DNA of 64,000 nt from assembly GCA_964036195.1 (NCBI GenBank), contig OZ038458.1, positions 1,984,001 to 2,048,000 of the forward strand, read 5' to 3'. This DNA comes from Sphaerolaimus hirsutus. Lineage: Eukaryota > Nematoda > Chromadorea > Monhysterida > Sphaerolaimidae. Position numbers and translations under genes: made by a program. Each line of letters begins with the position of its first letter. Position 1 is the first letter of the stretch. Below the pieces are notes generated by a model. It made no database searches. It had not been told where the DNA came from and saw only the letters and a list, made by a program, of their open reading frames with translations. Positions 1 through 64,000 of the stretch are shown one piece after another.

Positions 1-1039
1 GCGCCTTCGGGACAGAGCATCTGCGAGCTCATTGCATTTTCCTTTCAAATGCTTGAATGTAATTTGATACGGGGCAATGGCCAATGCAAACTTATGCAAT
101 GTGGCGTGTGGTGTAGCCTCCAAATTGGGGTTCTTCACCCAAGGGATACTTTTGGCATCAGTCCACACTTCAAAGGGGCGTCCCGCCAAGTAGCAATGCC
201 AATTTCGGACGCTCTCAAAAATTGCGTAAGCCTCTAGAGTGATGGCGGGCCATCTGCTCTGAACCTCAGTCAACTTCCGGCTGTAGAACGCGCACGCATG
301 CAGTCCAGATTTTTCGTCGGCTCGCTGCACCAGCACTCCAGCGACCGCAATTTGTGACGCGTCTGTAATTACGATGAACGTTTTATTTGGGTTCGGGTAT
401 TGCAAACAGGGGCTGTGTAATAGTATTTCTTTTAATTGGAAGAAGGCTCTCAGAGCCTCAGGATTGTTGTTGAGATCTACCGGCGCGTTTCCATCGTAGT
501 TCTCGCGCGGACCGGTGCGTGTCAAATTCGATAGCGGCACTGCTATCTCGGCGCATCTGTGTATCATGCGTCTGAAAAATCCCACTGCGCCCAAAAACCC
601 TTTGACTTCCTTGACAGTTTTTGGGAGGGGCCATTCTGAGATAATATTGCGTTTGTCCATGGGAATGCAAATGCCCTCGCGGCCGATCATGAAGCCCAGA
701 AATTTTACCGCGGTAATGCGTGCGAAAAAACACTTATGGGGACTAATTTTGAAATTGTTTTTGATCAATCGATCCAAAATTTGGCCAATGTCACTTAAAT
801 GGGTTTTCCAGTCCTGACTGTAAATTAGCAGGTCGTCAATGTACAATAGCACATTGCGATGAATCAGTCCCGCCATTGCAAGCTCAAAACACCTTTGTGC
901 CAAACTTGGTGAGCATTTTAATCCCATAGGTAATCTCTTTAATTGGAATTGACCAAAAATATTACGGAACGAAGTGATGTGTCTGTCGTCGGGATGCAGT
1001 GCAATATTATAGAAGGCCTGGTTAATATCGGCGCTGCTA
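1..1039 (-). pseudogene. Continuation of RT and RNase H in a shifted frame
   Basis: Downstream of the stop that ends the 1912-codon frame, the minus strand continues to encode reverse transcriptase in another frame. A YIDD catalytic box lies at about 832-843, followed by the usual connection region and an RNase H start with an ITDAS-type motif near 357-372. I saw no obvious stop in that frame down to base 1. Reaching it from the upstream frame needs a net +1 (or -2) shift at a run of seven A on the plus strand (1039-1045; seven T in the sense strand). The break may be a disabling one-base insertion, a sequencing length error or recoding; the sequence alone does not decide. Integrase is beyond the window. 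Confidence 0.75.
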
Positions 1040-4000
1040 AAAAAACTTGCAGTTGCTGAGTGCATCCACGGTGTCATCCAGCCTCGGCAGTGGGAATTGC
1101 GGCGCATGCAAAACCAAATTTAATCGCCTGTAATCAATGACCATGCGTTTAGAACCATCAGGTTTAGAAACGACTAATGTGGGAGCGCAGTATGGGCTTG
1201 TACTTGTTTCAATTATATCGTGTTCAATTAGACAGCGCAGGTGCTTTTCCAAGTACTGTTGGTCATCCAGGCTCAACCGATACATGCGGCACGCAATCGG
1301 TTTTTGATCGGTTAATTGCAACCGATAATCAACCAATTCGCTGTACCCTATGTCGTACTTGTGCCTCGCAAAGGCGCCTTTGTGCTTCAGGAGTACGGCT
1401 GCAAGTTCCTTGCGCTCATTTTCCGACAAGGTTTGGGGCACAGAAAATTCCATTTCGTGTCCATCTGGACATTTCACATGCAATGGCTCACCTAATTGAT
1501 CTTCAATTACCTTTTCTGGGACGCTTGAAGAAACCGGCTCTGTCGCTTCATTGGCGCGGCACTGCCGTATCCATTCCTCAGGGGGGTCGCCGGCTTTGAC
1601 TTTCAGAACGCAGTCGACGGGCTCAACCAAACCGATTTTTTGTTCCATCTGCAAGGTAACCGGTTGATCACGCACGTTTGCAACCCTCATTAGAAACACT
1701 TCGTCACTCGTTTCATATGCTGCAGATGCGGCAACTACCCCATCCTTCAAGTTTACGGATTCCAGCCCAGTGACGGTAAATGTACGATAGCTAACTGGAG
1801 CTGATAGGCGCACCGGTACCATTGCTTCATGCCTTGCCTTGATTTCGGTAGCCGCTGTGACTAATGCAAATACTGCACGAATCTGCACGTCCGGCTTGTG
1901 GTTATCAAATGGAATGCTGACGCCTACTGAGGGGATTTTTAAGAGGCGCGCGGGCATATCAATTATCATGTGCCGCAGCACATCCGCACCCAAAATTAAA
2001 TTGTCAACCAGGCCATCGATGGCTTGAAAAACGACACGAAAAGTGTGTCCCCCAATGTCAATGGGCATTTCCAACTGACCAATTATCATTAGTTTGGAAT
2101 CCGCAGCGCATCGCATGTGGGAAATGGGAGAAGTTTCTTCAACGGCGTCGTGCCCATGCCGATGCTCCTGGAACACATCTCTGCTGCACAGCGAGCGCAT
2201 GGCGCCAGTGTCCAGCAAACATCTGTGGTACATGATGCCGTCCATGCACACGGGCACTGCGGGACTGTAATAGACATGCACAGGCCCGTTCCGCCTCGCA
2301 ACGACAGACTTTATATTTTCCTGTTCATCTTTTGATAGCGTAATCATTCTAATTCTATCCACTGGTGGGCTCATGGAAATTTCCGCCATTTCTAATTGGT
2401 GATTATATTCAATTGATGGGAACATCTGTACCGTTACCGTGTCATCTGATGCGTACTCGGACGCACCTGTTGTCGGATTCAACACGGTCAGTCGGCCGTC
2501 ATAACTTTTCATAAAGCTACGCTTACCTGCGTCTCTGTGTCGGGTAATTAGCGGCCTTGACTTCCGTTGCAGTCGTCGGCGCGCACGTTCAATTAGCGTC
2601 GTAGCTGCCGGGGGCGCGGCGGCTAACAACGCTGCTAATAAATACTGGCAAGTCACTATGGCGCACACCAGGTAAATCCATATCTGCAGCCATGACCTCA
2701 AAGCGTCAAAATCCCAAAATCCCACGCTTACCATTGACCTGGCCATTAATCGATGCGATTGTAAACTGCCATCAACAGCATGCGTCGGCATTCCATGCAC
2801 GCGCCGCACAATCGCGAATGAGTGCCACACGTCGTTCAGCGTGGTGGTCGGTAGCAGCTCAGACAAATTGTACATTGTCGTTGCGGCAAAGATCTGATGG
2901 TGTACGTCCGTCGGTCGTTCGAGCTGCCACCTGTGAGGGAAACTGTGGGTGTTGTAAACGGGGATATGTTCCAGGGCGCCTTTCTCAGGTAAGTACTTAT
3001 ACCACTGCCCATGCAATTTCAACACACGGTTGTGGCGATTTGTGCACGTTCCCATAACCGGCTGGAACAGAAGGGCATTTGTAATTGTATCCAAATGCAA
3101 GGTCACATTCTGTCCATGCAATTTCATTCGTATTGGGACCGTAGCGTGGCACGCGCCTTTACCTGTTTCGGTGCCCAACTGATAAGTCTTTACCGCAAAG
3201 CACTTATGCACTAGAAATCCGTCTGGCGCCGCCTTGGCCAATATCTCATTGTCGCGCATGTACCAGCGCGCTGTGGTCGTCGGGTGCTCGGTCATGGCTA
3301 AGCGGAGAAGTTCCTGAAAGTGTTGCACATGCCTACAAGTAGACACGGCCTGTGCACACATAGTTTGCTCAGATGTCTCGTACACCGCTTGCATCGCTGC
3401 GGCCAAGTGACCGGTGTCCACTACGCCAAACCCGGGGCGTGCTGTGCGACGCTTTTCCCGCACATACCTAATTGGGGGGATTTCGAACGGTGCTACAACA
3501 ATATCCTGGTCTGATTTCCATAATTTTTTACCACATGAAATGATTTCTTCTTTTGCTCGAAATGACAATGCCAAAGTGTGATCACGCGCGAGCCAAATAT
3601 CTTGTCTAATTAGCCCAGCTATTTCTTGCCATTTCTCATAGGGGCATTCAGCCTTTGGATTTGGTTTCCAGACTAATTGGCTACCGTCGGGCAGGGTACA
3701 GGTGCCCTCCTCGTAATTACACTTTGACACTTCTCCTAGCGTACTTTGCATGACCTTGGCGCCGTAGCGCATGCGTACATCTCCCTTAAATAACCCACAC
3801 TGCGGGGTCTTGGTAATTAACCAGCTGCAACAATACAGCCCGTGCCCCGAATAACTTACGTTTGTCGGGTATTGAGTGTCCCATGCGTTGCTCAGCTCGT
3901 CCACTGGCTGAAGCGCGCCGTCGTTGCACTTATGGTATTTCATCATGCTCTCACATTCCGAGGGATCTACCGCACGCGGCTGCGAGTCAAAATGTTCCAA

Positions 4001-6775
4001 GGTGACGTCACCCCAAAAGTTCTGGTATGTATGAGCAGACCGCGTGGCCGCTACACATCGATATGCGGTGGCACGATACTCTACCATATTGCGTTTGTAA
4101 ATAGTGAGTTTCAGGGGAACCGGCTTAGTCAAAGACACAGCAGAATCGACTAACGCGGTGCAGTTAGGCAAGTCGGGGTAGGTGTACAAGTCGTAGTGAT
4201 CGGTCAGGTCGCTGCACAGCAGTGGCGTGTCCGGCATCGTCGAGGCCGTCGCCAAAGGAATCAAGCTCAAGCACGCCATCACCGCGGCGATGGTGAACAC
4301 TGTAAACAAGGCGCCAAAGACTTGATTATTATACGGTGGTTCAGAATAAGCTCGCTGGCGAGGCACTGCGGACGTTTTGTCTCTAAATTCGGCCATTTTG
4401 TCAACGCATGTGCTCGAGAACGTACGCGGGGACAAAATCACAGGGGGCTCATTTAGGAATGGGTCTAATGGGGCGTCACGCAAAACCCTCCACTCAATTC
4501 TAGTAAGCGTATCATTGTGGTCGTCATGCGGGCGACAGTCTGGGAGCACCACACAATCCTCATCCTTCAGATCATGCATTGCAGTGCGCCGCAGGTAATC
4601 TAACCAACTGGTACGAAATAGAATTGACGAGGCTTCGCGTTGATACGCCCAGTGGCTAATCCACTGTTCCCGATCTACCATGAGCGCGTGCATTTTACAC
4701 TGAAGGCTGGCTACAGGTTGCTCCTCCATCTCCTCCTCTTCAGGGGCTTCCGGTTCCAGCCCTTGCAATGTCAATAATTGATCATGATGGAAGAGAATTC
4801 TAGCGTAAGACGGCGATGACTCGGTCACGGCCTTGTAAGTGCATTCACCCACCTGTGTCACTGTCGTCGGGTTCAGCAGCGGCACGCTGCTGCTCTGGCC
4901 TTGCTGCGATTCCAATGGCCGTTGCGCCGGTTGTGGCTGCGGGTGCCATCCTATGGCCGCGGGCTGCTGGCTCTGGACGTACACAGGCTGCATCATCTGC
5001 GAGGAAGGCACGGTCATAGGTTGACTTAATTGCATCGGTACCCATCCTCCTGGATACCCAAAGTTTTGTGGATATTGTCCTCCCTGTCCGCGGCCTCGCC
5101 CTCGGCCGCCACCTCTACCGCGCGCACGGAAGTCGCCTCCGCGGCCATGCTGATTGCTATCGTTGCCAGCAGTTGGCTCGGGAGGGGGCTTATTTGGACA
5201 TTGGTAGCGGAAGTGATCAGGAGATCCACATTCCCAACATCCATTTTCAAACCTTTTGGGCGGTAATTCACGCCTCGGGCGCGGCGCACCCATCATCTTA
5301 GCTTCCTGGGCGTCGAGTTTTTTCTGCCGTTCGTCAAGCGCCCGCTCCTTGGCCTTGAGCTTCGCATTCTCTGCACTCTCGGCCTCCATCGACTGGACCG
5401 AGGGGTGCAGGTTCATGGCCATGATGCGCTCCATGACCTGATTCGACGTCTCGGCGACGATCTCGCCGGCCGACTTCGCATGTTCCTTCTGAACAGTTTC
5501 AAGATTTTTGTAACTTTCTTGCATGCGCGCATTATCAACTAATTCCTTCCAACTTATATTGGCGTGCACCGCCAGGTTGCGCCTAATGTCCTTATCCAAC
5601 CCCTGGTGAAACTTAGTGATGCACATGCCTTCCCTTTGGGCGGAGTGCAGCATTGGGTACGCGCGTTTTACCGCACGTTCCAACCTAGTTGCCCAATCCA
5701 GCACAGATTCAGTGGGACTTTGAGTTGATTCGATAAACTCGCGCTGTGCATGATGCTGAGCGTTTGGATTTGCAAACAATTCTTCCAAACGATCCATCAT
5801 GGCTTTGTAATCAAGTGCGCGCAGTTCCCGCCTTCTAGCTACGAAAATAGAATTGGCATTCTTTTGTAAAAAGATAGGCAGCAACTTTTGCCTAGAACGC
5901 ATTGAAACACCTAGCGCATCACACAAAATGTCCCACTTACGTCTCCAGTCCTTGAAACTCTTGTCAGCCCTTCCGGTGAATGCATCGCACTGCGTAGCCA
6001 GGGCGGTCAGCGTAGCAGCCGTGCCGTGCGGCACCTGGTGCTTTGCCAGGTAGTCTGGATCCGTAGGATTAGGTGCGGGTGAAATCGATCCTGACGATCC
6101 TGGGGAGGAGGGACCCGGCTGTCCCGCCAAATTGATTACGCTGGTAGCTGGTTGCGCCGTGGCGTTTGCAGGCGCAGGTGCCGCTCCACTGCCGCCCGCT
6201 GATCCGCTTACACTCGCCGGCGGGGGTACAGTCTGCGCGGTTGTGTTCCCAGGGGCCATTCCCGCGCCTAAAGTAGCATTAGCTGCCGATGCTATAGGTG
6301 CGATTAATCCCCTATTAGAACAAAACGCCAAAAATTGAGTGGTGGCCTGCTCCAGCGTGCTAGGGTTACCTACGCTGGTGTACATACTCAGGCCTAGTCT
6401 AATGGCCTGTAGCTTATTTTTATCTGCTGTGGAAGCATTGACTGAAATCGCCGCTGGTCCCGCGCGACTAAGTTCCCCAGACCACTGGTGCAATAGTTGT
6501 ATCATGCCCGGGAAGGTCCAACCTTCTCTAGTGTACCCAGTGGTTTCCCTGCCCGGGTCCGCCGCGGTCGCCGCCGTCAGGATCTGGCCCGGCGTCACTT
6601 GGTTGGCCGCCGCCGCCGGGGTAGTCGTCACCGTTGTGAGCGTGGCCGGCGCGGTCGTCACACTCGAACCTGGGGGCGGAGTGCTAGTCATTCTACTTTG
6701 ATTTATGGGAGACGGTCCTACGATTCTACGCCGTTGATGCAAGCTCACGTGGTGTGGAAGAACTTCGCGGGGCAC
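1037..6775 (-). CDS. Gag / env-like / protease / RT polyprotein of gypsy-like element
   Basis: This is a 1912-codon frame. Residues about 1-260 are Pro/Ala/Thr-rich; about 265-460 look like a retroelement capsid; a coiled-coil-like stretch follows; a single CX2CX4HX4C knuckle lies near residue 512, followed by an Arg/Gly-rich tail. Residues about 815-1420 look like a membrane glycoprotein rather than pol: a hydrophobic segment ending in a signal-peptidase-like site, a Cys-rich region with several N-glycosylation sequons, a basic furin-like site (REKRR), and a second hydrophobic segment near 1360-1390. An aspartic protease follows (LLDTGAMRSL near 1519, LGADVLRHM later), then RT from about 1825 to the TAG. 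Placing a glycoprotein between Gag and PR in the same frame is abnormal; retroviral-type env normally follows pol. The start Met is the first in the frame, and upstream translation could enter from the overlapping frame. Confidence 0.82.
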   Translation of the reverse strand: MPREVLPHHVSLHQRRRIVGPSPINQSRMTSTPPPGSSVTTAPATLTTVTTTPAAAANQVTPGQILTAATAADPGRETTGYTREGWTFPGMIQLLHQWSGELSRAGPAAISVNASTADKNKLQAIRLGLSMYTSVGNPSTLEQATTQFLAFCSNRGLIAPIASAANATLGAGMAPGNTTAQTVPPPASVSGSAGGSGAAPAPANATAQPATSVINLAGQPGPSSPGSSGSISPAPNPTDPDYLAKHQVPHGTAATLTALATQCDAFTGRADKSFKDWRRKWDILCDALGVSMRSRQKLLPIFLQKNANSIFVARRRELRALDYKAMMDRLEELFANPNAQHHAQREFIESTQSPTESVLDWATRLERAVKRAYPMLHSAQREGMCITKFHQGLDKDIRRNLAVHANISWKELVDNARMQESYKNLETVQKEHAKSAGEIVAETSNQVMERIMAMNLHPSVQSMEAESAENAKLKAKERALDERQKKLDAQEAKMMGAPRPRRELPPKRFENGCWECGSPDHFRYQCPNKPPPEPTAGNDSNQHGRGGDFRARGRGGGRGRGRGQGGQYPQNFGYPGGWVPMQLSQPMTVPSSQMMQPVYVQSQQPAAIGWHPQPQPAQRPLESQQGQSSSVPLLNPTTVTQVGECTYKAVTESSPSYARILFHHDQLLTLQGLEPEAPEEEEMEEQPVASLQCKMHALMVDREQWISHWAYQREASSILFRTSWLDYLRRTAMHDLKDEDCVVLPDCRPHDDHNDTLTRIEWRVLRDAPLDPFLNEPPVILSPRTFSSTCVDKMAEFRDKTSAVPRQRAYSEPPYNNQVFGALFTVFTIAAVMACLSLIPLATASTMPDTPLLCSDLTDHYDLYTYPDLPNCTALVDSAVSLTKPVPLKLTIYKRNMVEYRATAYRCVAATRSAHTYQNFWGDVTLEHFDSQPRAVDPSECESMMKYHKCNDGALQPVDELSNAWDTQYPTNVSYSGHGLYCCSWLITKTPQCGLFKGDVRMRYGAKVMQSTLGEVSKCNYEEGTCTLPDGSQLVWKPNPKAECPYEKWQEIAGLIRQDIWLARDHTLALSFRAKEEIISCGKKLWKSDQDIVVAPFEIPPIRYVREKRRTARPGFGVVDTGHLAAAMQAVYETSEQTMCAQAVSTCRHVQHFQELLRLAMTEHPTTTARWYMRDNEILAKAAPDGFLVHKCFAVKTYQLGTETGKGACHATVPIRMKLHGQNVTLHLDTITNALLFQPVMGTCTNRHNRVLKLHGQWYKYLPEKGALEHIPVYNTHSFPHRWQLERPTDVHHQIFAATTMYNLSELLPTTTLNDVWHSFAIVRRVHGMPTHAVDGSLQSHRLMARSMVSVGFWDFDALRSWLQIWIYLVCAIVTCQYLLAALLAAAPPAATTLIERARRRLQRKSRPLITRHRDAGKRSFMKSYDGRLTVLNPTTGASEYASDDTVTVQMFPSIEYNHQLEMAEISMSPPVDRIRMITLSKDEQENIKSVVARRNGPVHVYYSPAVPVCMDGIMYHRCLLDTGAMRSLCSRDVFQEHRHGHDAVEETSPISHMRCAADSKLMIIGQLEMPIDIGGHTFRVVFQAIDGLVDNLILGADVLRHMIIDMPARLLKIPSVGVSIPFDNHKPDVQIRAVFALVTAATEIKARHEAMVPVRLSAPVSYRTFTVTGLESVNLKDGVVAASAAYETSDEVFLMRVANVRDQPVTLQMEQKIGLVEPVDCVLKVKAGDPPEEWIRQCRANEATEPVSSSVPEKVIEDQLGEPLHVKCPDGHEMEFSVPQTLSENERKELAAVLLKHKGAFARHKYDIGYSELVDYRLQLTDQKPIACRMYRLSLDDQQYLEKHLRCLIEHDIIETSTSPYCAPTLVVSKPDGSKRMVIDYRRLNLVLHAPQFPLPRLDDTVDALSNCKFF
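2520..4330 (-). other. Env-like glycoprotein segment inside the Gag-Pol frame
   Basis: About 600 residues lie between two predicted membrane segments: the first at plus-strand ~4245-4320, the second at ~2605-2700. The segment has many cysteines, sequons of the NCT, NVS, NVT and NLS types, a basic REKRR cleavage-like site, and a C-x4-G-x-C motif followed by an aromatic Trp. A similar Cys/Gly/Trp pattern occurs in the env-like part of the BEL element at 9.8-11.3 kb, which suggests homologous glycoproteins. Relation to the chuvirus-like glycoproteins reported as env of some BEL/Pao elements is a hypothesis. If both segments span the membrane, Gag and Pol would both face the cytosol, which makes the order topologically workable. 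Confidence 0.6.
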
Positions 6776-7505
6776 TTAATTGAAGCTCCCCCAATGAATT
6801 TTCCGCCTCTTCGAGCTCTTCGGCTAACGAGGGAAATTCAATATTTATATCTGGGATCGCTACTGGGGTGTCAATTAGATTTACGGAAGTCTCACCACTT
6901 CTACGCTGGTATGCAGACGAACTCACGGGCTCGTCTTCACCAGCGTACCCTGCTGAATCAGCCTGTGATCCAGACCCTGTCGACACCGGGGAGCTACAGC
7001 CGCTTTTTCCCCACGGTCGTCGAAATAAACCCCACTTACTTGATTTCTGCTGCTCTCGCCCGGGCTCAGCACTTACTGGCCTGTCGGGTCGCAGGAGCGG
7101 ACTATCTGGTGGGCGTTCTGTTTCTGTGCCTCCACTGGACGCTCGTCGAGCCGCCCCAGTCGGTAGCGCACCTGGCGCGCAAGCCGGCGTATCCCAACGG
7201 CTGCCGCCTGTTCCTGCACGTGCAATTCCAAATTGCAGCACTGGCCGGACAACGGGAGTGCTATCCTCTGTGCGTCTGGTCCAAGTCGCTGCTTCCTGTG
7301 CGCGCTCGGCTTCCGCTTCCGCTTCCTGCGCACCTGCTTCAACTCTTACCTGTTCAACCTCAGCGTCCTGCGCGTCCGCAGTCTGCTGTGCCCTGCGCAA
7401 AGCCGCTTCTCGGCGCGTGCGCTTCTGTAGCTGTTCTGCAGCTCTCCACACTTCCTCAACTGACCCTGGGATCGACGCTGGCCCTCCTGACCGCAGCGTT
7501 TCCAC
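6726..7505 (-). CDS. Hydrophilic 259-aa protein upstream of gag (possible gag N-terminus or ORF0)
   Basis: This is a minus-strand frame of 259 codons ending 50 bases inside the next frame's start (6775), in the register that needs a +1 shift to join it. The protein is Glu/Arg/Ala-rich in its first third, likely helical or coiled-coil, then Ser/Pro/Gly-rich and disordered, ending in an acidic Leu-containing tail. I recognise no domain. Position and charge fit a matrix-like N-terminal part of Gag or a small leader ORF. A longer plus-strand frame overlaps it completely, but the minus frame agrees with element orientation. Whether it is translated separately, by recoding, or not at all is unknown. 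Confidence 0.5.
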   Translation of the reverse strand: METLRSGGPASIPGSVEEVWRAAEQLQKRTRREAALRRAQQTADAQDAEVEQVRVEAGAQEAEAEAERAQEAATWTRRTEDSTPVVRPVLQFGIARAGTGGSRWDTPACAPGALPTGAARRASSGGTETERPPDSPLLRPDRPVSAEPGREQQKSSKWGLFRRPWGKSGCSSPVSTGSGSQADSAGYAGEDEPVSSSAYQRRSGETSVNLIDTPVAIPDINIEFPSLAEELEEAENSLGELQLSAPRSSSTPRELASTA

Positions 7506-7601
7506 CCGGCGCGACAGATCGTTTGTTACTTATCACTTAACGGCTTGGCGTTGATCAGGCGCCGCACCGTTCACTGAAGTGAATTAAGCTAACCACTCGC
7601 G

Positions 7602-7611
7602 TCTGCTACCA
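7602..7611 (-). promoter_or_regulatory. Possible primer-binding site (initiator tRNA-Met type)
   Basis: The plus strand reads TCTGCTACCA, equal to the last ten bases of typical eukaryotic initiator tRNA-Met; on the element's sense strand this is TGGTAGCAGA, the expected start of a PBS. It lies about 100 bases upstream of the first coding frame, the right place for a gypsy-like element. The match stops after ten bases and the adjacent LTR end is not a clean CA, so this is tentative. Confidence 0.4.
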
Positions 7612-9440
7612 AGTTGTCATGAATCCGTGTATTCAGCTGTTTTTCGGCTACACGATTCACGAGGTTTTTTACCACACTTTTCCCTCTATTCCCACCTCAC
7701 CGGCCGCTTGCCGCTGCAGTGCACTGCACTGGGCCCGGAGGTCCAGGTTATAAATGCGTGTTGTAAATTTTAAGGAAACGTGTCCGAAGACGTTAGGTTT
7801 TTCAGAACGTGCGATGAACCACTCGGTGGCTCACGCTGTTCCGTTTCCCGCAGCACGCACGGCACTTACAATCAGCATAAGCAGCGCGGTAATTAGAGCA
7901 GTTGTTAATTAGCTAACTAAGGGAAATCAGTTAGTACTTAGTGCCAATACAAAAGGGGGTCCAAGTTGGGTTGAGAAGAGAGTTTATTTTTTAGGGCGAT
8001 GGAAGAACAGTAGCGGCAGAGTAGAAGCAATTCGGCTTACGTCGCATCGACGAAGTTGGGGGAAAAAACAATTTCAGCTACTTATAAGGCAATCAAGACT
8101 ACCATAATCGACTTGAATGAAAAGCTAAAAAGACATAAAATTGCGAGGTTACAAAATCACTTTCAAATCACATAAGCTCTGATGCAAGCACTTAGTAAAA
8201 TCGTACGTAACACAGCTGCTTATGAAAAGAGTACAACTTAATATCAGCTAATAAAAGTAATTAAAAGCTTCATGCGACATGGGGCTTAATCTATAATTTA
8301 CAAGTTTACTTAATACGACAATTACTCACTTCCATAATTACCTACAAATCCCTACTTAATATAAGACGACTTAAAACAGATAACAGTGCAGTGCAACGCA
8401 TATTTACAAAAACGGAATGAACAAAGTATGTACAAAGGCAATTACGGCATCATAATCCAACACAGCAATTTAAGCTAATCAATAATTAGACAGCTAACAC
8501 AAGCTTACAATTAATGTTAATTAATTAAGATACAGAACGATTAATTAAGCTCGTGGGAACGAAAAGCACTGGCGTAACACGCTATGTACAACAGTTTCTA
8601 CATGTCACATGGAAACTTTGTTTGGGGGTTTTGTATTCATTAGTTACGGTAGCTAGAAAATGCTCGCAGGCGCGAAATGCTTATCACCTCCGACCCCGCG
8701 ACCCACTATTGTGACTATCCGGTCAGCTAGCGCCCGTGAGAAAGGTTTCAGCCCGATGGCCACACCCTTCCGAGCGCGAGGAGATATTTATGCTAGGGCG
8801 GCGGAAAAGTATTTTTTGGACTGCGACTTGTCACTTGGGGCGTTATCAGAAGCTGTTCCTACCACCCACCGATACTAGATGACGCACGACAATCTAGTCA
8901 ACATGGGGAGGAACGCGGAACAGTGCTTTTGTATTTTTTGAGTGAAATTCATTGTTCCTGGCTTCCGGTCGCCACCTACCTATCAGCCGTCAGTCTCCGC
9001 CTCTGCCCACAGGTAAGTAAAGGGTAGAATGTGCTTTAGACCGCCCAGAGAGTCACAACAGTGTGCCGGCGAGCCCAAAGGCGGCCACACGCCGCGCCGC
9101 GGCATTTCAAAGTGAAAAATGTGAAATTCCCCTCTCACCTTATGCCATGTGGAATGCAGTTACACCTAAGTTAGACATAACCTAGCTAAATTGACTTAAA
9201 TAGATTTGGCGCACGAAAATAGTAATTAAAATTGGGGGGTAAGGAAACGAAATTGTGCAGAGCACTACAACCACTAGAAAACATGGCGAACTCGGTCAGC
9301 CCATGTAGCGGCGTCGATCTTGCGATGCAGTGCTCTGACGGGGTACTGCGCAGCCCACTGCAGGGCTGTGCATGCCATGCAGTCCCCGTTGCCGTCGAAA
9401 AGCCGTCGCAATGTCTGAGAAAGTTTGCCCAAATTTAGTT
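7612..9440 (-). other. Non-coding stretch, probable 5' LTR of the gypsy-like element
   Basis: About 1.8 kb with no credible coding frame: an AT-rich central part (8060-8570) and GC-richer ends. It lies between the candidate PBS and the 3' end of the BEL element, so a 5' LTR is the natural reading. I could not find its partner (outside the window), a convincing TATA box on the minus strand, or terminal dinucleotides. Confidence 0.4.
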
Positions 9441-9536
9441 CACAACATACATAGTAGTTTACGTTCCGTGAATTATTATTGCATTTGTTTGTCTAAAATT
9501 TTGTGGGGTGGTGTTTTTCCCATCGTAAAAATGCTC

Positions 9537-9767
9537 TTACATGAGTATGATGTTCACAGCTGTTTGAAGTGGCCCAGTAAGTAACGTGTCTAATGCAGAC
9601 GCACCACCTGTGACACTACCGTGAATGATGTGACCCAATTCTTTTCCTACACCTTCAAAATATGCACCAACCCCTTGGCCGATGCCAGCAATATATGCTT
9701 GCACTGCTTTAGGATCGTTGGATTTTGTTGCAATATAATCGACTGAACGTGTGACTTGTTGTTCGAG
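9537..9767 (-). pseudogene. Open frame past the TGA of the BEL env-like region
   Basis: After the TGA at 9768-9770 the same register stays open for 76 more codons to a TAA at 9537-9539. The translated stretch is Gly- and Ala-rich with hydrophobic patches, consistent with a fusion-related or membrane-proximal part of a glycoprotein. It may be the env C-terminus, lost to a point mutation or reached by readthrough. Confidence 0.5.
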
Positions 9768-12700
9768 TCATTGCAAATTTTGAAAGTGATGATGTGCAGC
9801 CATGATACTGAATGCAATATCAGTCATGCTTACACCTGGTGACCCGGAAACATTTAGTGTGAATGGTTTCCACGAGCCAGCCCAAATTAATTCGATTGGG
9901 AGTTTTGTGACGTGCAAATTCGTTGGTCCGTTTTCGTTGGCCCATGAATTATCATTTAATTGATAATATTTGTGATCTTTCATGAGACAATGATCTATTG
10001 GTGAATGTGTGATCAGATCATTGGTGCCAGGAGCAACGAACATAATATGTGGGTGATTTGTGACTTTGACTGGCAGAAATTTATAACAAGTATTGTTATA
10101 TTCGTGTTGAAAATAAATAATTTCTGCTGTGACTGGTTTACAATCCCAGAACATTAATATATCTCCATGCCATTCAGCATAGAGATTTTGACGTCCTAGC
10201 AATGCTCGCAAGCCAAGGGTGGGATTGAATGTGACAATTGCATGAATTATATCTAGTTGGGTCTGACGGATGTGACATAATTGTTGCCAGATAGATCCAA
10301 ATTGTTTTTGTTCTAGATGTGCAATTTTGTCAACTTCGTATTGTTGACGAGCTGTGAGCAAGTGAAATACACCAACATCTAGATTTGGTGCGAGTTTGAA
10401 ATGAAGAGGAGCTTTTTCGGTTGGAGGCTTTTTCAATTTCTTAAGTTGATATCGAAGAAATTGAATGAATGCCGAGCCCTGGTCAATATATTTTGCATCT
10501 TTTGGCACGCATTCTGCATTATTTGGGAATTGTTGTGATCTCCATGTGACAGAAAATGCAGCTTGCAATTTTTCCACTATGTAATGATTTTGTGAATATT
10601 GCGCATCAAATTGACCAATCTCTTGGAATGCACACTGCTTGTTAAATGCGGTAGCATTCCATAAAGAGACGCCATTGTCGCTGTCATAACAATAGCCGGC
10701 TTGTGGGTTGCAATGTGATAGATCTTGAATTTCGGAAACTATTTTCTTTCCGTCAAGACTTGCGACCACACCTTCCTCTATGTGAAAGTTCATTACTGTG
10801 TTACTCAGATTGTGACAAAAGTAACAATAATCGATGTGAAGTGATTTGTTAGTGCTCCACAATGCATGACCGATTTTTATTAAAGGTTCGCCTTTCCAAG
10901 TTTTATTTTGGTAGGCGATCATGCAATCGTAGGTTGTGACTCTGTGGTTTTTAATGATTTCTGGTGGCAGCATAGCTTTTCCGCCCACCAGACTCATATA
11001 CGTGACTATAGTATGCTCTTGTTGAAAGCATCTATAAATTGGTGTTGTTTGTGGCTGAACACGCAACGTCCATATTGTTACCACAATATCCTCTATGGCT
11101 GTGACTTGAGGAAAGTGACATGTTACTTTTTCCGGAAGTTGTATTGCGTGCCCAGTGCGTGTTTTATGGCACAGATTAAAAGTTTTGTGATATTGATTTG
11201 TCCATGTGAGCGCGTTGGCTAATTTTGATTGTATTAGCAACGAGAGCGCCATTAAATGCGACACGTTTCCCCAGAACAAATATGTGCCAGTGTAGCGACA
11301 TGTTCGACGTGGGTTTGCGCGTCTTGCATCTTGCTGTGAAGATTGTGATTGTTGATGTGATTGATCAGTTTGTGAATCATCACCCTTATCAGGTGAAGGT
11401 TGTGAATTATCATCATCTTTTACCTCAGTGTCGATTTTATATTCAACACCGTCCTCTGTGTCGATTTCAAGAGGCACTAGGTTAGATGGGGATCTACGTG
11501 TGCGACGGCCGTTACTTGACAATACTGTGACTGCACGTATTTTGCCATCGCTTGACACGTGTATTTCGTGAACGCGGCCCATTTGCCACATGCCGCGTGG
11601 TTGTTTATCATCTGTGATTAACACCACTTGGCCACGTTTGGGAGCTTCGTTGATTGTGCCTTTTTTCAAGCGTTGATTTTTAGCTCGATCTTTGAGTAGG
11701 TCAATGTATTGACGTGACCACTCATACCAAAGCACTTCACGATTGTGACGAATTTGGTCCCAAAGTAATGTGATGTCATCTCTGTCCTTTTCAGGCACAG
11801 AGTTGAGTGCAATTTCGTCGATACAGTTGACGTCATTGACACGTGGGGGTGTGAGTGTGTAGGTTTTTTCGATTTGTGAGGGTGTGAGGTTGAAAGATCC
11901 ATCCGTCATTCTTTCCCATTCTTCTTTTGGAATTTTTCGCATGGGTTCAATCGTGGTGGAATCGAGTTCCATCTCACGTTTTTCATCCATGTAACATGGT
12001 GGTGGGGTGCCCCAAAGAAAATGTATTGGGCGCAGTATCGCTGCACCAATGTCTGTGTTTGACAAGTATGACAATGGTCGCGTATTGACGGAGAATTTGA
12101 CGTCGAGCATGACTGTGAGAAATTCATGCCATGTGAGACAACGTCGTCCGCATGCTTTTTTGAGCAAGCGTTTGACTAAACCTACCATGCGTTCGTACAC
12201 GCCGCCCTGCCAAGGACTATTGGCTGTGATAAAATGCCATTTTACGTCCGGTAGCATTTTGACGCAATTTTTGAATGTTGGGGCATTGTCGGACCAAATT
12301 GTGTCCGGCATGCCTCGACGTGAAATAAAACGATTTAGAGCCATAATTGTGTCGGCTGTCGAGACACTATTAGTTGACTCTAAATGAATGGCGCGTGTAC
12401 TGAAGCATGTTAGCAACAAAATGTGTTGACTGTGACGGGTTCCGTTCTGTGAATAAACTAACGGTCCCATATAATCAATGCCAATATATTGAAATGGCTT
12501 GATTTGTGATTGAGTTCGAGTGACAGGTAATGTGTGAAAATCAGGTAATGTGAATGGACCTCCTTCCGCTTTGCGGCATGTGACACATTTTCGCAAAATT
12601 TTTGCTACTACCTGCTTGGCGCTTGACAGCCAGCAATGTTCGCGTAAATCTGCTAAAGTGTGAAGCATGCCACTGTGACCAGCAAGCTCATGAAAATGAG

Positions 12701-14282
12701 TAACCACTAGCGTTGTTAACCACCCTGTCTTTGGCAGGTAGTAAAACAATGAAGGGTTTCGGTGTTCTTTGTGAGACACACGCGTGACACAATATAATAA
12801 ATTATTCCACGCGTCCCATTTGAGCATGTGGTGTTTGCCAAGTTGCGCTTGTGAAATGCAACTGGCACATTCCTCTGCTTGTGAAATGCGCAATACATGT
12901 CTAAATGCTTCGTTTAAATCAGCTTGTGTGATGGGTTTTGATAAATATTCACTTTCGCGCTTTGCAGCTTTATGCATGGAGCGATTTAGCCAATATGTTT
13001 TGACACGAAGCAGATATACGACAGTACGCAACAATTTTGACAGTGTTGAAAATCGTCGAATGTCGATTTCGAATGGATTTGAAGGGATGTGACGTTGTCG
13101 ACTTTCGACAAACGGATTTTGAGGAGTGACATATTGTGACAAATTGGGGTCCAAGTTGACAGGTACTTGCTGTGCAAGAGCATTAGCTGGTTGTGAATCA
13201 GGCTGTGAAACGGGCTGTGAAGTTACTGCTCCAGCATATAAAGGTCGACTGATGTGAATGTCGCCTTTCGCAAGCTCTTCGGTGACAGGTTGCGCTTGAT
13301 ATTGCGAAATGTCAAGCATGGTTGATGTGAGAGGTTCAGCTAAAAATGTGGGTCCGGTGAACCACATTGTTTCGATCATCAGTTGATCAAAAGTACAACC
13401 CCGTGACGCGATGTCGGCTGGGTTGTCTTTTGTAGCAACCTTGCAAATTTGAATGCAATGTTTTGACATTAGTGAGTGGATTTTTGTGACCCGATTGTTG
13501 ACAAAAGTAGCCAGCGGCTTTGCAGTATATAGCCAGCCGATGACAACTGTACTATCGGTCCAGAGGAAATTACTGTGAATTTTCCATCCACCCAGCTCAA
13601 CGAGTTCATGATGTAAATAATCGATGAGCTGTGCACCAATTGAGACACCTAGCAATTCCAAGCGTGTGATTGTGAGGGGTTGACCTTGTTTTGACGGAAG
13701 TGGGGCTAGTTTTGTGCGAGCTGTGAGAAAACCACTAAAATATCGGTCATCTTCATAATCGTATTCGTCAGGTGAAATTGCTTTTTGACGCAAATAAGCG
13801 CAAATGGCGTATCCATCTTTTGAGGCATCACAAAACACATGTAATTCTAATGGCCTTGTGACAGCTTTGACATCGATGCCAAAAGAGTGAAATGAGCGTG
13901 GGAATTTGATTTGACTTATGGACGAGAGATGTCTTTTTAAATCGTCCAATAAGTCATCCGCCTCTGGGTCTTCGATGAGTTCATCCCAGGTTGTGATATT
14001 GCACCTTTGAATTATTTGTGACACGCGAAATTTCAACCGAAATAACGCGGGTGCTGTGACGCCAATAGGATCGTATGTTGAAGCCAGTAATTTATTTAAA
14101 TTGCGGCGAGTGGCTGTGACAATGAGCGTGAAATCTTTCTTGGGAGCTGGCACCGCAATGGTGTCTTCAATGTGATCGTAAACGAGACCCATTACTTTGA
14201 TATATTGTGACTTTTTCGGGTTGAGGTCATCGGGTTTGATTTTCTCCGAGACCATAGGCGAATTTGTCATCCATTCGCGCAT
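9768..14282 (-). CDS. BEL/Pao Pol C-terminal part: RT end, RNase H, integrase, DUF5641, env-like
   Basis: This is 1504 codons in the same register as the frame that ends at 14364. Order: end of RT and BEL-specific A17-type region; RNase H with FCDASKDGYA near residue 150; integrase zinc-binding H2C2 around 535-580; integrase core with IDYMGPL near 600, SDNAPTF near 662 and a YERMVG glutamate near 695; a DUF5641-like basic domain around 880-960; then, after a hydrophobic segment near 1015-1035, a Cys-rich, N-glycosylated env-like region to the TGA. Normal BEL elements lack env, but env-bearing BEL elements are known in several animal phyla. Here the env-like part has no start of its own and would be made as a Pol fusion or by splicing. 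The apparent ATG at 14282 is simply the first Met after the interrupting TGA. Confidence 0.88.
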   Translation of the reverse strand: MREWMTNSPMVSEKIKPDDLNPKKSQYIKVMGLVYDHIEDTIAVPAPKKDFTLIVTATRRNLNKLLASTYDPIGVTAPALFRLKFRVSQIIQRCNITTWDELIEDPEADDLLDDLKRHLSSISQIKFPRSFHSFGIDVKAVTRPLELHVFCDASKDGYAICAYLRQKAISPDEYDYEDDRYFSGFLTARTKLAPLPSKQGQPLTITRLELLGVSIGAQLIDYLHHELVELGGWKIHSNFLWTDSTVVIGWLYTAKPLATFVNNRVTKIHSLMSKHCIQICKVATKDNPADIASRGCTFDQLMIETMWFTGPTFLAEPLTSTMLDISQYQAQPVTEELAKGDIHISRPLYAGAVTSQPVSQPDSQPANALAQQVPVNLDPNLSQYVTPQNPFVESRQRHIPSNPFEIDIRRFSTLSKLLRTVVYLLRVKTYWLNRSMHKAAKRESEYLSKPITQADLNEAFRHVLRISQAEECASCISQAQLGKHHMLKWDAWNNLLYCVTRVSHKEHRNPSLFYYLPKTGWLTTLVVTHFHELAGHSGMLHTLADLREHCWLSSAKQVVAKILRKCVTCRKAEGGPFTLPDFHTLPVTRTQSQIKPFQYIGIDYMGPLVYSQNGTRHSQHILLLTCFSTRAIHLESTNSVSTADTIMALNRFISRRGMPDTIWSDNAPTFKNCVKMLPDVKWHFITANSPWQGGVYERMVGLVKRLLKKACGRRCLTWHEFLTVMLDVKFSVNTRPLSYLSNTDIGAAILRPIHFLWGTPPPCYMDEKREMELDSTTIEPMRKIPKEEWERMTDGSFNLTPSQIEKTYTLTPPRVNDVNCIDEIALNSVPEKDRDDITLLWDQIRHNREVLWYEWSRQYIDLLKDRAKNQRLKKGTINEAPKRGQVVLITDDKQPRGMWQMGRVHEIHVSSDGKIRAVTVLSSNGRRTRRSPSNLVPLEIDTEDGVEYKIDTEVKDDDNSQPSPDKGDDSQTDQSHQQSQSSQQDARRANPRRTCRYTGTYLFWGNVSHLMALSLLIQSKLANALTWTNQYHKTFNLCHKTRTGHAIQLPEKVTCHFPQVTAIEDIVVTIWTLRVQPQTTPIYRCFQQEHTIVTYMSLVGGKAMLPPEIIKNHRVTTYDCMIAYQNKTWKGEPLIKIGHALWSTNKSLHIDYCYFCHNLSNTVMNFHIEEGVVASLDGKKIVSEIQDLSHCNPQAGYCYDSDNGVSLWNATAFNKQCAFQEIGQFDAQYSQNHYIVEKLQAAFSVTWRSQQFPNNAECVPKDAKYIDQGSAFIQFLRYQLKKLKKPPTEKAPLHFKLAPNLDVGVFHLLTARQQYEVDKIAHLEQKQFGSIWQQLCHIRQTQLDIIHAIVTFNPTLGLRALLGRQNLYAEWHGDILMFWDCKPVTAEIIYFQHEYNNTCYKFLPVKVTNHPHIMFVAPGTNDLITHSPIDHCLMKDHKYYQLNDNSWANENGPTNLHVTKLPIELIWAGSWKPFTLNVSGSPGVSMTDIAFSIMAAHHHFQNLQ

Positions 14283-14363
14283 GTTGAAATTTGCTCTGGC
14301 AAAAACAGCTTTAATTAAACGATAGAGCTGTATTGCATATTTGTCATCATCTACGCTGATAAC

Positions 14364-17300
14364 TCAATTATCAACGTAAATGCTGTTGAGCAACAGCTCC
14401 AGTTTCATTCGTTCATTGGTCTCAGCGGGATGCATGTGAGCTAATTCTTCTTCTAAGTGATATTTGATGACAGTTGACAAAATGGATGGACTGCATGTGA
14501 GACCAAACAGCACCCTTGTGAATTGCATCATTTGAATATTGTCTTCATGAGATGGAATGGTGTCATCACGCAGCCAGTAAAATTTTGTGAAGGCGCGTGA
14601 TTTTGGGTGAAGAGCAATTTGTAAAAATGCTTTCTCAATATCTGCTAATAACACCACTTTTCCGGCTCTGAAGCGAAGCATTAATCCGAGCGCCAGTGGT
14701 GTGAGAACTGGGCCTCGGAATAAGCAATTATTGAGACTTGGCTTGCCTGCAGAACCATCATACACTATTCGACATGTTGTCGATCTGCCAGGTGTGAGGA
14801 CAGGTTGGTGAGGTAGGATGTGTTCTTGCAAACCATCTTGTGAACCATAGACGGGTTCTATGACACCCTTGTGAAGTTGATCTGAGATGACTTTCGCGTA
14901 TGTAGCGAATAAATCGGGATCTTTTCGAAACCGTTTCAACAGTGACAGAAAGCGGCAAAATGCTTCTGCATTGTTGGTTGGCAATTCTTGAATTGTTGAT
15001 TTGAATGGCCAATCTACGCTATAGCGACCAGTTTCTGGATCGAGAGTAATTGATTCCAGAATTAACTGTTCAGCTATGTCGTCATCATGTGATAATGGAT
15101 CATCTGTGATACCTATTGACTCGAGACTGTGAAATTGAAATAATGTCTCCTGACCAACAGCAACAGCTGATGATGCATGTGAACTGCATGAAACCATGAA
15201 TTGATGTGGTGAAATGTCGGGTGTTGTGACAAATGATTGTGATGACGCATTTCCGCCAAGCATCAATCCAAGTATTGATTCGACTATGATCAATCCAGAT
15301 GGGAGTTCGATTTCTGTTGGTCGAATATCGAACTTCCAATAATAGTCTTGACCAATGACTACATCTGGTTGACATAGTTTGTGACAAAACTCATCAGTCA
15401 TTTCGGTCAATTCAAGCGGTTCCGCGAATTGTTCTTGTGCATGTTCACCGTACACAATATAAATGACTGTTTTGTCATCTTGTGACAAAGGAGGTGGGCA
15501 TGCATATGTTGCCAAATTATCCACTGCACGTAAAGTGAGCGGAATTTGTAACATATTGCCCTTATTGTCGACGTGTTTGTAAATAGGCATGACAGCCTCG
15601 ACCAAAAACGTATTGACTGTGACGGGCGTTTTTGTCGCAAACACGTTCATTTGAAGAACAACATCTCCTTTGTTTTCAAAGTTATACTCATTTGCCACGG
15701 ATGCCTTAATGTATGAATATTTGCATCCAGTGTCAAAGAATATTAACAAAGGGTCTGTGACTCTATTTAATTCAGCGTCTTTATTAATTAATGAAGCCTG
15801 GGCCACTTGCAAACAAACAATAGGTGCAAAATCGAACTCACATTCTTGTTCGGCCTGCTGCCTGGTAGCGGGGTTGGGGTTACCGTAACCCGCCTGTGCG
15901 CTCAGCACCTCCACCGTGGGCCTGTGACTAGGTTGAAGTGGCACCGACGATGACATTTGATTCGGGTTGAGGTGTGGGTACACCTCGTACCGTTTCTGCT
16001 GGAAGCCGCGGATTTTGGCCTCGACAGTCTCCATATCTGTGCCTTCCTGGATGAGGTTGGCACGAAGCGTCGTCCACAGCTCGTTTTCGCTGTGATATTT
16101 GCGGGCTTCCTCTTGAGCTTTCGCCTGTTGTGCGTTAGCGGGCCTCGGCCATTCGCCCATGTCGAGCGGGCCGTCCATGTCCAGCTGGTACAGCGTATTC
16201 TGTCTCCACCGGAAATCGTTTTCGTCCGGTGGGATGACACACACGCTCATCGGTTCCGTATGTGAAGGCGGATACGATGGCGGTGCATGTGACGACGCCG
16301 CTCCCGTTGTGATTACCTGAGCGTTGACAAAATTAGCGCTCGTTGCTTTGACAAAGGCTTTATTTTGTGAATTGTTTACCTGACGCCTGGCGGGTGCCTG
16401 TCTGGTAGGACAGAACGCCCCGTGATGCTGACCAATCTGGCGACAGTAGTAGCAACTCAGTTGTTGAGTGCACTGTGCCGCTTGATGGCCTCTGCGCGTG
16501 CAGCGCGTGCACACGTCGCCCAAAGCTCGCAACCGTTCAGTGCGCTCTCTCGGTGTGACGTATTGAGGGCAATCGGTTGTGTAGTGCTCTTTGACGCCGC
16601 AGAACAAGCACTCGAATTTCGGCTGGCGATAGTTAGCAGCAGGTTGTGAGGACTGCTTTTGACTAATCGCTCCGATCGCCGGAGTTCTGGGAGGTTGAGT
16701 GGAATTTTTATTTTTCCCTTGTGATTTTCCAACGTTAGCATTGGTACCAGCAAAAGCAACCGTATTGTGAATAGGTTTTGGTTTTGAAAAGGTATTTTGT
16801 GATTTATTTCCTTTTTTCTTTTGCTGTTGCCAACCTCCTCCATTTTGTGGCTTTTTTAATGATGAATTTTGTGATTTCTGAACAACAGTTGAAGATTGTG
16901 AACTTTGTTGTTCAGTTTTCATCGCGTCTAACCGAGCACGAGCAATGGTAGTTAATGCATCGACAAACCTGACGACTGTGAGTTCGGTGTCGCCGGTTAC
17001 AGCGGTGCGCATCGAATTCCGGTGTTCTTCTGTGACGGCAAGAACAATATTATCGGGAAGATAACCACGAATTATTCTTAACACTGCACCAGAATCGACA
17101 CTCTCACCCCTTTCTTTAAGTTGATTGAGAGTTGACAAAAGGGTTCGTGTGAAATTTGTGAGAGAGTCTCCTCTTGACGAAGGTTTTTCAAGTGAATACA
17201 ATTTATCCCAATGGGCTGCTTGTACCCGATGCGTTTCACCAAAGTTTGATTGTAACATGGTGACCGCTGTGATGTAATCTCGACCATCACCTTTTAATCC

Positions 17301-18083
17301 GGCCAGCAGTTCTGCTGCTGGACCGGTAAGGCTGAGCTTGAGGTATGTATATTTCATACCCATTGACAAATTAGCTCGGTCGTGAATTTGAGCTCGAAAA
17401 ATCTCCCACCAAGCTGCCCATTCTAACGGATCACCGTTATATTTAGCAAGCTCGATTTTAGGTAACTTTAACAAAGTTTCCGGTTGTGAAGGTTGAGAAC
17501 TACTTCCCATATTGACATTGTTGTAAGGGGGTTGTGAAAGGGGTTGAGTAGTTAAATCAACAGTGGACTGACCTTTCAAGGAAAGTATCAACCTTTCCGC
17601 GGATTTGATGTGCGCTTGGGCGGACGCAATCCTCGATTCCAGCTCATCCATGAGCATCATCGCGTTGTTCGAGCCCGAGTAGAGCGCGCGCTCCAATTTT
17701 GCGTTGGCGCTCTTTATCTCCTTGGCCACTCCGTCTTCGTCTCTGTCTAGGCTTGTGATGTAATCTTGGACAGTAGTTGTGAATTTGTCCATAGCCGTAG
17801 ACAGGTCCGAGCGTTTCATCTCGGCTTGGTAGCCGTAGGCCTGAAGTAATTCTAATACTTCCTCCGCCGCGCGTATGTTGACGGCGGCGGGTTGTGACTC
17901 GTCTTTGACGATTTTAGGAATCGGTTTGGATGTGAAACGCAGCACTCCGTTGCGCACTCCGGTCAACGCCCGGCTATGCTGAGTCAACGGATGAGCTGTG
18001 TCGAACTCATCAACGTTGCTCGCAGGCATAGCTGCGGCGGCGGCGGCGGCGCCTCGCTGAGCGCGTATGCGTTCGTCGGCCAT
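14364..18083 (-). CDS. BEL/Pao Gag, protease and RT N-terminal part
   Basis: This is 1239 codons. The N-terminus is Ala-rich and helical. A DUF1759-type Gag core (KLPKIELAKYNGDPLEW onward) spans about residues 205-400. Zinc-binding CX2C...H...C motifs cluster near 495-565. A DUF1758-type aspartic protease has its DTG near residue 780. RT begins around 1080, with the BEL-typical CRIVYDGSAGKPSLN stretch near 1110-1125 and a run to the catalytic box. The last residues are YVDN followed by TGA where the family has YVDD, so the RT catalytic site lacks its second Asp and the frame stops there. The downstream frame is exactly in phase. This points to an inactive copy, or a copy carrying consensus errors at one spot. 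Confidence 0.9.
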   Translation of the reverse strand: MADERIRAQRGAAAAAAAMPASNVDEFDTAHPLTQHSRALTGVRNGVLRFTSKPIPKIVKDESQPAAVNIRAAEEVLELLQAYGYQAEMKRSDLSTAMDKFTTTVQDYITSLDRDEDGVAKEIKSANAKLERALYSGSNNAMMLMDELESRIASAQAHIKSAERLILSLKGQSTVDLTTQPLSQPPYNNVNMGSSSQPSQPETLLKLPKIELAKYNGDPLEWAAWWEIFRAQIHDRANLSMGMKYTYLKLSLTGPAAELLAGLKGDGRDYITAVTMLQSNFGETHRVQAAHWDKLYSLEKPSSRGDSLTNFTRTLLSTLNQLKERGESVDSGAVLRIIRGYLPDNIVLAVTEEHRNSMRTAVTGDTELTVVRFVDALTTIARARLDAMKTEQQSSQSSTVVQKSQNSSLKKPQNGGGWQQQKKKGNKSQNTFSKPKPIHNTVAFAGTNANVGKSQGKNKNSTQPPRTPAIGAISQKQSSQPAANYRQPKFECLFCGVKEHYTTDCPQYVTPRERTERLRALGDVCTRCTRRGHQAAQCTQQLSCYYCRQIGQHHGAFCPTRQAPARRQVNNSQNKAFVKATSANFVNAQVITTGAASSHAPPSYPPSHTEPMSVCVIPPDENDFRWRQNTLYQLDMDGPLDMGEWPRPANAQQAKAQEEARKYHSENELWTTLRANLIQEGTDMETVEAKIRGFQQKRYEVYPHLNPNQMSSSVPLQPSHRPTVEVLSAQAGYGNPNPATRQQAEQECEFDFAPIVCLQVAQASLINKDAELNRVTDPLLIFFDTGCKYSYIKASVANEYNFENKGDVVLQMNVFATKTPVTVNTFLVEAVMPIYKHVDNKGNMLQIPLTLRAVDNLATYACPPPLSQDDKTVIYIVYGEHAQEQFAEPLELTEMTDEFCHKLCQPDVVIGQDYYWKFDIRPTEIELPSGLIIVESILGLMLGGNASSQSFVTTPDISPHQFMVSCSSHASSAVAVGQETLFQFHSLESIGITDDPLSHDDDIAEQLILESITLDPETGRYSVDWPFKSTIQELPTNNAEAFCRFLSLLKRFRKDPDLFATYAKVISDQLHKGVIEPVYGSQDGLQEHILPHQPVLTPGRSTTCRIVYDGSAGKPSLNNCLFRGPVLTPLALGLMLRFRAGKVVLLADIEKAFLQIALHPKSRAFTKFYWLRDDTIPSHEDNIQMMQFTRVLFGLTCSPSILSTVIKYHLEEELAHMHPAETNERMKLELLLNSIYVDN

Positions 18084-19440
18084 CGCAAAGTTTGATCAAT
18101 TTATTGCTTATTAGCAAAGTGGTAGCTAGCTGTGAACGAAATAAAATAAAAATAAATATTTCGTTAATTGTGACTTGTACTTGTAAAATCGTACGTATTT
18201 ATGCACGCGCTACTAACGATTTTGCGTCCAAAACCGTATTACTGTAACCTCGTGCGTGTGACTCAGGCTGTGAAAAGCAATTTCCAATGAAATTTCACGC
18301 GAGACGACTTAATTAGAGTGACCAATTATTTTAATTAGTCACCCTGCTCGCTGCGCCATGTAAAATAATACGGAACTTGTTGAAGTGACTTGTGAACCAG
18401 CTCCTATTCCTAACCGAGGAAGAGGACAAATGTGAACAAGTGAAAGTTGACGTGAAGCGTCGTCTCTAGTTGACGTTCCGTTATTTTATCAAATGTGATT
18501 AGTTGAGTTGAAGTGAATTGACGTGAGTTAGTGTGAAGCTAATTTAGATTGTTTACCAAAGGTTTTGACGAACGTTTTTATTTAGGCGATTAAATACAAA
18601 GAATTAAATGTAAATAAAATATATATAAAAATATACGTAAACAAAGGAATTAATTTACAACTAAATTAATTACTTAAATAAAACGTAAAAGAAGCTCTAA
18701 TTACCGGAGAAATAAGGCAATTTAAAGAAGGCACTTAATTACGACAAAAGGCGACAATTAAGTGGCGCGGTTGTGAATAAAGCACCTCAAAACAGCGCTG
18801 GTGTGAAATAAAACACTGAGGTGACTTAAAGCACCAAGCGTTAAACTTAGCACCAAAAACAAGCGACTTAATAAAGTGACTACGGCGCTTATTTAGATCC
18901 TAGGAAGAGATTCGTGTGAAGTTGACGAGGTTGCAAACACTGCCGATTTTAGCTGTGAAATCGGCTTTTAAGGGCCAGACCGATGGCGATTTGTTTGGCG
19001 CCAATCGGTCGGCTCTAATCTCCGATTTTTACCCAACATTTCCAATTGTGAAAGTTCAATCCTTGCCCGCTCGCTTCTCCGATGAAAAGCGAGCTAAACT
19101 GGCAAGATAGTCAAAATGTGAGACAAGCCAGACAGCATTTGAAATGGCGCGCGGGCCCGGCCCCCCACTCGGGGCGGGCCCGCCGCTTAACATAAACATG
19201 ACGGCGTATTTGCGTGCTGCTTGTCAAGGAAATGTGGCGGAATGTGAGCAATGACTAAGATCTAAATATGTGAGCGATGTGAAGCGCACGTTGTAAACAA
19301 CATCGCTTGAGATATTAAATGGTGAATGTGAAGATGTTAAAACTGAAATGTAAATATGAATGGAATCGTAATAAATTGAATTAACTAGATATAAAAGCGA
19401 ACATAAGAACGTCGACTTAAATATTAAAGATTTTACATTT
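18084..19440 (-). other. 5' non-coding region of BEL element (LTR/leader), TGTGA-rich
   Basis: About 1.35 kb with no coding frame I would support. I count 18 copies of TGTGA on the plus strand between 18,120 and 19,330, roughly fifteen times chance expectation, against very few TCACA. It also holds a GC-rich hairpin at 19,151-19,183. By position it is leader plus LTR, but no repeat partner was found. Confidence 0.45.
19151..19183. repeat. GC-rich perfect-arm hairpin
   Basis: GCGGGCCC opens and GGGCCCGC closes an inverted repeat whose inner part (GGCCCC against GGGGC) also pairs, leaving a loop of about six bases. It is far more GC-rich than its surroundings and lies in the BEL leader/LTR region. 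Confidence 0.6.
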
Positions 19441-19536
19441 TACGATAATGTTACACAACACTGTATCAGAAAGTTTATGATGCTTGATACTAAATGTCTC
19501 TGATTTCCAAGCATATCGATCCCCATTAGTGATGGA

Positions 19537-19745
19537 ATGGCGCCATGGCGCTGGCGCCATTTGAGGGCGCCAAAGGGCGCCGCGCCATGGCGCCATTGGC
19601 GCTTGGCGCCCTTTTTCTGTGGCGCCCTTGGCGCCTGGCGCCCACATTCTGAAAGGCGCCATGGCGCCCTTGGCGCTTGGCGCCCTTTTTCCGTGGCGCC
19701 CTTGGCGCCTGGCGCCCTGCTTTAGAAGGGCGCCAAAAAGGCGCC
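19537..19745. repeat. GGCGCC-rich minisatellite, left end of hAT MITE
   Basis: A repeated pattern of GGCGCC palindromes separated by CATG, CTT and CTTTTTC-type spacers, with a longer period near 74 bp. Short frames here on both strands are composition artefacts. Confidence 0.8.
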
Positions 19746-20189
19746 AGCAGGGTTTCACGGTGAGTGCTGTGTAAACGAAAAAAAAATGAAAAACGCATCC
19801 ATGATGATCTAAATGCGCCAGAAAAATGGACGGAGTGGTGTGAGTGGGTGGAAATCTTTCGTTTCAACGGTTCACCAGATATGTCTGGCGGATCAAAAGA
19901 CAAGAATGATGGACCGTCTAACTTGCAAAATCAGAAATAAACGGATTTAAATCGTTGCAATTAGGAAATATTGTTTGGAAAGGTCTATTTGTAATGAATG
20001 GATTGTTGTCAAATGACAATTTCCATTGCGTTTGAATTTGTCGTCATGTGGATTTTATTCAAAATTTTTTTGTTGCTAGCTTTGTTTTTGTTCATTACAT
20101 CCTGGAGAACGCGAATAAAGAAGTGAATGCGCGTACAATGGTGCCGTAGAAACATTTTTCGCACACGCATGGTGTTGTAGGCACTTTTT

Positions 20190-20425
20190 TATCCTGGCGC
20201 CCTTGGCGCCTGGCGCCCTATTTTCCAAATGGCGCCATGGCGCCCTTGGCGCTTGGCGCCCTCTTTCCGTGGCGCCCCTGGCGCCTGGCGCCCACTTTCT
20301 GAATGGCGCCATGGCGCCCTTGGCGCCTGGCGCCCTTTTTCTGTGGCGCCCTTGGCGCTTGGCGCCCACTTTCCGAATGGCGCCATGGCGCCCTTGGCGC
20401 CTGGCGCCATTTTTTCTGGCGCTTT
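20190..20425. repeat. GGCGCC-rich minisatellite, right end of hAT MITE
   Basis: Same family as the left block, with about three units of the ~74-bp period, ending in the right terminal inverted repeat. Palindromic units mean both strands look alike and could form cruciforms or long RNA duplexes. Confidence 0.8.
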
Positions 20426-20515
20426 TCCATCACTAATCCCCATAAAATGAATCACACTTGAGAAACTGCAATGCTAGAACTGTGCAGTAGCTGGAGCCAC
20501 TACACCTTATTTGAA

Positions 20516-20855
20516 TACCGTATTTGCTTGAATAATTCCCCCCTTGAATAATTCCCCCCCTCGAATAATCCCCCCCTGTAAGACGAGTGAGGAAATAATA
20601 ATTCCCCCCCTCGAATAATCCCCCCCTTTAAAGATTTGATTAATTTGTTATACCTAATTTTAACAAAAATGGCACGTTATTGTGTTTATGAAGCATATTT
20701 TGTGAAATGAGTTGATGGAAACATGCTTGAATATTTTGATGAAATAATAATTCCCCCCTCCCCCTTGAATAATTCCCCCCCTCGAATAGTTCCCCCCTCA
20801 AAAATGTCTGACGAAATAATAATCCCCCAGGGGGATTATTCAAGGAAATACGGTA
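20516..20855. mobile_element. C-run MITE family copy (TACCGTATTT ends)
   Basis: The left end reads TACCGTATTTGCTTGAATAA and then runs of C; the right end reads GGGGGATTATTCAAGG then AAATACGGTA, its inverse. TA at each border may be the target duplication. The interior holds several repeats of TTGAATAATTCCCCCC. It belongs to a family seen five more times in this window. Confidence 0.7.
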
Positions 20856-22218
20856 TACATTATGACTTCACTGTTGGTCAACTCCCCTCACTGGAGCTAA
20901 ATAAGTCACCTATTCACAATAGTTGTCTGCCACAATTAGCATTGAAAAAATTTGTTATGTAGGGGGGGGGGGATGAAATCTCAGAAAACCTCTCAAAACG
21001 AAAGTGGAATTGAATCTTTCTGAAAAAAATGCAGAGAAAATGTGAAAAAATATAAATGAAATTTTTGTTTTTCTTCTTCTCATAAATAAAAATTATTAAA
21101 TCTTTCAGGAAAAATCTGATGAAAATATAAATAAACGAGATTTTTTATTGATTGAAAAAAATATATAAATCTCCCATGATTTTTAAATGATTAATGCCGA
21201 AGACAATACTCTGCACTCGCATTATTCATGTCTCATGTTGGAAGTGGGGAGTTTCATTCTAAAAATGCATATATCTAAGTTTTTCGATTTTTCAAAATCG
21301 CATTTTAAAGTTTGACGCTGGCCCGACGGCGCTATGTTTGGGGGACGACGCTTGCCCCGCACTTTTCAGATAGATCCGATATTTCTCTACAATTTTTGCG
21401 ACCACAAATTTTGTTGGCTGGGAAATATTTAGGGAGTTATGTGAGATTTTGTAAGTCACCCAAAATTGGGAACAAATCTGAACATTTGAAATTAAATGTT
21501 AAATAACTTCTAAACGGTGCATCGTAGGCTAAAACGAATCACATCACTGAAAAGCCCGTGTCTAAAAGTACCTCTACCTAAATTTGAATGACTACCTAAA
21601 TGCACGCATATTTGATTTATAGTGCAAAATAGATTTGGAAATTCATGCATGCATTTTTGGAAATGAAACTTTTTTTGTATGGGAATTCCGGCCAGCTCTT
21701 CGCGGCCGCACCGAAGCACGCGTGCATTTTTGGATATGAAACTATTTTTAGATATGTGCACTTATGAAATGAAACTCCGGTGGTCCGAGATGGATATGTG
21801 CACTTACGAAATGAAAGTTCTGTTTTTCATAGGGGATCTGAGATGGATATGTGCACTTTCGATGTGAAAATTGCGATTTTTTTGAAAATCGGTACCACTG
21901 TTTCTCGGGAACGAAATGGACTATAACGCTGATTTTTTTTCTAAAATGTGAAAAACTATACGTGGAGGCCAAATCCACCCTTAACTCGATATTTCTGGAT
22001 TTGGCGCTTGTGAACTTTTAGAATGGAACTACCCAAGTGTGTAAATGATAATTTAAGCATGCGATTTTTGTTAAATAACAAAAAATTCATTGTTGTGAAT
22101 AACACAAAAACATTATAACAGCAATGAATTTTTTCATCATTTTGTTAAAATTGCATGTGTTCAATACCATTGGCATGCTTCCAGCTTGAACCATGTTTGC
22201 AAGGTGTAAATTCCATTG
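20856..22218. other. Non-coding AT-rich stretch with a short triplicated repeat
   Basis: No supported gene. A 10-bp G run lies at 20,960-20,972. The motif GATATGTGCACTT followed by a GAAATGAAA-like tail occurs three times between about 21,753 and 21,870 with spacing of about 40-55 bp. The rest is low-complexity, A/T-rich sequence. Confidence 0.5.
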
Positions 22219-22226
22219 AGTATGGC

Positions 22227-24197
22227 TAGGGTGTCAAATTTCCGTTTCCGTTTTCCGTTTCCGCCTTTCCGCAGGAAAATTTTTTACCTTTCCGTTTTCC
22301 GTTTTCCGGCAGCCGAAAAATTTTTACCTTTCCGTTTTCCGTTTTCCAGCAGCCAAAAAATTTTTACCTTTCCGTTTTCCGTTTTCCGGCAGCTGAAAAT
22401 TTTTTACCTTTCCGTTTCCGTTTTTCCGGCCCATTTTTCCGTTTTCCGGCTGAAAAATTTATACCTTTCCATTTCTGTTTTACCAGGCCATTTTTCCATT
22501 TTCTGGCTCGATTTTCAGTTTTCTGGCATGTTTCCATTGTTTTTCCAATCTGTATTTATCTTTAATTGGCTCATCCCATTGTGTTGTTTTTGTCTCTTGG
22601 AGCAGCATTGACAACTGGGATTTCAGGGTCAGTGAAACAGGTGCTGTGAACCCAATTGGGTCATATGCTGATGCCAATAATTGATTCAAGTTTTGTCTGG
22701 TTGGTGTTGTGATGCTGTCAATTTGCAATTTTGGTGTTGATATTGCCAGCATGTCTGTTCGGTTATTTTATTTCATGCCCATTACTGAGACAATTTTATT
22801 CACCTTTGGACTCCTGTTGTTTTCTGCTATTTCATTCATGACTGATCTGGAGTTTGATAGCCAACCCCTCATGTTCAGAGAACATTGGTTAAATAAAGCT
22901 TTGACTTTGTAATATAGTTCTAAAGCTTCAACGTCATTCGTGACACTCATGATGAAGTTATTGAATGTAAATGTTGTTTATTCTCATTGCCAACTGGTTT
23001 CATTCCCCATTTTCTTCATATTCATTCCTGTTGTTTATTGTCACATTGAAATGGTATTTTATGACTGCTCCCAAAATTGCTGGGCTGCAGACAAGTCCAA
23101 ACAGTACGCGTTTAAAACAAAGTACTATTAAGTTATTTTCAGTTACTGGTTTTGAGGCATCTTTCAGCCAGAAAAATTGTGTGTAGTCTCTAGCTTGGTC
23201 ATGCAATCCTATTTGCAAAAATGCCTTTTCAATATCAGCAATTAATGATAGATTGCCTGCCCTGAACCTCAGGAGCAGGCCCAGTGCTAATGGTGTTGTA
23301 ATTGGTCCTCTAAAAAGGCACTTGTTGAAACTGGGCTTACCTGCCGACCCATCGTACACGATTCTGCATGATGTCAATTTGCCCGGCGTGATTACTGGCT
23401 GGTGTGGCAGGTAATGAATCCCCTTGTTGTCTGTTTTGTCATCACAGATCTCAATCATTCCCTTTTCTAGTTGGTCGTCCAAAACTTTCCGGTATTGTTC
23501 GAATTAGTTTGGATCTTTGTTGAATCTTCTTATCAGTGATTTAAACCACGCCAAGGCTTCTGCTTTTCCTGTGGGCAGGTCACTGATACTCTCTTTATAC
23601 AGCCAGTCAATATAGTATCGTTTGTTGTTGTCGTTGAATTTTATGCTATTTATTATCATCTCCTCTGCAATGTCGTCATCAATTGCATAGGGGTCATCAG
23701 TGATTCCCACTGCTTCTAGGCTGTGAAATTGTTGTAGTGTTTCCTTTCCTATGGCCACTATGGCTACTTTTTGATGATTTTCTGTTGGTTCAGTTAAGCT
23801 TGAACTACAAGTGAAGTTACAGGCATGATCCATAGTTGCATAATGTACAGCTACCACAATCAAAGCCAAACAGGCAAACCTGCATGCAGGTTTTCCTTCT
23901 GCAAATTTGTCTATTACCGTGCTAATTTCACTTTATTTTTTTCCGTTTCCGTGAAAATTTTGCTTTCCGTTTTCCGTTTTCCGGCATTTCATTTTTCCGT
24001 TTTCCGTTTTCCGGCCGACAATTTTTTTTTACCTTTCCGTTTTCCGTTTTCCGCTGAGTGAAATTTTTTTACCTTTCCGTTTTCCGTTTTCCGGCAGAAA
24101 TTTTTTTTTTACCTTTCCGTTTTCCGTTTTCCGTAAAGTGAAAAAATTTTACCTTTCCGTTTTCCGTTTTCCGTAAAAAAAATTTTTTGACACCCTA
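22227..24197. mobile_element. hAT-type element carrying a captured BEL/Pao fragment (Pack-type)
   Basis: Terminal inverted repeats TAGGGTGTCAAA (left) and TTTGACACCCTA (right) are flanked by a perfect 8-bp target duplication AGTATGGC at 22,219-22,226 and 24,198-24,205. Subterminal regions (about 22,235-22,530 and 23,935-24,180) are made of TTTCCGTTTTCCG repeats with A/T spacers. Between them, about 22,530-23,870 on the minus strand encodes broken BEL/Pao RT-region sequence, and there is no hAT transposase. It is therefore a non-autonomous hAT element that has taken in a retrotransposon fragment, or into which a fragment was inserted and then mobilised. Confidence 0.85.
22535..23869 (-). pseudogene. 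BEL/Pao RT-region fragment inside the hAT element
   Basis: Minus-strand reading in order: a linker region (IGKETLQQFHSLEAVGI-like, about 23,869-23,505), an RT segment containing PHQPVITPG and CRIVYDGSAGKPSFN (about 23,480-23,000), and A17-region sequence with SAYDPIGFTAP (about 22,750-22,620). These correspond in the same order to the intact BEL element at 13.9-15.2 kb but are clearly divergent. The frames are broken by stops and shifts, and RT is interrupted before and after the catalytic region. Gag, protease, integrase and LTRs are absent. Confidence 0.85.
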
Positions 24198-24205
24198 AGT
24201 ATGGC

Positions 24206-24713
24206 CATAATGCTCACTAAACATTGAATAAGTAATATGGCAAGATCAAAAAACCCAGCCATAACACTGCACTCACACAATGCAAAATGTAAGATCAGAT
24301 GTAAAAAAAGCATTTTTATTGTAGGGAATATTTCGTGTAATGGATGAGAGGATGTTTATCAGATTATCTTCATGATATAGATATTGCTTCCAGTATGAAT
24401 ATAGAATAGACATTTATACAACTCTTGAAATTTTTGCAGCATTTGACAACAGTAAAATATTTAGCTTCATGTAACGCACACTGGATCACAATCACTGATT
24501 CCCATAATCCTCTATGTCCATGTTCATGAATGTTTATGAATGAATATTAAACACAAACATGACTGCAGTCAACAGAGGCCACATTAACTGGAAGTGTCCA
24601 TCTGATGTGGTCAAGCTCCTTGCGATACACAAGGCAAGCATTGATTTGTGTGTCACAGGTTGTTTTCAATGTGCTGAGCATTTCCACATAATATTTAGGG
24701 GATTAAATACATC
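24206..24713. other. Non-coding, probably intron or 3' flank of the lectin gene
   Basis: No supported gene or repeat. It lies between the hAT element and a C-run MITE; the lectin gene's following exons may continue through or beyond it. Confidence 0.4.
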
Positions 24714-24846
24714 TACCGTATTTCCTCGAAATACCCCCCCCCCCCCTTGAAATACCCTCCCCCCTCCCTCGTTTGACCCCCCCCCCTCCTCTCGGGAGCA
24801 CTATGAAACAATCACCCCCCGGGGGGTATTTCAAGGAAATACAGTA
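24714..24846. mobile_element. Short C-run MITE copy
   Basis: A 133-bp copy running from TACCGTATTTCCTCGAAATA to its inverse, TATTTCAAGGAAATACAGTA, with C-rich and G-rich runs inside. It lies in the intron after the last lectin-gene exon recognised here. Confidence 0.7.
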
Positions 24847-24894
24847 AACAGATATGCCATATTCACAACTACCAATGAACTCAATAACGCGTAC

Positions 24895-24997
24895 CTCATA
24901 TCATTGTGTTGAAGTGCTTCCATTTCAAAACATTGCCAGTTTGATGGTGGCACATAACCTTCACAATCAATGTCACCACTGCATGGAACAAACAGTC
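24895..24997 (-). CDS. Lectin gene exon 6 (Cys-containing, continues downstream)
   Basis: Acceptor TCACAG and donor GTACGC, 103 bp, phase 1 to 2. It contains a CSGDIDCEGY stretch. The next exon is not identified. Confidence 0.6.
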
Positions 24998-27649
24998 CTG
25001 TGAATGAAACTCTAAATTGCATACTAGCAGATTCTCAGTAAAAATGCTGGTGGTTTCACACCTTCATGAATTTCAAAATATCCCTCAATTGTATTTAGAA
25101 ACAGTGGAATACAGTGACCATTCCCATCAGTGCCACCAACACACACTTCACCAGCTGCACAGGGCTTTTCACAGCAACCTGCATTGCAATGACAATTTCA
25201 AAATGAATACCTAGAGTGTACTCAATGAAAAATCATGCATGAAATAAACATGTGTGTAGATTCTGCTATTGTCAAGTGCTTATCAAGAACCCCATAGTGT
25301 CTGGCATAGTCAAGCATCTCCAAAATTGTAAATACATTCCAAAAAATCCACAGGTGTCCATATTTTCTGATATGGGTAAGGGATGTCACTTCATTTTTAC
25401 TAACTTCCTGAATATCTAATAAATTTAAATCATGGTAGTCAATCAGATATTTTTATCAAAAGATGAAATGTTGGTAAAAATTACATATGTACTCTGCAGT
25501 TATTTTACATCCCTCTAAAAAACATTACATAAAAATAAACAGTGGGGAACTTTCCATTGGTTTTCAGTTTTTGTGGCAAGCCTACAAGGTAATAGGAAGC
25601 CATGTAATGTTTAATATATGGGATACAGACAATTTGCCTCAATGTATTTCTGAAGTATGAAAAAGCATTCTCAAAGCTTCTCTTCTGAACTCATTTAAGT
25701 ACTGTTTCATTTTCAATTTCACTTAATGAAGTCATGAATATCCAATGAAAGGTCCATGTACTAACTAATCAACAAAACAAACTATTTTTTTGCAGATATC
25801 ATAACCTAATATTATATGTCATGGCTCCACAGCTCTTTGTCCACAGAAAACATAACAATACATTATGTGCTTATAGCTGGGTTCTTTCACTCCCACAGTC
25901 ATCATTGCATGACCATTTTATTAGACCTTTTATCCCCTGCAATCTGATAATAGGGGATCTTGACAAGCACATTGTAGTAGCAGCTTGAACTTACTACATA
26001 GTAAGTTCAATCAACTACTACACCATTATGGTAACCTGATTCTGTTGAACTTGTTGATAATGTAACACTGCTGGAAGTCATGATTCCTGTACTGGGCGTT
26101 GACTGTGTGTCACTGAATGTGGGTGGTGCAGTGACAATGTCCTCTGTTGTTGACACCAATGTTGTTGTGACATTGCTCTCCCAACATGGGAATGAACATA
26201 TATATTTGTGTTTTTCATCACACCTTTCCAAATCCAGTGCTTTATTAGGCAACATTGTAAAGCACATGACTGTTTTGGATGCTAAAATGGTATATATGAG
26301 GTTCAGAAAGTTGATAAAATCAACTGATGATCATGAATCAACAACAGTGTGTACAGGGATTTACAACCACTTTCAAATTAGATTGTTATTGAAAAACCAC
26401 TTGATAGTGAATAAAATATATACCAACCATTGTACAACTTTGAATATATCAAAGGCAAATCTGTATTGTTTGACAAATTCACACATTTTTCCTTGGTGCC
26501 ATAAATCCAATATTTATCACCAGTAGAAATTTTTGTTAAAGAATTGATCTGATCAACTGTCTCAAACATTGCAAGACTTCCCCCTGGAAATAGCATGCTA
26601 CATGCTGCAGATGCCTCACTATGGGTTTTGTAGTCTTCAGACAACTCATATTTGATGCATTCCTCCTACAAATATTTAGAACTTTTATCTTTGTTGGAGA
26701 TAATGTTTATCTGAATTATTTTTTTATTTTTTTTATTTCAGGGCATGAATTTCGACTAAACTTCAGTGTAACTGCAGTATATAATACCATAGATTCAGGG
26801 TGCAAATTCTCTGAGGAAGTTCTATGGACTATTTGCTACTCGTAAAATGAACAACTTGACAGAAAGATTGGCCTGACCCAAGTCTCTGTCAAAAAATAAC
26901 CTGGATGATATAAATGAGTGAATGGGGAAGACCCAAAAGTTTTACAAAACCTATCGTTCTGATGTGCACTGTTGTGAGAAGTGATTTGTTTTCTTATTTG
27001 ATAATTTTTGGTGTGCAGTGATAAAAGCAATCAGACCCTATGAATAAACCTCCAAAAGTCATCTAGCAAACACCTTTCATTGGTGGACAACTTGGGATGA
27101 ATGTCATTAAAACTATAAAAATATTATTCTGACAATTCAATTGAAAATGTAAACTCAAATACTGTGAAAATTGGGGTTAATGGAAAACATTTAATGTTTG
27201 AAAACTCAAAGTCAAACTGTATGTTCTACAATGTTTATGTCTCAACAGTATGTTGGTCATTAAAAAAAATTGTGTTAATGGGAACTACTTACAGTAGGTT
27301 GAGTGGTCATCATTGAACTGGTCATCATACTAGATTCACTAGGTTTAGTCATTGTTATGGTAGAGCCAGTGGTTGACTGACTGGGTTGACCAGTTTCTGT
27401 GCTTGTACTCAACTCTTCAGATGTTGTACTTATGTCTTGTGGTGTGCTGGAGGAAATGGTTGTGGTAGTTGTTGACTGTGAACTGCAGTCATGTGAACAT
27501 ATGTAGTAGTGTTTCTTTATACAGTTCCTTAATTCCACTTTTTGCTCTGTAAAAGCCATGCACTGTTTCAGGCAGGTGGCTGCAAGGTTGGACAGTATTG
27601 GAAAATAAAAAATTTATTTGATGTTTTTATATACACTAGATTTGATCGA

Positions 27650-27719
<70 letters not shown>

Positions 27720-28604
27720 TTTATACATTTTAAAGAAACATGTGGTGTTCTGGTCAGAATCAGTTACCATCTACAAAAATGTTTACTGAAACTGAAAAAT
27801 GAAGGGTTATGCCCAATTTTCAGCTTTTTCTGATGACTCAATCACACTAAAAAGTCAATAAGTTGAGTAAAAAAGTTCCATATTCATTAGAAAAAGTAGT
27901 CAACTATACATTCTAGCAAATATGCATGTCTAATTGCAGAATCATGATTATAGCTCAAGAGTTAAGGACATTTGAAAAAGTTTTGCTGTTGTCACCAACT
28001 GTCGGGTAACTGCTAGACAACAGCTAAAATTTTAAAACATCTATAAATCTTGAGCTACAAGCATGATTCTGCAATTTGACATGCATATTCACCTAGGTAG
28101 AATATATAAAGTAATATATAAAGTACATTTAGTTTTCCACTTTTTTCATGCATATGGACATTTTTACTCAACTTATTTAACCTTTTCAGTGTTGTCAAGT
28201 CATCACAAAAAAAACATATAAATGCTGCCTAATGATAACAAATGAAGAAATTTCTTTTTTTGGTTACATGATAAAAGCTTGCATCATGCAACAATGTTGG
28301 AGTTCCTTTTATTATGGTGTATTTTTGTCATATCTTCCTTTCTACAATTGTGTACAGCATATGAATACATACCATTCACAATTTCATTATAAACTGCTGG
28401 TTTTTGTTCAATTTCAGTGAGCTCAATACACTTCTGTTTTTCTCCAGCAATCCAGTAAGTAGAAGAATTATTTATCTTTGTTTTTAAAACACTTTGTTCT
28501 TCTCCTGACACAAAACTGGCTAGTACTCCACCAGATAAATCTTTGCATTGAAATCTGGCTTGTTCTTCCGTTTCCATATGTGTTGATACATAGAAACACA
28601 TATC
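24895..28604 (-). CDS. C-type-lectin-domain / mucin-like secreted or surface protein, partial gene
   Basis: Six exons on the minus strand, in order: 28604-28373, 27579-27293, 26665-26428, 26281-26036, 25178-25062, 24997-24895. Each boundary has GT and AG, and the phases (0-1, 1-0, 0-1, 1-1, 1-1, 1-2) and lengths (232, 287, 238, 246, 117, 103) all agree, which is strong support. Exons 1+2 and exons 3+4 each make a C-type-lectin-like domain (YWI motif, Cys spacing, closing YICS) followed by a Thr/Ser-rich mucin-like linker, a clear two-exon unit duplication. Exon 5 is a small Cys-rich module; exon 6 begins another Cys-containing region. The start, signal peptide and the remaining exons are not visible. 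The calcium-binding EPN/QPD and WND motifs are not evident, so sugar binding is uncertain. The likely role is adhesion or immune recognition at the surface, inferred from the domains only. Confidence 0.82.
25062..25178 (-). CDS. Lectin gene exon 5 (small Cys-rich module)
   Basis: Acceptor ATGCAG and donor GTGTGA. It encodes CCEKPCAAGEVCVGG and a following CIP, a disulfide-rich module of unassigned type. Confidence 0.65.
26036..26281 (-). CDS. Lectin gene exon 4 (CTLD-2 second half and Thr/Ser linker)
   Basis: Acceptor TTTTAG and donor GTTACC. It parallels exon 2 (CFTM..., ending KYICS) followed by a shorter Thr/Ser-rich linker. The donor is less canonical but gives the phase needed by exon 5. 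Confidence 0.75.
26428..26665 (-). CDS. Lectin gene exon 3 (CTLD-2, first half)
   Basis: Acceptor TTGTAG and donor GTTGGT. It parallels exon 1 (GGSLAMF, KYWIYGTKEKC) with the same phases, showing a tandem duplication of the two-exon CTLD unit. Confidence 0.8.
27293..27579 (-). CDS. Lectin gene exon 2 (CTLD-1 second half and Thr/Ser linker)
   Basis: Acceptor TTGCAG and donor GTAAGT. It completes CTLD-1 (CMAF..., ending HYYICS) and continues into a Thr/Ser/Pro-rich, probably O-glycosylated linker. Confidence 0.82.
27652..27717. repeat. (TA)n microsatellite
   Basis: About 33 uninterrupted TA units in the intron between lectin-gene exons 1 and 2. Confidence 0.95.
28373..28604 (-). CDS. Lectin gene exon 1 of visible set (CTLD-1, first half)
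   Basis: Acceptor TTACAG and donor GTATGT. It encodes the N-terminal half of a CTLD with the GGVLASF stretch and TYWIAGEKQKC, ending phase 1 after the first base of a Gly/Ala codon. Confidence 0.8.
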
Positions 28605-28833
28605 CTGTAATAGCAATCAAAGCAATAAAATCAGGTCAATTATACTTGAGAAAATTTAGCTGCTTGGAAATGCATGCTTGAGTTAGACAATTTATTCGTT
28701 TTTAAATATAAATTTCTGCTGCATCAGTTTCAGCATCAAGTTCAGCATCAGGTTCGGCACCAAGTTTTTATTTATTAATGAGTGCTAGATCTCTAGCTGT
28801 GTGTGAGATATGCAGCTGATACTTAAGTGGTAT

Positions 28834-29269
28834 CAGGGCCGTATCCAGCGGAGGGCGGGGGGGTGCTGCATCCCCCCCCCTCCCGGGGCGAGACCAGAAA
28901 GTGACCGGAGAATGCGACTTATTCAACAACGTCAGCGTAAAAAATTTTGCGCGCAAGCGCGCATTCTCCACCAGACAAAGTATTATCATCATATTTGCTC
29001 CATGTGGCCGAAAATCATTACGAATACACTCGAGTGTTCTGCTTTTTGCTGTTTTGTATGGATATTTACATACATATACAGCGTTCCATGGCGCTGACGC
29101 CAACGCCAATGGCGCGATGGCGTGGCGCCTACTAATGGCGCCAGCGCCATGGCGCCATTTCGCCACTATGTAGATCAAATTTTAGGGGGGGGGGCTGAGC
29201 CCCCCCCCCCCCCTCGCCGGCCTCCGTAAACAAGCAGCCCCCCGCTCAAAAATCCTGGATACGTCCCTG
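28834..29269. mobile_element. Non-autonomous hAT MITE (CAGGGNCGTATCCAG ends)
   Basis: The left end reads CAGGGCCGTATCCAG and the right end CTGGATACGTCCCTG, inverted repeats. They are flanked by a perfect 8-bp target duplication AGTGGTAT at 28,826-28,833 and 29,270-29,277. No transposase. C-run and G-run tracts lie subterminally. An inner segment (29,083-29,165) is GGCGCC-rich and resembles the left end of the MITE at 19,527, suggesting nesting or shared ancestry. Confidence 0.9.
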
Positions 29270-29277
29270 AGTGGTAT

Positions 29278-29981
29278 TTATATAAATAGGCGTAACACAC
29301 CCCTCCCTACTTTACACCAGCAGGGGGAGGTCAGCGGCCCTTATGTGGATGTCAAGATGTGGGTCGCTGAACATGCAACATTTTTCTGCAATTTTTGCTG
29401 TCTGCCACAAGCCACATTTACCCCTATCAAAATTCTTCAGGGCGGGGCATTTTTGATGGAATGTTCTTTCTGCACTTTTACAGTTTTATACCCTCCCCTA
29501 GATATCACTGTAAACCCAGCTTTTCTAGTGTCCAATTACAAGTCACCTCTTTTGTCTGCCACCCTTTGCAGCAGAGTCGTGTTAGGCAGGGAGCATTTTC
29601 TGTTATGTAGTGATGAACAGAAATATTTGCTGCACAGTATTGTATTGTTAACATACTCATTAACATTAATCTGAATTCACAACATCAGGCAGTGAACTTA
29701 TTGTAAATGGCATGACAAATTTCAGTGCTGAACGTTGCTGAACTTGTGCCTTTTCTGCTGAAGTTGTGGTAGACAGCAAAAATTGCACATACCTATTTTG
29801 CATGTAGCGAGTCCCCAAAGCCCCTGACGCTGGTGCATATTAGGGGGGATTTGAAGTACATTCCCCCAAAATTTCATACTTCAATGCCCCATGGCAGCAG
29901 ATACAGCATGTGTAAAAGAATAAAAAAACAATGCGAACCTGATGTGGCAGCAGTTTATATATAAATATAATGAATTATAGA
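29278..29981. other. Non-coding, no feature seen
   Basis: Mixed-composition sequence with no supported gene or repeat boundary. A 109-aa frame at 29,345-29,674 has no recognisable domain or splice context. Confidence 0.4.
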
Positions 29982-30045
29982 TACCGTATTTCCTAGAATT
30001 ACCCCCCCCCCCTTGAATTAACCCCCCTCGAAATACCCCCAGGGA
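29982..30045. mobile_element. C-run MITE family, one end only
   Basis: TACCGTATTTCCTAGAATTA followed by C runs and CTCGAAATACCCCC, as in the other copies, but the opposite end is missing or unrecognisable. Confidence 0.5.
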
Positions 30046-30274
30046 CCAGATTTACTTCTCGCGTAATGCACCCTACGTGCACGTAATGCGCCCGAAATCG
30101 GGCAGCCTCCCTACAACTTAAGTACGGTTGCCCTATGTGCACGCGACTCGCGAAAACGCAATTCAATTGCGTGTCGGGAGGCGGCTGTCAGGCGTAGGAC
30201 ATATGAAGGGTGTGCTTCTAAAAGTACCGATCTACGAAAAATCGATTTTGAGATAATCGCAATTGAATGTTTGG

Positions 30275-30375
30275 AGTATGCAATACCCATACATGGGTAT
30301 TGGGTATAGGAATTTTGGGTATGGGTATTTAGGGTATATTGTTGGGTATCCACATGCATGGGTATAATTGTTGAT
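30275..30375. repeat. GGGTAT-rich imperfect repeat
   Basis: GGGTAT/ATACCC variants occur about a dozen times in about 100 bp on both strands, including palindromic ACCCATACATGGGT. Confidence 0.65.
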
Positions 30376-30599
30376 TATACCCATAACACTAGCTATATAA
30401 AATTTTGTGATAGTGATACCCTTAATTTACTGTAGATCGGTACTTTTATAGGCACAATTGGGAAACTTTCATGCAGATCAGTACTTTTAAAAACACAAAT
30501 TGTACATCGGTACTTTATCAAAGCACAAATTGTTGCGTTTTATGTACATCGGTACTTTTAAAAGCACATTTTTTTAAAACACATTTTTAAGGCAGATCG

Positions 30600-31767
30600 G
30601 TACTTTTTGAAGTACAAGAAGTAGATCGGTACTTCTGAAAGCACAATCTTGAATAGTGACTTTAGAATGCAGATCAGTACTTCTGAAAGCACAATCTTGA
30701 ATAGTGACTTTAGATTTCAGATCGGTACTTCTGAAAGCACAATTTTGAATAGTGACTTTAGATTGCAGATCGGTACTTCTGAAAGCACAATTTTGAATAG
30801 TGACTTTAGAATGCAGATTGGTACTTCTGAAAGCACAATTTTGAATAGTGACTTTAGATTGCAGATCGGTACTTCTGGAAGCACAATCTTGAATAGTGAC
30901 TTTAGAATGCAGATCAGTACTTCTGGAAGCACAATCTTGAATAGTGACTTTAGAATGCAGATCGGTACTTCTGGAAGCACAATCTTGAATAGTGAATTTA
31001 GATTGCAGATCGGTACTTCTTGAAGCACAATCTTGAATAGTGACTTTTGATTGCAGATCGGTACTTCTTGAAGCACAATCTTGAATCGTGAATTTAGATT
31101 GCAGATCGGTACTTCTTGAAGCACAATCTTGAATAGTGACTTTTGATTGCAGATCAGTACTTCTTGAAGCACAATCTTGAATAGTGACTTTTGATTGCAG
31201 ATTGGTACTTCTTGAAGCACAATCTTGAATAGTGACTTTTGATTGCAGATCGGTACTTCTTGAAGCACAATTTTGAATAGTGACTTTAGATTGCAGATTG
31301 GTACTTCTGAAAGCACAATCTTGAATAGTGACTTTAGATTGCAGATCAGTACTTCTGAAAGCACAATTTTGAATAGTGACTTTAGAATGCAGATTGGTAC
31401 TTCTGAAAGCACAATTTTGAATAGTGACTTTAGATTGCAGATCGGTACTTCTGGAAGCACAATCTTGAATAGTGACTTTAGAATGCAGATCGGTACTTCT
31501 GGAAGCACAATCTTGAATAGTGACTTTAGAATGCAGATCGGTACTTCTGGAAGCACAATCTTGAATAGTGAATTTAGATTGCAGATCGGTACTTCTGGAA
31601 GCACAATCTTGAATAGTGAATTTAGATTGCAGATCGGTACTTCTGGAAGCACAATCTTGAATAGTGAATTTAGATTGCAGATCAGTACTTCTTGAAGCAC
31701 AATCTTGAATAGTGACTTTTGATTGCAGATCAGTACTTCTTGAAGCACAATCTTGAATAGTGACTTT
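30600..31767. repeat. 48-bp minisatellite array 1
   Basis: About 24 tandem copies of a 48-bp unit containing GATTGCAGATCGGTACTTCT and AGCACAATCTTGAATAGTGA. Because 48 is divisible by three, several frames stay open on both strands (for example a KVTIQDCASRSTDLQS repeat), but these are a consequence of the repeat and not evidence for a gene. Degenerate half-units extend left to about 30,209, where one copy is inverted. Confidence 0.95.
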
Positions 31768-31986
31768 TAAAAAACTCATATCACACGGTGTGATGCTACC
31801 TGTATCCAAATGTAATTTTAACGGAAAATAAAATAAAAATAAAAAATTCAACTACGACGAAAATACTGCAGTTTGACACTATTTCCCTGGTCTGTTAGCG
31901 TATTCTGTCACATATTTCTACATATTTGACCCTATTATCTTTTATTTTTCGTACCAAACAGCCTCACGCGCGCGCTCGCCAGAAAA

Positions 31987-32157
31987 ATGTCGCAAAACGG
32001 TGCTGCAGCTTCGAATCCGGCAAAGAAGGCGAAATTCGGTCAAAAAGTGACGGCAGAGCGGCGGTTTGGAAGTTTTAAGGTTGGAGAATTTTTAGTGGTG
32101 TGGTTAAGGTGTCCAGACATATTTTTGAGTTTTGTCGCGATCTTATTTTCCCGTTAA
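31987..32157 (+). CDS. Short ORF between minisatellite arrays, possible first exon
   Basis: A 56-codon frame beginning ATGTCGCAAAACGG. The first 31 residues are Lys/Arg/Ala-rich and protein-like; AAG followed by GTTGGA offers a weak splice donor at about residue 31, after which the frame turns hydrophobic and stops. No domain is recognised. It could be a 5' exon of a gene or transposase fragment whose rest was displaced by the arrays. Confidence 0.25.
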   Translation: MSQNGAAASNPAKKAKFGQKVTAERRFGSFKVGEFLVVWLRCPDIFLSFVAILFSR

Positions 32158-32309
32158 TCGCTGATAGGTGCCCCGAGGGACCTCCTACCATTTATTAATT
32201 GAAGTTTTTTGGAACTTTGCCAGTTCTCTCAAAATTATATCTGGTGCGGCAGTAAGAGTCTGCCAGCGGGCTAAATGTGTCTGGATGGTTGTTTGTTTGT
32301 AATTTGATT

Positions 32310-33963
32310 GCAGATCGGTACTTCTTGAAGCACAATCTTGAATAGTGACTTTTGATTGCAGATTGGTACTTCTTGAAGCACAATCTTGAATAGTGACTTT
32401 TGATTGCAGATCGGTACTTCTTGAAGCACAATCTTGAATAGTGACTTTAGATTGCAGATCGGTACTTCTGAAAGCACAATCTTGAATAGTGACTTTAGAT
32501 TGCAGATCGGTACTTCTGAAAGCACAATTTTGAATAGTGACTTTAGAATGCAGATTGGTACTTCTGAAAGCACAATCTTGAATAGTGACTTTAGATTGCA
32601 GATCGGTACTTCTGAAAGCACAATTTTGAATAGTGACTTTAGATTGCAGATCGGTACTTCTGAAAGCACAATTTTGAATAGTGACTTTAGAATGCAGATT
32701 GGTACTTCTGAAAGCACAATTTTGAATAGTGACTTTAGATTGCAGATCGGTACTTCTGGAAGCACAATCTTGAATAGTGACTTTAGAATGCAGATCGGTA
32801 CTTCTGGAAGCACAATCTTGAATAGTGACTTTAGAATGCAGATCGGTACTTCTGGAAGCACAATCTTGAATAGTGAATTTAGATTGCAGATCGGTACTTC
32901 TTGAAGCACAATCTTGAATCGTGACTTTTGATTGCAGATCGGTACTTCTTGAAGCACAATCTTGAATAGTGACTTTTGATTGCAGATCGGTACTTCTTGA
33001 AGCACAATCTTGAATAGTGACTTTTGATTGCAGATCGGTACTTCTTGAAGCACAATCTTGAATAGTGACTTTTGATTGCAGATCGGTACTTCTTGAAGCA
33101 CAATCTTGAATAGTAACTTTTGATTGCAGATCGGTACTTCTTGAAGCACAATCTTGAATAGTGACTTTTGATTGCAGATCAGTACTTCTTGAAGCACAAT
33201 CTTGAATAGTGACTTTTGATTGCAGATCAGTACTTCTTGAAGCACAATCTTGAATAGTGACTTTTGATTGCAGATCGGTACTTCTTGAAGCACAATCTTG
33301 AATAGTGACTTTTGATTGCAGATCAGTACTTCTTGAAGCACAATCTTGAATAGTGACTTTTGATTGCAGATCGGTACTTCTTGAAGCACAATCTTGAATA
33401 GTGACTTTAGATTGCAGATCGGTACTTCTTGAAGCACAATCTTGAATAGTGACTTTTGATTGCAGATCGGTACTTCTGGAAGCACAATCTTGAATAGTGA
33501 CTTTTGATTGCAGATCAGTACTTCTTGAAGCACAACATTGAATAGTGACTTTTGATTGCAGATCAGTACTTCTTGAAGCACAATCTTGAATAGTGACTTT
33601 TGATTGCAGATCGGTACTTCTTGAAGCACAATCTTGAATAGTGACTTTTGATTGCAGATCGGTACTTCTGGAAGCACAATCTTGAATAGTGACTTTTGAT
33701 TGCAGATCGGTACTTCTTGAAGCACAATCTTGAATAGTGACTTTTGATTGCAGATCAGTACTTCTTGAAGCACAATCTTGAATAGTGACTTTTGATTGCA
33801 GATCGGTACTTCTTGAAGCACAATCTTGAATAGTGACTTTTGATTGCAGATCAGTACTTCTTGAAGCACAATCTTGAATAGTGACTTTTGATTGCAGATC
33901 GGTACTTCTTGAAGCACAATCTTGAATAGTGACTCTAGATTGCAGATCAGTACTTCTTGAAGC
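32310..33963. repeat. 48-bp minisatellite array 2
   Basis: About 34 copies of the same unit in the same orientation as array 1, separated from it by about 540 bp of unique sequence. The left third repeats, in the same order, a block of unit variants also found twice in array 1; the right two thirds are nearly uniform, so they expanded more recently. Confidence 0.95.
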
Positions 33964-33965
33964 AA

Positions 33966-34560
33966 AAAAACAAATATCACTGATAATTTGATATTTTGGT
34001 GACACTAGTGACATTTTACAGTGTGTGGGAAGAAGCTTCTGTAGGGATTTTGCCTGGACACTGCTCAACAAAATGTTCATAACATTGAATCATGGTCCTG
34101 TCCACCACCTGTTTGGTGACCCAAATTGACCCAGCTCTTGCCAGTTGCACCCAAGCGCCACAAACGCAGTTGTTAACAGCCAATTGGGAGGACCAGCAAG
34201 CATTTAACAGCCTAGTATGAAGGTCAACAGTACCGTGGTCACAACCATGATAGCAATCAGATAAACACCCAAAGGATTGTTCATATGAGCCCATTAAAAT
34301 GGTCATATGTTCAAAGGATTGACCCCATTAGTCATAACAGAAGATTTTAACAAAACTTGCTAATGAATGAAATAATTCTAATAGCTTGTGTGAGGAGTGC
34401 AAATTTTGTATCTTGTAAACTGCACAGCCACTAGCCATTTTGCGCGCGAGGGTGCAATTTCACATACACATTACCAATGTATTAGCCTTTTCTTTTAACC
34501 TTATTTAAGCACTATTCCAAGCAAAAATTGACTTGAAGTCACAAACATTCCACAAAAAGC
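33966..34560. repeat. Left arm of 595-bp inverted repeat
   Basis: Inverse of 35,699-36,293, equal length, with one difference noticed (an A/T change in the TTCCAAGC context). Its outer end abuts the 48-bp array directly. A 96-codon Cys-containing frame (34,016-34,306, minus) is present identically in the other arm. Confidence 0.9.
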
Positions 34561-34618
34561 GATTTTCCCCTTTTAGCTTCTAAACCTCAAAATAGCCTAT
34601 ATATTGAACCCCCCCAAA

Positions 34619-34754
34619 CGCCCCCCCCCACATTTTTTTCCAGCTATCTATCCCTCTGGAGGAGCAATTTACTATCTATCTTAACCCCCGCAGGGGTCCA
34701 AATCTACAAGACCCCTGCCCCAGATAGCTGGCTGATTTTTTTTTTGGGGGGGGC
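34619..34754. mobile_element. Short fold-back element with C/G-run ends
   Basis: CGCCCCCCCC plus TTCCAGCTATCT on the left matches AGATAGCTGGCTG plus GGGGGGGGCG on the right in inverse orientation. It lies in the spacer of the 595-bp inverted repeat. Confidence 0.5.
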
Positions 34755-35058
34755 GAGATGTGGGTTCATTCAGGTGATAGTAGCCAAGGATTTTGTCGCC
34801 CAGGATAGATGGATAGCTTGATGGGTTTTTTATTTTGGGTACACCCTTTGGAGACCCCTATGCAACTGCATTAAAATTTGATAAATACAGGCTGTCTTTT
34901 TTCAAATGGTTGATACATACTTGCACATTGTTGTTTTTGTTGTTGTTTGAAAAAATTTGAACACATTGCTATTTATTTACCAACTTAAGCTACTTTTGTC
35001 ACAGAACCACATGAAGCTCAGAATCCTGGTGATCCTGTTTTTGGTCATATTTTCTTTG

Positions 35059-35352
35059 TATGGTATTTGCTTGAAAAATTCCACCTTGAACAATTCCCCC
35101 TCACAAATACTCCCCCATGTTAGATGAGTGAGGAAAAAATTATTACCTTTCAAATAATCCTCCCTTTAGGAATATGATAAATTTGTTGTGAAAAATTTGA
35201 ACAAAAATTGCATCTTATGTTGTGTCTACACCAAATTAAATGAAATGGGTTGATAGTAACATGCTTGAAAATTTTGATGAAAAATATCTCCTTGAATAAA
35301 TCCCCCCTTAAAAGGCTGATTCGTTGGAGGAATTATTCTAGCACATACAGTA
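35059..35352. mobile_element. Degenerate C-run MITE copy
   Basis: Starts near TATGGTATTTGCTTGAA and ends near ACATACAGTA, with TTGAACAATTCCCCC-type interior; an eroded relative of 20,516-20,855. Confidence 0.45.
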
Positions 35353-35698
35353 CATGTTATTTTCTCTGTTCTTAAGGTTTTGTTATAAACTATAAAAATT
35401 ATCAACCTGTTGATTGTCCACTTTGCTGTGTAGAGTTGGTAAATAATTGATTTTTTTCTTTTATAATTTTCCCAAAATGCCTACTGAATTAGTTTACTAC
35501 AGTTATGATTGTGGAAATTTTGCACATTGCAGTAGTTGCAATTAGGGATGGCCAAAAATTTTTTTAACAACCCTGTTTAAAAAAACAACGTTAAAAAAAA
35601 GAGTTTTTTAAAAGCTCTCAGATATGGTTATGGGTCAACATTTATAAGTGGTAATTTGTGTCAAAAATACCCATTTTTTGTTGACTTGTTAGTATATT

Positions 35699-36293
35699 GC
35701 TTTTTGTGGAATGTTTGTGACTTCAAGTCAATTTTTGCATGGAATAGTGCTTAAATAAGGTTAAAAGAAAAGGCTAATACATTGGTAATGTGTATGTGAA
35801 ATTGCACCCTCGCGCGCAAAATGGCTAGTGGCTGTGCAGTTTACAAGATACAAAATTTGCACTCCTCACACAAGCTATTAGAATTATTTCATTCATTAGC
35901 AAGTTTTGTTAAAATCTTCTGTTATGACTAATGGGGTCAATCCTTTGAACATATGACCATTTTAATGGGCTCATATGAACAATCCTTTGGGTGTTTATCT
36001 GATTGCTATCATGGTTGTGACCACGGTACTGTTGACCTTCATACTAGGCTGTTAAATGCTTGCTGGTCCTCCCAATTGGCTGTTAACAACTGCGTTTGTG
36101 GCGCTTGGGTGCAACTGGCAAGAGCTGGGTCAATTTGGGTCACCAAACAGGTGGTGGACAGGACCATGATTCAATGTTATGAACATTTTGTTGAGCAGTG
36201 TCCAGGCAAAATCCCTACAGAAGCTTCTTCCCACACACTGTAAAATGTCACTAGTGTCACCAAAATATCAAATTATCAGTGATATTTGTTTTT
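35699..36293. repeat. Right arm of 595-bp inverted repeat
   Basis: Inverse partner of 33,966-34,560. Beyond its outer end, 36,308-36,360 holds a divergent copy of the arm's outermost sequence (TTTTGGTGATGCTAC ... CATTTTACAG) in the orientation of the left arm, so the boundary has been reworked more than once. Confidence 0.9.
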
Positions 36294-36546
36294 ACTGTTC
36301 ATTTGAGATTTTGGTGATGCTACATAACATTTTACAGGGTGTGAAGCTGGTCTCTGCATGGCTTGTTAGTTGTTGAAATTTGTTTGAGAAATAATTCTAA
36401 AGATGCTTGTTCAAGTGCAGCTGTATAAATGCCTTTGGTGCCCTCTCATTCGTGGATGAGCTTTGGATGATTGACAGGTTAGTAGATTTCATTGATGTTT
36501 TTGGTGCTGCTTGGAGGTTTTCTGACATTTGTGGCCTTGAGCCTGT

Positions 36547-36670
36547 TACAGTGTATTTCCCTGACTTGTTCCCCTGACTAGGAAATAATACCCCCCTCGA
36601 ATTAACCCTCCCTCAAATTTTGCTGGTGAAATAATAAACCTCCATAGGGGTATTTCGAGGTAATACAGTA
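36547..36670. mobile_element. C-run MITE copy
   Basis: From TACAGTGTATTTCCC to GTATTTCGAGG and TAATACAGTA, with CCCCCCTCGAATTAACCC interior. Confidence 0.5.
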
Positions 36671-36891
36671 GTGTATTTTTTTACTTATAATTCTTGTTTA
36701 AGGTAACTCATTTGTTTTCATGTGTGCTCTGCGTTACACAGATCACAAATGCGGTATTTATCATGTAAATACTTATAACACAACTTAGGTGGGGTATTTC
36801 GAGAAGTGGTATTTTTCCCCAGCTCGTCAGACATGGGGGTATTTCTAGTAGGGGGTTTTTGAATGGGGAATAATTTCAGGACAATATATAA

Positions 36892-37261
36892 TACTGTATT
36901 TCCTCAAAACACCCAGGGGGTTTATTTTTTCAGAGTGGAAATTTTGAGGGGGGTTTATTTCATAAGAAATTTTCACGAAATTCATAGTAAAGAGTACACT
37001 TTTGTATACACAAAAGAGGTGATCAACATGTCCAAGTAGGGTATATTTGGACATCCACATCTATCGCTACACAAACTAGTACATGTGTAGCTGCTATGCA
37101 AACTGCGACCAATATATACATAATGTACACTGCATACATCATGTGCATTATTCCAGACAGGGGTCTTTCGAGGGGGGTATTTTTTCCCCAGCCCAAAAAC
37201 CCCTGGGGGTATTTGGAGGGGGGTTTATTCAAGGGGGGGGGTAAATCAAGGAAATATGGTA
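36892..37261. mobile_element. C-run MITE copy adjacent to the giant element
   Basis: From TACTGTATTTCCTC to CAAGGAAATATGGTA with GGGGG/CCCCC blocks. It ends about 170 bp before the giant retrotransposon's left boundary. Confidence 0.6.
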
Positions 37262-37442
37262 CATAAATTGTCCATAAGGCAATTTTTTTCCTGACTAGAT
37301 TTTACTCAATTAGGAATGCTTGGACATTTGCAAATTGAGTAGACAACCTGGATATTATGTGCAAAACTTTCCAGCGCATCATGTGCACATTTCAATTTTT
37401 GCTCAAACATGCTTCCATTTACTATTTGTGTAATGCGAGAAC

Positions 37443-37499
37443 TGACGGCGGGCCACCAAAGTGCCAGACCTACGTCTCTGGGACGGTGACCCAGCGTCA
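37443..37499 (+). repeat. CCTACGYC-loop hairpin, U3 copy 1
   Basis: Core 37,461-37,484: stem CCAGA/TCTGG around loop CCTACGTC. Outer arms TGACGGCGGGCCACC and GGTGACCCAGCGTCA pair at 12 of 15 positions. The same hairpin is at 63,766-63,822 in the 3' LTR. Confidence 0.85.
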
Positions 37500-37572
37500 A
37501 TTAACGCTTACCAAACCCTAATTATGGCGCTTTAGTCGCCGGGGACGCCATATTGACCCCTTTTGGGCCAAG

Positions 37573-37580
37573 TGACGTCA
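37573..37580. promoter_or_regulatory. CRE-like site TGACGTCA in U3, copy 1
   Basis: A perfect palindromic CREB/ATF consensus inside the first copy of the U3 duplication; also present in the 3' LTR at 63,896. Confidence 0.6.
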
Positions 37581-37641
37581 TTACGACGCCGTCCTATACG
37601 GAACCTAACTTATAGGGAACTTACGGCGCAACGAACGCCAG

Positions 37642-37718
37642 CTATGGTAATTGGCGCCAGATCACCAAAGTGCCAGACCTACGCCTCTGGGACGGTGATT
37701 AAGCGTGAATTACCATAG
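37642..37718 (+). repeat. CCTACGYC-loop hairpin, U3 copy 2
   Basis: Core 37,670-37,693: CCAGA/TCTGG with loop CCTACGCC. The outer end is a perfect 11-bp pairing CTATGGTAATT/AATTACCATAG. Confidence 0.85.
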
Positions 37719-37801
37719 AACGGTAAATCGATGGCGCTACGCCGCCGGCCTTAATTAGTGGAACGGCCTAATTAGCTGCCTTTAGTCGTGAAAAGCCCGG
37801 G

Positions 37802-37809
37802 TGACGTCA
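37802..37809. promoter_or_regulatory. CRE-like site TGACGTCA in U3, copy 2
   Basis: A second perfect TGACGTCA in the second copy of the U3 duplication, the arrangement expected of a duplicated enhancer. Confidence 0.6.
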
Positions 37810-38286
37810 TTCGACACCTCCGGGAACGAAACCTAACTTTTGCGGTAGTTACGGCGCTTTCACTAAAAAGAAAAGCAGCGCTGAGTGAAAACTGTGTTTC
37901 CCGAGTGTGGCGGTCAAACGAGCGCCGGCGAACGATTCCGACGGCCGCGACAGCGCCGCGCCGCCACCATTCGACACCCGCCGACCGCCGGAACCCGGGA
38001 GAGGGGGATTTTGGGTGTTTTGGGAGACTTTGGGAACGGGTCGGATCGGCTACTTTTGGCCGAGTGCCAACTTTCAGGAAATGGCACTGAGTGTATTTTC
38101 GAGGGGGTTTAAGCGCTGCCGCCGTATCTTGGCGACAGTTCATTGTTCAAAAACTTGTAAATTCACCCCTACCCAGCCCCCGCGAGCGTCGACAGCGTTG
38201 GCCGCCGGAAACGTCCGCGGAGCGACAGACTTCGGCCGCTCAGAGTTCTTGGTGGGAGTGGCCACCGGAAGGGAGGGCCCCGATAG

Positions 38287-38311
38287 CTCCTGAAGCCTAC
38301 GCCCTTCGGAG
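38287..38311 (+). repeat. CCTACGYC-loop hairpin, U3 copy 3 (GAAG/CTTC stem)
   Basis: CTCC-T-GAAG, loop CCTACGCC, CTTC-GGAG. The stem sequence differs entirely from the CCARR class but still pairs; this is direct covariation. Confidence 0.7.
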
Positions 38312-39140
38312 TAGAGACGGGTCAACCCTTCTGGAGGGATATGTGCCTTAGGTTAAAATTAGTAAAGGGAATTGGAAGAGTGCCAAAAAGGCCGTTTTTG
38401 TGTGTAACTTGGCACATATCCCGTAGCCATTGCTGCCACAGGGAGGAGTTTGTGATGTTTTAGGCTGTAGGTTGTAGGTTTAGGTTGTAGGTGCGCGGTA
38501 GGTGCCGCGGTATGTGATTTATTACGTATGTACATGTATTTATTTGCACTTAATTACCCACCTAAACCCCTTAGTTTGTGATAATTGCATGTGTTTGTGA
38601 TTGTATTTTTACGTTCGCACTTATTTCTGTGTGTTGCACGTATTTCTGTGTTTGCACTTTTGCACGTCGTGTTTAGTTCCACGTTGGCCGATTTGGTACG
38701 CTGGTTTGGACGAGCTCACGTTGAGCAATTACGGTTGTTTTTTTTGTGTTTTTGGTCCTTTTGCAGTTGTTTGCCGTTCTCGAGTAGCTGTGGATTTACT
38801 TGGCATGTTTCCAATGGTATCACGTTTAGTTTTGGAGAGTTTCGCTCAGTTTAGGCACTTTTAAGCTGTTAGTTTGTGCGTTTACATTTGGTAGGTTACT
38901 GTAGGTATTGTACTTTCTAGTTTGGCACAGTTCCAGGTTTGGTTTCATTAGCTGGCTGAGTGCCAGAAGAAAGGTGTTCCTGAATGTCAAGTCACCATTC
39001 CCTTGTTCCATTAAAAAGTAACCCTTGTGGTAACATGGCTCTGTTCAACTGAAGTCACTTATTTTCGGTACACTTTCGAATGCACTTTCGTGATTGGTTG
39101 GCTCCGCCCAGCTGCAAACCGGTTTTGGGCACTTCAAACC

Positions 39141-39178
39141 TATAAAAGAGAGCCCCAATCCAGTGATTGTCATCAGTC
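39141..39178 (+). promoter_or_regulatory. LTR core promoter: TATA box and initiator
   Basis: TATAAAAG at 39,141-39,148 with TCAGTC at 39,173-39,178; the initiator A (39,175) is 34 bases downstream of the TATA start. This marks the probable U3/R border. Preceding sequence includes short GC-rich boxes. Confidence 0.7.
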
Positions 39179-39844
39179 TATTCAATCCAATTCTAATTAC
39201 TAAGTCAGTGATTTACCAGCTGAAATGAGCCTACCCTTGGTTATTCATTCTCTGCTAACTCTGGCATAGGCCTTCTCTTCCCTCTGCACGGTGACATTTA
39301 GGTTCACAGGGGCAGGAGTGGCCACACGGAGCTGCCGGTATAGCTAAGATAGGGTGTTGTATGGGGAGAACCCACCATCTGTGATGCTTACTGTACGTCT
39401 GGACCTCTGTGGACTTGTTTTAGGCGTAGTATAAGCTGAAGTAGGCTGTACACCTATTGACTCGCTCTAGGCTTTCGTAAGGGCCCAAACAGTTGTGCTA
39501 CGTCGTTGTAGATTACTTTTGATAGTGGTGCTGTGCCAAGCTAGGACTTAAGTACCTGGACTTGTGTGGTCTCTTACCAGTGCATCGTATTGCTATCCTC
39601 ACCTGTCTGGTTTAGCTTTCATGACCCTGAGTGTTATTTAGTCATTTTTATGTTAATGTTCTGATTTGGAAAGTGGAAAGGTAAATTGGAAATATTTAAA
39701 TACTTTGGAAGCTTTATTTGCAACGTGAATTGAGAAACCCAATCAGCGTAATTCAAGCTTACTCCGGTGCAACTAATTCTCTACTTAATCTATTGGCTCA
39801 TTCCAGCTAGTGGATCTAATTAATTCTATTCTAATTGGTGAATC

Positions 39845-42800
39845 ATGATGGAAGTTGCTTGTATTTGCTTGCATTCGAGTGATGTTCAATTATCGGTTTT
39901 TGAAGCGTGGGCGAATCTTGTGTCTGTTTCTGAAAGTGCGCCAAGTTCTGAAGGTTTCTGGGAGGTTGATAATTTGGAAATGGGCCCTGCTTTTGATAGT
40001 TTTGAACCCGTGTCGGAAATGTTTCAAATACAACGAAGGGCCACGTATGCGGAAAAGGTTCAGGGCGCTGGTGATTTGGTTGTTGATTCTGTTTTGCCCA
40101 ATGGCGAAGTGGGTTGCGATGCTTCTCAGCAGTGGTTATTTGATCACTTGATCATGGAGCCAGCGTTTATTGAGCCCGGAATTTGTGGTGTTTTTGAGAA
40201 GACCGCTGAAAGGCTGAAGAAAACTGTGCACCCTAGAAACCTTTGGTATTTGGTGGGTAAGAGAGGGAAATTACAGCCGCACGTTATCCGCCGCAAGCTT
40301 TTGCAATTTGCGCGACCGGACTTTGTTAGCTGTGGCAACCAAGTAGACCGAAAAGCTCAGAAGCCTACGTCCTTCGGAGTAGCTAGGTCGAAAGGCACCA
40401 AGCTGGTGAAGTTTGGCAGACAGGGTTCCCGCGCACGCGGCAAGCGTAGGGCTTGTAGGGCAGTTATTGATCGTCCGGTGGACATTATGCCGCTCGTTGA
40501 ATTGTCGGAATTGTGTGATTATCTAGCTGGCGCGTTGCCATCGTTTGTCGTTCCACACGTGCAAAAGGTAACTAAGTCCCCTGCTAGGTGCTGTACATTT
40601 GGCGTAATTAGGCAGGATGGGCTGCATGAGCGCATCGTTGAAAGTTCTGACGGAATTGGACACTGTCCAAGGTGTTGCTATTTGGCTCATAATGATAAGG
40701 TTGTAGTACCCGGGGGTCCACTTTATTATATTGGAGGTCCCACCTCGGGTCACGGCACCGTGTTGCACCCCCCTTTTACCCCCCCTTCACACCGCACACA
40801 TAGCCACCCTCCACGCGTACAGGGCGTAGTGTTTCAGCTTAGCCCTATGCTACCGTGCACATACTGGAACCACAAATGTTGGCTTTTGCGTAAGCGTTTT
40901 GAACGTTTGAAATGTGTGTCACGCGCCTATTACCGTTCGATTTCTTGGCATACTGCCCCATCCATGCTGCAACAGAGTCAAATTTCCAAATTCGAGAGAC
41001 TACGATACACCATGCCCTGGCAGCGATTTTTGATGCGAATTTTGAAATTTTCAAAATCTTTTTCATGTCCTGTGTCAGTCAATTTTCAATTCAAAACTTT
41101 CGATACCGTTGACGTTGAGCCAGAGCTATGTCAATCATGTGAAAAATACGTGACCACTGACTACTCTTACGACTCATTTGATTACCAGTATTTATACTTG
41201 TCAGTTGACGATGGTGCACCATGGTCCTTTGACGATTCTGAGGAATCAACTGTACTAAGCTCGCCACCATGTGCTTCAATTGATAGTGATTCACTAAAAT
41301 GCCAGACCTACGTCTCTGGGATTGTGGACCAGTGTCAATTCGAGCATGATGTGAATTTGGCAGCTGGCCAGTATTCGTATTTGCCAGCTGATGATGGTGT
41401 ATCAGAGTCTTCGGACGACTTTGAGTTTTCAACTGAATGGAGCTTGTCATCGCATGCTTCAATTGACAGCGACTCACTAAAATGCCAGACCGACGTCTCT
41501 GGGATTGCGGGTCACGGCCAATTTGAGCACAGTGTTGACTTGGCAGCTAGCCAGCCTAGTACTCTAGACGACTCTACTTGTGACACGGATGTGGCTTTGG
41601 AACATGTGTGCTCCACTACCTTGTCTGCAGCCCAATCGTTTCAAACAGTGTTTATTGAGGACTCGCTCAATTCTTTCGAAATTATTGACGATTATATGGC
41701 TGACCCTGCTGCACTGAGTGGAGCACACACGACGCCAGATGCCAATGAAAATTACATGGTTCACGCCGCGGATATTAATATGTTGCAGTATAATTCATCC
41801 CTGGGTGTGGTTACTCGCCGCCGCGGCAATTCTAACCAGCAAAGCTTCTTTGAGCTAGACGGTAGGGAACGCGCGCGCCCTGTCGGTCAATGGGCCAGTA
41901 CTAGCCGCCACGGTGTTACGTGTAGTGATGTTGGCGATTCTGTGGGTTCTCGGGGCCGGATGTCTGACCTGGCCACCCCAGCATATACCGCTGAGCCAGG
42001 GATGTCATATGTCAACGAGTCCCGGGATACAGTGCTAAGACGACCCGACGAAGAATTCCCTCACGCTACTAGTTCCCCCTGCTTGAGCATTCAATCTCCT
42101 AGCAGACCCCCCACCTCTGTCTGTGACCTAAGTACCCCCGTGAAACCACCACCTTCTAACCCCGTTAATAGCCCTCAACCCCAACCCTTCACTGGGCCGG
42201 TAAGACAACATCGAGAATTACTGACGAATAACCAATCAGAGATTGATACTATGATTTCCCCCTTGCAACAAGCATGTGAACCTACTAAATTATGGGATCA
42301 CCTGAAACCCTCAGATCAGTGCATTGGGGATGTGTTACAACCCTTTGAAAAACTTCTAAGCGAACTTGATCCCGAGATAAATAAGTTAGACCAGCTATTG
42401 TTTGACCTTGCCACTGTGACACCTTCTGACCCATCCCAGCAAACCACTCTGGATAATGTTACCTCGGCCCTGATGACCCTCCGAACGTGGTCACAGGCAA
42501 TGTTGCCATTCCGTGGATCCCTGCAAGACTCTATTGACCGTACTTTAAGTGTTCACTTGAAACCCCGGGTTGACTCCCTAGCGGGTGATTTACAGTCCCT
42601 ACTGAGTAACTTTTGTGCTGATGCGAATGCCCTAACTAAGCCCCCCGTGGATGTGTCCACGCTGGCTCAGAGACAAGCGAACCAGCAAGTACTGGCAGCG
42701 TCAGACCCTGGCCCCGCGCGCCCACAGTCATGCGCCTACCCCGTTCAGTGTGCACTGGCGTTTGTGCAATCCGTTTTGCTCGTTTCTGCACAGTCAGCAA

Positions 42801-45800
42801 GGGATTGGACTACCCTTCGTTCTCAGATTCAGTCGAAATCAACGGCTGGTGTTTTTGGCCTAGAAAATAAGGGAGTATCCCAAACAGTGCGCGCTGCAGC
42901 TCTGCGTAGTTTGACAGAAGCCTGGGTTTACCTCGATGTGCACCGAACCGGATTTAGCACGTACATGCCATTGCTTGGCACCTTGCCAGAAACAGCTCGG
43001 TACGCTATGGCACAATTTCATGGGTGCATAGCTGAAGGCATTCGCCTCAACCATGCGTTTGCGGATATATTACCTGAGATTAAGCGCCAAGTTAATGGCC
43101 CTGTTGCTCGTAAGACAAGGAAAGAATTACTGGCACATCTTGGTAATACCCTGGACTCTGCCCGGGACCTCTTGTGCCGCTTAGAGAATTTGGATTTTGC
43201 GCAGTACAATGCCCTCTGTGTAATGCATATCGGTCGGGTCTCAGACAGGTGTACCCCCCAGAAATGTCGGTTGGTGTGTCAGAATCTGCTGAACAATATT
43301 GGTTTTGGATTAGACTGGCTACACCAGTTGCGTGGAAAAACCCCTGTTCCGACACCCAAACCACAACCTTCGAGAGTACTCGAGCCACACCAGAGTGCGC
43401 ACCAACCATCAATGTATACTACCCCGTTGAACCGTAGCATTTCAACTTTACCCCCCGCCTGGAATAATGTCTTAGTAGCCCATCTAATGAGCCCCGATCC
43501 TATGCGGCGCTTGGCGACACATCAGTGGCCGCCTGATCCTTCTATCAAAGTGCAAACTGACCCGCCGCGCATTGTACTGACTGACTTATCCATGCACGCT
43601 TGGGTAGAACCTGTAGGGCCGGAGTTCTCTGTTGGCCCAGTGGCTGAGCTGGATGTCAAAACCACTTGGGTCGGTCGTATTCTGCCTACAGTCGGTATTA
43701 TGGACACACCCTGGGCCATCATTGATCCACGGAACACCGATCTCGTGCGCGCGTATTCTAAGTTGTTGATCGCCGCGTATTTTGAGTCTGAATACATTTT
43801 TCAACTCGTGTTTCGTTATGGCTGGTTCCCAGATAGCTTACTCACTGCATTTCAGCGCTGCGCCTTCCTTGTGCAAAAGCTTGTTGACACGCTTGATCGC
43901 TCTATTAAGCATGGTGAAACGGTAGGCATAACAGACACCTATCCGCTACCCGAACAGTACCATATTAATGGCCGCTTTTTGTATAAGTTGGCTAGTGATG
44001 CCCGTCGCGATTACACACAAGTTGGGGCTAACTACAATAAGTTGGCACGACGATACGGGGCGGTGACTGTGCACACTACTCCGATGCTTCCAATTGACCG
44101 AAATAATCACTTCGAGCATTCTCGCCGTCGCTTACAGTTGCCTACCGCTCAAAACGCTCACTCACAGATGGTCCGGGTAACGAATAGTGGCAGCTATGAT
44201 GCTAACGTAGATATGATTCAGCCGGATGATGTAGGAACGCGGGACAACCAATACGACTTTCTGTTGTCGCACCAGGGTTATCAGCAGCCTGATTCGGCTG
44301 GTGGAGCCCCTGTGCCCGCCGCTGTGCAGGCGCCCCAGCGATTATATCATACGGGACACCAGCACACCGGTAGGCTCTCGGTTCCACCAGCACACCCCAG
44401 CTCTTCTGTAGCACCCACTTCGGCTCTAGATCAACTTAAGTCAGAAATGGACCAGAAATATGCTAATATGCGTGACCAGATGGAGGCTATGAACGCTAAC
44501 ATGCGAGCCCTATTAGACCAAAGGCGTGCTCAATCACGAGCTCAGCCCCAAGTTTCGCAACCAAATGTATCAAATGACCCGCCTAGCACCACAACTAGTT
44601 CAGATGAGGATTTGGCTAAGCGTATTAAGAAGCTTAAGATGCTTGGTTGTCCCATGTTCTCGGGTAAAACGTCTGTTGATGTCAGCCAGTGGCTAGCACA
44701 GTTCACCGCGAAATGTAAGATTTGCAAAATAGCCTCTGACGAAGAAATGGCCTTGACTCTGGCCGCTGTGTTGGAACATGATGCAGCGACCCTGTGTTAT
44801 GGTCAACCACAGGAAGTCCAGACCTCTTTTACGAAATTGGAGTCAGCTCTTAAAGCTCATTTTGGTCAGGCGAAACATGTGCTAGCTACATGCCGAGCGA
44901 TCACACTTATGAACTGGAAACCCAATGATACGATCGATACTGTGCGACGCCGTTTGATGACCGAATCGGCACAGTTAAAAAATGTGAATCATAGCGAGCG
45001 CGAATTGCGTATGATTGAGGGATTTTTGCACGCTTTGGGTCAGCATAACTCTGAGTTGCGTCAATTAGTGGAGTTAAACTCTGCTGCACTTGAGTCTTTC
45101 GACAAGCTGATCCAGCATGCCAAAGTCGCTCAACAGTCCTTGGAAAACCGTAAGCTTGAGCAAGACCACTCAGCTAAGGATACTGAGTTTAAGCGCATGC
45201 GCGATGAACTCTCGCAACTGCGGCAGCAAATGTCTAGTGCACGCATGGGCGATAACCGTCAGCAGTTGGGTGGCGGTATGCTAGCTGGCCAACGGCCAAT
45301 GTTTCGACCACCGATGGATATGCGCCAAAACCCGCGATTTGCTTTCCCTCCGCCACAAGCGCAGCCTAGTGCTCAACCTCCGTTCAATGCACAGCGCATG
45401 CCGTTTAGACCGCAACGGGATATTCCGCCTATGCGTCTACCTCCTGCCGTACAAGGCCCGCGCTTTGCTCCGCGTCCAACAGTTGATGTAGGGCCACCTG
45501 TGGTAGCTATTGACAAGCCCGGTCGACAGCCTCCCAATGCTTACAAGAGCTATTTTTGCGACAAATGTAAAATGTCCGGCCATACCACTGAAGAGTGTGG
45601 TCGTCGTGCAACCGGCCCTACTTCATCTGGCCCTGCACCAGCCCAAACGCCGCGTGAGCCACTTAAGTGCTTTAAGTGCAATAAGCCTGGCCATTTCTCG
45701 CGTGAGTGTCCCGAAAACACGCCTGCGCAGAATGTCAATGAACTGTACGCACAGTATGATATCATACCCGACGATCAAATTGGTTACACTGATTTGCAAG

Positions 45801-48800
45801 ATGATTTAGTTGATGGGGTAGCAGACCCTAACGACTTGCAAGGTTATTATAACGAATACCCTTCGGAAACCATGCATCAGTACCAATATGATTACTCGGA
45901 TATGGTACCACCAGAGACAGACGCATTAGCCGAAGAAGAGAACGACGTGCGTGTAAACTTTCTGGGTTCCTGTCCAGAACTTTATAACCATTCTGACTCA
46001 ACTCCAATAAGTTATTTTGACGTTTGCGTTACGCAGTGGGTGGACACGGCTACCACTGAGCCAAAGGGCGCCGCGCCAAAGTGCCAGGCCTACGTCCCTG
46101 GGACGGCACGCGCGCTCAGTGACTCAGTGACTGGTAGGAGACCCACTGTAAGCTTCTGTAAAACCTTGACTGGTGTTCCCCAGGTCGATCATGTTTGTGA
46201 TTCGATTCCACACCCAAGTATTCCGGAAATTCGCATTCAATCTTGCGAACCTGACCAGACCTCAGCCCTCGCGATAACCACGCAAAAGTCCCAAGCCTAC
46301 GCCCCTGGGATTCGTGATATCGCGAGCACTGATGACCTGGAGCAGGTAGTACTGAGTAGTCCAAAAGGTGCGCAAGTACAAACACAAACGTCTACCTGGA
46401 CACCATCTATTAATATGTTTCGTCCTATCAACCCCGCGACACACACGTCTGTAGTTGCCGCCCTAGATCTCAGCACTTCGGATGCTGGCCGAGAAACTTG
46501 TCGTGACCGTAGGAAATACTATTGGGAACAACTCTCCCCGGATTTAGGTGTTAAGCGCATGGAATACCAATGTAATGCCGCACAAGTGGTAGTAACCGAA
46601 CCATTGGGTGCTCGCTTGCAAAGTGGCAAAATGACGCGTCCAAAGCACACTGTGCGCGATTTAATTACACCTAGTATTTACCACCGCGCCGTAATCCAAG
46701 GTGTAGGACCCTATTTAGTATTAGCTGATACTGGCGCGGAATTAAGTGCCATTCCCGTGTCTTTATTAGAGCAAATTGAGAGCCTTTCAGGGAAATGTTT
46801 AGACCGTCGAATCTTTCAATTGGAAAAACCCCTTGTTTGTAAAGGCTATACAGGACATAAACATACGTTACTGTACTCGATCCAATTGACAGTCTCGATC
46901 GGTACGGAAACACGACGCATAAATTTCGCAATCTCTTTTGAAGGCACTCAATGCATTATAGGTATTGGTGATTATGCTAAATTTTGGTTCCTACCTATTT
47001 GTCCTGGCGCTTGTATGACTCGACCGGTTATGCACAGCAATAAACGATATCTCATCCCGGGCGATGAACCTTGCTTGCTCTATGAAGGGGAAATCCCCTA
47101 CGTAGACACCGGGTTACGTACAGGCGCCATTGCAAAATCAGGTGAAAATATCCCAGAAGCAATTGAACGAGTTCAATCTAGCAATATTTACACTGTAGGA
47201 TCACTTTTAGAGCCGTATTTGGCCCCGAAAACAGATGTAAATAGGCTTTGCTCTTCGTCACCGGTTCCCTATTTTTCGCCAAGTAAGGGCACCGGTGCGG
47301 TTGGGGTTGTTGCAACGGAAAACTGGGTATGCCCACCGCGCTCTGTGTCTTATGTGCCCGCTGAGTTGACAGGTGATCCCCAGGAGATACTCACCACGGT
47401 TCTTTTCAGCCCACATGCACACTTCTCCGAAAATTTCGAAAACACCTTGCTACCATTAGAGAACGGGAATGAGCTCTTTGTCCCCTTTGCAAATCATTCG
47501 GATAAGGAGATGGTCTTATTTGCCTGCCAGTCTCTTGGCTGGGCCGAAGAGGTAGTGGTTGAACCGACTAATGACTTCCATATGAACGAACTCGCAGTTG
47601 AATTTGCCGATGTGTGGTGGCAAACAGTGCAGACACCTCTGTGTAAGGCTCTCTGTGAAGCCAACTTGGCTTCCACGCACGTAGAACCCCCTGAGGACCC
47701 TGTAATTACCGCCCAGTCACCCCCTGAGACTCGATTGCACCAACTTGGGAAAATTCTAGACGAAGGAGTACTTAGTCACCTCCCCTTGGAAAAGCAACAG
47801 GTGTTGCGTGACTGGCTATTAGAACGCCACCACATCTTTTCGCTGTCCGATTTTGATATGGGAGACACAGGCGATATAATTTACCACCCTATCGAAACTG
47901 GAAACTCCCCCCCGATCCAACAGAAAGTCCGTAGATTAGCTATCGGGTTACGTAAGGAAGTTGAACGTCAAGTGCAGCTGTGGCTGAAATTAGGGATAAT
48001 TGAGCCGTCAGTGTCTCCTTGGGCATCCCCGATTGTCCCGGTGCGTAAGAAAAATGGCGCGCTGCGATTATGCGTCGATTACCGTCGTGTGAACCTGGTG
48101 ACTAAGCGTGATTGTTTTGCACTGCCAAACTGTGCTGACCTGATTGACATGGCTGGACTTGTACATCCCCAGTACTTTTCATCACTTGATTTAGCGTCTG
48201 GCTACTTGCAGATGCGCATTGACCCTCGGGATATTCCAAAAACTGCATTTACTAGCCATGTCGGTTTGTTTCAGTATAAATTCATGCCGTTTGGCCTAGT
48301 TAACGCGCCAGCCTCATTTAGCCGGCTCATTGCCAATGTACTTGCGGGATTGGACCCAGACCGCGTGCATTTTTACTTGGACGACGTTTTGGTTTGTGCC
48401 GAAACTGAGGAACGTATGTACTCACTCTTGGACGACGTCTTTGCTCGTTTCGATCGATACACCCTCAAAGTCGGCATTAAGAAATGCGAATTTTTCAAAG
48501 AACGCGTCAACTTTCTGGGTTGCGTCCTAACGAGGGAAGGCATCGAAATGCAACAGTCGAAAATCACCACTATCCAAAATTACCCAGTCCCAGTAACTAC
48601 TAAGGAAATCCGTCGATTCCTGGGCATGTGTTCTTTTTACCGTCGCTGGGTTGAGGGCTTTTCCTTTATTACACGACCGTTGCATTTAAAGATCCAGGGT
48701 GCTAAGACTACTTGGGATGACGAATGTCAGGCGGCCTTCGAAGAACTTAAGAAGCGTTTAGTAGAAGGCCCAATTTTAGCCTACCCTAAAGAGGGTCGCC

Positions 48801-51046
48801 CATTTATTTTGCACACGGACGCTTCGCGCAGTGGCTTAGGTGCGGTTTTGAGTCAAATGGACGATGCGGGCCGCCATCGCGTGGTCGCTTATGGTAGTTG
48901 CGCGTTAAAAGGTGCTGAGAAACGTTACAATACCACGGAATTGGAATGTTTAGCTATTGTCTGGTCGTTGAAATACTGGAAACATTATTTAACACAGCAA
49001 GAAGTGATTATTGTAACGGATCATCGCACGCTTACATGGGCACTGGAAAACCGTTCTGAGAACCCTCGTTTAGACAAGTGGTATGTGTTTTTAATGGCTT
49101 ACCAACCTAAGATCATTTTTAAGCGCGGTAGTGAGAATAGTGTGGCGGATGCGTTGTCGCGTATTGCCGAGTCGGTTAATTTCCATAAGTGGACTGAGGA
49201 TCATTTACAAGGTAAATTCGACCCCGAAGAGGTACCCGCTGGTATCTGCCCCCTGTCCACTTTTACGGATAAGTGGCAAGCGCACCCGTTGAACCAACCT
49301 GAGCCCGATCTGTCTGGATACTCTGCCGTTGAGATTACGAAAATTTCTGACGAAATCCACTACGAATGGCACCCCCCGCTCGGTGTAGGCCATATCCAAT
49401 CCTTGGATAATATACCTCACCCAGCTAATCAGGATAGAACACCAAAAGCGAACACCCCCTCAATTTTCGAAGTTAAGTCCACCCCCATTGAACGATTTAA
49501 CATGACCGGTAAGGATGTTGATGTAATTCGCGATGCAGGTCTCACGATAGACGGTATCGTGGGTTCTACGCTAGAATCCGTCGCTGAGGAAACCCAAAAA
49601 TTTTGGCAACGGATTATAAAAGGTCAGGAAGACGACCCCGATACTCAGTCCATTAAGCTATTTTTGACCACTAGGCAATACACAAAACACGCGCGCTTCA
49701 ATACTTGGTTAGATCGCAACTATACTGGGTTTTGTGTGGCGCATGATGTATTGTGGTTCATGGGAAATGCTAGTCGTCGTGCGTGTCTGGTGGTGCCAAT
49801 AGAAATCACTTCGGAACTTTGCGAAAGATTTCATTCCTGGGGACACCCAGCTGGTCTCAAGTTGTCCATGTGGCTAAGAATTTACTTTTGGTGGTTCACA
49901 CTGACCATGGATGCTCATCGTGCTGTGGATAAATGTCTGGAGTGCGCCACTAGGACAGGACAGGGTCGTAAACGTCTCAACCCGCTCACTCCTATTTCAG
50001 TGGTGGCAGAGCCATTTTTCCGTATCCATATGGACGTTCTAAAAATGCCCATGTCGCAAAACGGTTTTCAGTACGTATTGGTTCTGCAAGATGCATTTAC
50101 GAAATACCCTTGTGCGTATGCTCTTCGATTAAAAGACGCGGAAACAGTGGCGTACCATTTTATGCAATTCGTTTCAGATCATGGTGTCCCACGAGTACTT
50201 GTAACTGACAACGGTTCGGAATTTTGCAATGCAATTTTACATGGGTTGACACAATTTTGGGGGACAGACCATCGCAAGACCACTGTGTACCGACCACAAG
50301 CGAATGCATTAGTAGAGCGTTTCAACCGCACGTTGTTAGACATGCTGGCTAAAATGTGCACTCTGCGCCCCACTGACTGGGATGAGTGGCTTGCCCCTGC
50401 CCTGTACTGGTATAGAGCCATACCTCATGCGAGTACTGGTGAATCTCCGCACTTTTTGGCAACAGGTCGCGACATGCCGCTTCCGGGCGACACGTCGTTT
50501 TTGGAAACGTCGCAACTCGTGTATAACGAACATCCAAAATACCATGAGCGGATTGTCCAGTACACGCGTGAGGCTTGGAAAATTGCCAAAGAGTTGATCG
50601 ATTTGGCACAAGCACAACAAAAAGTGCAGTATGATAAGAAATGTAAGCCTCTGACTTTTGAAGTAGGGCAGCGTGTGTGGTACTTAGCAGAAGGTGTTGT
50701 GACTGGTCCTGCGTATAAACTTGCCCGTCCGTATATCGGTCCTTATCGCATTTTAGAGCTAAAAGGGAAGACAGCCAAAATTAAACGCATCGACCAATGC
50801 GATGCGGCAGCAATTCGTGTTAATCTGGATAAGCTGCTTCCGGTTAAGGATTCGGTAGCTTCTGGTGCGATTTGGACCGGTCGCGCACTGCGCAAGGTAC
50901 GTGAGGTCCCCTTGGAGAGTGAACTGCCGACACATGATGTTTCTGGTGAGAAGGCTGACACTGGTGTGACGCCCGGCGACAAGCCACTGTCAGATGATGG
51001 CATGGTACTCAGAAGTGGTAATCGTGTGCGCGCTAATTCAAAATAA
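39845..51046 (+). CDS. Gag-Pol polyprotein of the giant element (3733 aa)
   Basis: One uninterrupted frame. Residues 1-1550 have no recognisable domain: an internally duplicated acidic region (about 430-570), Pro/Thr-rich linkers and a helical section (about 790-1430). About 1590-1790 resembles a retrotransposon Gag capsid core. Two CCHC knuckles start at C1905 and C1942. An aspartic protease has LADTGAELSAIP (catalytic D2295). RT has FMPFGLVNAPASFSR and the YLDD box at 2844-2847. RNase H has the HTDAS aspartate at 2992. Integrase has an H2C2 region near 3328-3375 and catalytic D3397, D3455 and E3491, a D-x35-E spacing exactly as in functional enzymes; a GPY/F module follows near 3631. All catalytic residues are present, so this copy looks functional. 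A second ATG three bases on has the better Kozak context. The N-terminal extension is several times longer than usual Gag, and hairpins are embedded in the coding sequence. Confidence 0.95.
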   Translation: MMEVACICLHSSDVQLSVFEAWANLVSVSESAPSSEGFWEVDNLEMGPAFDSFEPVSEMFQIQRRATYAEKVQGAGDLVVDSVLPNGEVGCDASQQWLFDHLIMEPAFIEPGICGVFEKTAERLKKTVHPRNLWYLVGKRGKLQPHVIRRKLLQFARPDFVSCGNQVDRKAQKPTSFGVARSKGTKLVKFGRQGSRARGKRRACRAVIDRPVDIMPLVELSELCDYLAGALPSFVVPHVQKVTKSPARCCTFGVIRQDGLHERIVESSDGIGHCPRCCYLAHNDKVVVPGGPLYYIGGPTSGHGTVLHPPFTPPSHRTHSHPPRVQGVVFQLSPMLPCTYWNHKCWLLRKRFERLKCVSRAYYRSISWHTAPSMLQQSQISKFERLRYTMPWQRFLMRILKFSKSFSCPVSVNFQFKTFDTVDVEPELCQSCEKYVTTDYSYDSFDYQYLYLSVDDGAPWSFDDSEESTVLSSPPCASIDSDSLKCQTYVSGIVDQCQFEHDVNLAAGQYSYLPADDGVSESSDDFEFSTEWSLSSHASIDSDSLKCQTDVSGIAGHGQFEHSVDLAASQPSTLDDSTCDTDVALEHVCSTTLSAAQSFQTVFIEDSLNSFEIIDDYMADPAALSGAHTTPDANENYMVHAADINMLQYNSSLGVVTRRRGNSNQQSFFELDGRERARPVGQWASTSRHGVTCSDVGDSVGSRGRMSDLATPAYTAEPGMSYVNESRDTVLRRPDEEFPHATSSPCLSIQSPSRPPTSVCDLSTPVKPPPSNPVNSPQPQPFTGPVRQHRELLTNNQSEIDTMISPLQQACEPTKLWDHLKPSDQCIGDVLQPFEKLLSELDPEINKLDQLLFDLATVTPSDPSQQTTLDNVTSALMTLRTWSQAMLPFRGSLQDSIDRTLSVHLKPRVDSLAGDLQSLLSNFCADANALTKPPVDVSTLAQRQANQQVLAASDPGPARPQSCAYPVQCALAFVQSVLLVSAQSARDWTTLRSQIQSKSTAGVFGLENKGVSQTVRAAALRSLTEAWVYLDVHRTGFSTYMPLLGTLPETARYAMAQFHGCIAEGIRLNHAFADILPEIKRQVNGPVARKTRKELLAHLGNTLDSARDLLCRLENLDFAQYNALCVMHIGRVSDRCTPQKCRLVCQNLLNNIGFGLDWLHQLRGKTPVPTPKPQPSRVLEPHQSAHQPSMYTTPLNRSISTLPPAWNNVLVAHLMSPDPMRRLATHQWPPDPSIKVQTDPPRIVLTDLSMHAWVEPVGPEFSVGPVAELDVKTTWVGRILPTVGIMDTPWAIIDPRNTDLVRAYSKLLIAAYFESEYIFQLVFRYGWFPDSLLTAFQRCAFLVQKLVDTLDRSIKHGETVGITDTYPLPEQYHINGRFLYKLASDARRDYTQVGANYNKLARRYGAVTVHTTPMLPIDRNNHFEHSRRRLQLPTAQNAHSQMVRVTNSGSYDANVDMIQPDDVGTRDNQYDFLLSHQGYQQPDSAGGAPVPAAVQAPQRLYHTGHQHTGRLSVPPAHPSSSVAPTSALDQLKSEMDQKYANMRDQMEAMNANMRALLDQRRAQSRAQPQVSQPNVSNDPPSTTTSSDEDLAKRIKKLKMLGCPMFSGKTSVDVSQWLAQFTAKCKICKIASDEEMALTLAAVLEHDAATLCYGQPQEVQTSFTKLESALKAHFGQAKHVLATCRAITLMNWKPNDTIDTVRRRLMTESAQLKNVNHSERELRMIEGFLHALGQHNSELRQLVELNSAALESFDKLIQHAKVAQQSLENRKLEQDHSAKDTEFKRMRDELSQLRQQMSSARMGDNRQQLGGGMLAGQRPMFRPPMDMRQNPRFAFPPPQAQPSAQPPFNAQRMPFRPQRDIPPMRLPPAVQGPRFAPRPTVDVGPPVVAIDKPGRQPPNAYKSYFCDKCKMSGHTTEECGRRATGPTSSGPAPAQTPREPLKCFKCNKPGHFSRECPENTPAQNVNELYAQYDIIPDDQIGYTDLQDDLVDGVADPNDLQGYYNEYPSETMHQYQYDYSDMVPPETDALAEEENDVRVNFLGSCPELYNHSDSTPISYFDVCVTQWVDTATTEPKGAAPKCQAYVPGTARALSDSVTGRRPTVSFCKTLTGVPQVDHVCDSIPHPSIPEIRIQSCEPDQTSALAITTQKSQAYAPGIRDIASTDDLEQVVLSSPKGAQVQTQTSTWTPSINMFRPINPATHTSVVAALDLSTSDAGRETCRDRRKYYWEQLSPDLGVKRMEYQCNAAQVVVTEPLGARLQSGKMTRPKHTVRDLITPSIYHRAVIQGVGPYLVLADTGAELSAIPVSLLEQIESLSGKCLDRRIFQLEKPLVCKGYTGHKHTLLYSIQLTVSIGTETRRINFAISFEGTQCIIGIGDYAKFWFLPICPGACMTRPVMHSNKRYLIPGDEPCLLYEGEIPYVDTGLRTGAIAKSGENIPEAIERVQSSNIYTVGSLLEPYLAPKTDVNRLCSSSPVPYFSPSKGTGAVGVVATENWVCPPRSVSYVPAELTGDPQEILTTVLFSPHAHFSENFENTLLPLENGNELFVPFANHSDKEMVLFACQSLGWAEEVVVEPTNDFHMNELAVEFADVWWQTVQTPLCKALCEANLASTHVEPPEDPVITAQSPPETRLHQLGKILDEGVLSHLPLEKQQVLRDWLLERHHIFSLSDFDMGDTGDIIYHPIETGNSPPIQQKVRRLAIGLRKEVERQVQLWLKLGIIEPSVSPWASPIVPVRKKNGALRLCVDYRRVNLVTKRDCFALPNCADLIDMAGLVHPQYFSSLDLASGYLQMRIDPRDIPKTAFTSHVGLFQYKFMPFGLVNAPASFSRLIANVLAGLDPDRVHFYLDDVLVCAETEERMYSLLDDVFARFDRYTLKVGIKKCEFFKERVNFLGCVLTREGIEMQQSKITTIQNYPVPVTTKEIRRFLGMCSFYRRWVEGFSFITRPLHLKIQGAKTTWDDECQAAFEELKKRLVEGPILAYPKEGRPFILHTDASRSGLGAVLSQMDDAGRHRVVAYGSCALKGAEKRYNTTELECLAIVWSLKYWKHYLTQQEVIIVTDHRTLTWALENRSENPRLDKWYVFLMAYQPKIIFKRGSENSVADALSRIAESVNFHKWTEDHLQGKFDPEEVPAGICPLSTFTDKWQAHPLNQPEPDLSGYSAVEITKISDEIHYEWHPPLGVGHIQSLDNIPHPANQDRTPKANTPSIFEVKSTPIERFNMTGKDVDVIRDAGLTIDGIVGSTLESVAEETQKFWQRIIKGQEDDPDTQSIKLFLTTRQYTKHARFNTWLDRNYTGFCVAHDVLWFMGNASRRACLVVPIEITSELCERFHSWGHPAGLKLSMWLRIYFWWFTLTMDAHRAVDKCLECATRTGQGRKRLNPLTPISVVAEPFFRIHMDVLKMPMSQNGFQYVLVLQDAFTKYPCAYALRLKDAETVAYHFMQFVSDHGVPRVLVTDNGSEFCNAILHGLTQFWGTDHRKTTVYRPQANALVERFNRTLLDMLAKMCTLRPTDWDEWLAPALYWYRAIPHASTGESPHFLATGRDMPLPGDTSFLETSQLVYNEHPKYHERIVQYTREAWKIAKELIDLAQAQQKVQYDKKCKPLTFEVGQRVWYLAEGVVTGPAYKLARPYIGPYRILELKGKTAKIKRIDQCDAAAIRVNLDKLLPVKDSVASGAIWTGRALRKVREVPLESELPTHDVSGEKADTGVTPGDKPLSDDGMVLRSGNRVRANSK
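40351..40384 (+). repeat. CCTACGYC-loop hairpin inside ORF1 (GAAG/CTTC stem)
   Basis: Core 40,360-40,375: GAAG, loop CCTACGTC, CTTC; CTC/GAG pairs outside. It resembles the U3 copy at 38,287. Confidence 0.7.
41278..41340 (+). repeat. CCTACGYC-loop hairpin inside ORF1, tandem copy A
   Basis: Core 41,301-41,320: CCAGA/TCTGG, loop CCTACGTC. Arms open AATTGATAGTGATTCAC and close GTGGACCAGTGTCAATT. It lies in the first copy of a coding duplication of about 183 bp. Confidence 0.8.
41461..41523 (+). repeat. CCTACGYC-loop hairpin inside ORF1, tandem copy B
   Basis: Core 41,484-41,503 with CCAGA/TCTGG and a loop variant CCGACGTC. The outer AATTG/CAATT pairing is kept although inner arm bases changed from copy A. 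Confidence 0.75.
46054..46121 (+). repeat. CCTACGYC-loop hairpin inside ORF1 between knuckles and protease, copy 1
   Basis: Core 46,081-46,103: the only CCAGG/CCTGG stem, loop CCTACGTC. Outer CACTGAG/CTCAGTG pairs. Confidence 0.8.
46268..46326 (+). repeat. CCTACGYC-loop hairpin inside ORF1 between knuckles and protease, copy 2
   Basis: Core 46,288-46,311: GTCCCAAG/CCTGGGAT, loop CCTACGCC. Outer CTCGCGATAACCACG pairs almost perfectly with CGTGATATCGCGAG, in coding sequence. Confidence 0.85.
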
Positions 51047-51162
51047 GACACCCTGGAAGTTATAATTTTAAGTAACAAGTAATATATGTGAGATCGTAGT
51101 TTAAGTTTCTCTCTTGTCTAAGTTTCGTTTTAGTTTTCAAACAACCTGTGGTTAGACCACGC

Positions 51163-51207
51163 AAGGGGGGAGGAGTGTGATGCCAGAGGTCCGGTATAGT
51201 ATGTAAC
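51163..51207 (+). repeat. Internal polypurine tract plus LTR-start-like sequence
   Basis: AAGGGGGGAGGAG followed by TGTGATGCC and GGTATAGTATGTAA closely matches the 3' polypurine tract and LTR start at 63,690-63,757. It lies 117 bases after the Gag-Pol stop, where a normal gypsy element would have its 3' LTR. The likeness ends after about 35 bases. Confidence 0.75.
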
Positions 51208-53046
51208 CTTATGTAGTAATTTTTTTTTTTTTTTTTTATATGTAATTTTTCTTTTATGTAATTTTTCACGGAATTGTTATACGTAATCTTTTTATGCAAC
51301 TTCTCTATGTAATCCCTCTTAACGTTTTTCAAAAAAATTAGATATCTTCTCTTGGATTTGTATGATACCATTGGCATCATAACCCAACCATTGAGCATGT
51401 TGCTAACATCCCGGTATGGACATGTCACTACAAATTTTAATAGTCAGGTTGGAAGTAACGCGTCCTAGGTGTCGACCACAGGCACCGGGAAACGTCTTGC
51501 TACTGCACCTTTATACATCTTACTTCGTTCATGTGGGTTACCTGTTGCGTGATATAGGACACCTTGTAGACTATTACGGGTGAGTAGAGAAAAAGTTGCA
51601 CCTCCTCAAAAGATCGTGAGGCCCAGCTAAAAAGATTGTCGCTTTCACATTTAGGCTGTGTGAGTGGTATACTTAAGTTGTTGGGAACACGGTAGTGATG
51701 CAAAAAGTGAGAGCATGTTTTTGTGAGGTCGCTTGGGTGCCGCGGTGTCCTCAATGCGCGAGAGACAAGTGCTTGCTCATGTCTCTCGCCCATCGAGGGC
51801 AGACGTTGTCATCGACAGTTTGAGAAGTGGCCGTCTGAGTGAGACTCTCCATGCATGTTGATTGTCCGTACCCACGGCTATTATTTACCACTGTCCGTTC
51901 ATTGTCTGAAAGCGCCCAGCTGGTAGTGCATTAACACCACCTACTTACTCTGTGATTATTGTGTCCTCTTAACCATTGTCCAACTCGCACGTTATTATAA
52001 CCTTGTCCATTAACAGTAGGAAGACGTGCCATGTGGGGTGCGCGTTATAAGTTGCTGATGACCCTAAAGTCCCAAGCCTACGTCCCTGGGATTGGGCTCA
52101 TCAGCCACTTTACGCCGTTGTGTTTTGGCTCTGATATTTTGGGTAAAAGATATCTACCCACATTACGGAGAAAAGATCATCTCCGTCCTGATTGAGCCCC
52201 ACTATGCTTACCACCCTGTTCGCCTTAGACCGCGCCCCATAGGTCTCCACCGCGGACTCGTTAGACAACCTGACACCCAATTTTTGTATTAAAGTTGTAA
52301 CCTCCCCAAGCGCGGTAGTTCGCTTTGGCCCGCCGCACTTAGTGGGATAAGCGCTGCTTCCCTGCTACCTTTTGCATCTTTTTCATTGCATACAACGTCT
52401 GACAAAAACCCCTCTCAATACAGACTTGGGTACTAAACTTCCCCGCCCCGCACCCGGCCCGTAAATTGTATTTCTCGGAGGGCGACTTCGCCCGCTACCA
52501 GCTTCCCCCCGCTTTATTGTACTTCGTGGCCATTTGGGCGTGCTAGTCGCTGTCTTTTGCCTTTTTGGTGAGTGGACGCGATTACCCTTGTGAAGACCTG
52601 TCATGTTGGGAGGTGTACTGATGTTAGCCCTTTGATCACAGATTGTGTCGGCAGTGGCTCGCTGAACGCCTTCCATTTCGCTGCCTCCAGTTCTGTTGTT
52701 AAGGTGACTTAATTACTGTTGTCGTGCAATAATTCAGTGCGATGTAGCCGGTAGTGGGAATAGCGTGAACCACCAGTTTTGAACACCGCAGTGTCTTCTC
52801 GATCGTGCAACGCGTGCACGTTTGCGATCGACGCGCGGCTCGTTTTTGCCGTGCCCCGGTCAAGTTGGGACCACTGGTTGTGTGTCCCTGGAAGTTGTGG
52901 TGTGATTATAATTGTTATGTGTTTTTGTTGAAATTTAATTCTTCTGCACATTCCCTGTTTTTTTCGCGTGAGTTTTAATGTTGTAAACTTTTGTTGAAAG
53001 TTTTGATCCCGGTAGAAAACTTGTTTTGTTTTGAGGGCGCGTTATA
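51208..53046 (+). other. Inter-ORF region with one hairpin
   Basis: About 1.8 kb with no credible coding frame. It begins with T-rich, ATGTAATTTTT-like repeats (51,210-51,300), contains one CCTACGYC hairpin, and becomes GC-richer before ORF2. How ORF2 is expressed (internal promoter, spliced mRNA or IRES) is not evident; no convincing TATA box or branch/acceptor could be singled out. Confidence 0.5.
52054..52105 (+). repeat. CCTACGYC-loop hairpin between ORF1 and ORF2
   Basis: Core 52,069-52,091: GTCCCAAG/CCTGGGAT, loop CCTACGTC. Outer GCTGATGACCC pairs with GGGCTCATCAGC. Confidence 0.85.
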
Positions 53047-56000
53047 ATGGCACAAGCGCACGCTTCTACTTCTGTATATAACGACGACGGTGTGTTGTGG
53101 GACGTACTTCACAGAGACGGCGTAATTCGCCGCAGTCTCAGCACGTTGGATAGTCCCGACTCGGTAAGCGTGTCGTCGACGGTGTTCGAGTTGGGGGATC
53201 ATATCGCCAACTTTTCACCGACGGCGTTCGAAGAGACCTTGAACAGTGGCAACCACCGGTTACTAGACCAGGCCCTGCTTAAAGACGCCAATGCGTTCCT
53301 CCGGACCTGCAATTTGCCCACTCTTAGCGACGTGCCAAACCGCCTCTGTGAAGTGCTGACCTTCAGTGCCGCTAGGGGTTTGCCTCCGAAATTGTTTGTG
53401 ACACCGCGGCGCAGCAATGACTGGCGTTTAGCTGGCGTGGACGTGACGGGGCGCCAATTAGCCGAGCAGATGTTGACCGCCGTGCGGAACCATGCGTCAA
53501 CCATCAGAAGCGCCAAAAGAGAGGTCGTGGCGGCAGTCGCGACCTTTATACCGGAAATGTTTCTGTACCCCGTAAATGAACCAGGTAGACAGCGGTTCGG
53601 ATTCCGGAGCCTCTTGGATTACACACCGGAGGACCCTTTTGATGGTTGGATGCATACGCGTTCCGCGTTTGTGCGGAAATTCAAACAGATTTGGGCGTGT
53701 CATCCTGGCGATCCCATCGTGCAAGTTTTCATTCAGAATGCCAGACAACTGGAGAACCTGGGTGATTATTTGCCCACAGTGGGACAGGACCAGCCCAAAG
53801 CTATTTCAATTTCGCTTGGCTATAAGAGGCCCCGTGACAGTCGCGATAAAAATCCGTTTTTGGTGTCATTGTGCTTTCCGAACCGCGTCGTGGTTCACGT
53901 TCCGATCGCCTTGTTGCGCTCCACCACGAATAATTGGACCCCCTTGGGTGGGAAATTGTTGTTTGCGTGGGGTGACCCCCGGGCTGTCCGGTTGTACGCG
54001 TCCGAGGCGGAGCGGGAAACCTTGAGTGGAATGTCCGGTACACCGCCTCCTCCTTGTAACACCACCGGAACCACCACAACCACCACACAGTGGTTGAGCT
54101 GTATTCCGGTGTTAGAAAAGTTGTTGTTGACCACCGATGAACTTCGCGTGGAGCATAAAGACGACTGTACCGACATTTCAGTCGAGGTGCTCGTTGCCGC
54201 CGCGTGGCAACTATTTTCCGGACAGACACTCAAATGCCCCATTGGTTCGAAACACACCCCAATCGATACCGTGGAGGTCCAGGTGAATGACGCGTGGTTC
54301 GCAAACGCTTCGAGCCCCGCCCCTAGGGACCTCCCGGCTATCTTGGAGATCCAAGGGTACCGCGCGCAAACAATTTTGGACCTGTTTATCTTTGCGTGCT
54401 GGAACTCCATTCGATCCCCGGTGGCCCGCCCCATTGAGGCGGTCGACCACTTTCGTTCGATTAGCGACGATGGGGGTACCGGGTTCATGCCAACACACCA
54501 ACTTGATGTAGTCGGGCACAGACTCTCTCACAGACACCCGCCCAAACAGTTGCGCCGGTCGTCGAACGCCTTTTGCGAACGTAATCAGCGACCGGCGCCT
54601 TCGGATCTCCACCTAAACTGGCTGGAGGATCTGGTCATAACTTATCTGGGGAGAGTTCTGTACCGACTGTTGACAGATAGGTCACTGACGACGTGGACTT
54701 GGGCCCAGCGTGGTGGGATGCCCACGACTGGCCCTCAGTGGTGCAGGTGGTTGCAGGAGCTAAGGGATGTCTGGAGGTTTTCTGACGCGGCAGTCTGCAT
54801 TTTGCAGCGCTTACGCGAAATTGTGCCGTGTGTATTGACCTCCATGTTGGCAAGTTATTTGGCCGCGGGGAGCCGGGCGACCCCAAAAATGTTGATTGTG
54901 CTCCTCCCGCAAATTTTTCAGTATGTCAACTGGTTCTTTTTAATGCTGATTAGAAGCGATGAGCCTTCTATGGAAACTATGATGAGCGTGCATATCCGCG
55001 CCTTGTGGGGCGAATTGAAAATAGCCAGATCGGTGACCCCGACTGATGGTGGCCCCCCTACTTTGGTGGTGGCGTTGGATTTGGAGCAGGATCGCGTTTT
55101 CGGGTCGACCGACGCCCCCATGAGCGCGCTTCGGTGGAAGTTAGCGTCACCACTATCGCCTGCGCTCAAAAGTTACACGCACTGCTTTCTGGAGTGGATG
55201 AATTACGCGCGCTTTCAACAACACTCAGACATCGCGTATAAGCCACAACCACACCCACTGCTGCCGGCCGACGCATATGCGCGCGCCACGTTTTTACTGT
55301 GGCAAGGCCCCGCCCCTTACCGCTATGATGAGCCGGAGTTGGAGTTCGATGAGGATTTGCCGAATCACCAGCTTCGTGGGTTACCGCGTATAGATCACGC
55401 GGCGGTGTATGGCGACGTTCGCGGCCGCCTCGAAGCGGTAGGTGAGGGTAGGCTCTATGACACCACCCCGTTAGCGACCGTGTTGGACTTCTCAGCAAGG
55501 ACCAAATCATGCGGGCCAGTGCCAATGGCCAGTATTCACAACGCGAACACCCACCCCCTTTTGCGTTGGCAAGTGCCCACCGTTCCCTGGGCTAGTCCGC
55601 GGTCGGACTTTGGGCGAATGCACGTTGGAGTGCCGCCCCTGCGAACTCTGAATAGCAGGTCGTGGTCGTTTTTGAACCACGGCCGCGGCGCTTGGGACAC
55701 AGTTGCCGCCTCGGAAGGGGTGTTCTATTTGATGCCGCTGTGCGCCGGTACACTTTCGCCGCTACTCGCTTGCATGCACATTCTGCGACAAACGCACGCT
55801 CCGTCCGCAGACTTTCCGGCCCGCCTGTTAGCCACGGCGTGCGCAATGGCAAATGTGGAGTGGCTGGATGTCGTCACGGGTAGAGCCGAGGTGCCTCGAC
55901 GGTGCTGGCTCAGCACTCTGGCGATACATTATGGCATTCCGACCGTGTTGCTATACTCAGAAAACAGCACGCCTCCGAATGCTTTTGGTGTTTACGGCCA

Positions 56001-59000
56001 GGGCACCCAGACCGCTCTGCATTGCCAGTGCGCTGTAGTCGTGGTGGTGGGCAACGATTGGTTTGTGCATGACATTGAATTCGGGCAAGTGCGCTGCGTT
56101 TTCCCGCGCGGCCGCTGCACCGACTTGATCGAGACGCACATTCTCGACGAGGCGAATTTGCCCGAGGCGGACACCGCTCGTGTCAGCCGGAATTATGGCG
56201 ACATCGCAGCCTATAAGGGCGAGCCGCCTCAGGCGGACACTGTCGAGTGGAAGACGTGGGTGCTGGTGTGTCAACTGAACGGGATCTACTATGGGTGGGC
56301 AACGCCCCCAGTTGGCAAACTACTGCCCACGCTGGCCGCCGACATGTGCCCCCTCGAGAAAGCCCTGTTTGACCTGCAAGTCCAAGGGGCGCGGCTGGAC
56401 GAAGTTGAGGCGCTAAACTACTTCCACGCCGTGATCATGCATGTCGGTCTGGTGGGAACACGCCTCGCGCGGCCGGAACAGCCGGCGGACATTGGTGCAA
56501 CGCCGCTCGCCTCGCCATTCTGTTATTTTTACGATGAAACGAGCCGACTGGCGGTGCACATCATCTGCGGCTGGTGCCCGCGTGAGTGGACATCCCGCGC
56601 GATCGAACGGAACATGCGTATTTTTCAGCCCTACAGCGAACGCCCGCTACCCCCCGGTATTCCGGCCAAGTCAACCCTCGATAGGATCATAGCCGGCCAA
56701 CAGCTGGCGTACGAGCTGCGCGAGCAGTACTTCGCGGTGTTGCTAGGGGCACCCGCTTGTGAGCCCCAGGGGCGTGTCCAATTTGGTGCCTCCTTGCCCT
56801 ACCAGCTAGCTCGCACACAACCAGCGCTTTCGTTCAATCAGATTCTGCAGGTGTTGCACTCTGTGAGAAGCCAAATTGCCCCACCGGAGCCGCAGGAGCC
56901 CTTACGGTTTGATGTCATCCACAATGCGGAGCATTCCCTCATGCGACGGGCCGACAATCAGGATCCCTCTGCAGACCCAATTGAGGAGGTTCGCACGAGC
57001 GGGACTCCTGACGGCAACCCCGTTCATACTTGGTTGACTAAGGTTTACCCGCATCACGGCTGCTTTGACGACGGACGCCCCGTGGAGGACGTCGCGGGAT
57101 TCCAGGGGGCGCAATATAGGTCGGCGCCTAACCGCCTGGTCAATTTCTTTTTCGACCCGCACAAGCGCCCCTTCACCCAGCTAGCTTCTGGCGTGCGCAC
57201 GTGGGATGTCGGCCTGGTGGAGCCTCGTGCCTTGCCAGTTCCCGATGACCCCCGCCGGCGCATTTTGAACCCTGACGAGTCGGCAGACGAAGGGATGTCC
57301 TCGGCCGCCCCTAGCGTGGTGGGACAGCTGGAAATTGCAGTCCCAATGGAGGTCGCGGCCGACGGGGAGCAGTCCGATGCGGGTGTCTCGGCTGACCACG
57401 TCCCGGAGAACTGGCTCCAAGAAGTGGAGGCAGCGAACCGGGCCGAGGGCACCTACAGACTCCGCATCGTACCTCTTCAACCGGTGCGAAACCAGCTCGC
57501 TAAAGAAGTGTTTGAAAGCGCAACCGATGACAGAATTCGCGCTGTGGCGAGGGCGTTGCTTGGTCACGACGACTCAGGGAACAAAGAGAGACTGGACGCG
57601 CTGGGTTTTTCTAAAACAGCGGTGTGGTCGTCGTTTGGCTTGGTTGATCCCTTAGAACCGGCAGCGTATTTGGTGCCGGAACTGGGAGACGACCCCTTTG
57701 ACGGTTTTGGACCGATCCCACTCCGCGACGCCTACGTGCCACCGGCTGCACTTATTCAGCCAGACGGTGATGTCCAAGTGGCCCCGGTTAACCCGGCCGT
57801 GAATAGTTTTCACACTCACGAGCAGGGCCGGCGGTTCTTCCGCGAGCAAAATGTCCCGTACATTACGCTCGAAACAGGGTTGATTCTGGGTATTATGAAC
57901 AGCACCCCGTATTTCTACTACGAGGTCCCTGTTGAGGGCCGCATGATCGACGTTTGGCGCCGGGAGGCCTGGCTACCCATGACGCAGTACTGGGATGATC
58001 TGCTTCCAGACCACATCACGCAGTTGTTTACCATTTTTCGCCAATATTACGCGGCGACAATGCAAGGGGAAGACGTTCGACCGTTCTTCAACTTGGGGAC
58101 TAAACAACTGCAGTTAGTGCGGAATGCAGGGCTCCCACCTGCGGCGTCAGGGGAGGCCGAGTCGAATCACTGGTTGACAAACGCGTTTGGGCCGGCTGAA
58201 CGCGCGCGCTTAGTGGCCGTCGCGAGGACCAGAGGGCATTATAACCCTGATTGGTCCCCGCGACACCCGTTGAGGAGGGCCATGAGCGAGTGGCTCCAGC
58301 CGGAGCAAACGTACGCACCCGGTTGGGAGAGGTTACACGTCGAAAGCGTGCCCCTCCCACTCCGCCCCCTTTATGCTGAGATGCTTATGAGCCTCAGCTT
58401 GGACGAGTCTCGGTACACCTCTAATGCAGGACGCGCCTTGCCGTTCTTCCTTGACAGTTTTAGCGACAAACCGCCCTTGACCTTGGAAGTGCCTGTGCCA
58501 CCCAATGTCTTCGCCGACTCGGAAGAGGTACTGCCTACTCTGCCAATAGGGCACCGCTATTTCGGCGGCGGTACGAATGCGTCACTGACTAGGTGCATCC
58601 TGAATTGGCTGGCGTTTTGGCGCAAACAGCGGGAACTCCTACGCGTGTTGGTGCTGTCAAACGAACAGTGGGCGGCATACTGCGTGCGTTTCCCCGAAGC
58701 GCCACGAACTTGGGTCAGGTGGCAAGACCGACTTAGGCAGGCAAACCCGGACCAGCTGCGGGCGATGCTTGATGAGACTCAGGACGAGTTTACGGCCTTC
58801 TTGTTGCGCGCGAAGATCGTGTGTGCGACTGTTAAGAGACCCTCCGATCTTGTCTTGCAACCCGTGCTGAACACGTCTTTAGGTCGTTGGCTCGACTTTC
58901 GGTTGTATATCCTCCGGCTGCTGGCACTGGATGGGAGTCCCGGTTTGGGAAGACCGGACGTGCACGCAGGCGTGGGTACGATATCGATTGGCGACTACCA

Positions 59001-59859
59001 CACGTATCTATTCTTCTCCGGAGATAGTCCGTTGGGAAACTTTTTTAGGGCCCCTATTCCACTAATGGGCGATCTGTACGTGCCGTCATCTGAGCACTTG
59101 TATCACGTTCTGCAGTTGATCTTTAGCGGGGATCACGATTTGATTGTGCCCCTGCTCAGGCACTCGGAGCCTAGTCGCTGCAAGTCTCAAATGACGTCCT
59201 GGCGTAGGGAGGGTAGAATCGCCGGCTGGAAACAGAAACAGCGGGAGTGGCACAACTGCGGTCTTGCCGTTGCAGCCATGCACGCTGTTTTGCGACTCAA
59301 GCTGGCGACCTGCCCGGCCTACCGGAACGCCCTCGCTAACAACCCCGACTCGATTTTTATCGAGGCGAGCCCACACGACCCGTTCTGGGGTATTAAACAA
59401 GGTATGAACGACCGGACTCTTTGGACGAACGTAGAATCGTGGGGTGCCAACTGGTTAGGCCGGTTGCATATGGCAATGGCGGGACAATTGGCCCGTGGGG
59501 CTGCCCAACGGCCGTGGCCCGTCCTGAGTCTGAATGAATTGGTGGTGTCAATCTTGGCAAAGTGTAAGGGTGCTGTTCAGCGCCCAGCGCCAGTCCGGCC
59601 GCTGCCCACTGCCCTGCTGAATGAAATTGCTCGGTGTGATGCGGTTGGGCGCTACGCCCCTGGCGCCGCCCCGGTGACCATTTTGACCGTTCCTTTTGCT
59701 GAAGGTCAAGACCCACGTATATTGACTAAACAGCAAGTGGCGTTGGGCCAGCGCCCCATTCCGCAGCTCGCAATAATCGAGCGTGAACCCAATGGGCCGC
59801 GAGGCGCAAACAAGGCAACTCGCAGGATGCATCGCCTGCGCCAGGCTCGTACCAAGTAG
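53047..59859 (+). CDS. ORF2: 2270-aa accessory protein with C-terminal NADAR/YbiA-like domain
   Basis: One intact frame; the ATG has A at -3 and G at +4. Residues about 1985-2150 match the NADAR (YbiA/DUF1768) pattern in order: FFSGDSPLGNFF (1989-2000), SSEHLYH with E2017, a Trp/Lys helix region (GWKQKQREW, 2060-2068), EASPHDPFWGI with E2106 and D2111, and GANWLGRLHM (2133-2141). Members of this family act on ADP-ribose-containing substrates, and some reverse guanine ADP-ribosylation of nucleic acid. Nothing here shows which substrate applies. The other about 1980 residues are unrecognised. Residues about 880-1010 have a weak likeness to an OTU-type cysteine protease layout but without a clear catalytic Cys. 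Long Pro-rich and acidic linkers separate blocks. The gene is visibly GC-richer than ORF1, hinting at a separate origin. It is not Gag, Pol or a typical Env: I see no signal peptide or transmembrane pair. Confidence 0.9.
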   Translation: MAQAHASTSVYNDDGVLWDVLHRDGVIRRSLSTLDSPDSVSVSSTVFELGDHIANFSPTAFEETLNSGNHRLLDQALLKDANAFLRTCNLPTLSDVPNRLCEVLTFSAARGLPPKLFVTPRRSNDWRLAGVDVTGRQLAEQMLTAVRNHASTIRSAKREVVAAVATFIPEMFLYPVNEPGRQRFGFRSLLDYTPEDPFDGWMHTRSAFVRKFKQIWACHPGDPIVQVFIQNARQLENLGDYLPTVGQDQPKAISISLGYKRPRDSRDKNPFLVSLCFPNRVVVHVPIALLRSTTNNWTPLGGKLLFAWGDPRAVRLYASEAERETLSGMSGTPPPPCNTTGTTTTTTQWLSCIPVLEKLLLTTDELRVEHKDDCTDISVEVLVAAAWQLFSGQTLKCPIGSKHTPIDTVEVQVNDAWFANASSPAPRDLPAILEIQGYRAQTILDLFIFACWNSIRSPVARPIEAVDHFRSISDDGGTGFMPTHQLDVVGHRLSHRHPPKQLRRSSNAFCERNQRPAPSDLHLNWLEDLVITYLGRVLYRLLTDRSLTTWTWAQRGGMPTTGPQWCRWLQELRDVWRFSDAAVCILQRLREIVPCVLTSMLASYLAAGSRATPKMLIVLLPQIFQYVNWFFLMLIRSDEPSMETMMSVHIRALWGELKIARSVTPTDGGPPTLVVALDLEQDRVFGSTDAPMSALRWKLASPLSPALKSYTHCFLEWMNYARFQQHSDIAYKPQPHPLLPADAYARATFLLWQGPAPYRYDEPELEFDEDLPNHQLRGLPRIDHAAVYGDVRGRLEAVGEGRLYDTTPLATVLDFSARTKSCGPVPMASIHNANTHPLLRWQVPTVPWASPRSDFGRMHVGVPPLRTLNSRSWSFLNHGRGAWDTVAASEGVFYLMPLCAGTLSPLLACMHILRQTHAPSADFPARLLATACAMANVEWLDVVTGRAEVPRRCWLSTLAIHYGIPTVLLYSENSTPPNAFGVYGQGTQTALHCQCAVVVVVGNDWFVHDIEFGQVRCVFPRGRCTDLIETHILDEANLPEADTARVSRNYGDIAAYKGEPPQADTVEWKTWVLVCQLNGIYYGWATPPVGKLLPTLAADMCPLEKALFDLQVQGARLDEVEALNYFHAVIMHVGLVGTRLARPEQPADIGATPLASPFCYFYDETSRLAVHIICGWCPREWTSRAIERNMRIFQPYSERPLPPGIPAKSTLDRIIAGQQLAYELREQYFAVLLGAPACEPQGRVQFGASLPYQLARTQPALSFNQILQVLHSVRSQIAPPEPQEPLRFDVIHNAEHSLMRRADNQDPSADPIEEVRTSGTPDGNPVHTWLTKVYPHHGCFDDGRPVEDVAGFQGAQYRSAPNRLVNFFFDPHKRPFTQLASGVRTWDVGLVEPRALPVPDDPRRRILNPDESADEGMSSAAPSVVGQLEIAVPMEVAADGEQSDAGVSADHVPENWLQEVEAANRAEGTYRLRIVPLQPVRNQLAKEVFESATDDRIRAVARALLGHDDSGNKERLDALGFSKTAVWSSFGLVDPLEPAAYLVPELGDDPFDGFGPIPLRDAYVPPAALIQPDGDVQVAPVNPAVNSFHTHEQGRRFFREQNVPYITLETGLILGIMNSTPYFYYEVPVEGRMIDVWRREAWLPMTQYWDDLLPDHITQLFTIFRQYYAATMQGEDVRPFFNLGTKQLQLVRNAGLPPAASGEAESNHWLTNAFGPAERARLVAVARTRGHYNPDWSPRHPLRRAMSEWLQPEQTYAPGWERLHVESVPLPLRPLYAEMLMSLSLDESRYTSNAGRALPFFLDSFSDKPPLTLEVPVPPNVFADSEEVLPTLPIGHRYFGGGTNASLTRCILNWLAFWRKQRELLRVLVLSNEQWAAYCVRFPEAPRTWVRWQDRLRQANPDQLRAMLDETQDEFTAFLLRAKIVCATVKRPSDLVLQPVLNTSLGRWLDFRLYILRLLALDGSPGLGRPDVHAGVGTISIGDYHTYLFFSGDSPLGNFFRAPIPLMGDLYVPSSEHLYHVLQLIFSGDHDLIVPLLRHSEPSRCKSQMTSWRREGRIAGWKQKQREWHNCGLAVAAMHAVLRLKLATCPAYRNALANNPDSIFIEASPHDPFWGIKQGMNDRTLWTNVESWGANWLGRLHMAMAGQLARGAAQRPWPVLSLNELVVSILAKCKGAVQRPAPVRPLPTALLNEIARCDAVGRYAPGAAPVTILTVPFAEGQDPRILTKQQVALGQRPIPQLAIIEREPNGPRGANKATRRMHRLRQARTK

Positions 59860-59883
59860 TACCTACCAGACACAGAGGAGCGC

Positions 59884-59950
59884 GGTGTATGGGCGTTGGG
59901 ACTAAAGTGCCAAGCCTACGTCCTTGGGATTGCCCCGGCGCAAATACACC
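59884..59950 (+). repeat. 3' array hairpin 1
   Basis: Core 59,907-59,930: CCAAG/CTTGG, loop CCTACGTC. Outer GGTGTAT/ATACACC and GCGTTGGG/CCCCGGCGC (two G:U pairs). Confidence 0.85.
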
Positions 59951-60030
59951 CAACTCCTCGATGTCTGATCGATTGTATTTTTGGCAACTGTGTTGATGGC
60001 AAATGTTATACTGTTATGTGAGCTTATCAA

Positions 60031-60079
60031 GCCGGAGGATTAAAGTCCCAAGCCTACGCCCCTGGGATTATCCAATGGC
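60031..60079 (+). repeat. 3' array hairpin 2
   Basis: Core 60,045-60,068: GTCCCAAG/CCTGGGAT, loop CCTACGCC. GGAT/ATCC and GCC/GGC outside. Confidence 0.75.
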
Positions 60080-60134
60080 GATGCCAGATTCTTGAAATTT
60101 AACTACGCAGTTATCCTTGTCATGACGACGCAAT

Positions 60135-60191
60135 GCGGTGTTGGGGTCTAAAGTGCCAGACCTACGTCTCTGGGATTGCCCCCAGCACTGC
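60135..60191 (+). repeat. 3' array hairpin 3
   Basis: Core 60,153-60,175: CCAGA/TCTGG, loop CCTACGTC. The outer 12-bp GCGGTGTTGGGG/CCCCAGCACTGC pairs throughout with G:U. Confidence 0.88.
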
Positions 60192-60302
60192 GTGGCGACG
60201 TACTGACGAGGTACTGTTATAATGCCTCACACAGTTGTGCAATCTTCGAACGCTACTTATTTCTGAAACTAAAGGGCTCCTCTCTCTTGCATTGCATGTG
60301 CG

Positions 60303-60374
60303 CTATGATGGCTGACTGGTGAATTAAAGTCCCAAGCCTACGTCCCTGGGATTATTCTAAGGCCAGCCGCATAG
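60303..60374 (+). repeat. 3' array hairpin 4
   Basis: Core 60,329-60,351: GTCCCAAG/CCTGGGAT, loop CCTACGTC. Outer CTATG/CATAG and GGCTG.../CCAGCC with a bulge. Confidence 0.78.
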
Positions 60375-60417
60375 TCGCCAGAATAGTATACCCTTACTGA
60401 CAGCTTTATTGTGTAAT

Positions 60418-60474
60418 GTGCCGTCGGTGGCTAAAGTGCCAAGCCTACGTCCCTGGGACTGTCACTGGTGGCAC
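60418..60474 (+). repeat. 3' array hairpin 5
   Basis: Core 60,436-60,459: CCAAG/CCTGG (one A-C mismatch), loop CCTACGTC. Outer GTGCCGTCGGTGGC and GTCACTGGTGGCAC. Duplicated as hairpin 8. Confidence 0.8.
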
Positions 60475-60609
60475 ACGGCATGGTATTGCTGGCCTTTTCA
60501 ACTTGAGATCACTCGTTTCGCCCTTAAAATTTCTTCGGTCGCGGAATTCAACCAAGCAACCTGAAGCCAACAACTGTAATTGTTCATTTTGAGACAGTGC
60601 CACCTCGCA

Positions 60610-60667
60610 ATGCGGTCTGGTGCCTAAAATGCCAAGCCTACGTCCTTGGGATTGTCATCAGCCGTGT
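60610..60667 (+). repeat. 3' array hairpin 6
   Basis: Core 60,630-60,650: CCAAG/CTTGG, loop CCTACGTC. Outer ATGCGGTCTGGTG and CATCAGCCGTGT. Duplicated as hairpin 9. Confidence 0.8.
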
Positions 60668-60887
60668 AGCGTTGTGGTGCGTAAAATGGGTTTAAATAAC
60701 ATCAGGGAATAAACTAAATGATCTCAGGATGTAATAGTCACACCGTCTGCCTCGTTTACGATTTTATTCTTCATTTTTACGCATTTTGCTGTAATTTCTT
60801 CCGCATTTGGGATTTTTCCCCCATTCTTGTCAATTTTTAGTTGCCATTTTTATGTTTGGTGTGATGAGTAATAATTTATACGGGCGC

Positions 60888-60956
60888 GGTATGTGTGCGT
60901 TGGAACCTAAAGCGCCAAGCCTACGTCCTTGGGGTTGGCATCGACACACACACACC
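60888..60956 (+). repeat. 3' array hairpin 7
   Basis: Core 60,911-60,935: CCAAG/CTTGG, loop CCTACGTC. Outer GGTATGTGTGCG pairs with CGACACACACACACC. Duplicated as hairpin 10. Confidence 0.85.
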
Positions 60957-61013
60957 AAACCCTCTCTACCAAGCCAGGATATTATACCCTTATTGACGGC
61001 TTTACTGTGTAAT

Positions 61014-61070
61014 GTGCCATCGGTGGCTAAAGTGCCAAGCCTACGTCCCTGGGACTGTCACTGGTGGCAC
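61014..61070 (+). repeat. 3' array hairpin 8
   Basis: Core 61,031-61,055: CCAAG/CCTGG, loop CCTACGTC. Copy of hairpin 5 with one arm base changed. Confidence 0.8.
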
Positions 61071-61209
61071 ACGGCACGGCATCGCTGGTCTTCTCAAATT
61101 GACAATCACTTGTTTCGTCCTTTAACCCCACTGGATTGCGCAATTCAACCAAATGCTTTGAAACCAACAATGGTAATCAATTATTCTTCGGAAACAGTGT
61201 CACTTCGCA

Positions 61210-61267
61210 ATGCGGTCTGGTGCCTAAAATGCCAAGCCTACGCCCTTGGGATTGTCACCAGTCGTGT
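61210..61267 (+). repeat. 3' array hairpin 9
   Basis: Core 61,230-61,250: CCAAG/CTTGG, loop CCTACGCC. Copy of hairpin 6; the loop changed T to C. Confidence 0.8.
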
Positions 61268-61492
61268 AGCGCGGTGGCGCGTAAAACGGGCTTAAGTTAT
61301 CTCAGGAAATAAATTAGCAACCTCAGGATTCAACAGTTATGTCACTATTTTGTTGTAATTGGAAATTGTATTTCCCCATTTCGCGCATTTTTTCTGTCAA
61401 TTCTCCTGCAGTTTTGGGACTTTTCCCTTGTTCTCGCCATTTTGAGTCGCCATTTTTTGTTCTTGTGTGATGGGTAGTAATCTGTGGGAGTG

Positions 61493-61560
61493 CGGTGTGT
61501 GTGGGTTGGGACCTAAAGCGCCAAGCCTACGTCCTTGGGGTTGGTACCGATACACACCCA
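61493..61560 (+). repeat. 3' array hairpin 10
   Basis: Core 61,519-61,540: CCAAG/CTTGG, loop CCTACGTC. Outer GGTGTGTGTGGGTTGG pairs with CCGATACACACCCA. Copy of hairpin 7 with several arm changes that keep pairing. Confidence 0.85.
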
Positions 61561-61631
61561 CCTAACTCTTTTAAATAAAAGGAAATTTTATATTTTTGAC
61601 TGCAACTTTGCACATATTTTTAGCGTCACGT

Positions 61632-61705
61632 CTCTGAGGGCCAGGTTGAGGGGTTAAAGTGCCAAGCCTACGTCCCTGGGACTATCCCGTGGCCTGGACC
61701 CAGAG
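61632..61705 (+). repeat. 3' array hairpin 11
   Basis: Core 61,659-61,680: CCAAG/CCTGG, loop CCTACGTC. Outer CTCTGAGGGCCAGG pairs with CCTGGACCCAGAG. Confidence 0.82.
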
Positions 61706-62264
61706 GCAGCGCGAATCTCGCATTTCTTGTTATTGCGTATTTTTAGCCGCTCTTTAGCAGATTTACTTCAAACGCATTTAATATCGCTGCGGGCAATTAC
61801 TTTAGTTTCTTGTAACGCTATGCTATTTTTCGCATTGATTAAATTTGTGCTTAAATTAAACCGCGTGGTCGCATTAAGGAGGGGCCCTGGCTTTACATGT
61901 GTATTGAGAAATGTCAGGACGGCCCCCCCGGTCATTGTGTAATTGTTTGGGACTGGACTCATGGAATTTTGTGCACACAGTTTTCCTTTAAAACTCCAGT
62001 GACCTTGAACACTCTCCTTTAAACAGCCACCTGGATAAAGACTATTTGCTTCCCACATTTAAAGTAATCACCAATAATTTTTGCTGGTTATGGCTGGGAA
62101 CAAATTCTTGCAGCCACACAATGGCCATATTAGTGAAAAACAGTTTAGTTCAATTTCACTTCAATCTTCATGTTTTTCAAAAATCTCCTCATGTTTTCCT
62201 TGAAACTTTAACGGAACATTTTTTTTGCACAGGAAACATTTTTCCGCACCTATCCTTCTTGACA

Positions 62265-62832
62265 ATGGATCAAAATCAAAATGCTGGCCACACTCATTGC
62301 TTGACAATGTCTGTCATGACTGGTTCACCAAATATAAATTTCCATGAATTTATGTACCAAGGAGATAACGAAATTGTCATGCGTGTGACCGCTGGGGAAA
62401 TGCGGCTCACACAGCCACTTCAACGTGAGCTTGACTGGCAAGATCCCCGTCGTGAAAAGTGAGAAATTTTCATGGGTTCAGTGTAAAAATTGTGCACAGT
62501 GACTGAAAACTCCTTTCAGCTTGAGCGAGTCTGTCCTTCTGTGGGGAAATACGGCTTTTGGAAATGACCAGCCACTGTTGGCAGTAACTGGCCATGTGGC
62601 ACTGATCCAACAATGTCAAATTCATGGCACTGGCATCCCAATGCAAGTAGCGGCCCACTGTCTACCGAATAGGGAGCCGTCCATTTCACCAACTGATTTC
62701 ACTTATGACCCGCATCTTCCCGTTGGGCCTCCCATGCATGTGACCACGCGAGTTATTAATCCAAATAGTATTCCTATCATTATCACTCTGGAACAAACTG
62801 GCAATTTTGTAGATATTAAGTTACAATTTTAA
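62265..62832 (+). CDS. Possible spliced third gene of the element (168 aa, two exons)
   Basis: Exon 1 from ATG at 62,265 to 62,458, a 61-base intron 62,459-62,519 (GTGAGA ... TTTCAG), and exon 2 62,520-62,832 ending TAA. The splice keeps the frame exactly (507 coding bases with stop). A further acceptor-like TTTTTTGCACAG at 62,221-62,232, just before the ATG, suggests joining to an upstream leader exon, as with subgenomic env mRNAs. The predicted protein has alternating hydrophobic residues typical of a beta-rich fold; I recognise no family. It carries no signal peptide or membrane segment. It could be a captured host gene fragment. Hairpins are absent here, unlike the flanks. Confidence 0.55.
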
Positions 62833-62997
62833 AATGCCAATGGCTACAATGCTGCGTTGAGTATGATTCTCTGCTTTAGGCCAACCGTAGTAATTTCAAC
62901 ACAATAATAGTTAAAAGCTATTTTTGTATTTGCTATCATTCTTTTACTATGGTACAGGTGAACCACGACGCGTAGTAATTTAGTTTCTAGTGTAAAT

Positions 62998-63054
62998 TGG
63001 GTGCAGCGGTCTAAAGTGCCAAGCCTACGTCCCTGGGACTGACCAAAGCACCCA
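62998..63054 (+). repeat. 3' array hairpin 12
   Basis: Core 63,016-63,039: CCAAG/CCTGG, loop CCTACGTC. Outer TGGGTGC/GCACCCA and GGTC/GACC. Confidence 0.85.
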
Positions 63055-63685
63055 GTGTGTATGTTTTGATATCGCTTTTTCGGAAATTTTCTTCTAGTAA
63101 GTGCAGTTAATCAGTTGCACGCGGCGATTTTTGGTAATCGTGTGGAGGTAAACCGCTTGGCCACGTGTTTTGTGAAGTTAGCCGCGAATTTGATTAGTAG
63201 CTGCGTTTGTGCCACCAAGAAAAATGTCATTTGTTTGTGCTTGCGATTAGACTGAGAATTCTTAGCTGAATGTTTTCTACCGGGATCCCTTTTGTGAATT
63301 GTTGTATTTCGTGCTGTTGTGAATATTTTTAGCCTTCGTAGTTTGGTTTCATTTAGTCACGTTTAGCTGATCTTTTCTTTTAAGTGGCATTCCACTTGTC
63401 TTACGGTCTCACTTACGGTTCTCATGATTCTTGCCTTAAAATTTCTCTCGCCATAATTTTAGATTCTGTTTCGACGCTTTATTAGGGTGCTTCCAGTGCA
63501 CATGTTTGCGTATTTTCCAGGGTTCCACTTGCGACCTCGTAGTAGTTGTAATTCACCTCAAACATTTACCTGCAATACACCGCAACGCTTTAAATACATG
63601 AAAATATCAATATCAGTCGACAGTTCCTTGAAAACAGTAGATAACACCCTCTTCGCCGCTGCTGCGCTGACTAACCCGCGCTTTT

Positions 63686-63703
63686 AGAAAAGGGGGGAGG
63701 AAG
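63686..63703 (+). promoter_or_regulatory. 3' polypurine tract
   Basis: AGAAAAGGGGGGAGGAAG immediately before TGTGATGCC, the expected plus-strand primer site next to the 3' LTR. It is nearly identical to the internal tract at 51,163-51,175. Confidence 0.85.
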
Positions 63704-64000
63704 TGTGATGCCTGTTCGCGCTGGGTCAGCGCTCAAAAGGTCGGTATAGTATGTAATGCGAGAACTGACGGCGGGCCACCAAAGTGCCAGACCTACGTCT
63801 CTGGGACGGTGACCCAGCGTCAATTAACGCTTACCAAACCCTAATTATGGCGCTTTAGTCGCCGGGGACGCCATATTGACCCCTTTTGGGCCAAGTGACG
63901 TCATTACGACGCCGTCCTATACGGAACCTAACTTATAGGGAACTTACGGCGCAACGAACGCCAGCTATGGTAATTGGCGCCAGATCACCAAAGTGCCAGA
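63704..64000 (+). repeat. 3' LTR, first 297 bases
   Basis: Begins TGTGATGCC after the polypurine tract. From 63,752 it looks identical to 37,429-37,677 over all 249 visible bases. It contains a full hairpin (63,766-63,822), a CRE-like site, and the first half of the second hairpin, cut by the window end. Confidence 0.9.

Follow-up and report, generated by a model that had tools for sequence, protein, structure and literature searches.

A dispersed family of sense-strand RNA hairpins under selection in a giant Ty3/gypsy-type LTR retrotransposon

In the 64,000-nucleotide stretch of Sphaerolaimus hirsutus DNA analysed here (the window), a giant LTR retrotransposon of the Ty3/gypsy type carries 21 distinct hairpin sites, all on the sense strand, whose stems covary and whose core is under selection at the RNA level. 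With a probability of roughly 45%, we propose that these hairpins dock a single sequence-specific RNA-binding protein, probably encoded by the element itself, that would mark and condense an RNA of about 27 kb.

The carrier was classified by its LTRs, its CCHC knuckle and the RT-RNase H-integrase order of its domains, all of which are present (Table 1). LTR ends were read from other copies of the element, two of which have 4-bp target duplications (CATG and TATG), and the 5' LTR matches the sequence from 63752 onward at 99.97% over 3306 bases. The part of the 3' LTR that lies in the window contains a second copy of hairpin 37469, with its loop at 63792, and the 5' part of a copy of hairpin 37678. 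Because TATAAA occurs at 39141 in the 5' LTR, U3 was taken as about 37429-39170; the TATA box and the LTRs together predict the RNA length given above. The family is young, with LTR pairs of its copies 98.7-100% identical, and its ORFs are under purifying selection, with pN/pS by segment of 0.03-0.32 in ORF1. At E up to 0.001, Pfam identified nothing in ORF1 beyond the CCHC knuckle and the pol domains, and nothing in ORF2 beyond NADAR. No Pfam family scored above its cut-off in the N-terminal ~1600 residues of ORF1, and a putative Gag-like stretch with the CCHC knuckle is assigned by position. ORF2 yielded no homologue at E≤0.001 among 8000 candidates scored, and solved structures (E up to 1) and viral contigs contained none either. 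For the RT region, the 120 relatives listed of 230 reach at most 45% identity, and none was found in viral contigs.

Table 1. Positions in the window of the element's features and of the 21 distinct hairpin sites, named by loop position.
Feature	Positions	Strand	Remarks
5' LTR	37429..40730	+	3.3 kb, TGTAATG...TTATA; ORF1 start falls inside it
3' LTR, start	63752..64000	+	extends beyond window end
ORF1	39845..51046	+	3733 aa; CCHC knuckle, RT, RNase H and integrase follow the N-terminal ~1600 aa
ORF1 residues 186-205, codons	40400..40459	+	most basic 20-residue stretch of ORF1, net +9
ORF2	53047..59859	+	2270 aa; free of hairpins; NADAR domain near C-terminus
Hairpin 37469	37441..37504	+	U3
Hairpin 37678	37650..37713	+	U3
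Hairpin 38296	38268..38331	+	U3; GAAG/CTTC subtype
Hairpin 40364	40336..40399	+	ORF1, within LTR; GAAG/CTTC subtype
Hairpin 41307	41279..41342	+	ORF1
Hairpin 41490	41462..41525	+	ORF1; loop CCGACGTC; duplicated segment with 41307
Hairpin 46089	46061..46124	+	ORF1
Hairpin 46296	46268..46331	+	ORF1
Hairpin 52077	52049..52112	+	ORF1-ORF2 gap
Hairpin 59915	59887..59950	+	first member of 3' cluster
Hairpin 60053	60025..60088	+	
Hairpin 60161	60133..60196	+	
Hairpin 60337	60309..60372	+	
Hairpin 60444	60416..60479	+	
Hairpin 60637	60609..60672	+	
Hairpin 60920	60892..60955	+	
Hairpin 61040	61012..61075	+	tandem duplicate of 60444
Hairpin 61237	61209..61272	+	tandem duplicate of 60637
Hairpin 61526	61498..61561	+	tandem duplicate of 60920
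Hairpin 61667	61639..61702	+	
Hairpin 63024	62996..63059	+	

A first-pass annotation of this DNA had described about 22 dispersed hairpins in U3, ORF1, the inter-ORF region and the 3' region, with a loop that is constant in all but one copy. The family is real and lies where it was described: the window contains 21 hairpins with an exact CCTACGYC loop, every one of them on the + strand from 37469 to 63792, and the single exception is the further hairpin at 41490. Since hairpin 63792 is hairpin 37469 repeated in the 3' LTR, these represent 21 distinct sites and one LTR duplicate. On the element's - strand CCTACGYC occurs once, with the stem absent, and Markov-1 simulated sequence (200 runs) gave means of 0.695 loops and 0.015 hairpins. 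The 3' region holds 12 of the 21 sites (3.1 expected), while ORF2 (5.4 expected) and ORF1 from 46446 to its end (3.7 expected) hold none, leaving the LTR, ORF1 up to 46445, the inter-ORF region and the 3' region occupied. Most sites would therefore also be present on any spliced mRNA, and alone they cannot separate genomic from spliced RNA. Individual copies of the element carry 16 to 21 hairpins. Outside the element, where the motif might have proved equally common, the core was found 0 times in 53,338 bases, a small sample. Rfam 15, searched with positions 37000-64000 on both strands at E up to 10, gave no match at the hairpins; its sole match lies elsewhere, with an E of 1.6 and under its gathering score. 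Exact hairpin patterns had 0 matches in viral contigs and in bacterial and archaeal genomes, a result that carries little weight because these collections are not animal genomes, and no title describing such a hairpin family was found among the open-licence papers searched.

Two structural claims of the first-pass annotation required amendment. The inner stem, said always to keep its pairing, is unpaired in 8 of 21 sites at the A.C step of CCAAG/CCTGG, the commonest inner stem and one absent from the original list. Likewise, the outer arms do pair, but they do not differ in every copy, since four sites (41490, 61040, 61237 and 61526) sit in duplicated segments whose partners are given in Table 1. 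Furthermore, a 5'-side A-rich bulge between the inner and outer stems, previously missed, is nearly invariant, with A at -11, -10 and -9 in 22/22, 21/22 and 20/22 copies, respectively. The two GAAG/CTTC sites form a divergent subtype, scoring 42 bits compared to 49-76 bits for the other 20 full matches. RNAalifold returned only 7 inner pairs, plus an alternative pairing that spans the loop, and did not recover the variable outer stem.

The proposed covariation of the stems was confirmed: the score among the 21 sites exceeded that of all 500 shuffles, slid controls collapsed, and the signal persisted in 17 sites after the four duplicates were dropped. For tests of selection we compared six element copies. 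Between copies, 2034 of 2078 stem pairs were kept, versus 2005 ± 4 (maximum 2016 in 500) when the same changes were moved randomly, and double changes in stems comprised 8 distinct compensations and 2 failures. At non-coding sites the core changed at 38 of 2029 positions versus a rate of about 0.11 in the flanks, or approximately one sixth of the flank rate. At the five coding sites, synonymous changes numbered 2 among 178.7 core sites and 278 among 2041 flank sites (rates of 0.011 in the core, 0.071 in outer stems and 0.136 in flanks), while non-synonymous rates were alike in core and flanks, indicating that the constraint acts on RNA and not on protein. The raw core rate at coding sites is only about one half to one quarter of that in the flanks because non-synonymous changes also fall there. 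A protein-motif reading of these sites was rejected, as one of the five is in another frame and the synonymous sites are the constrained ones.

That the structure is RNA rather than DNA, as initially suggested, is supported by this synonymous constraint, by the restriction to a single strand and by an excess of G:U over A.C in the outer stems (26 versus 14); in the inner stem the corresponding cells number 10 and 9. Mean folding energies were -30.7 kcal/mol for the sense and -27.6 kcal/mol for the antisense strand, a modest strand signal in that the sense strand folds better in only 12 of 21 sites. Given the strand, folding, G:U and synonymous evidence, DNA cruciforms are thought unlikely. MicroRNA precursors were rejected by reasoning only, because the conserved part is the loop and not the stem.

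A near-fixed loop and bulge on freely changing outer stems fit the earlier suggestion that such constraint reflects recognition by a protein or RNA. In the model we favor, the hairpins are sense-strand RNA structures in the element's long transcript, and the variable outer stem would serve as a scaffold that carries an A-rich bulge of 3 nt on the 5' side, a short inner stem and the 8-nt loop CCUACGYC. The recognition surface would consist of the bulge together with the loop and would be read by a single RNA-binding protein, most likely supplied by the element, either from the zinc-knuckle part of ORF1 or from its LTR-encoded basic N-terminal part. Some 20 bound sites would then provide avidity and mark the RNA as the element's own, and binding may help to condense and select it for particle assembly in the manner of dispersed packaging signals. 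Residues 186-205 of ORF1, of which 17 of 20 are identical in the window and four copies, are a candidate arginine-rich RNA-binding motif. An AlphaFold model of ORF1 residues 1-420 from a 5-row alignment was unusable (pLDDT 28.8) and so shows no RNA-binding fold.

The main rival to packaging, which is possible but which we consider somewhat unlikely, is a nuclear export or RNA-identity signal, whereby the hairpins would recruit either a Rev/CERV-like adaptor encoded by the element or an export receptor of the host, allowing RNA that is unspliced and still bears an intron to exit the nucleus. A small ORF in the 3' region is interrupted by a predicted 61-nt GT-AG intron (62459-62519), and genomic RNA would therefore need unspliced export. 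Fifteen of the 21 sites (12 in the 3' region and 3 in U3) would be close to the 3' end of a full-length transcript, yet five hairpins lie far upstream, in ORF1. On this reading the hairpins would have in common with the RRE, the CTE and the Cer1-CERV system that RNA structures or proteins of a retroelement deal with its unspliced RNA. The RRE and CTE, however, are single compact structured elements, whereas here 21 separate hairpins sharing one loop are scattered over 26 kb. An export role would also fit the conserved basic stretch of ORF1 and has a precedent in Cer1, whose own protein CERV is needed for export of its genomic RNA, with the RNA target of CERV not defined in the accessible portion of that paper (PMC10309623).

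Alternatively, a host RNA-binding protein could dock at the hairpins and control translation, stability or localisation of the element's mRNAs, an explanation we judge unlikely. The 3' clustering of sites would suit such a factor, as would a variable site number combined with a loop motif that is almost exactly kept; however, host targets might then be expected, and the small non-element sample contained no core. Recognition of RNA by RNA, with loops pairing mutually for dimerisation or compaction or pairing with another RNA, seems improbable. The loop form CCUACGUC does contain a self-complementary ACGU, and a Ty1 study reportedly treats kissing loops in dimerisation (PMC5454406). Against this, 20 of 99 comparisons show a difference at the T/C position of the loop, self-complementarity is lost in the C form, and loop complements are absent or rare inside the element (GACGTAGG, 0; GGCGTAGG, 1); kissing loops are thus thought unlikely. 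Finally, a single mobile hairpin, or duplicated segments, could have spread without selection, and 4 of 21 sites are indeed within-element duplicates. The rate and covariation tests nevertheless make this very unlikely, given that the remaining sites have outer arms that vary and still pair, that non-coding cores and synonymous positions are constrained, and that stem changes are compensated among copies.

Protein docking sites of the kind we favor can be compared with several known systems. In retroviruses the classical 5' packaging signal is located in the leader, from LTR to gag, while here ORF1 starts within the LTR and most sites are in the 3' region. TAR, IRE and similar RNAs also present a 5' bulge beneath an apical loop that is read by protein, but they occur once or a few times per RNA and with other loops, in contrast to the ~20 sites with a different loop and no Rfam match described here. 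Burro, a planarian Ty3/gypsy element, is likewise giant and Gypsy-like, with a very long ORF1 and extra ORFs; its ORFs carry host-like domains (BIR, ankyrin, MATH and others), none of which was found here by Pfam, and in the accessible text of the Burro paper the two mentions of "hairpin" concern Helitrons (PMC6431247). The Ty1/Ty3 encapsidation signals are also cis-acting RNA of LTR retrotransposons. As far as the available portion of a review goes, these signals are not clearly defined, multiple scattered sites are thought likely, and the cis sequences map to both RNA ends with no repeated hairpin family described (PMC4974528), in contrast to the repeated hairpins found here. In architecture the hairpins match MS2-type packaging signals, which, in the sections of PMC6281560 available, are dispersed stem-loops that have a loop motif and a 5' bulge in common while their stems otherwise differ; the shared features are many stem-loops with one motif in a single RNA, here 21, and an RNA structure under selection. 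The MS2 motif is short, (x)xYA with a bulged A (PMC6281560), whereas here 7 of the 8 loop bases hardly vary; in addition, the carrier is an LTR retrotransposon, the protein binder is putative, and sites are absent from ORF2 and from the RT-integrase part. A dedicated RNA-tagging system, in which one element-encoded protein and ~20 near-identical bulge-loop tags identify, compact and route the long genomic RNA, is our tentative proposal, at a little under even odds. If true, it would be, within the limited literature searched, the first code for packaging or export that is both repeated and highly specific to be described in an LTR retrotransposon, and it would bear on how a retroelement handles RNA of about 27 kb. 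The way in which LTR retrotransposons select and package their own RNA is poorly defined, and the putative signal described here is a clear, repeated and strongly selected module, which makes the question directly testable with short RNAs.

Each of the 21 exact CCTACGYC loops on the element's plus strand is enclosed by a stem, and one further hairpin carries the loop CCGACGTC; the chance expectation of such hairpins is 0.015 (mean of 200 simulations keeping the element's dinucleotide steps). A covariance model (R1), built from the window's own sites, recovered 22 full hairpins in the window (42–76 bits). Its two other matches were a hairpin truncated where the window stops (15.6 bits) and a chance hit (E 1.4). 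Low-complexity words apart, all 11-mers occurring at least four times in the element derive from the hairpin. The outermost part of the hairpin is a variable stem (offsets from -13 pairing with those from +17). Inside it, the 5' side has an A-rich bulge of 3 nt, followed by pairs at -8/15 and -7/14, a -6/13 step that is G.G or C-G, an inner stem of five pairs and a loop of 8 bases. Among 85 distinct hairpins, 69 have U/U and 16 have C/G at the -12/16 contact, 17 of the 102 collected being excluded for having fewer than three outer pairs in register; window sites 40364 and 46296, excluded by that rule, are A/U. Since the rows are related, this pattern is no more than a hint of a base contact or a bulge shift. 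A 0.6-kb tandem duplication (window 60377–61566, 79% identity) doubled three hairpins.

The carrier is an LTR retrotransposon reckoned at ~29.6 kb, with LTRs 99.97% identical (3306 bases) and termini TGTAATG...TTATA set from other copies, two of which have 4-bp target duplications (CATG and TATG). ORF1 starts inside the LTR, so that ~295 codons (39845–40730) are LTR-encoded. Searches of homologues, solved structures and viral contigs found no ORF2 relatives beyond the NADAR domain, and neither exon of the small 3'-region ORF has a Pfam match. Synonymous divergence among copies is 0.30–0.34 per site in ORF2 vs 0.12–0.15 in ORF1, a difference that may be a sign of mosaic descent. A polypurine tract (63688–63705) lies ~45 bases before the 3' LTR rather than adjoining it, as in two other copies. 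Directly after the window copy's 3' LTR is an inverted 838-bp fragment of the LTR start (3307–4144 of L009, the locus continuing that LTR), which could be a self-integration product.

Features of the window, with strand and basis of assignment
Feature	Position	Strand	Basis or content
Further ORF	1037-6775		PNMA-like (below cut-off) and fusion glycoprotein-like matches
BEL/Pao element	9768-18083	-	viral fusion glycoprotein-like domain
Two arrays of a 48-bp repeat	30513-34080		open frames on - strand
Inverted repeat, 598 bp, arms 1132 bp apart	33966-36293		100% complementary (99.8% over 595 bases by second comparison)
LTR retrotransposon	from 37429	+	5' LTR and other copies
5' LTR	37429-40730	+	alignment to 3' LTR
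ORF1, 3733 aa	39845-51046	+	CCHC knuckle, RT, RNase H, integrase
ORF2	53047-59859	+	NADAR domain
Third small ORF, 3' region	exons 62265-62458, 62520-62832; 61-nt GT-AG intron	+	prediction
3' LTR	from 63752, beyond window end	+	alignment to 5' LTR

Across the genome (348 Mb, 762 contigs), the 20-mer CCAAGCCTACGTCCYTGGGA has 459 matches; read backward, as a control, it has 0. The first 100 of the 459 lie on a single contig and form 14 clusters when split by strand (no opposite-strand place was seen within any cluster), 13 of them with at least four sites. Eight of the 14 clusters were aligned to the element, and the sole single-site cluster, among these eight, is a truncated copy with an LTR. 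In the loci compared, 128 hairpin cores lie inside element sequence and 0 in the 53,338 bases outside it; in this sample, then, the motif is not equally common outside the element. Within the window, the 21 sites fall in U3 (3), from there to 46445 (5), between the ORFs (1) and in the 3' region (12, vs 3.1 expected; binomial P 9e-6, a test that takes duplicates as independent, the tandem duplication having added to this cluster). ORF2 has 0 (5.4 expected, P 0.002), as does ORF1 from 46446 (3.7 expected, P 0.02), a boundary chosen after the sites were seen; the RT-to-integrase part, which by Pfam begins later at residue 2733, is likewise without sites. One further copy (L035) lacks ~5.2 kb of ORF2 and retains the 3' cluster.

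The stems covary, as the first-pass annotation had proposed. In the alignment of 21 sites, pairing reaches 79.2% of stem cells vs 62.9% in shuffles, with a covariation score of 0.486 vs 0.220 (each reached by 0 of 500 shuffles); the count of further pair types was attained by 8 of 500, and sliding the partner 1–3 columns lowered pairing to 30–49%. Because related rows can exceed shuffles, four duplicates were dropped, and the remaining 17 sites gave 76.5% vs 61.2% pairing and a score of 0.453 vs 0.212 (again 0 of 500), with both-side pair changes attained by 1 and further types by 2 of 500 shuffles. Contrary to the claim that the inner stem keeps pairing, one inner pair (-2/9) is replaced by an A.C mismatch at 8 of the 21 sites. 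RNAalifold alone returned inner pairs only. The outer stem in fixed register pairs in 68% of cells (21 sites) or 64% (17 sites), so that mismatches and bulges occur within single sites. Duplexes between the two arms of one site have a mean of -29.5 kcal/mol, those between arms of different sites -16.7 (22 arms, duplicates included), with single cross-site pairs reaching -42.7.

Five more near-complete copies, compared together with two partial ones, hold 16, 18, 18, 19 and 19 hairpins to the window's 21, as scanned for loop (at most one mismatch) and stem with chance matches removed by eye; R1 alone detected one extra weak site in one copy. At the 20 of 21 sites that gave data, single-side stem changes kept pairing in 95 cases and broke it in 38, while two-side changes were compensated in 10 cells (8 distinct) and failed in 2. 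Overall 2034 of 2078 pairs were kept, vs 2005 ± 4 (maximum 2016, 500 runs) when the same substitutions were reassigned at random among stem positions carrying that base. Non-coding sites changed at 13/840 bases in -12..-1, 19/560 in the loop and 6/629 in +8..+16 (38/2029 in total) vs 0.095–0.142 per base outside -35..+40, and coding sites at 10/348, 8/232 and 4/261 vs 0.044–0.078, LTR pairs and duplicated segments entering these counts more than once. The T/C loop position was unlike in 20 of 99 comparisons. Synonymous changes at five coding sites, one read in another frame, number 2 per 178.7 sites in the core, 19/268 in outer stems and 278/2041 in flanks, with non-synonymous rates of 0.035, 0.031 and 0.039.

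These synonymous sites bear on whether RNA rather than DNA is the structured molecule, as had been suggested. Cores lie along the element strand in 126 of 128 cases (at least one entered twice, two loci overlapping), the other two being inside an inverted LTR fragment. This agreement and the synonymous constraint are stronger evidence for RNA than folding, whose strand signal is modest: the sense strand folds more stably on average, but only at 12 of 21 sites, and G:U exceeds A.C by 26 to 14 in outer-stem and 10 to 9 in inner cells.

The hairpins occur in many copies under RNA selection, their loop and bulge almost invariant and their stems free to change, all of which speaks for a single partner that recognises them repeatedly, in line with the earlier suggestion of recognition. 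This partner is more probably encoded by the element than by the host, because the small sample of sequence outside the element contained no core. The ORF1 CCHC region and the LTR-encoded ORF1 N-terminus would be candidate binders. The latter holds the most basic ORF1 stretch (residues 186–205, net +9), in which the window and four copies agree at 17 of 20 residues. The LTR-encoded codons have pN/pS 0.32 with 0 stops among those compared; in one copy (L025) ORF1 terminates after 304 residues. Structure prediction of this N-terminus gave no usable model.

As to function, packaging or compaction is our tentative first choice (probability about 0.45). Export ranks second and is rather unlikely; RRE and CTE are single structures, a feature that the element's hairpins do not share. 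Host control comes third and is unlikely.

No Rfam family fits the hairpin, and searches of open-licence literature brought up no such family in a retrotransposon. MS2 packaging-signal sites have in common a motif in the loop and a bulged A on the 5' side (PMC6281560), and the element's hairpins match such dispersed signals in design, with a common loop motif and 5' bulge. We claim this likeness in design rather than membership among packaging signals; the element's hairpins would be putative docking sites for a protein on an RNA genome, in this case with a new carrier and conserved unusually strictly.
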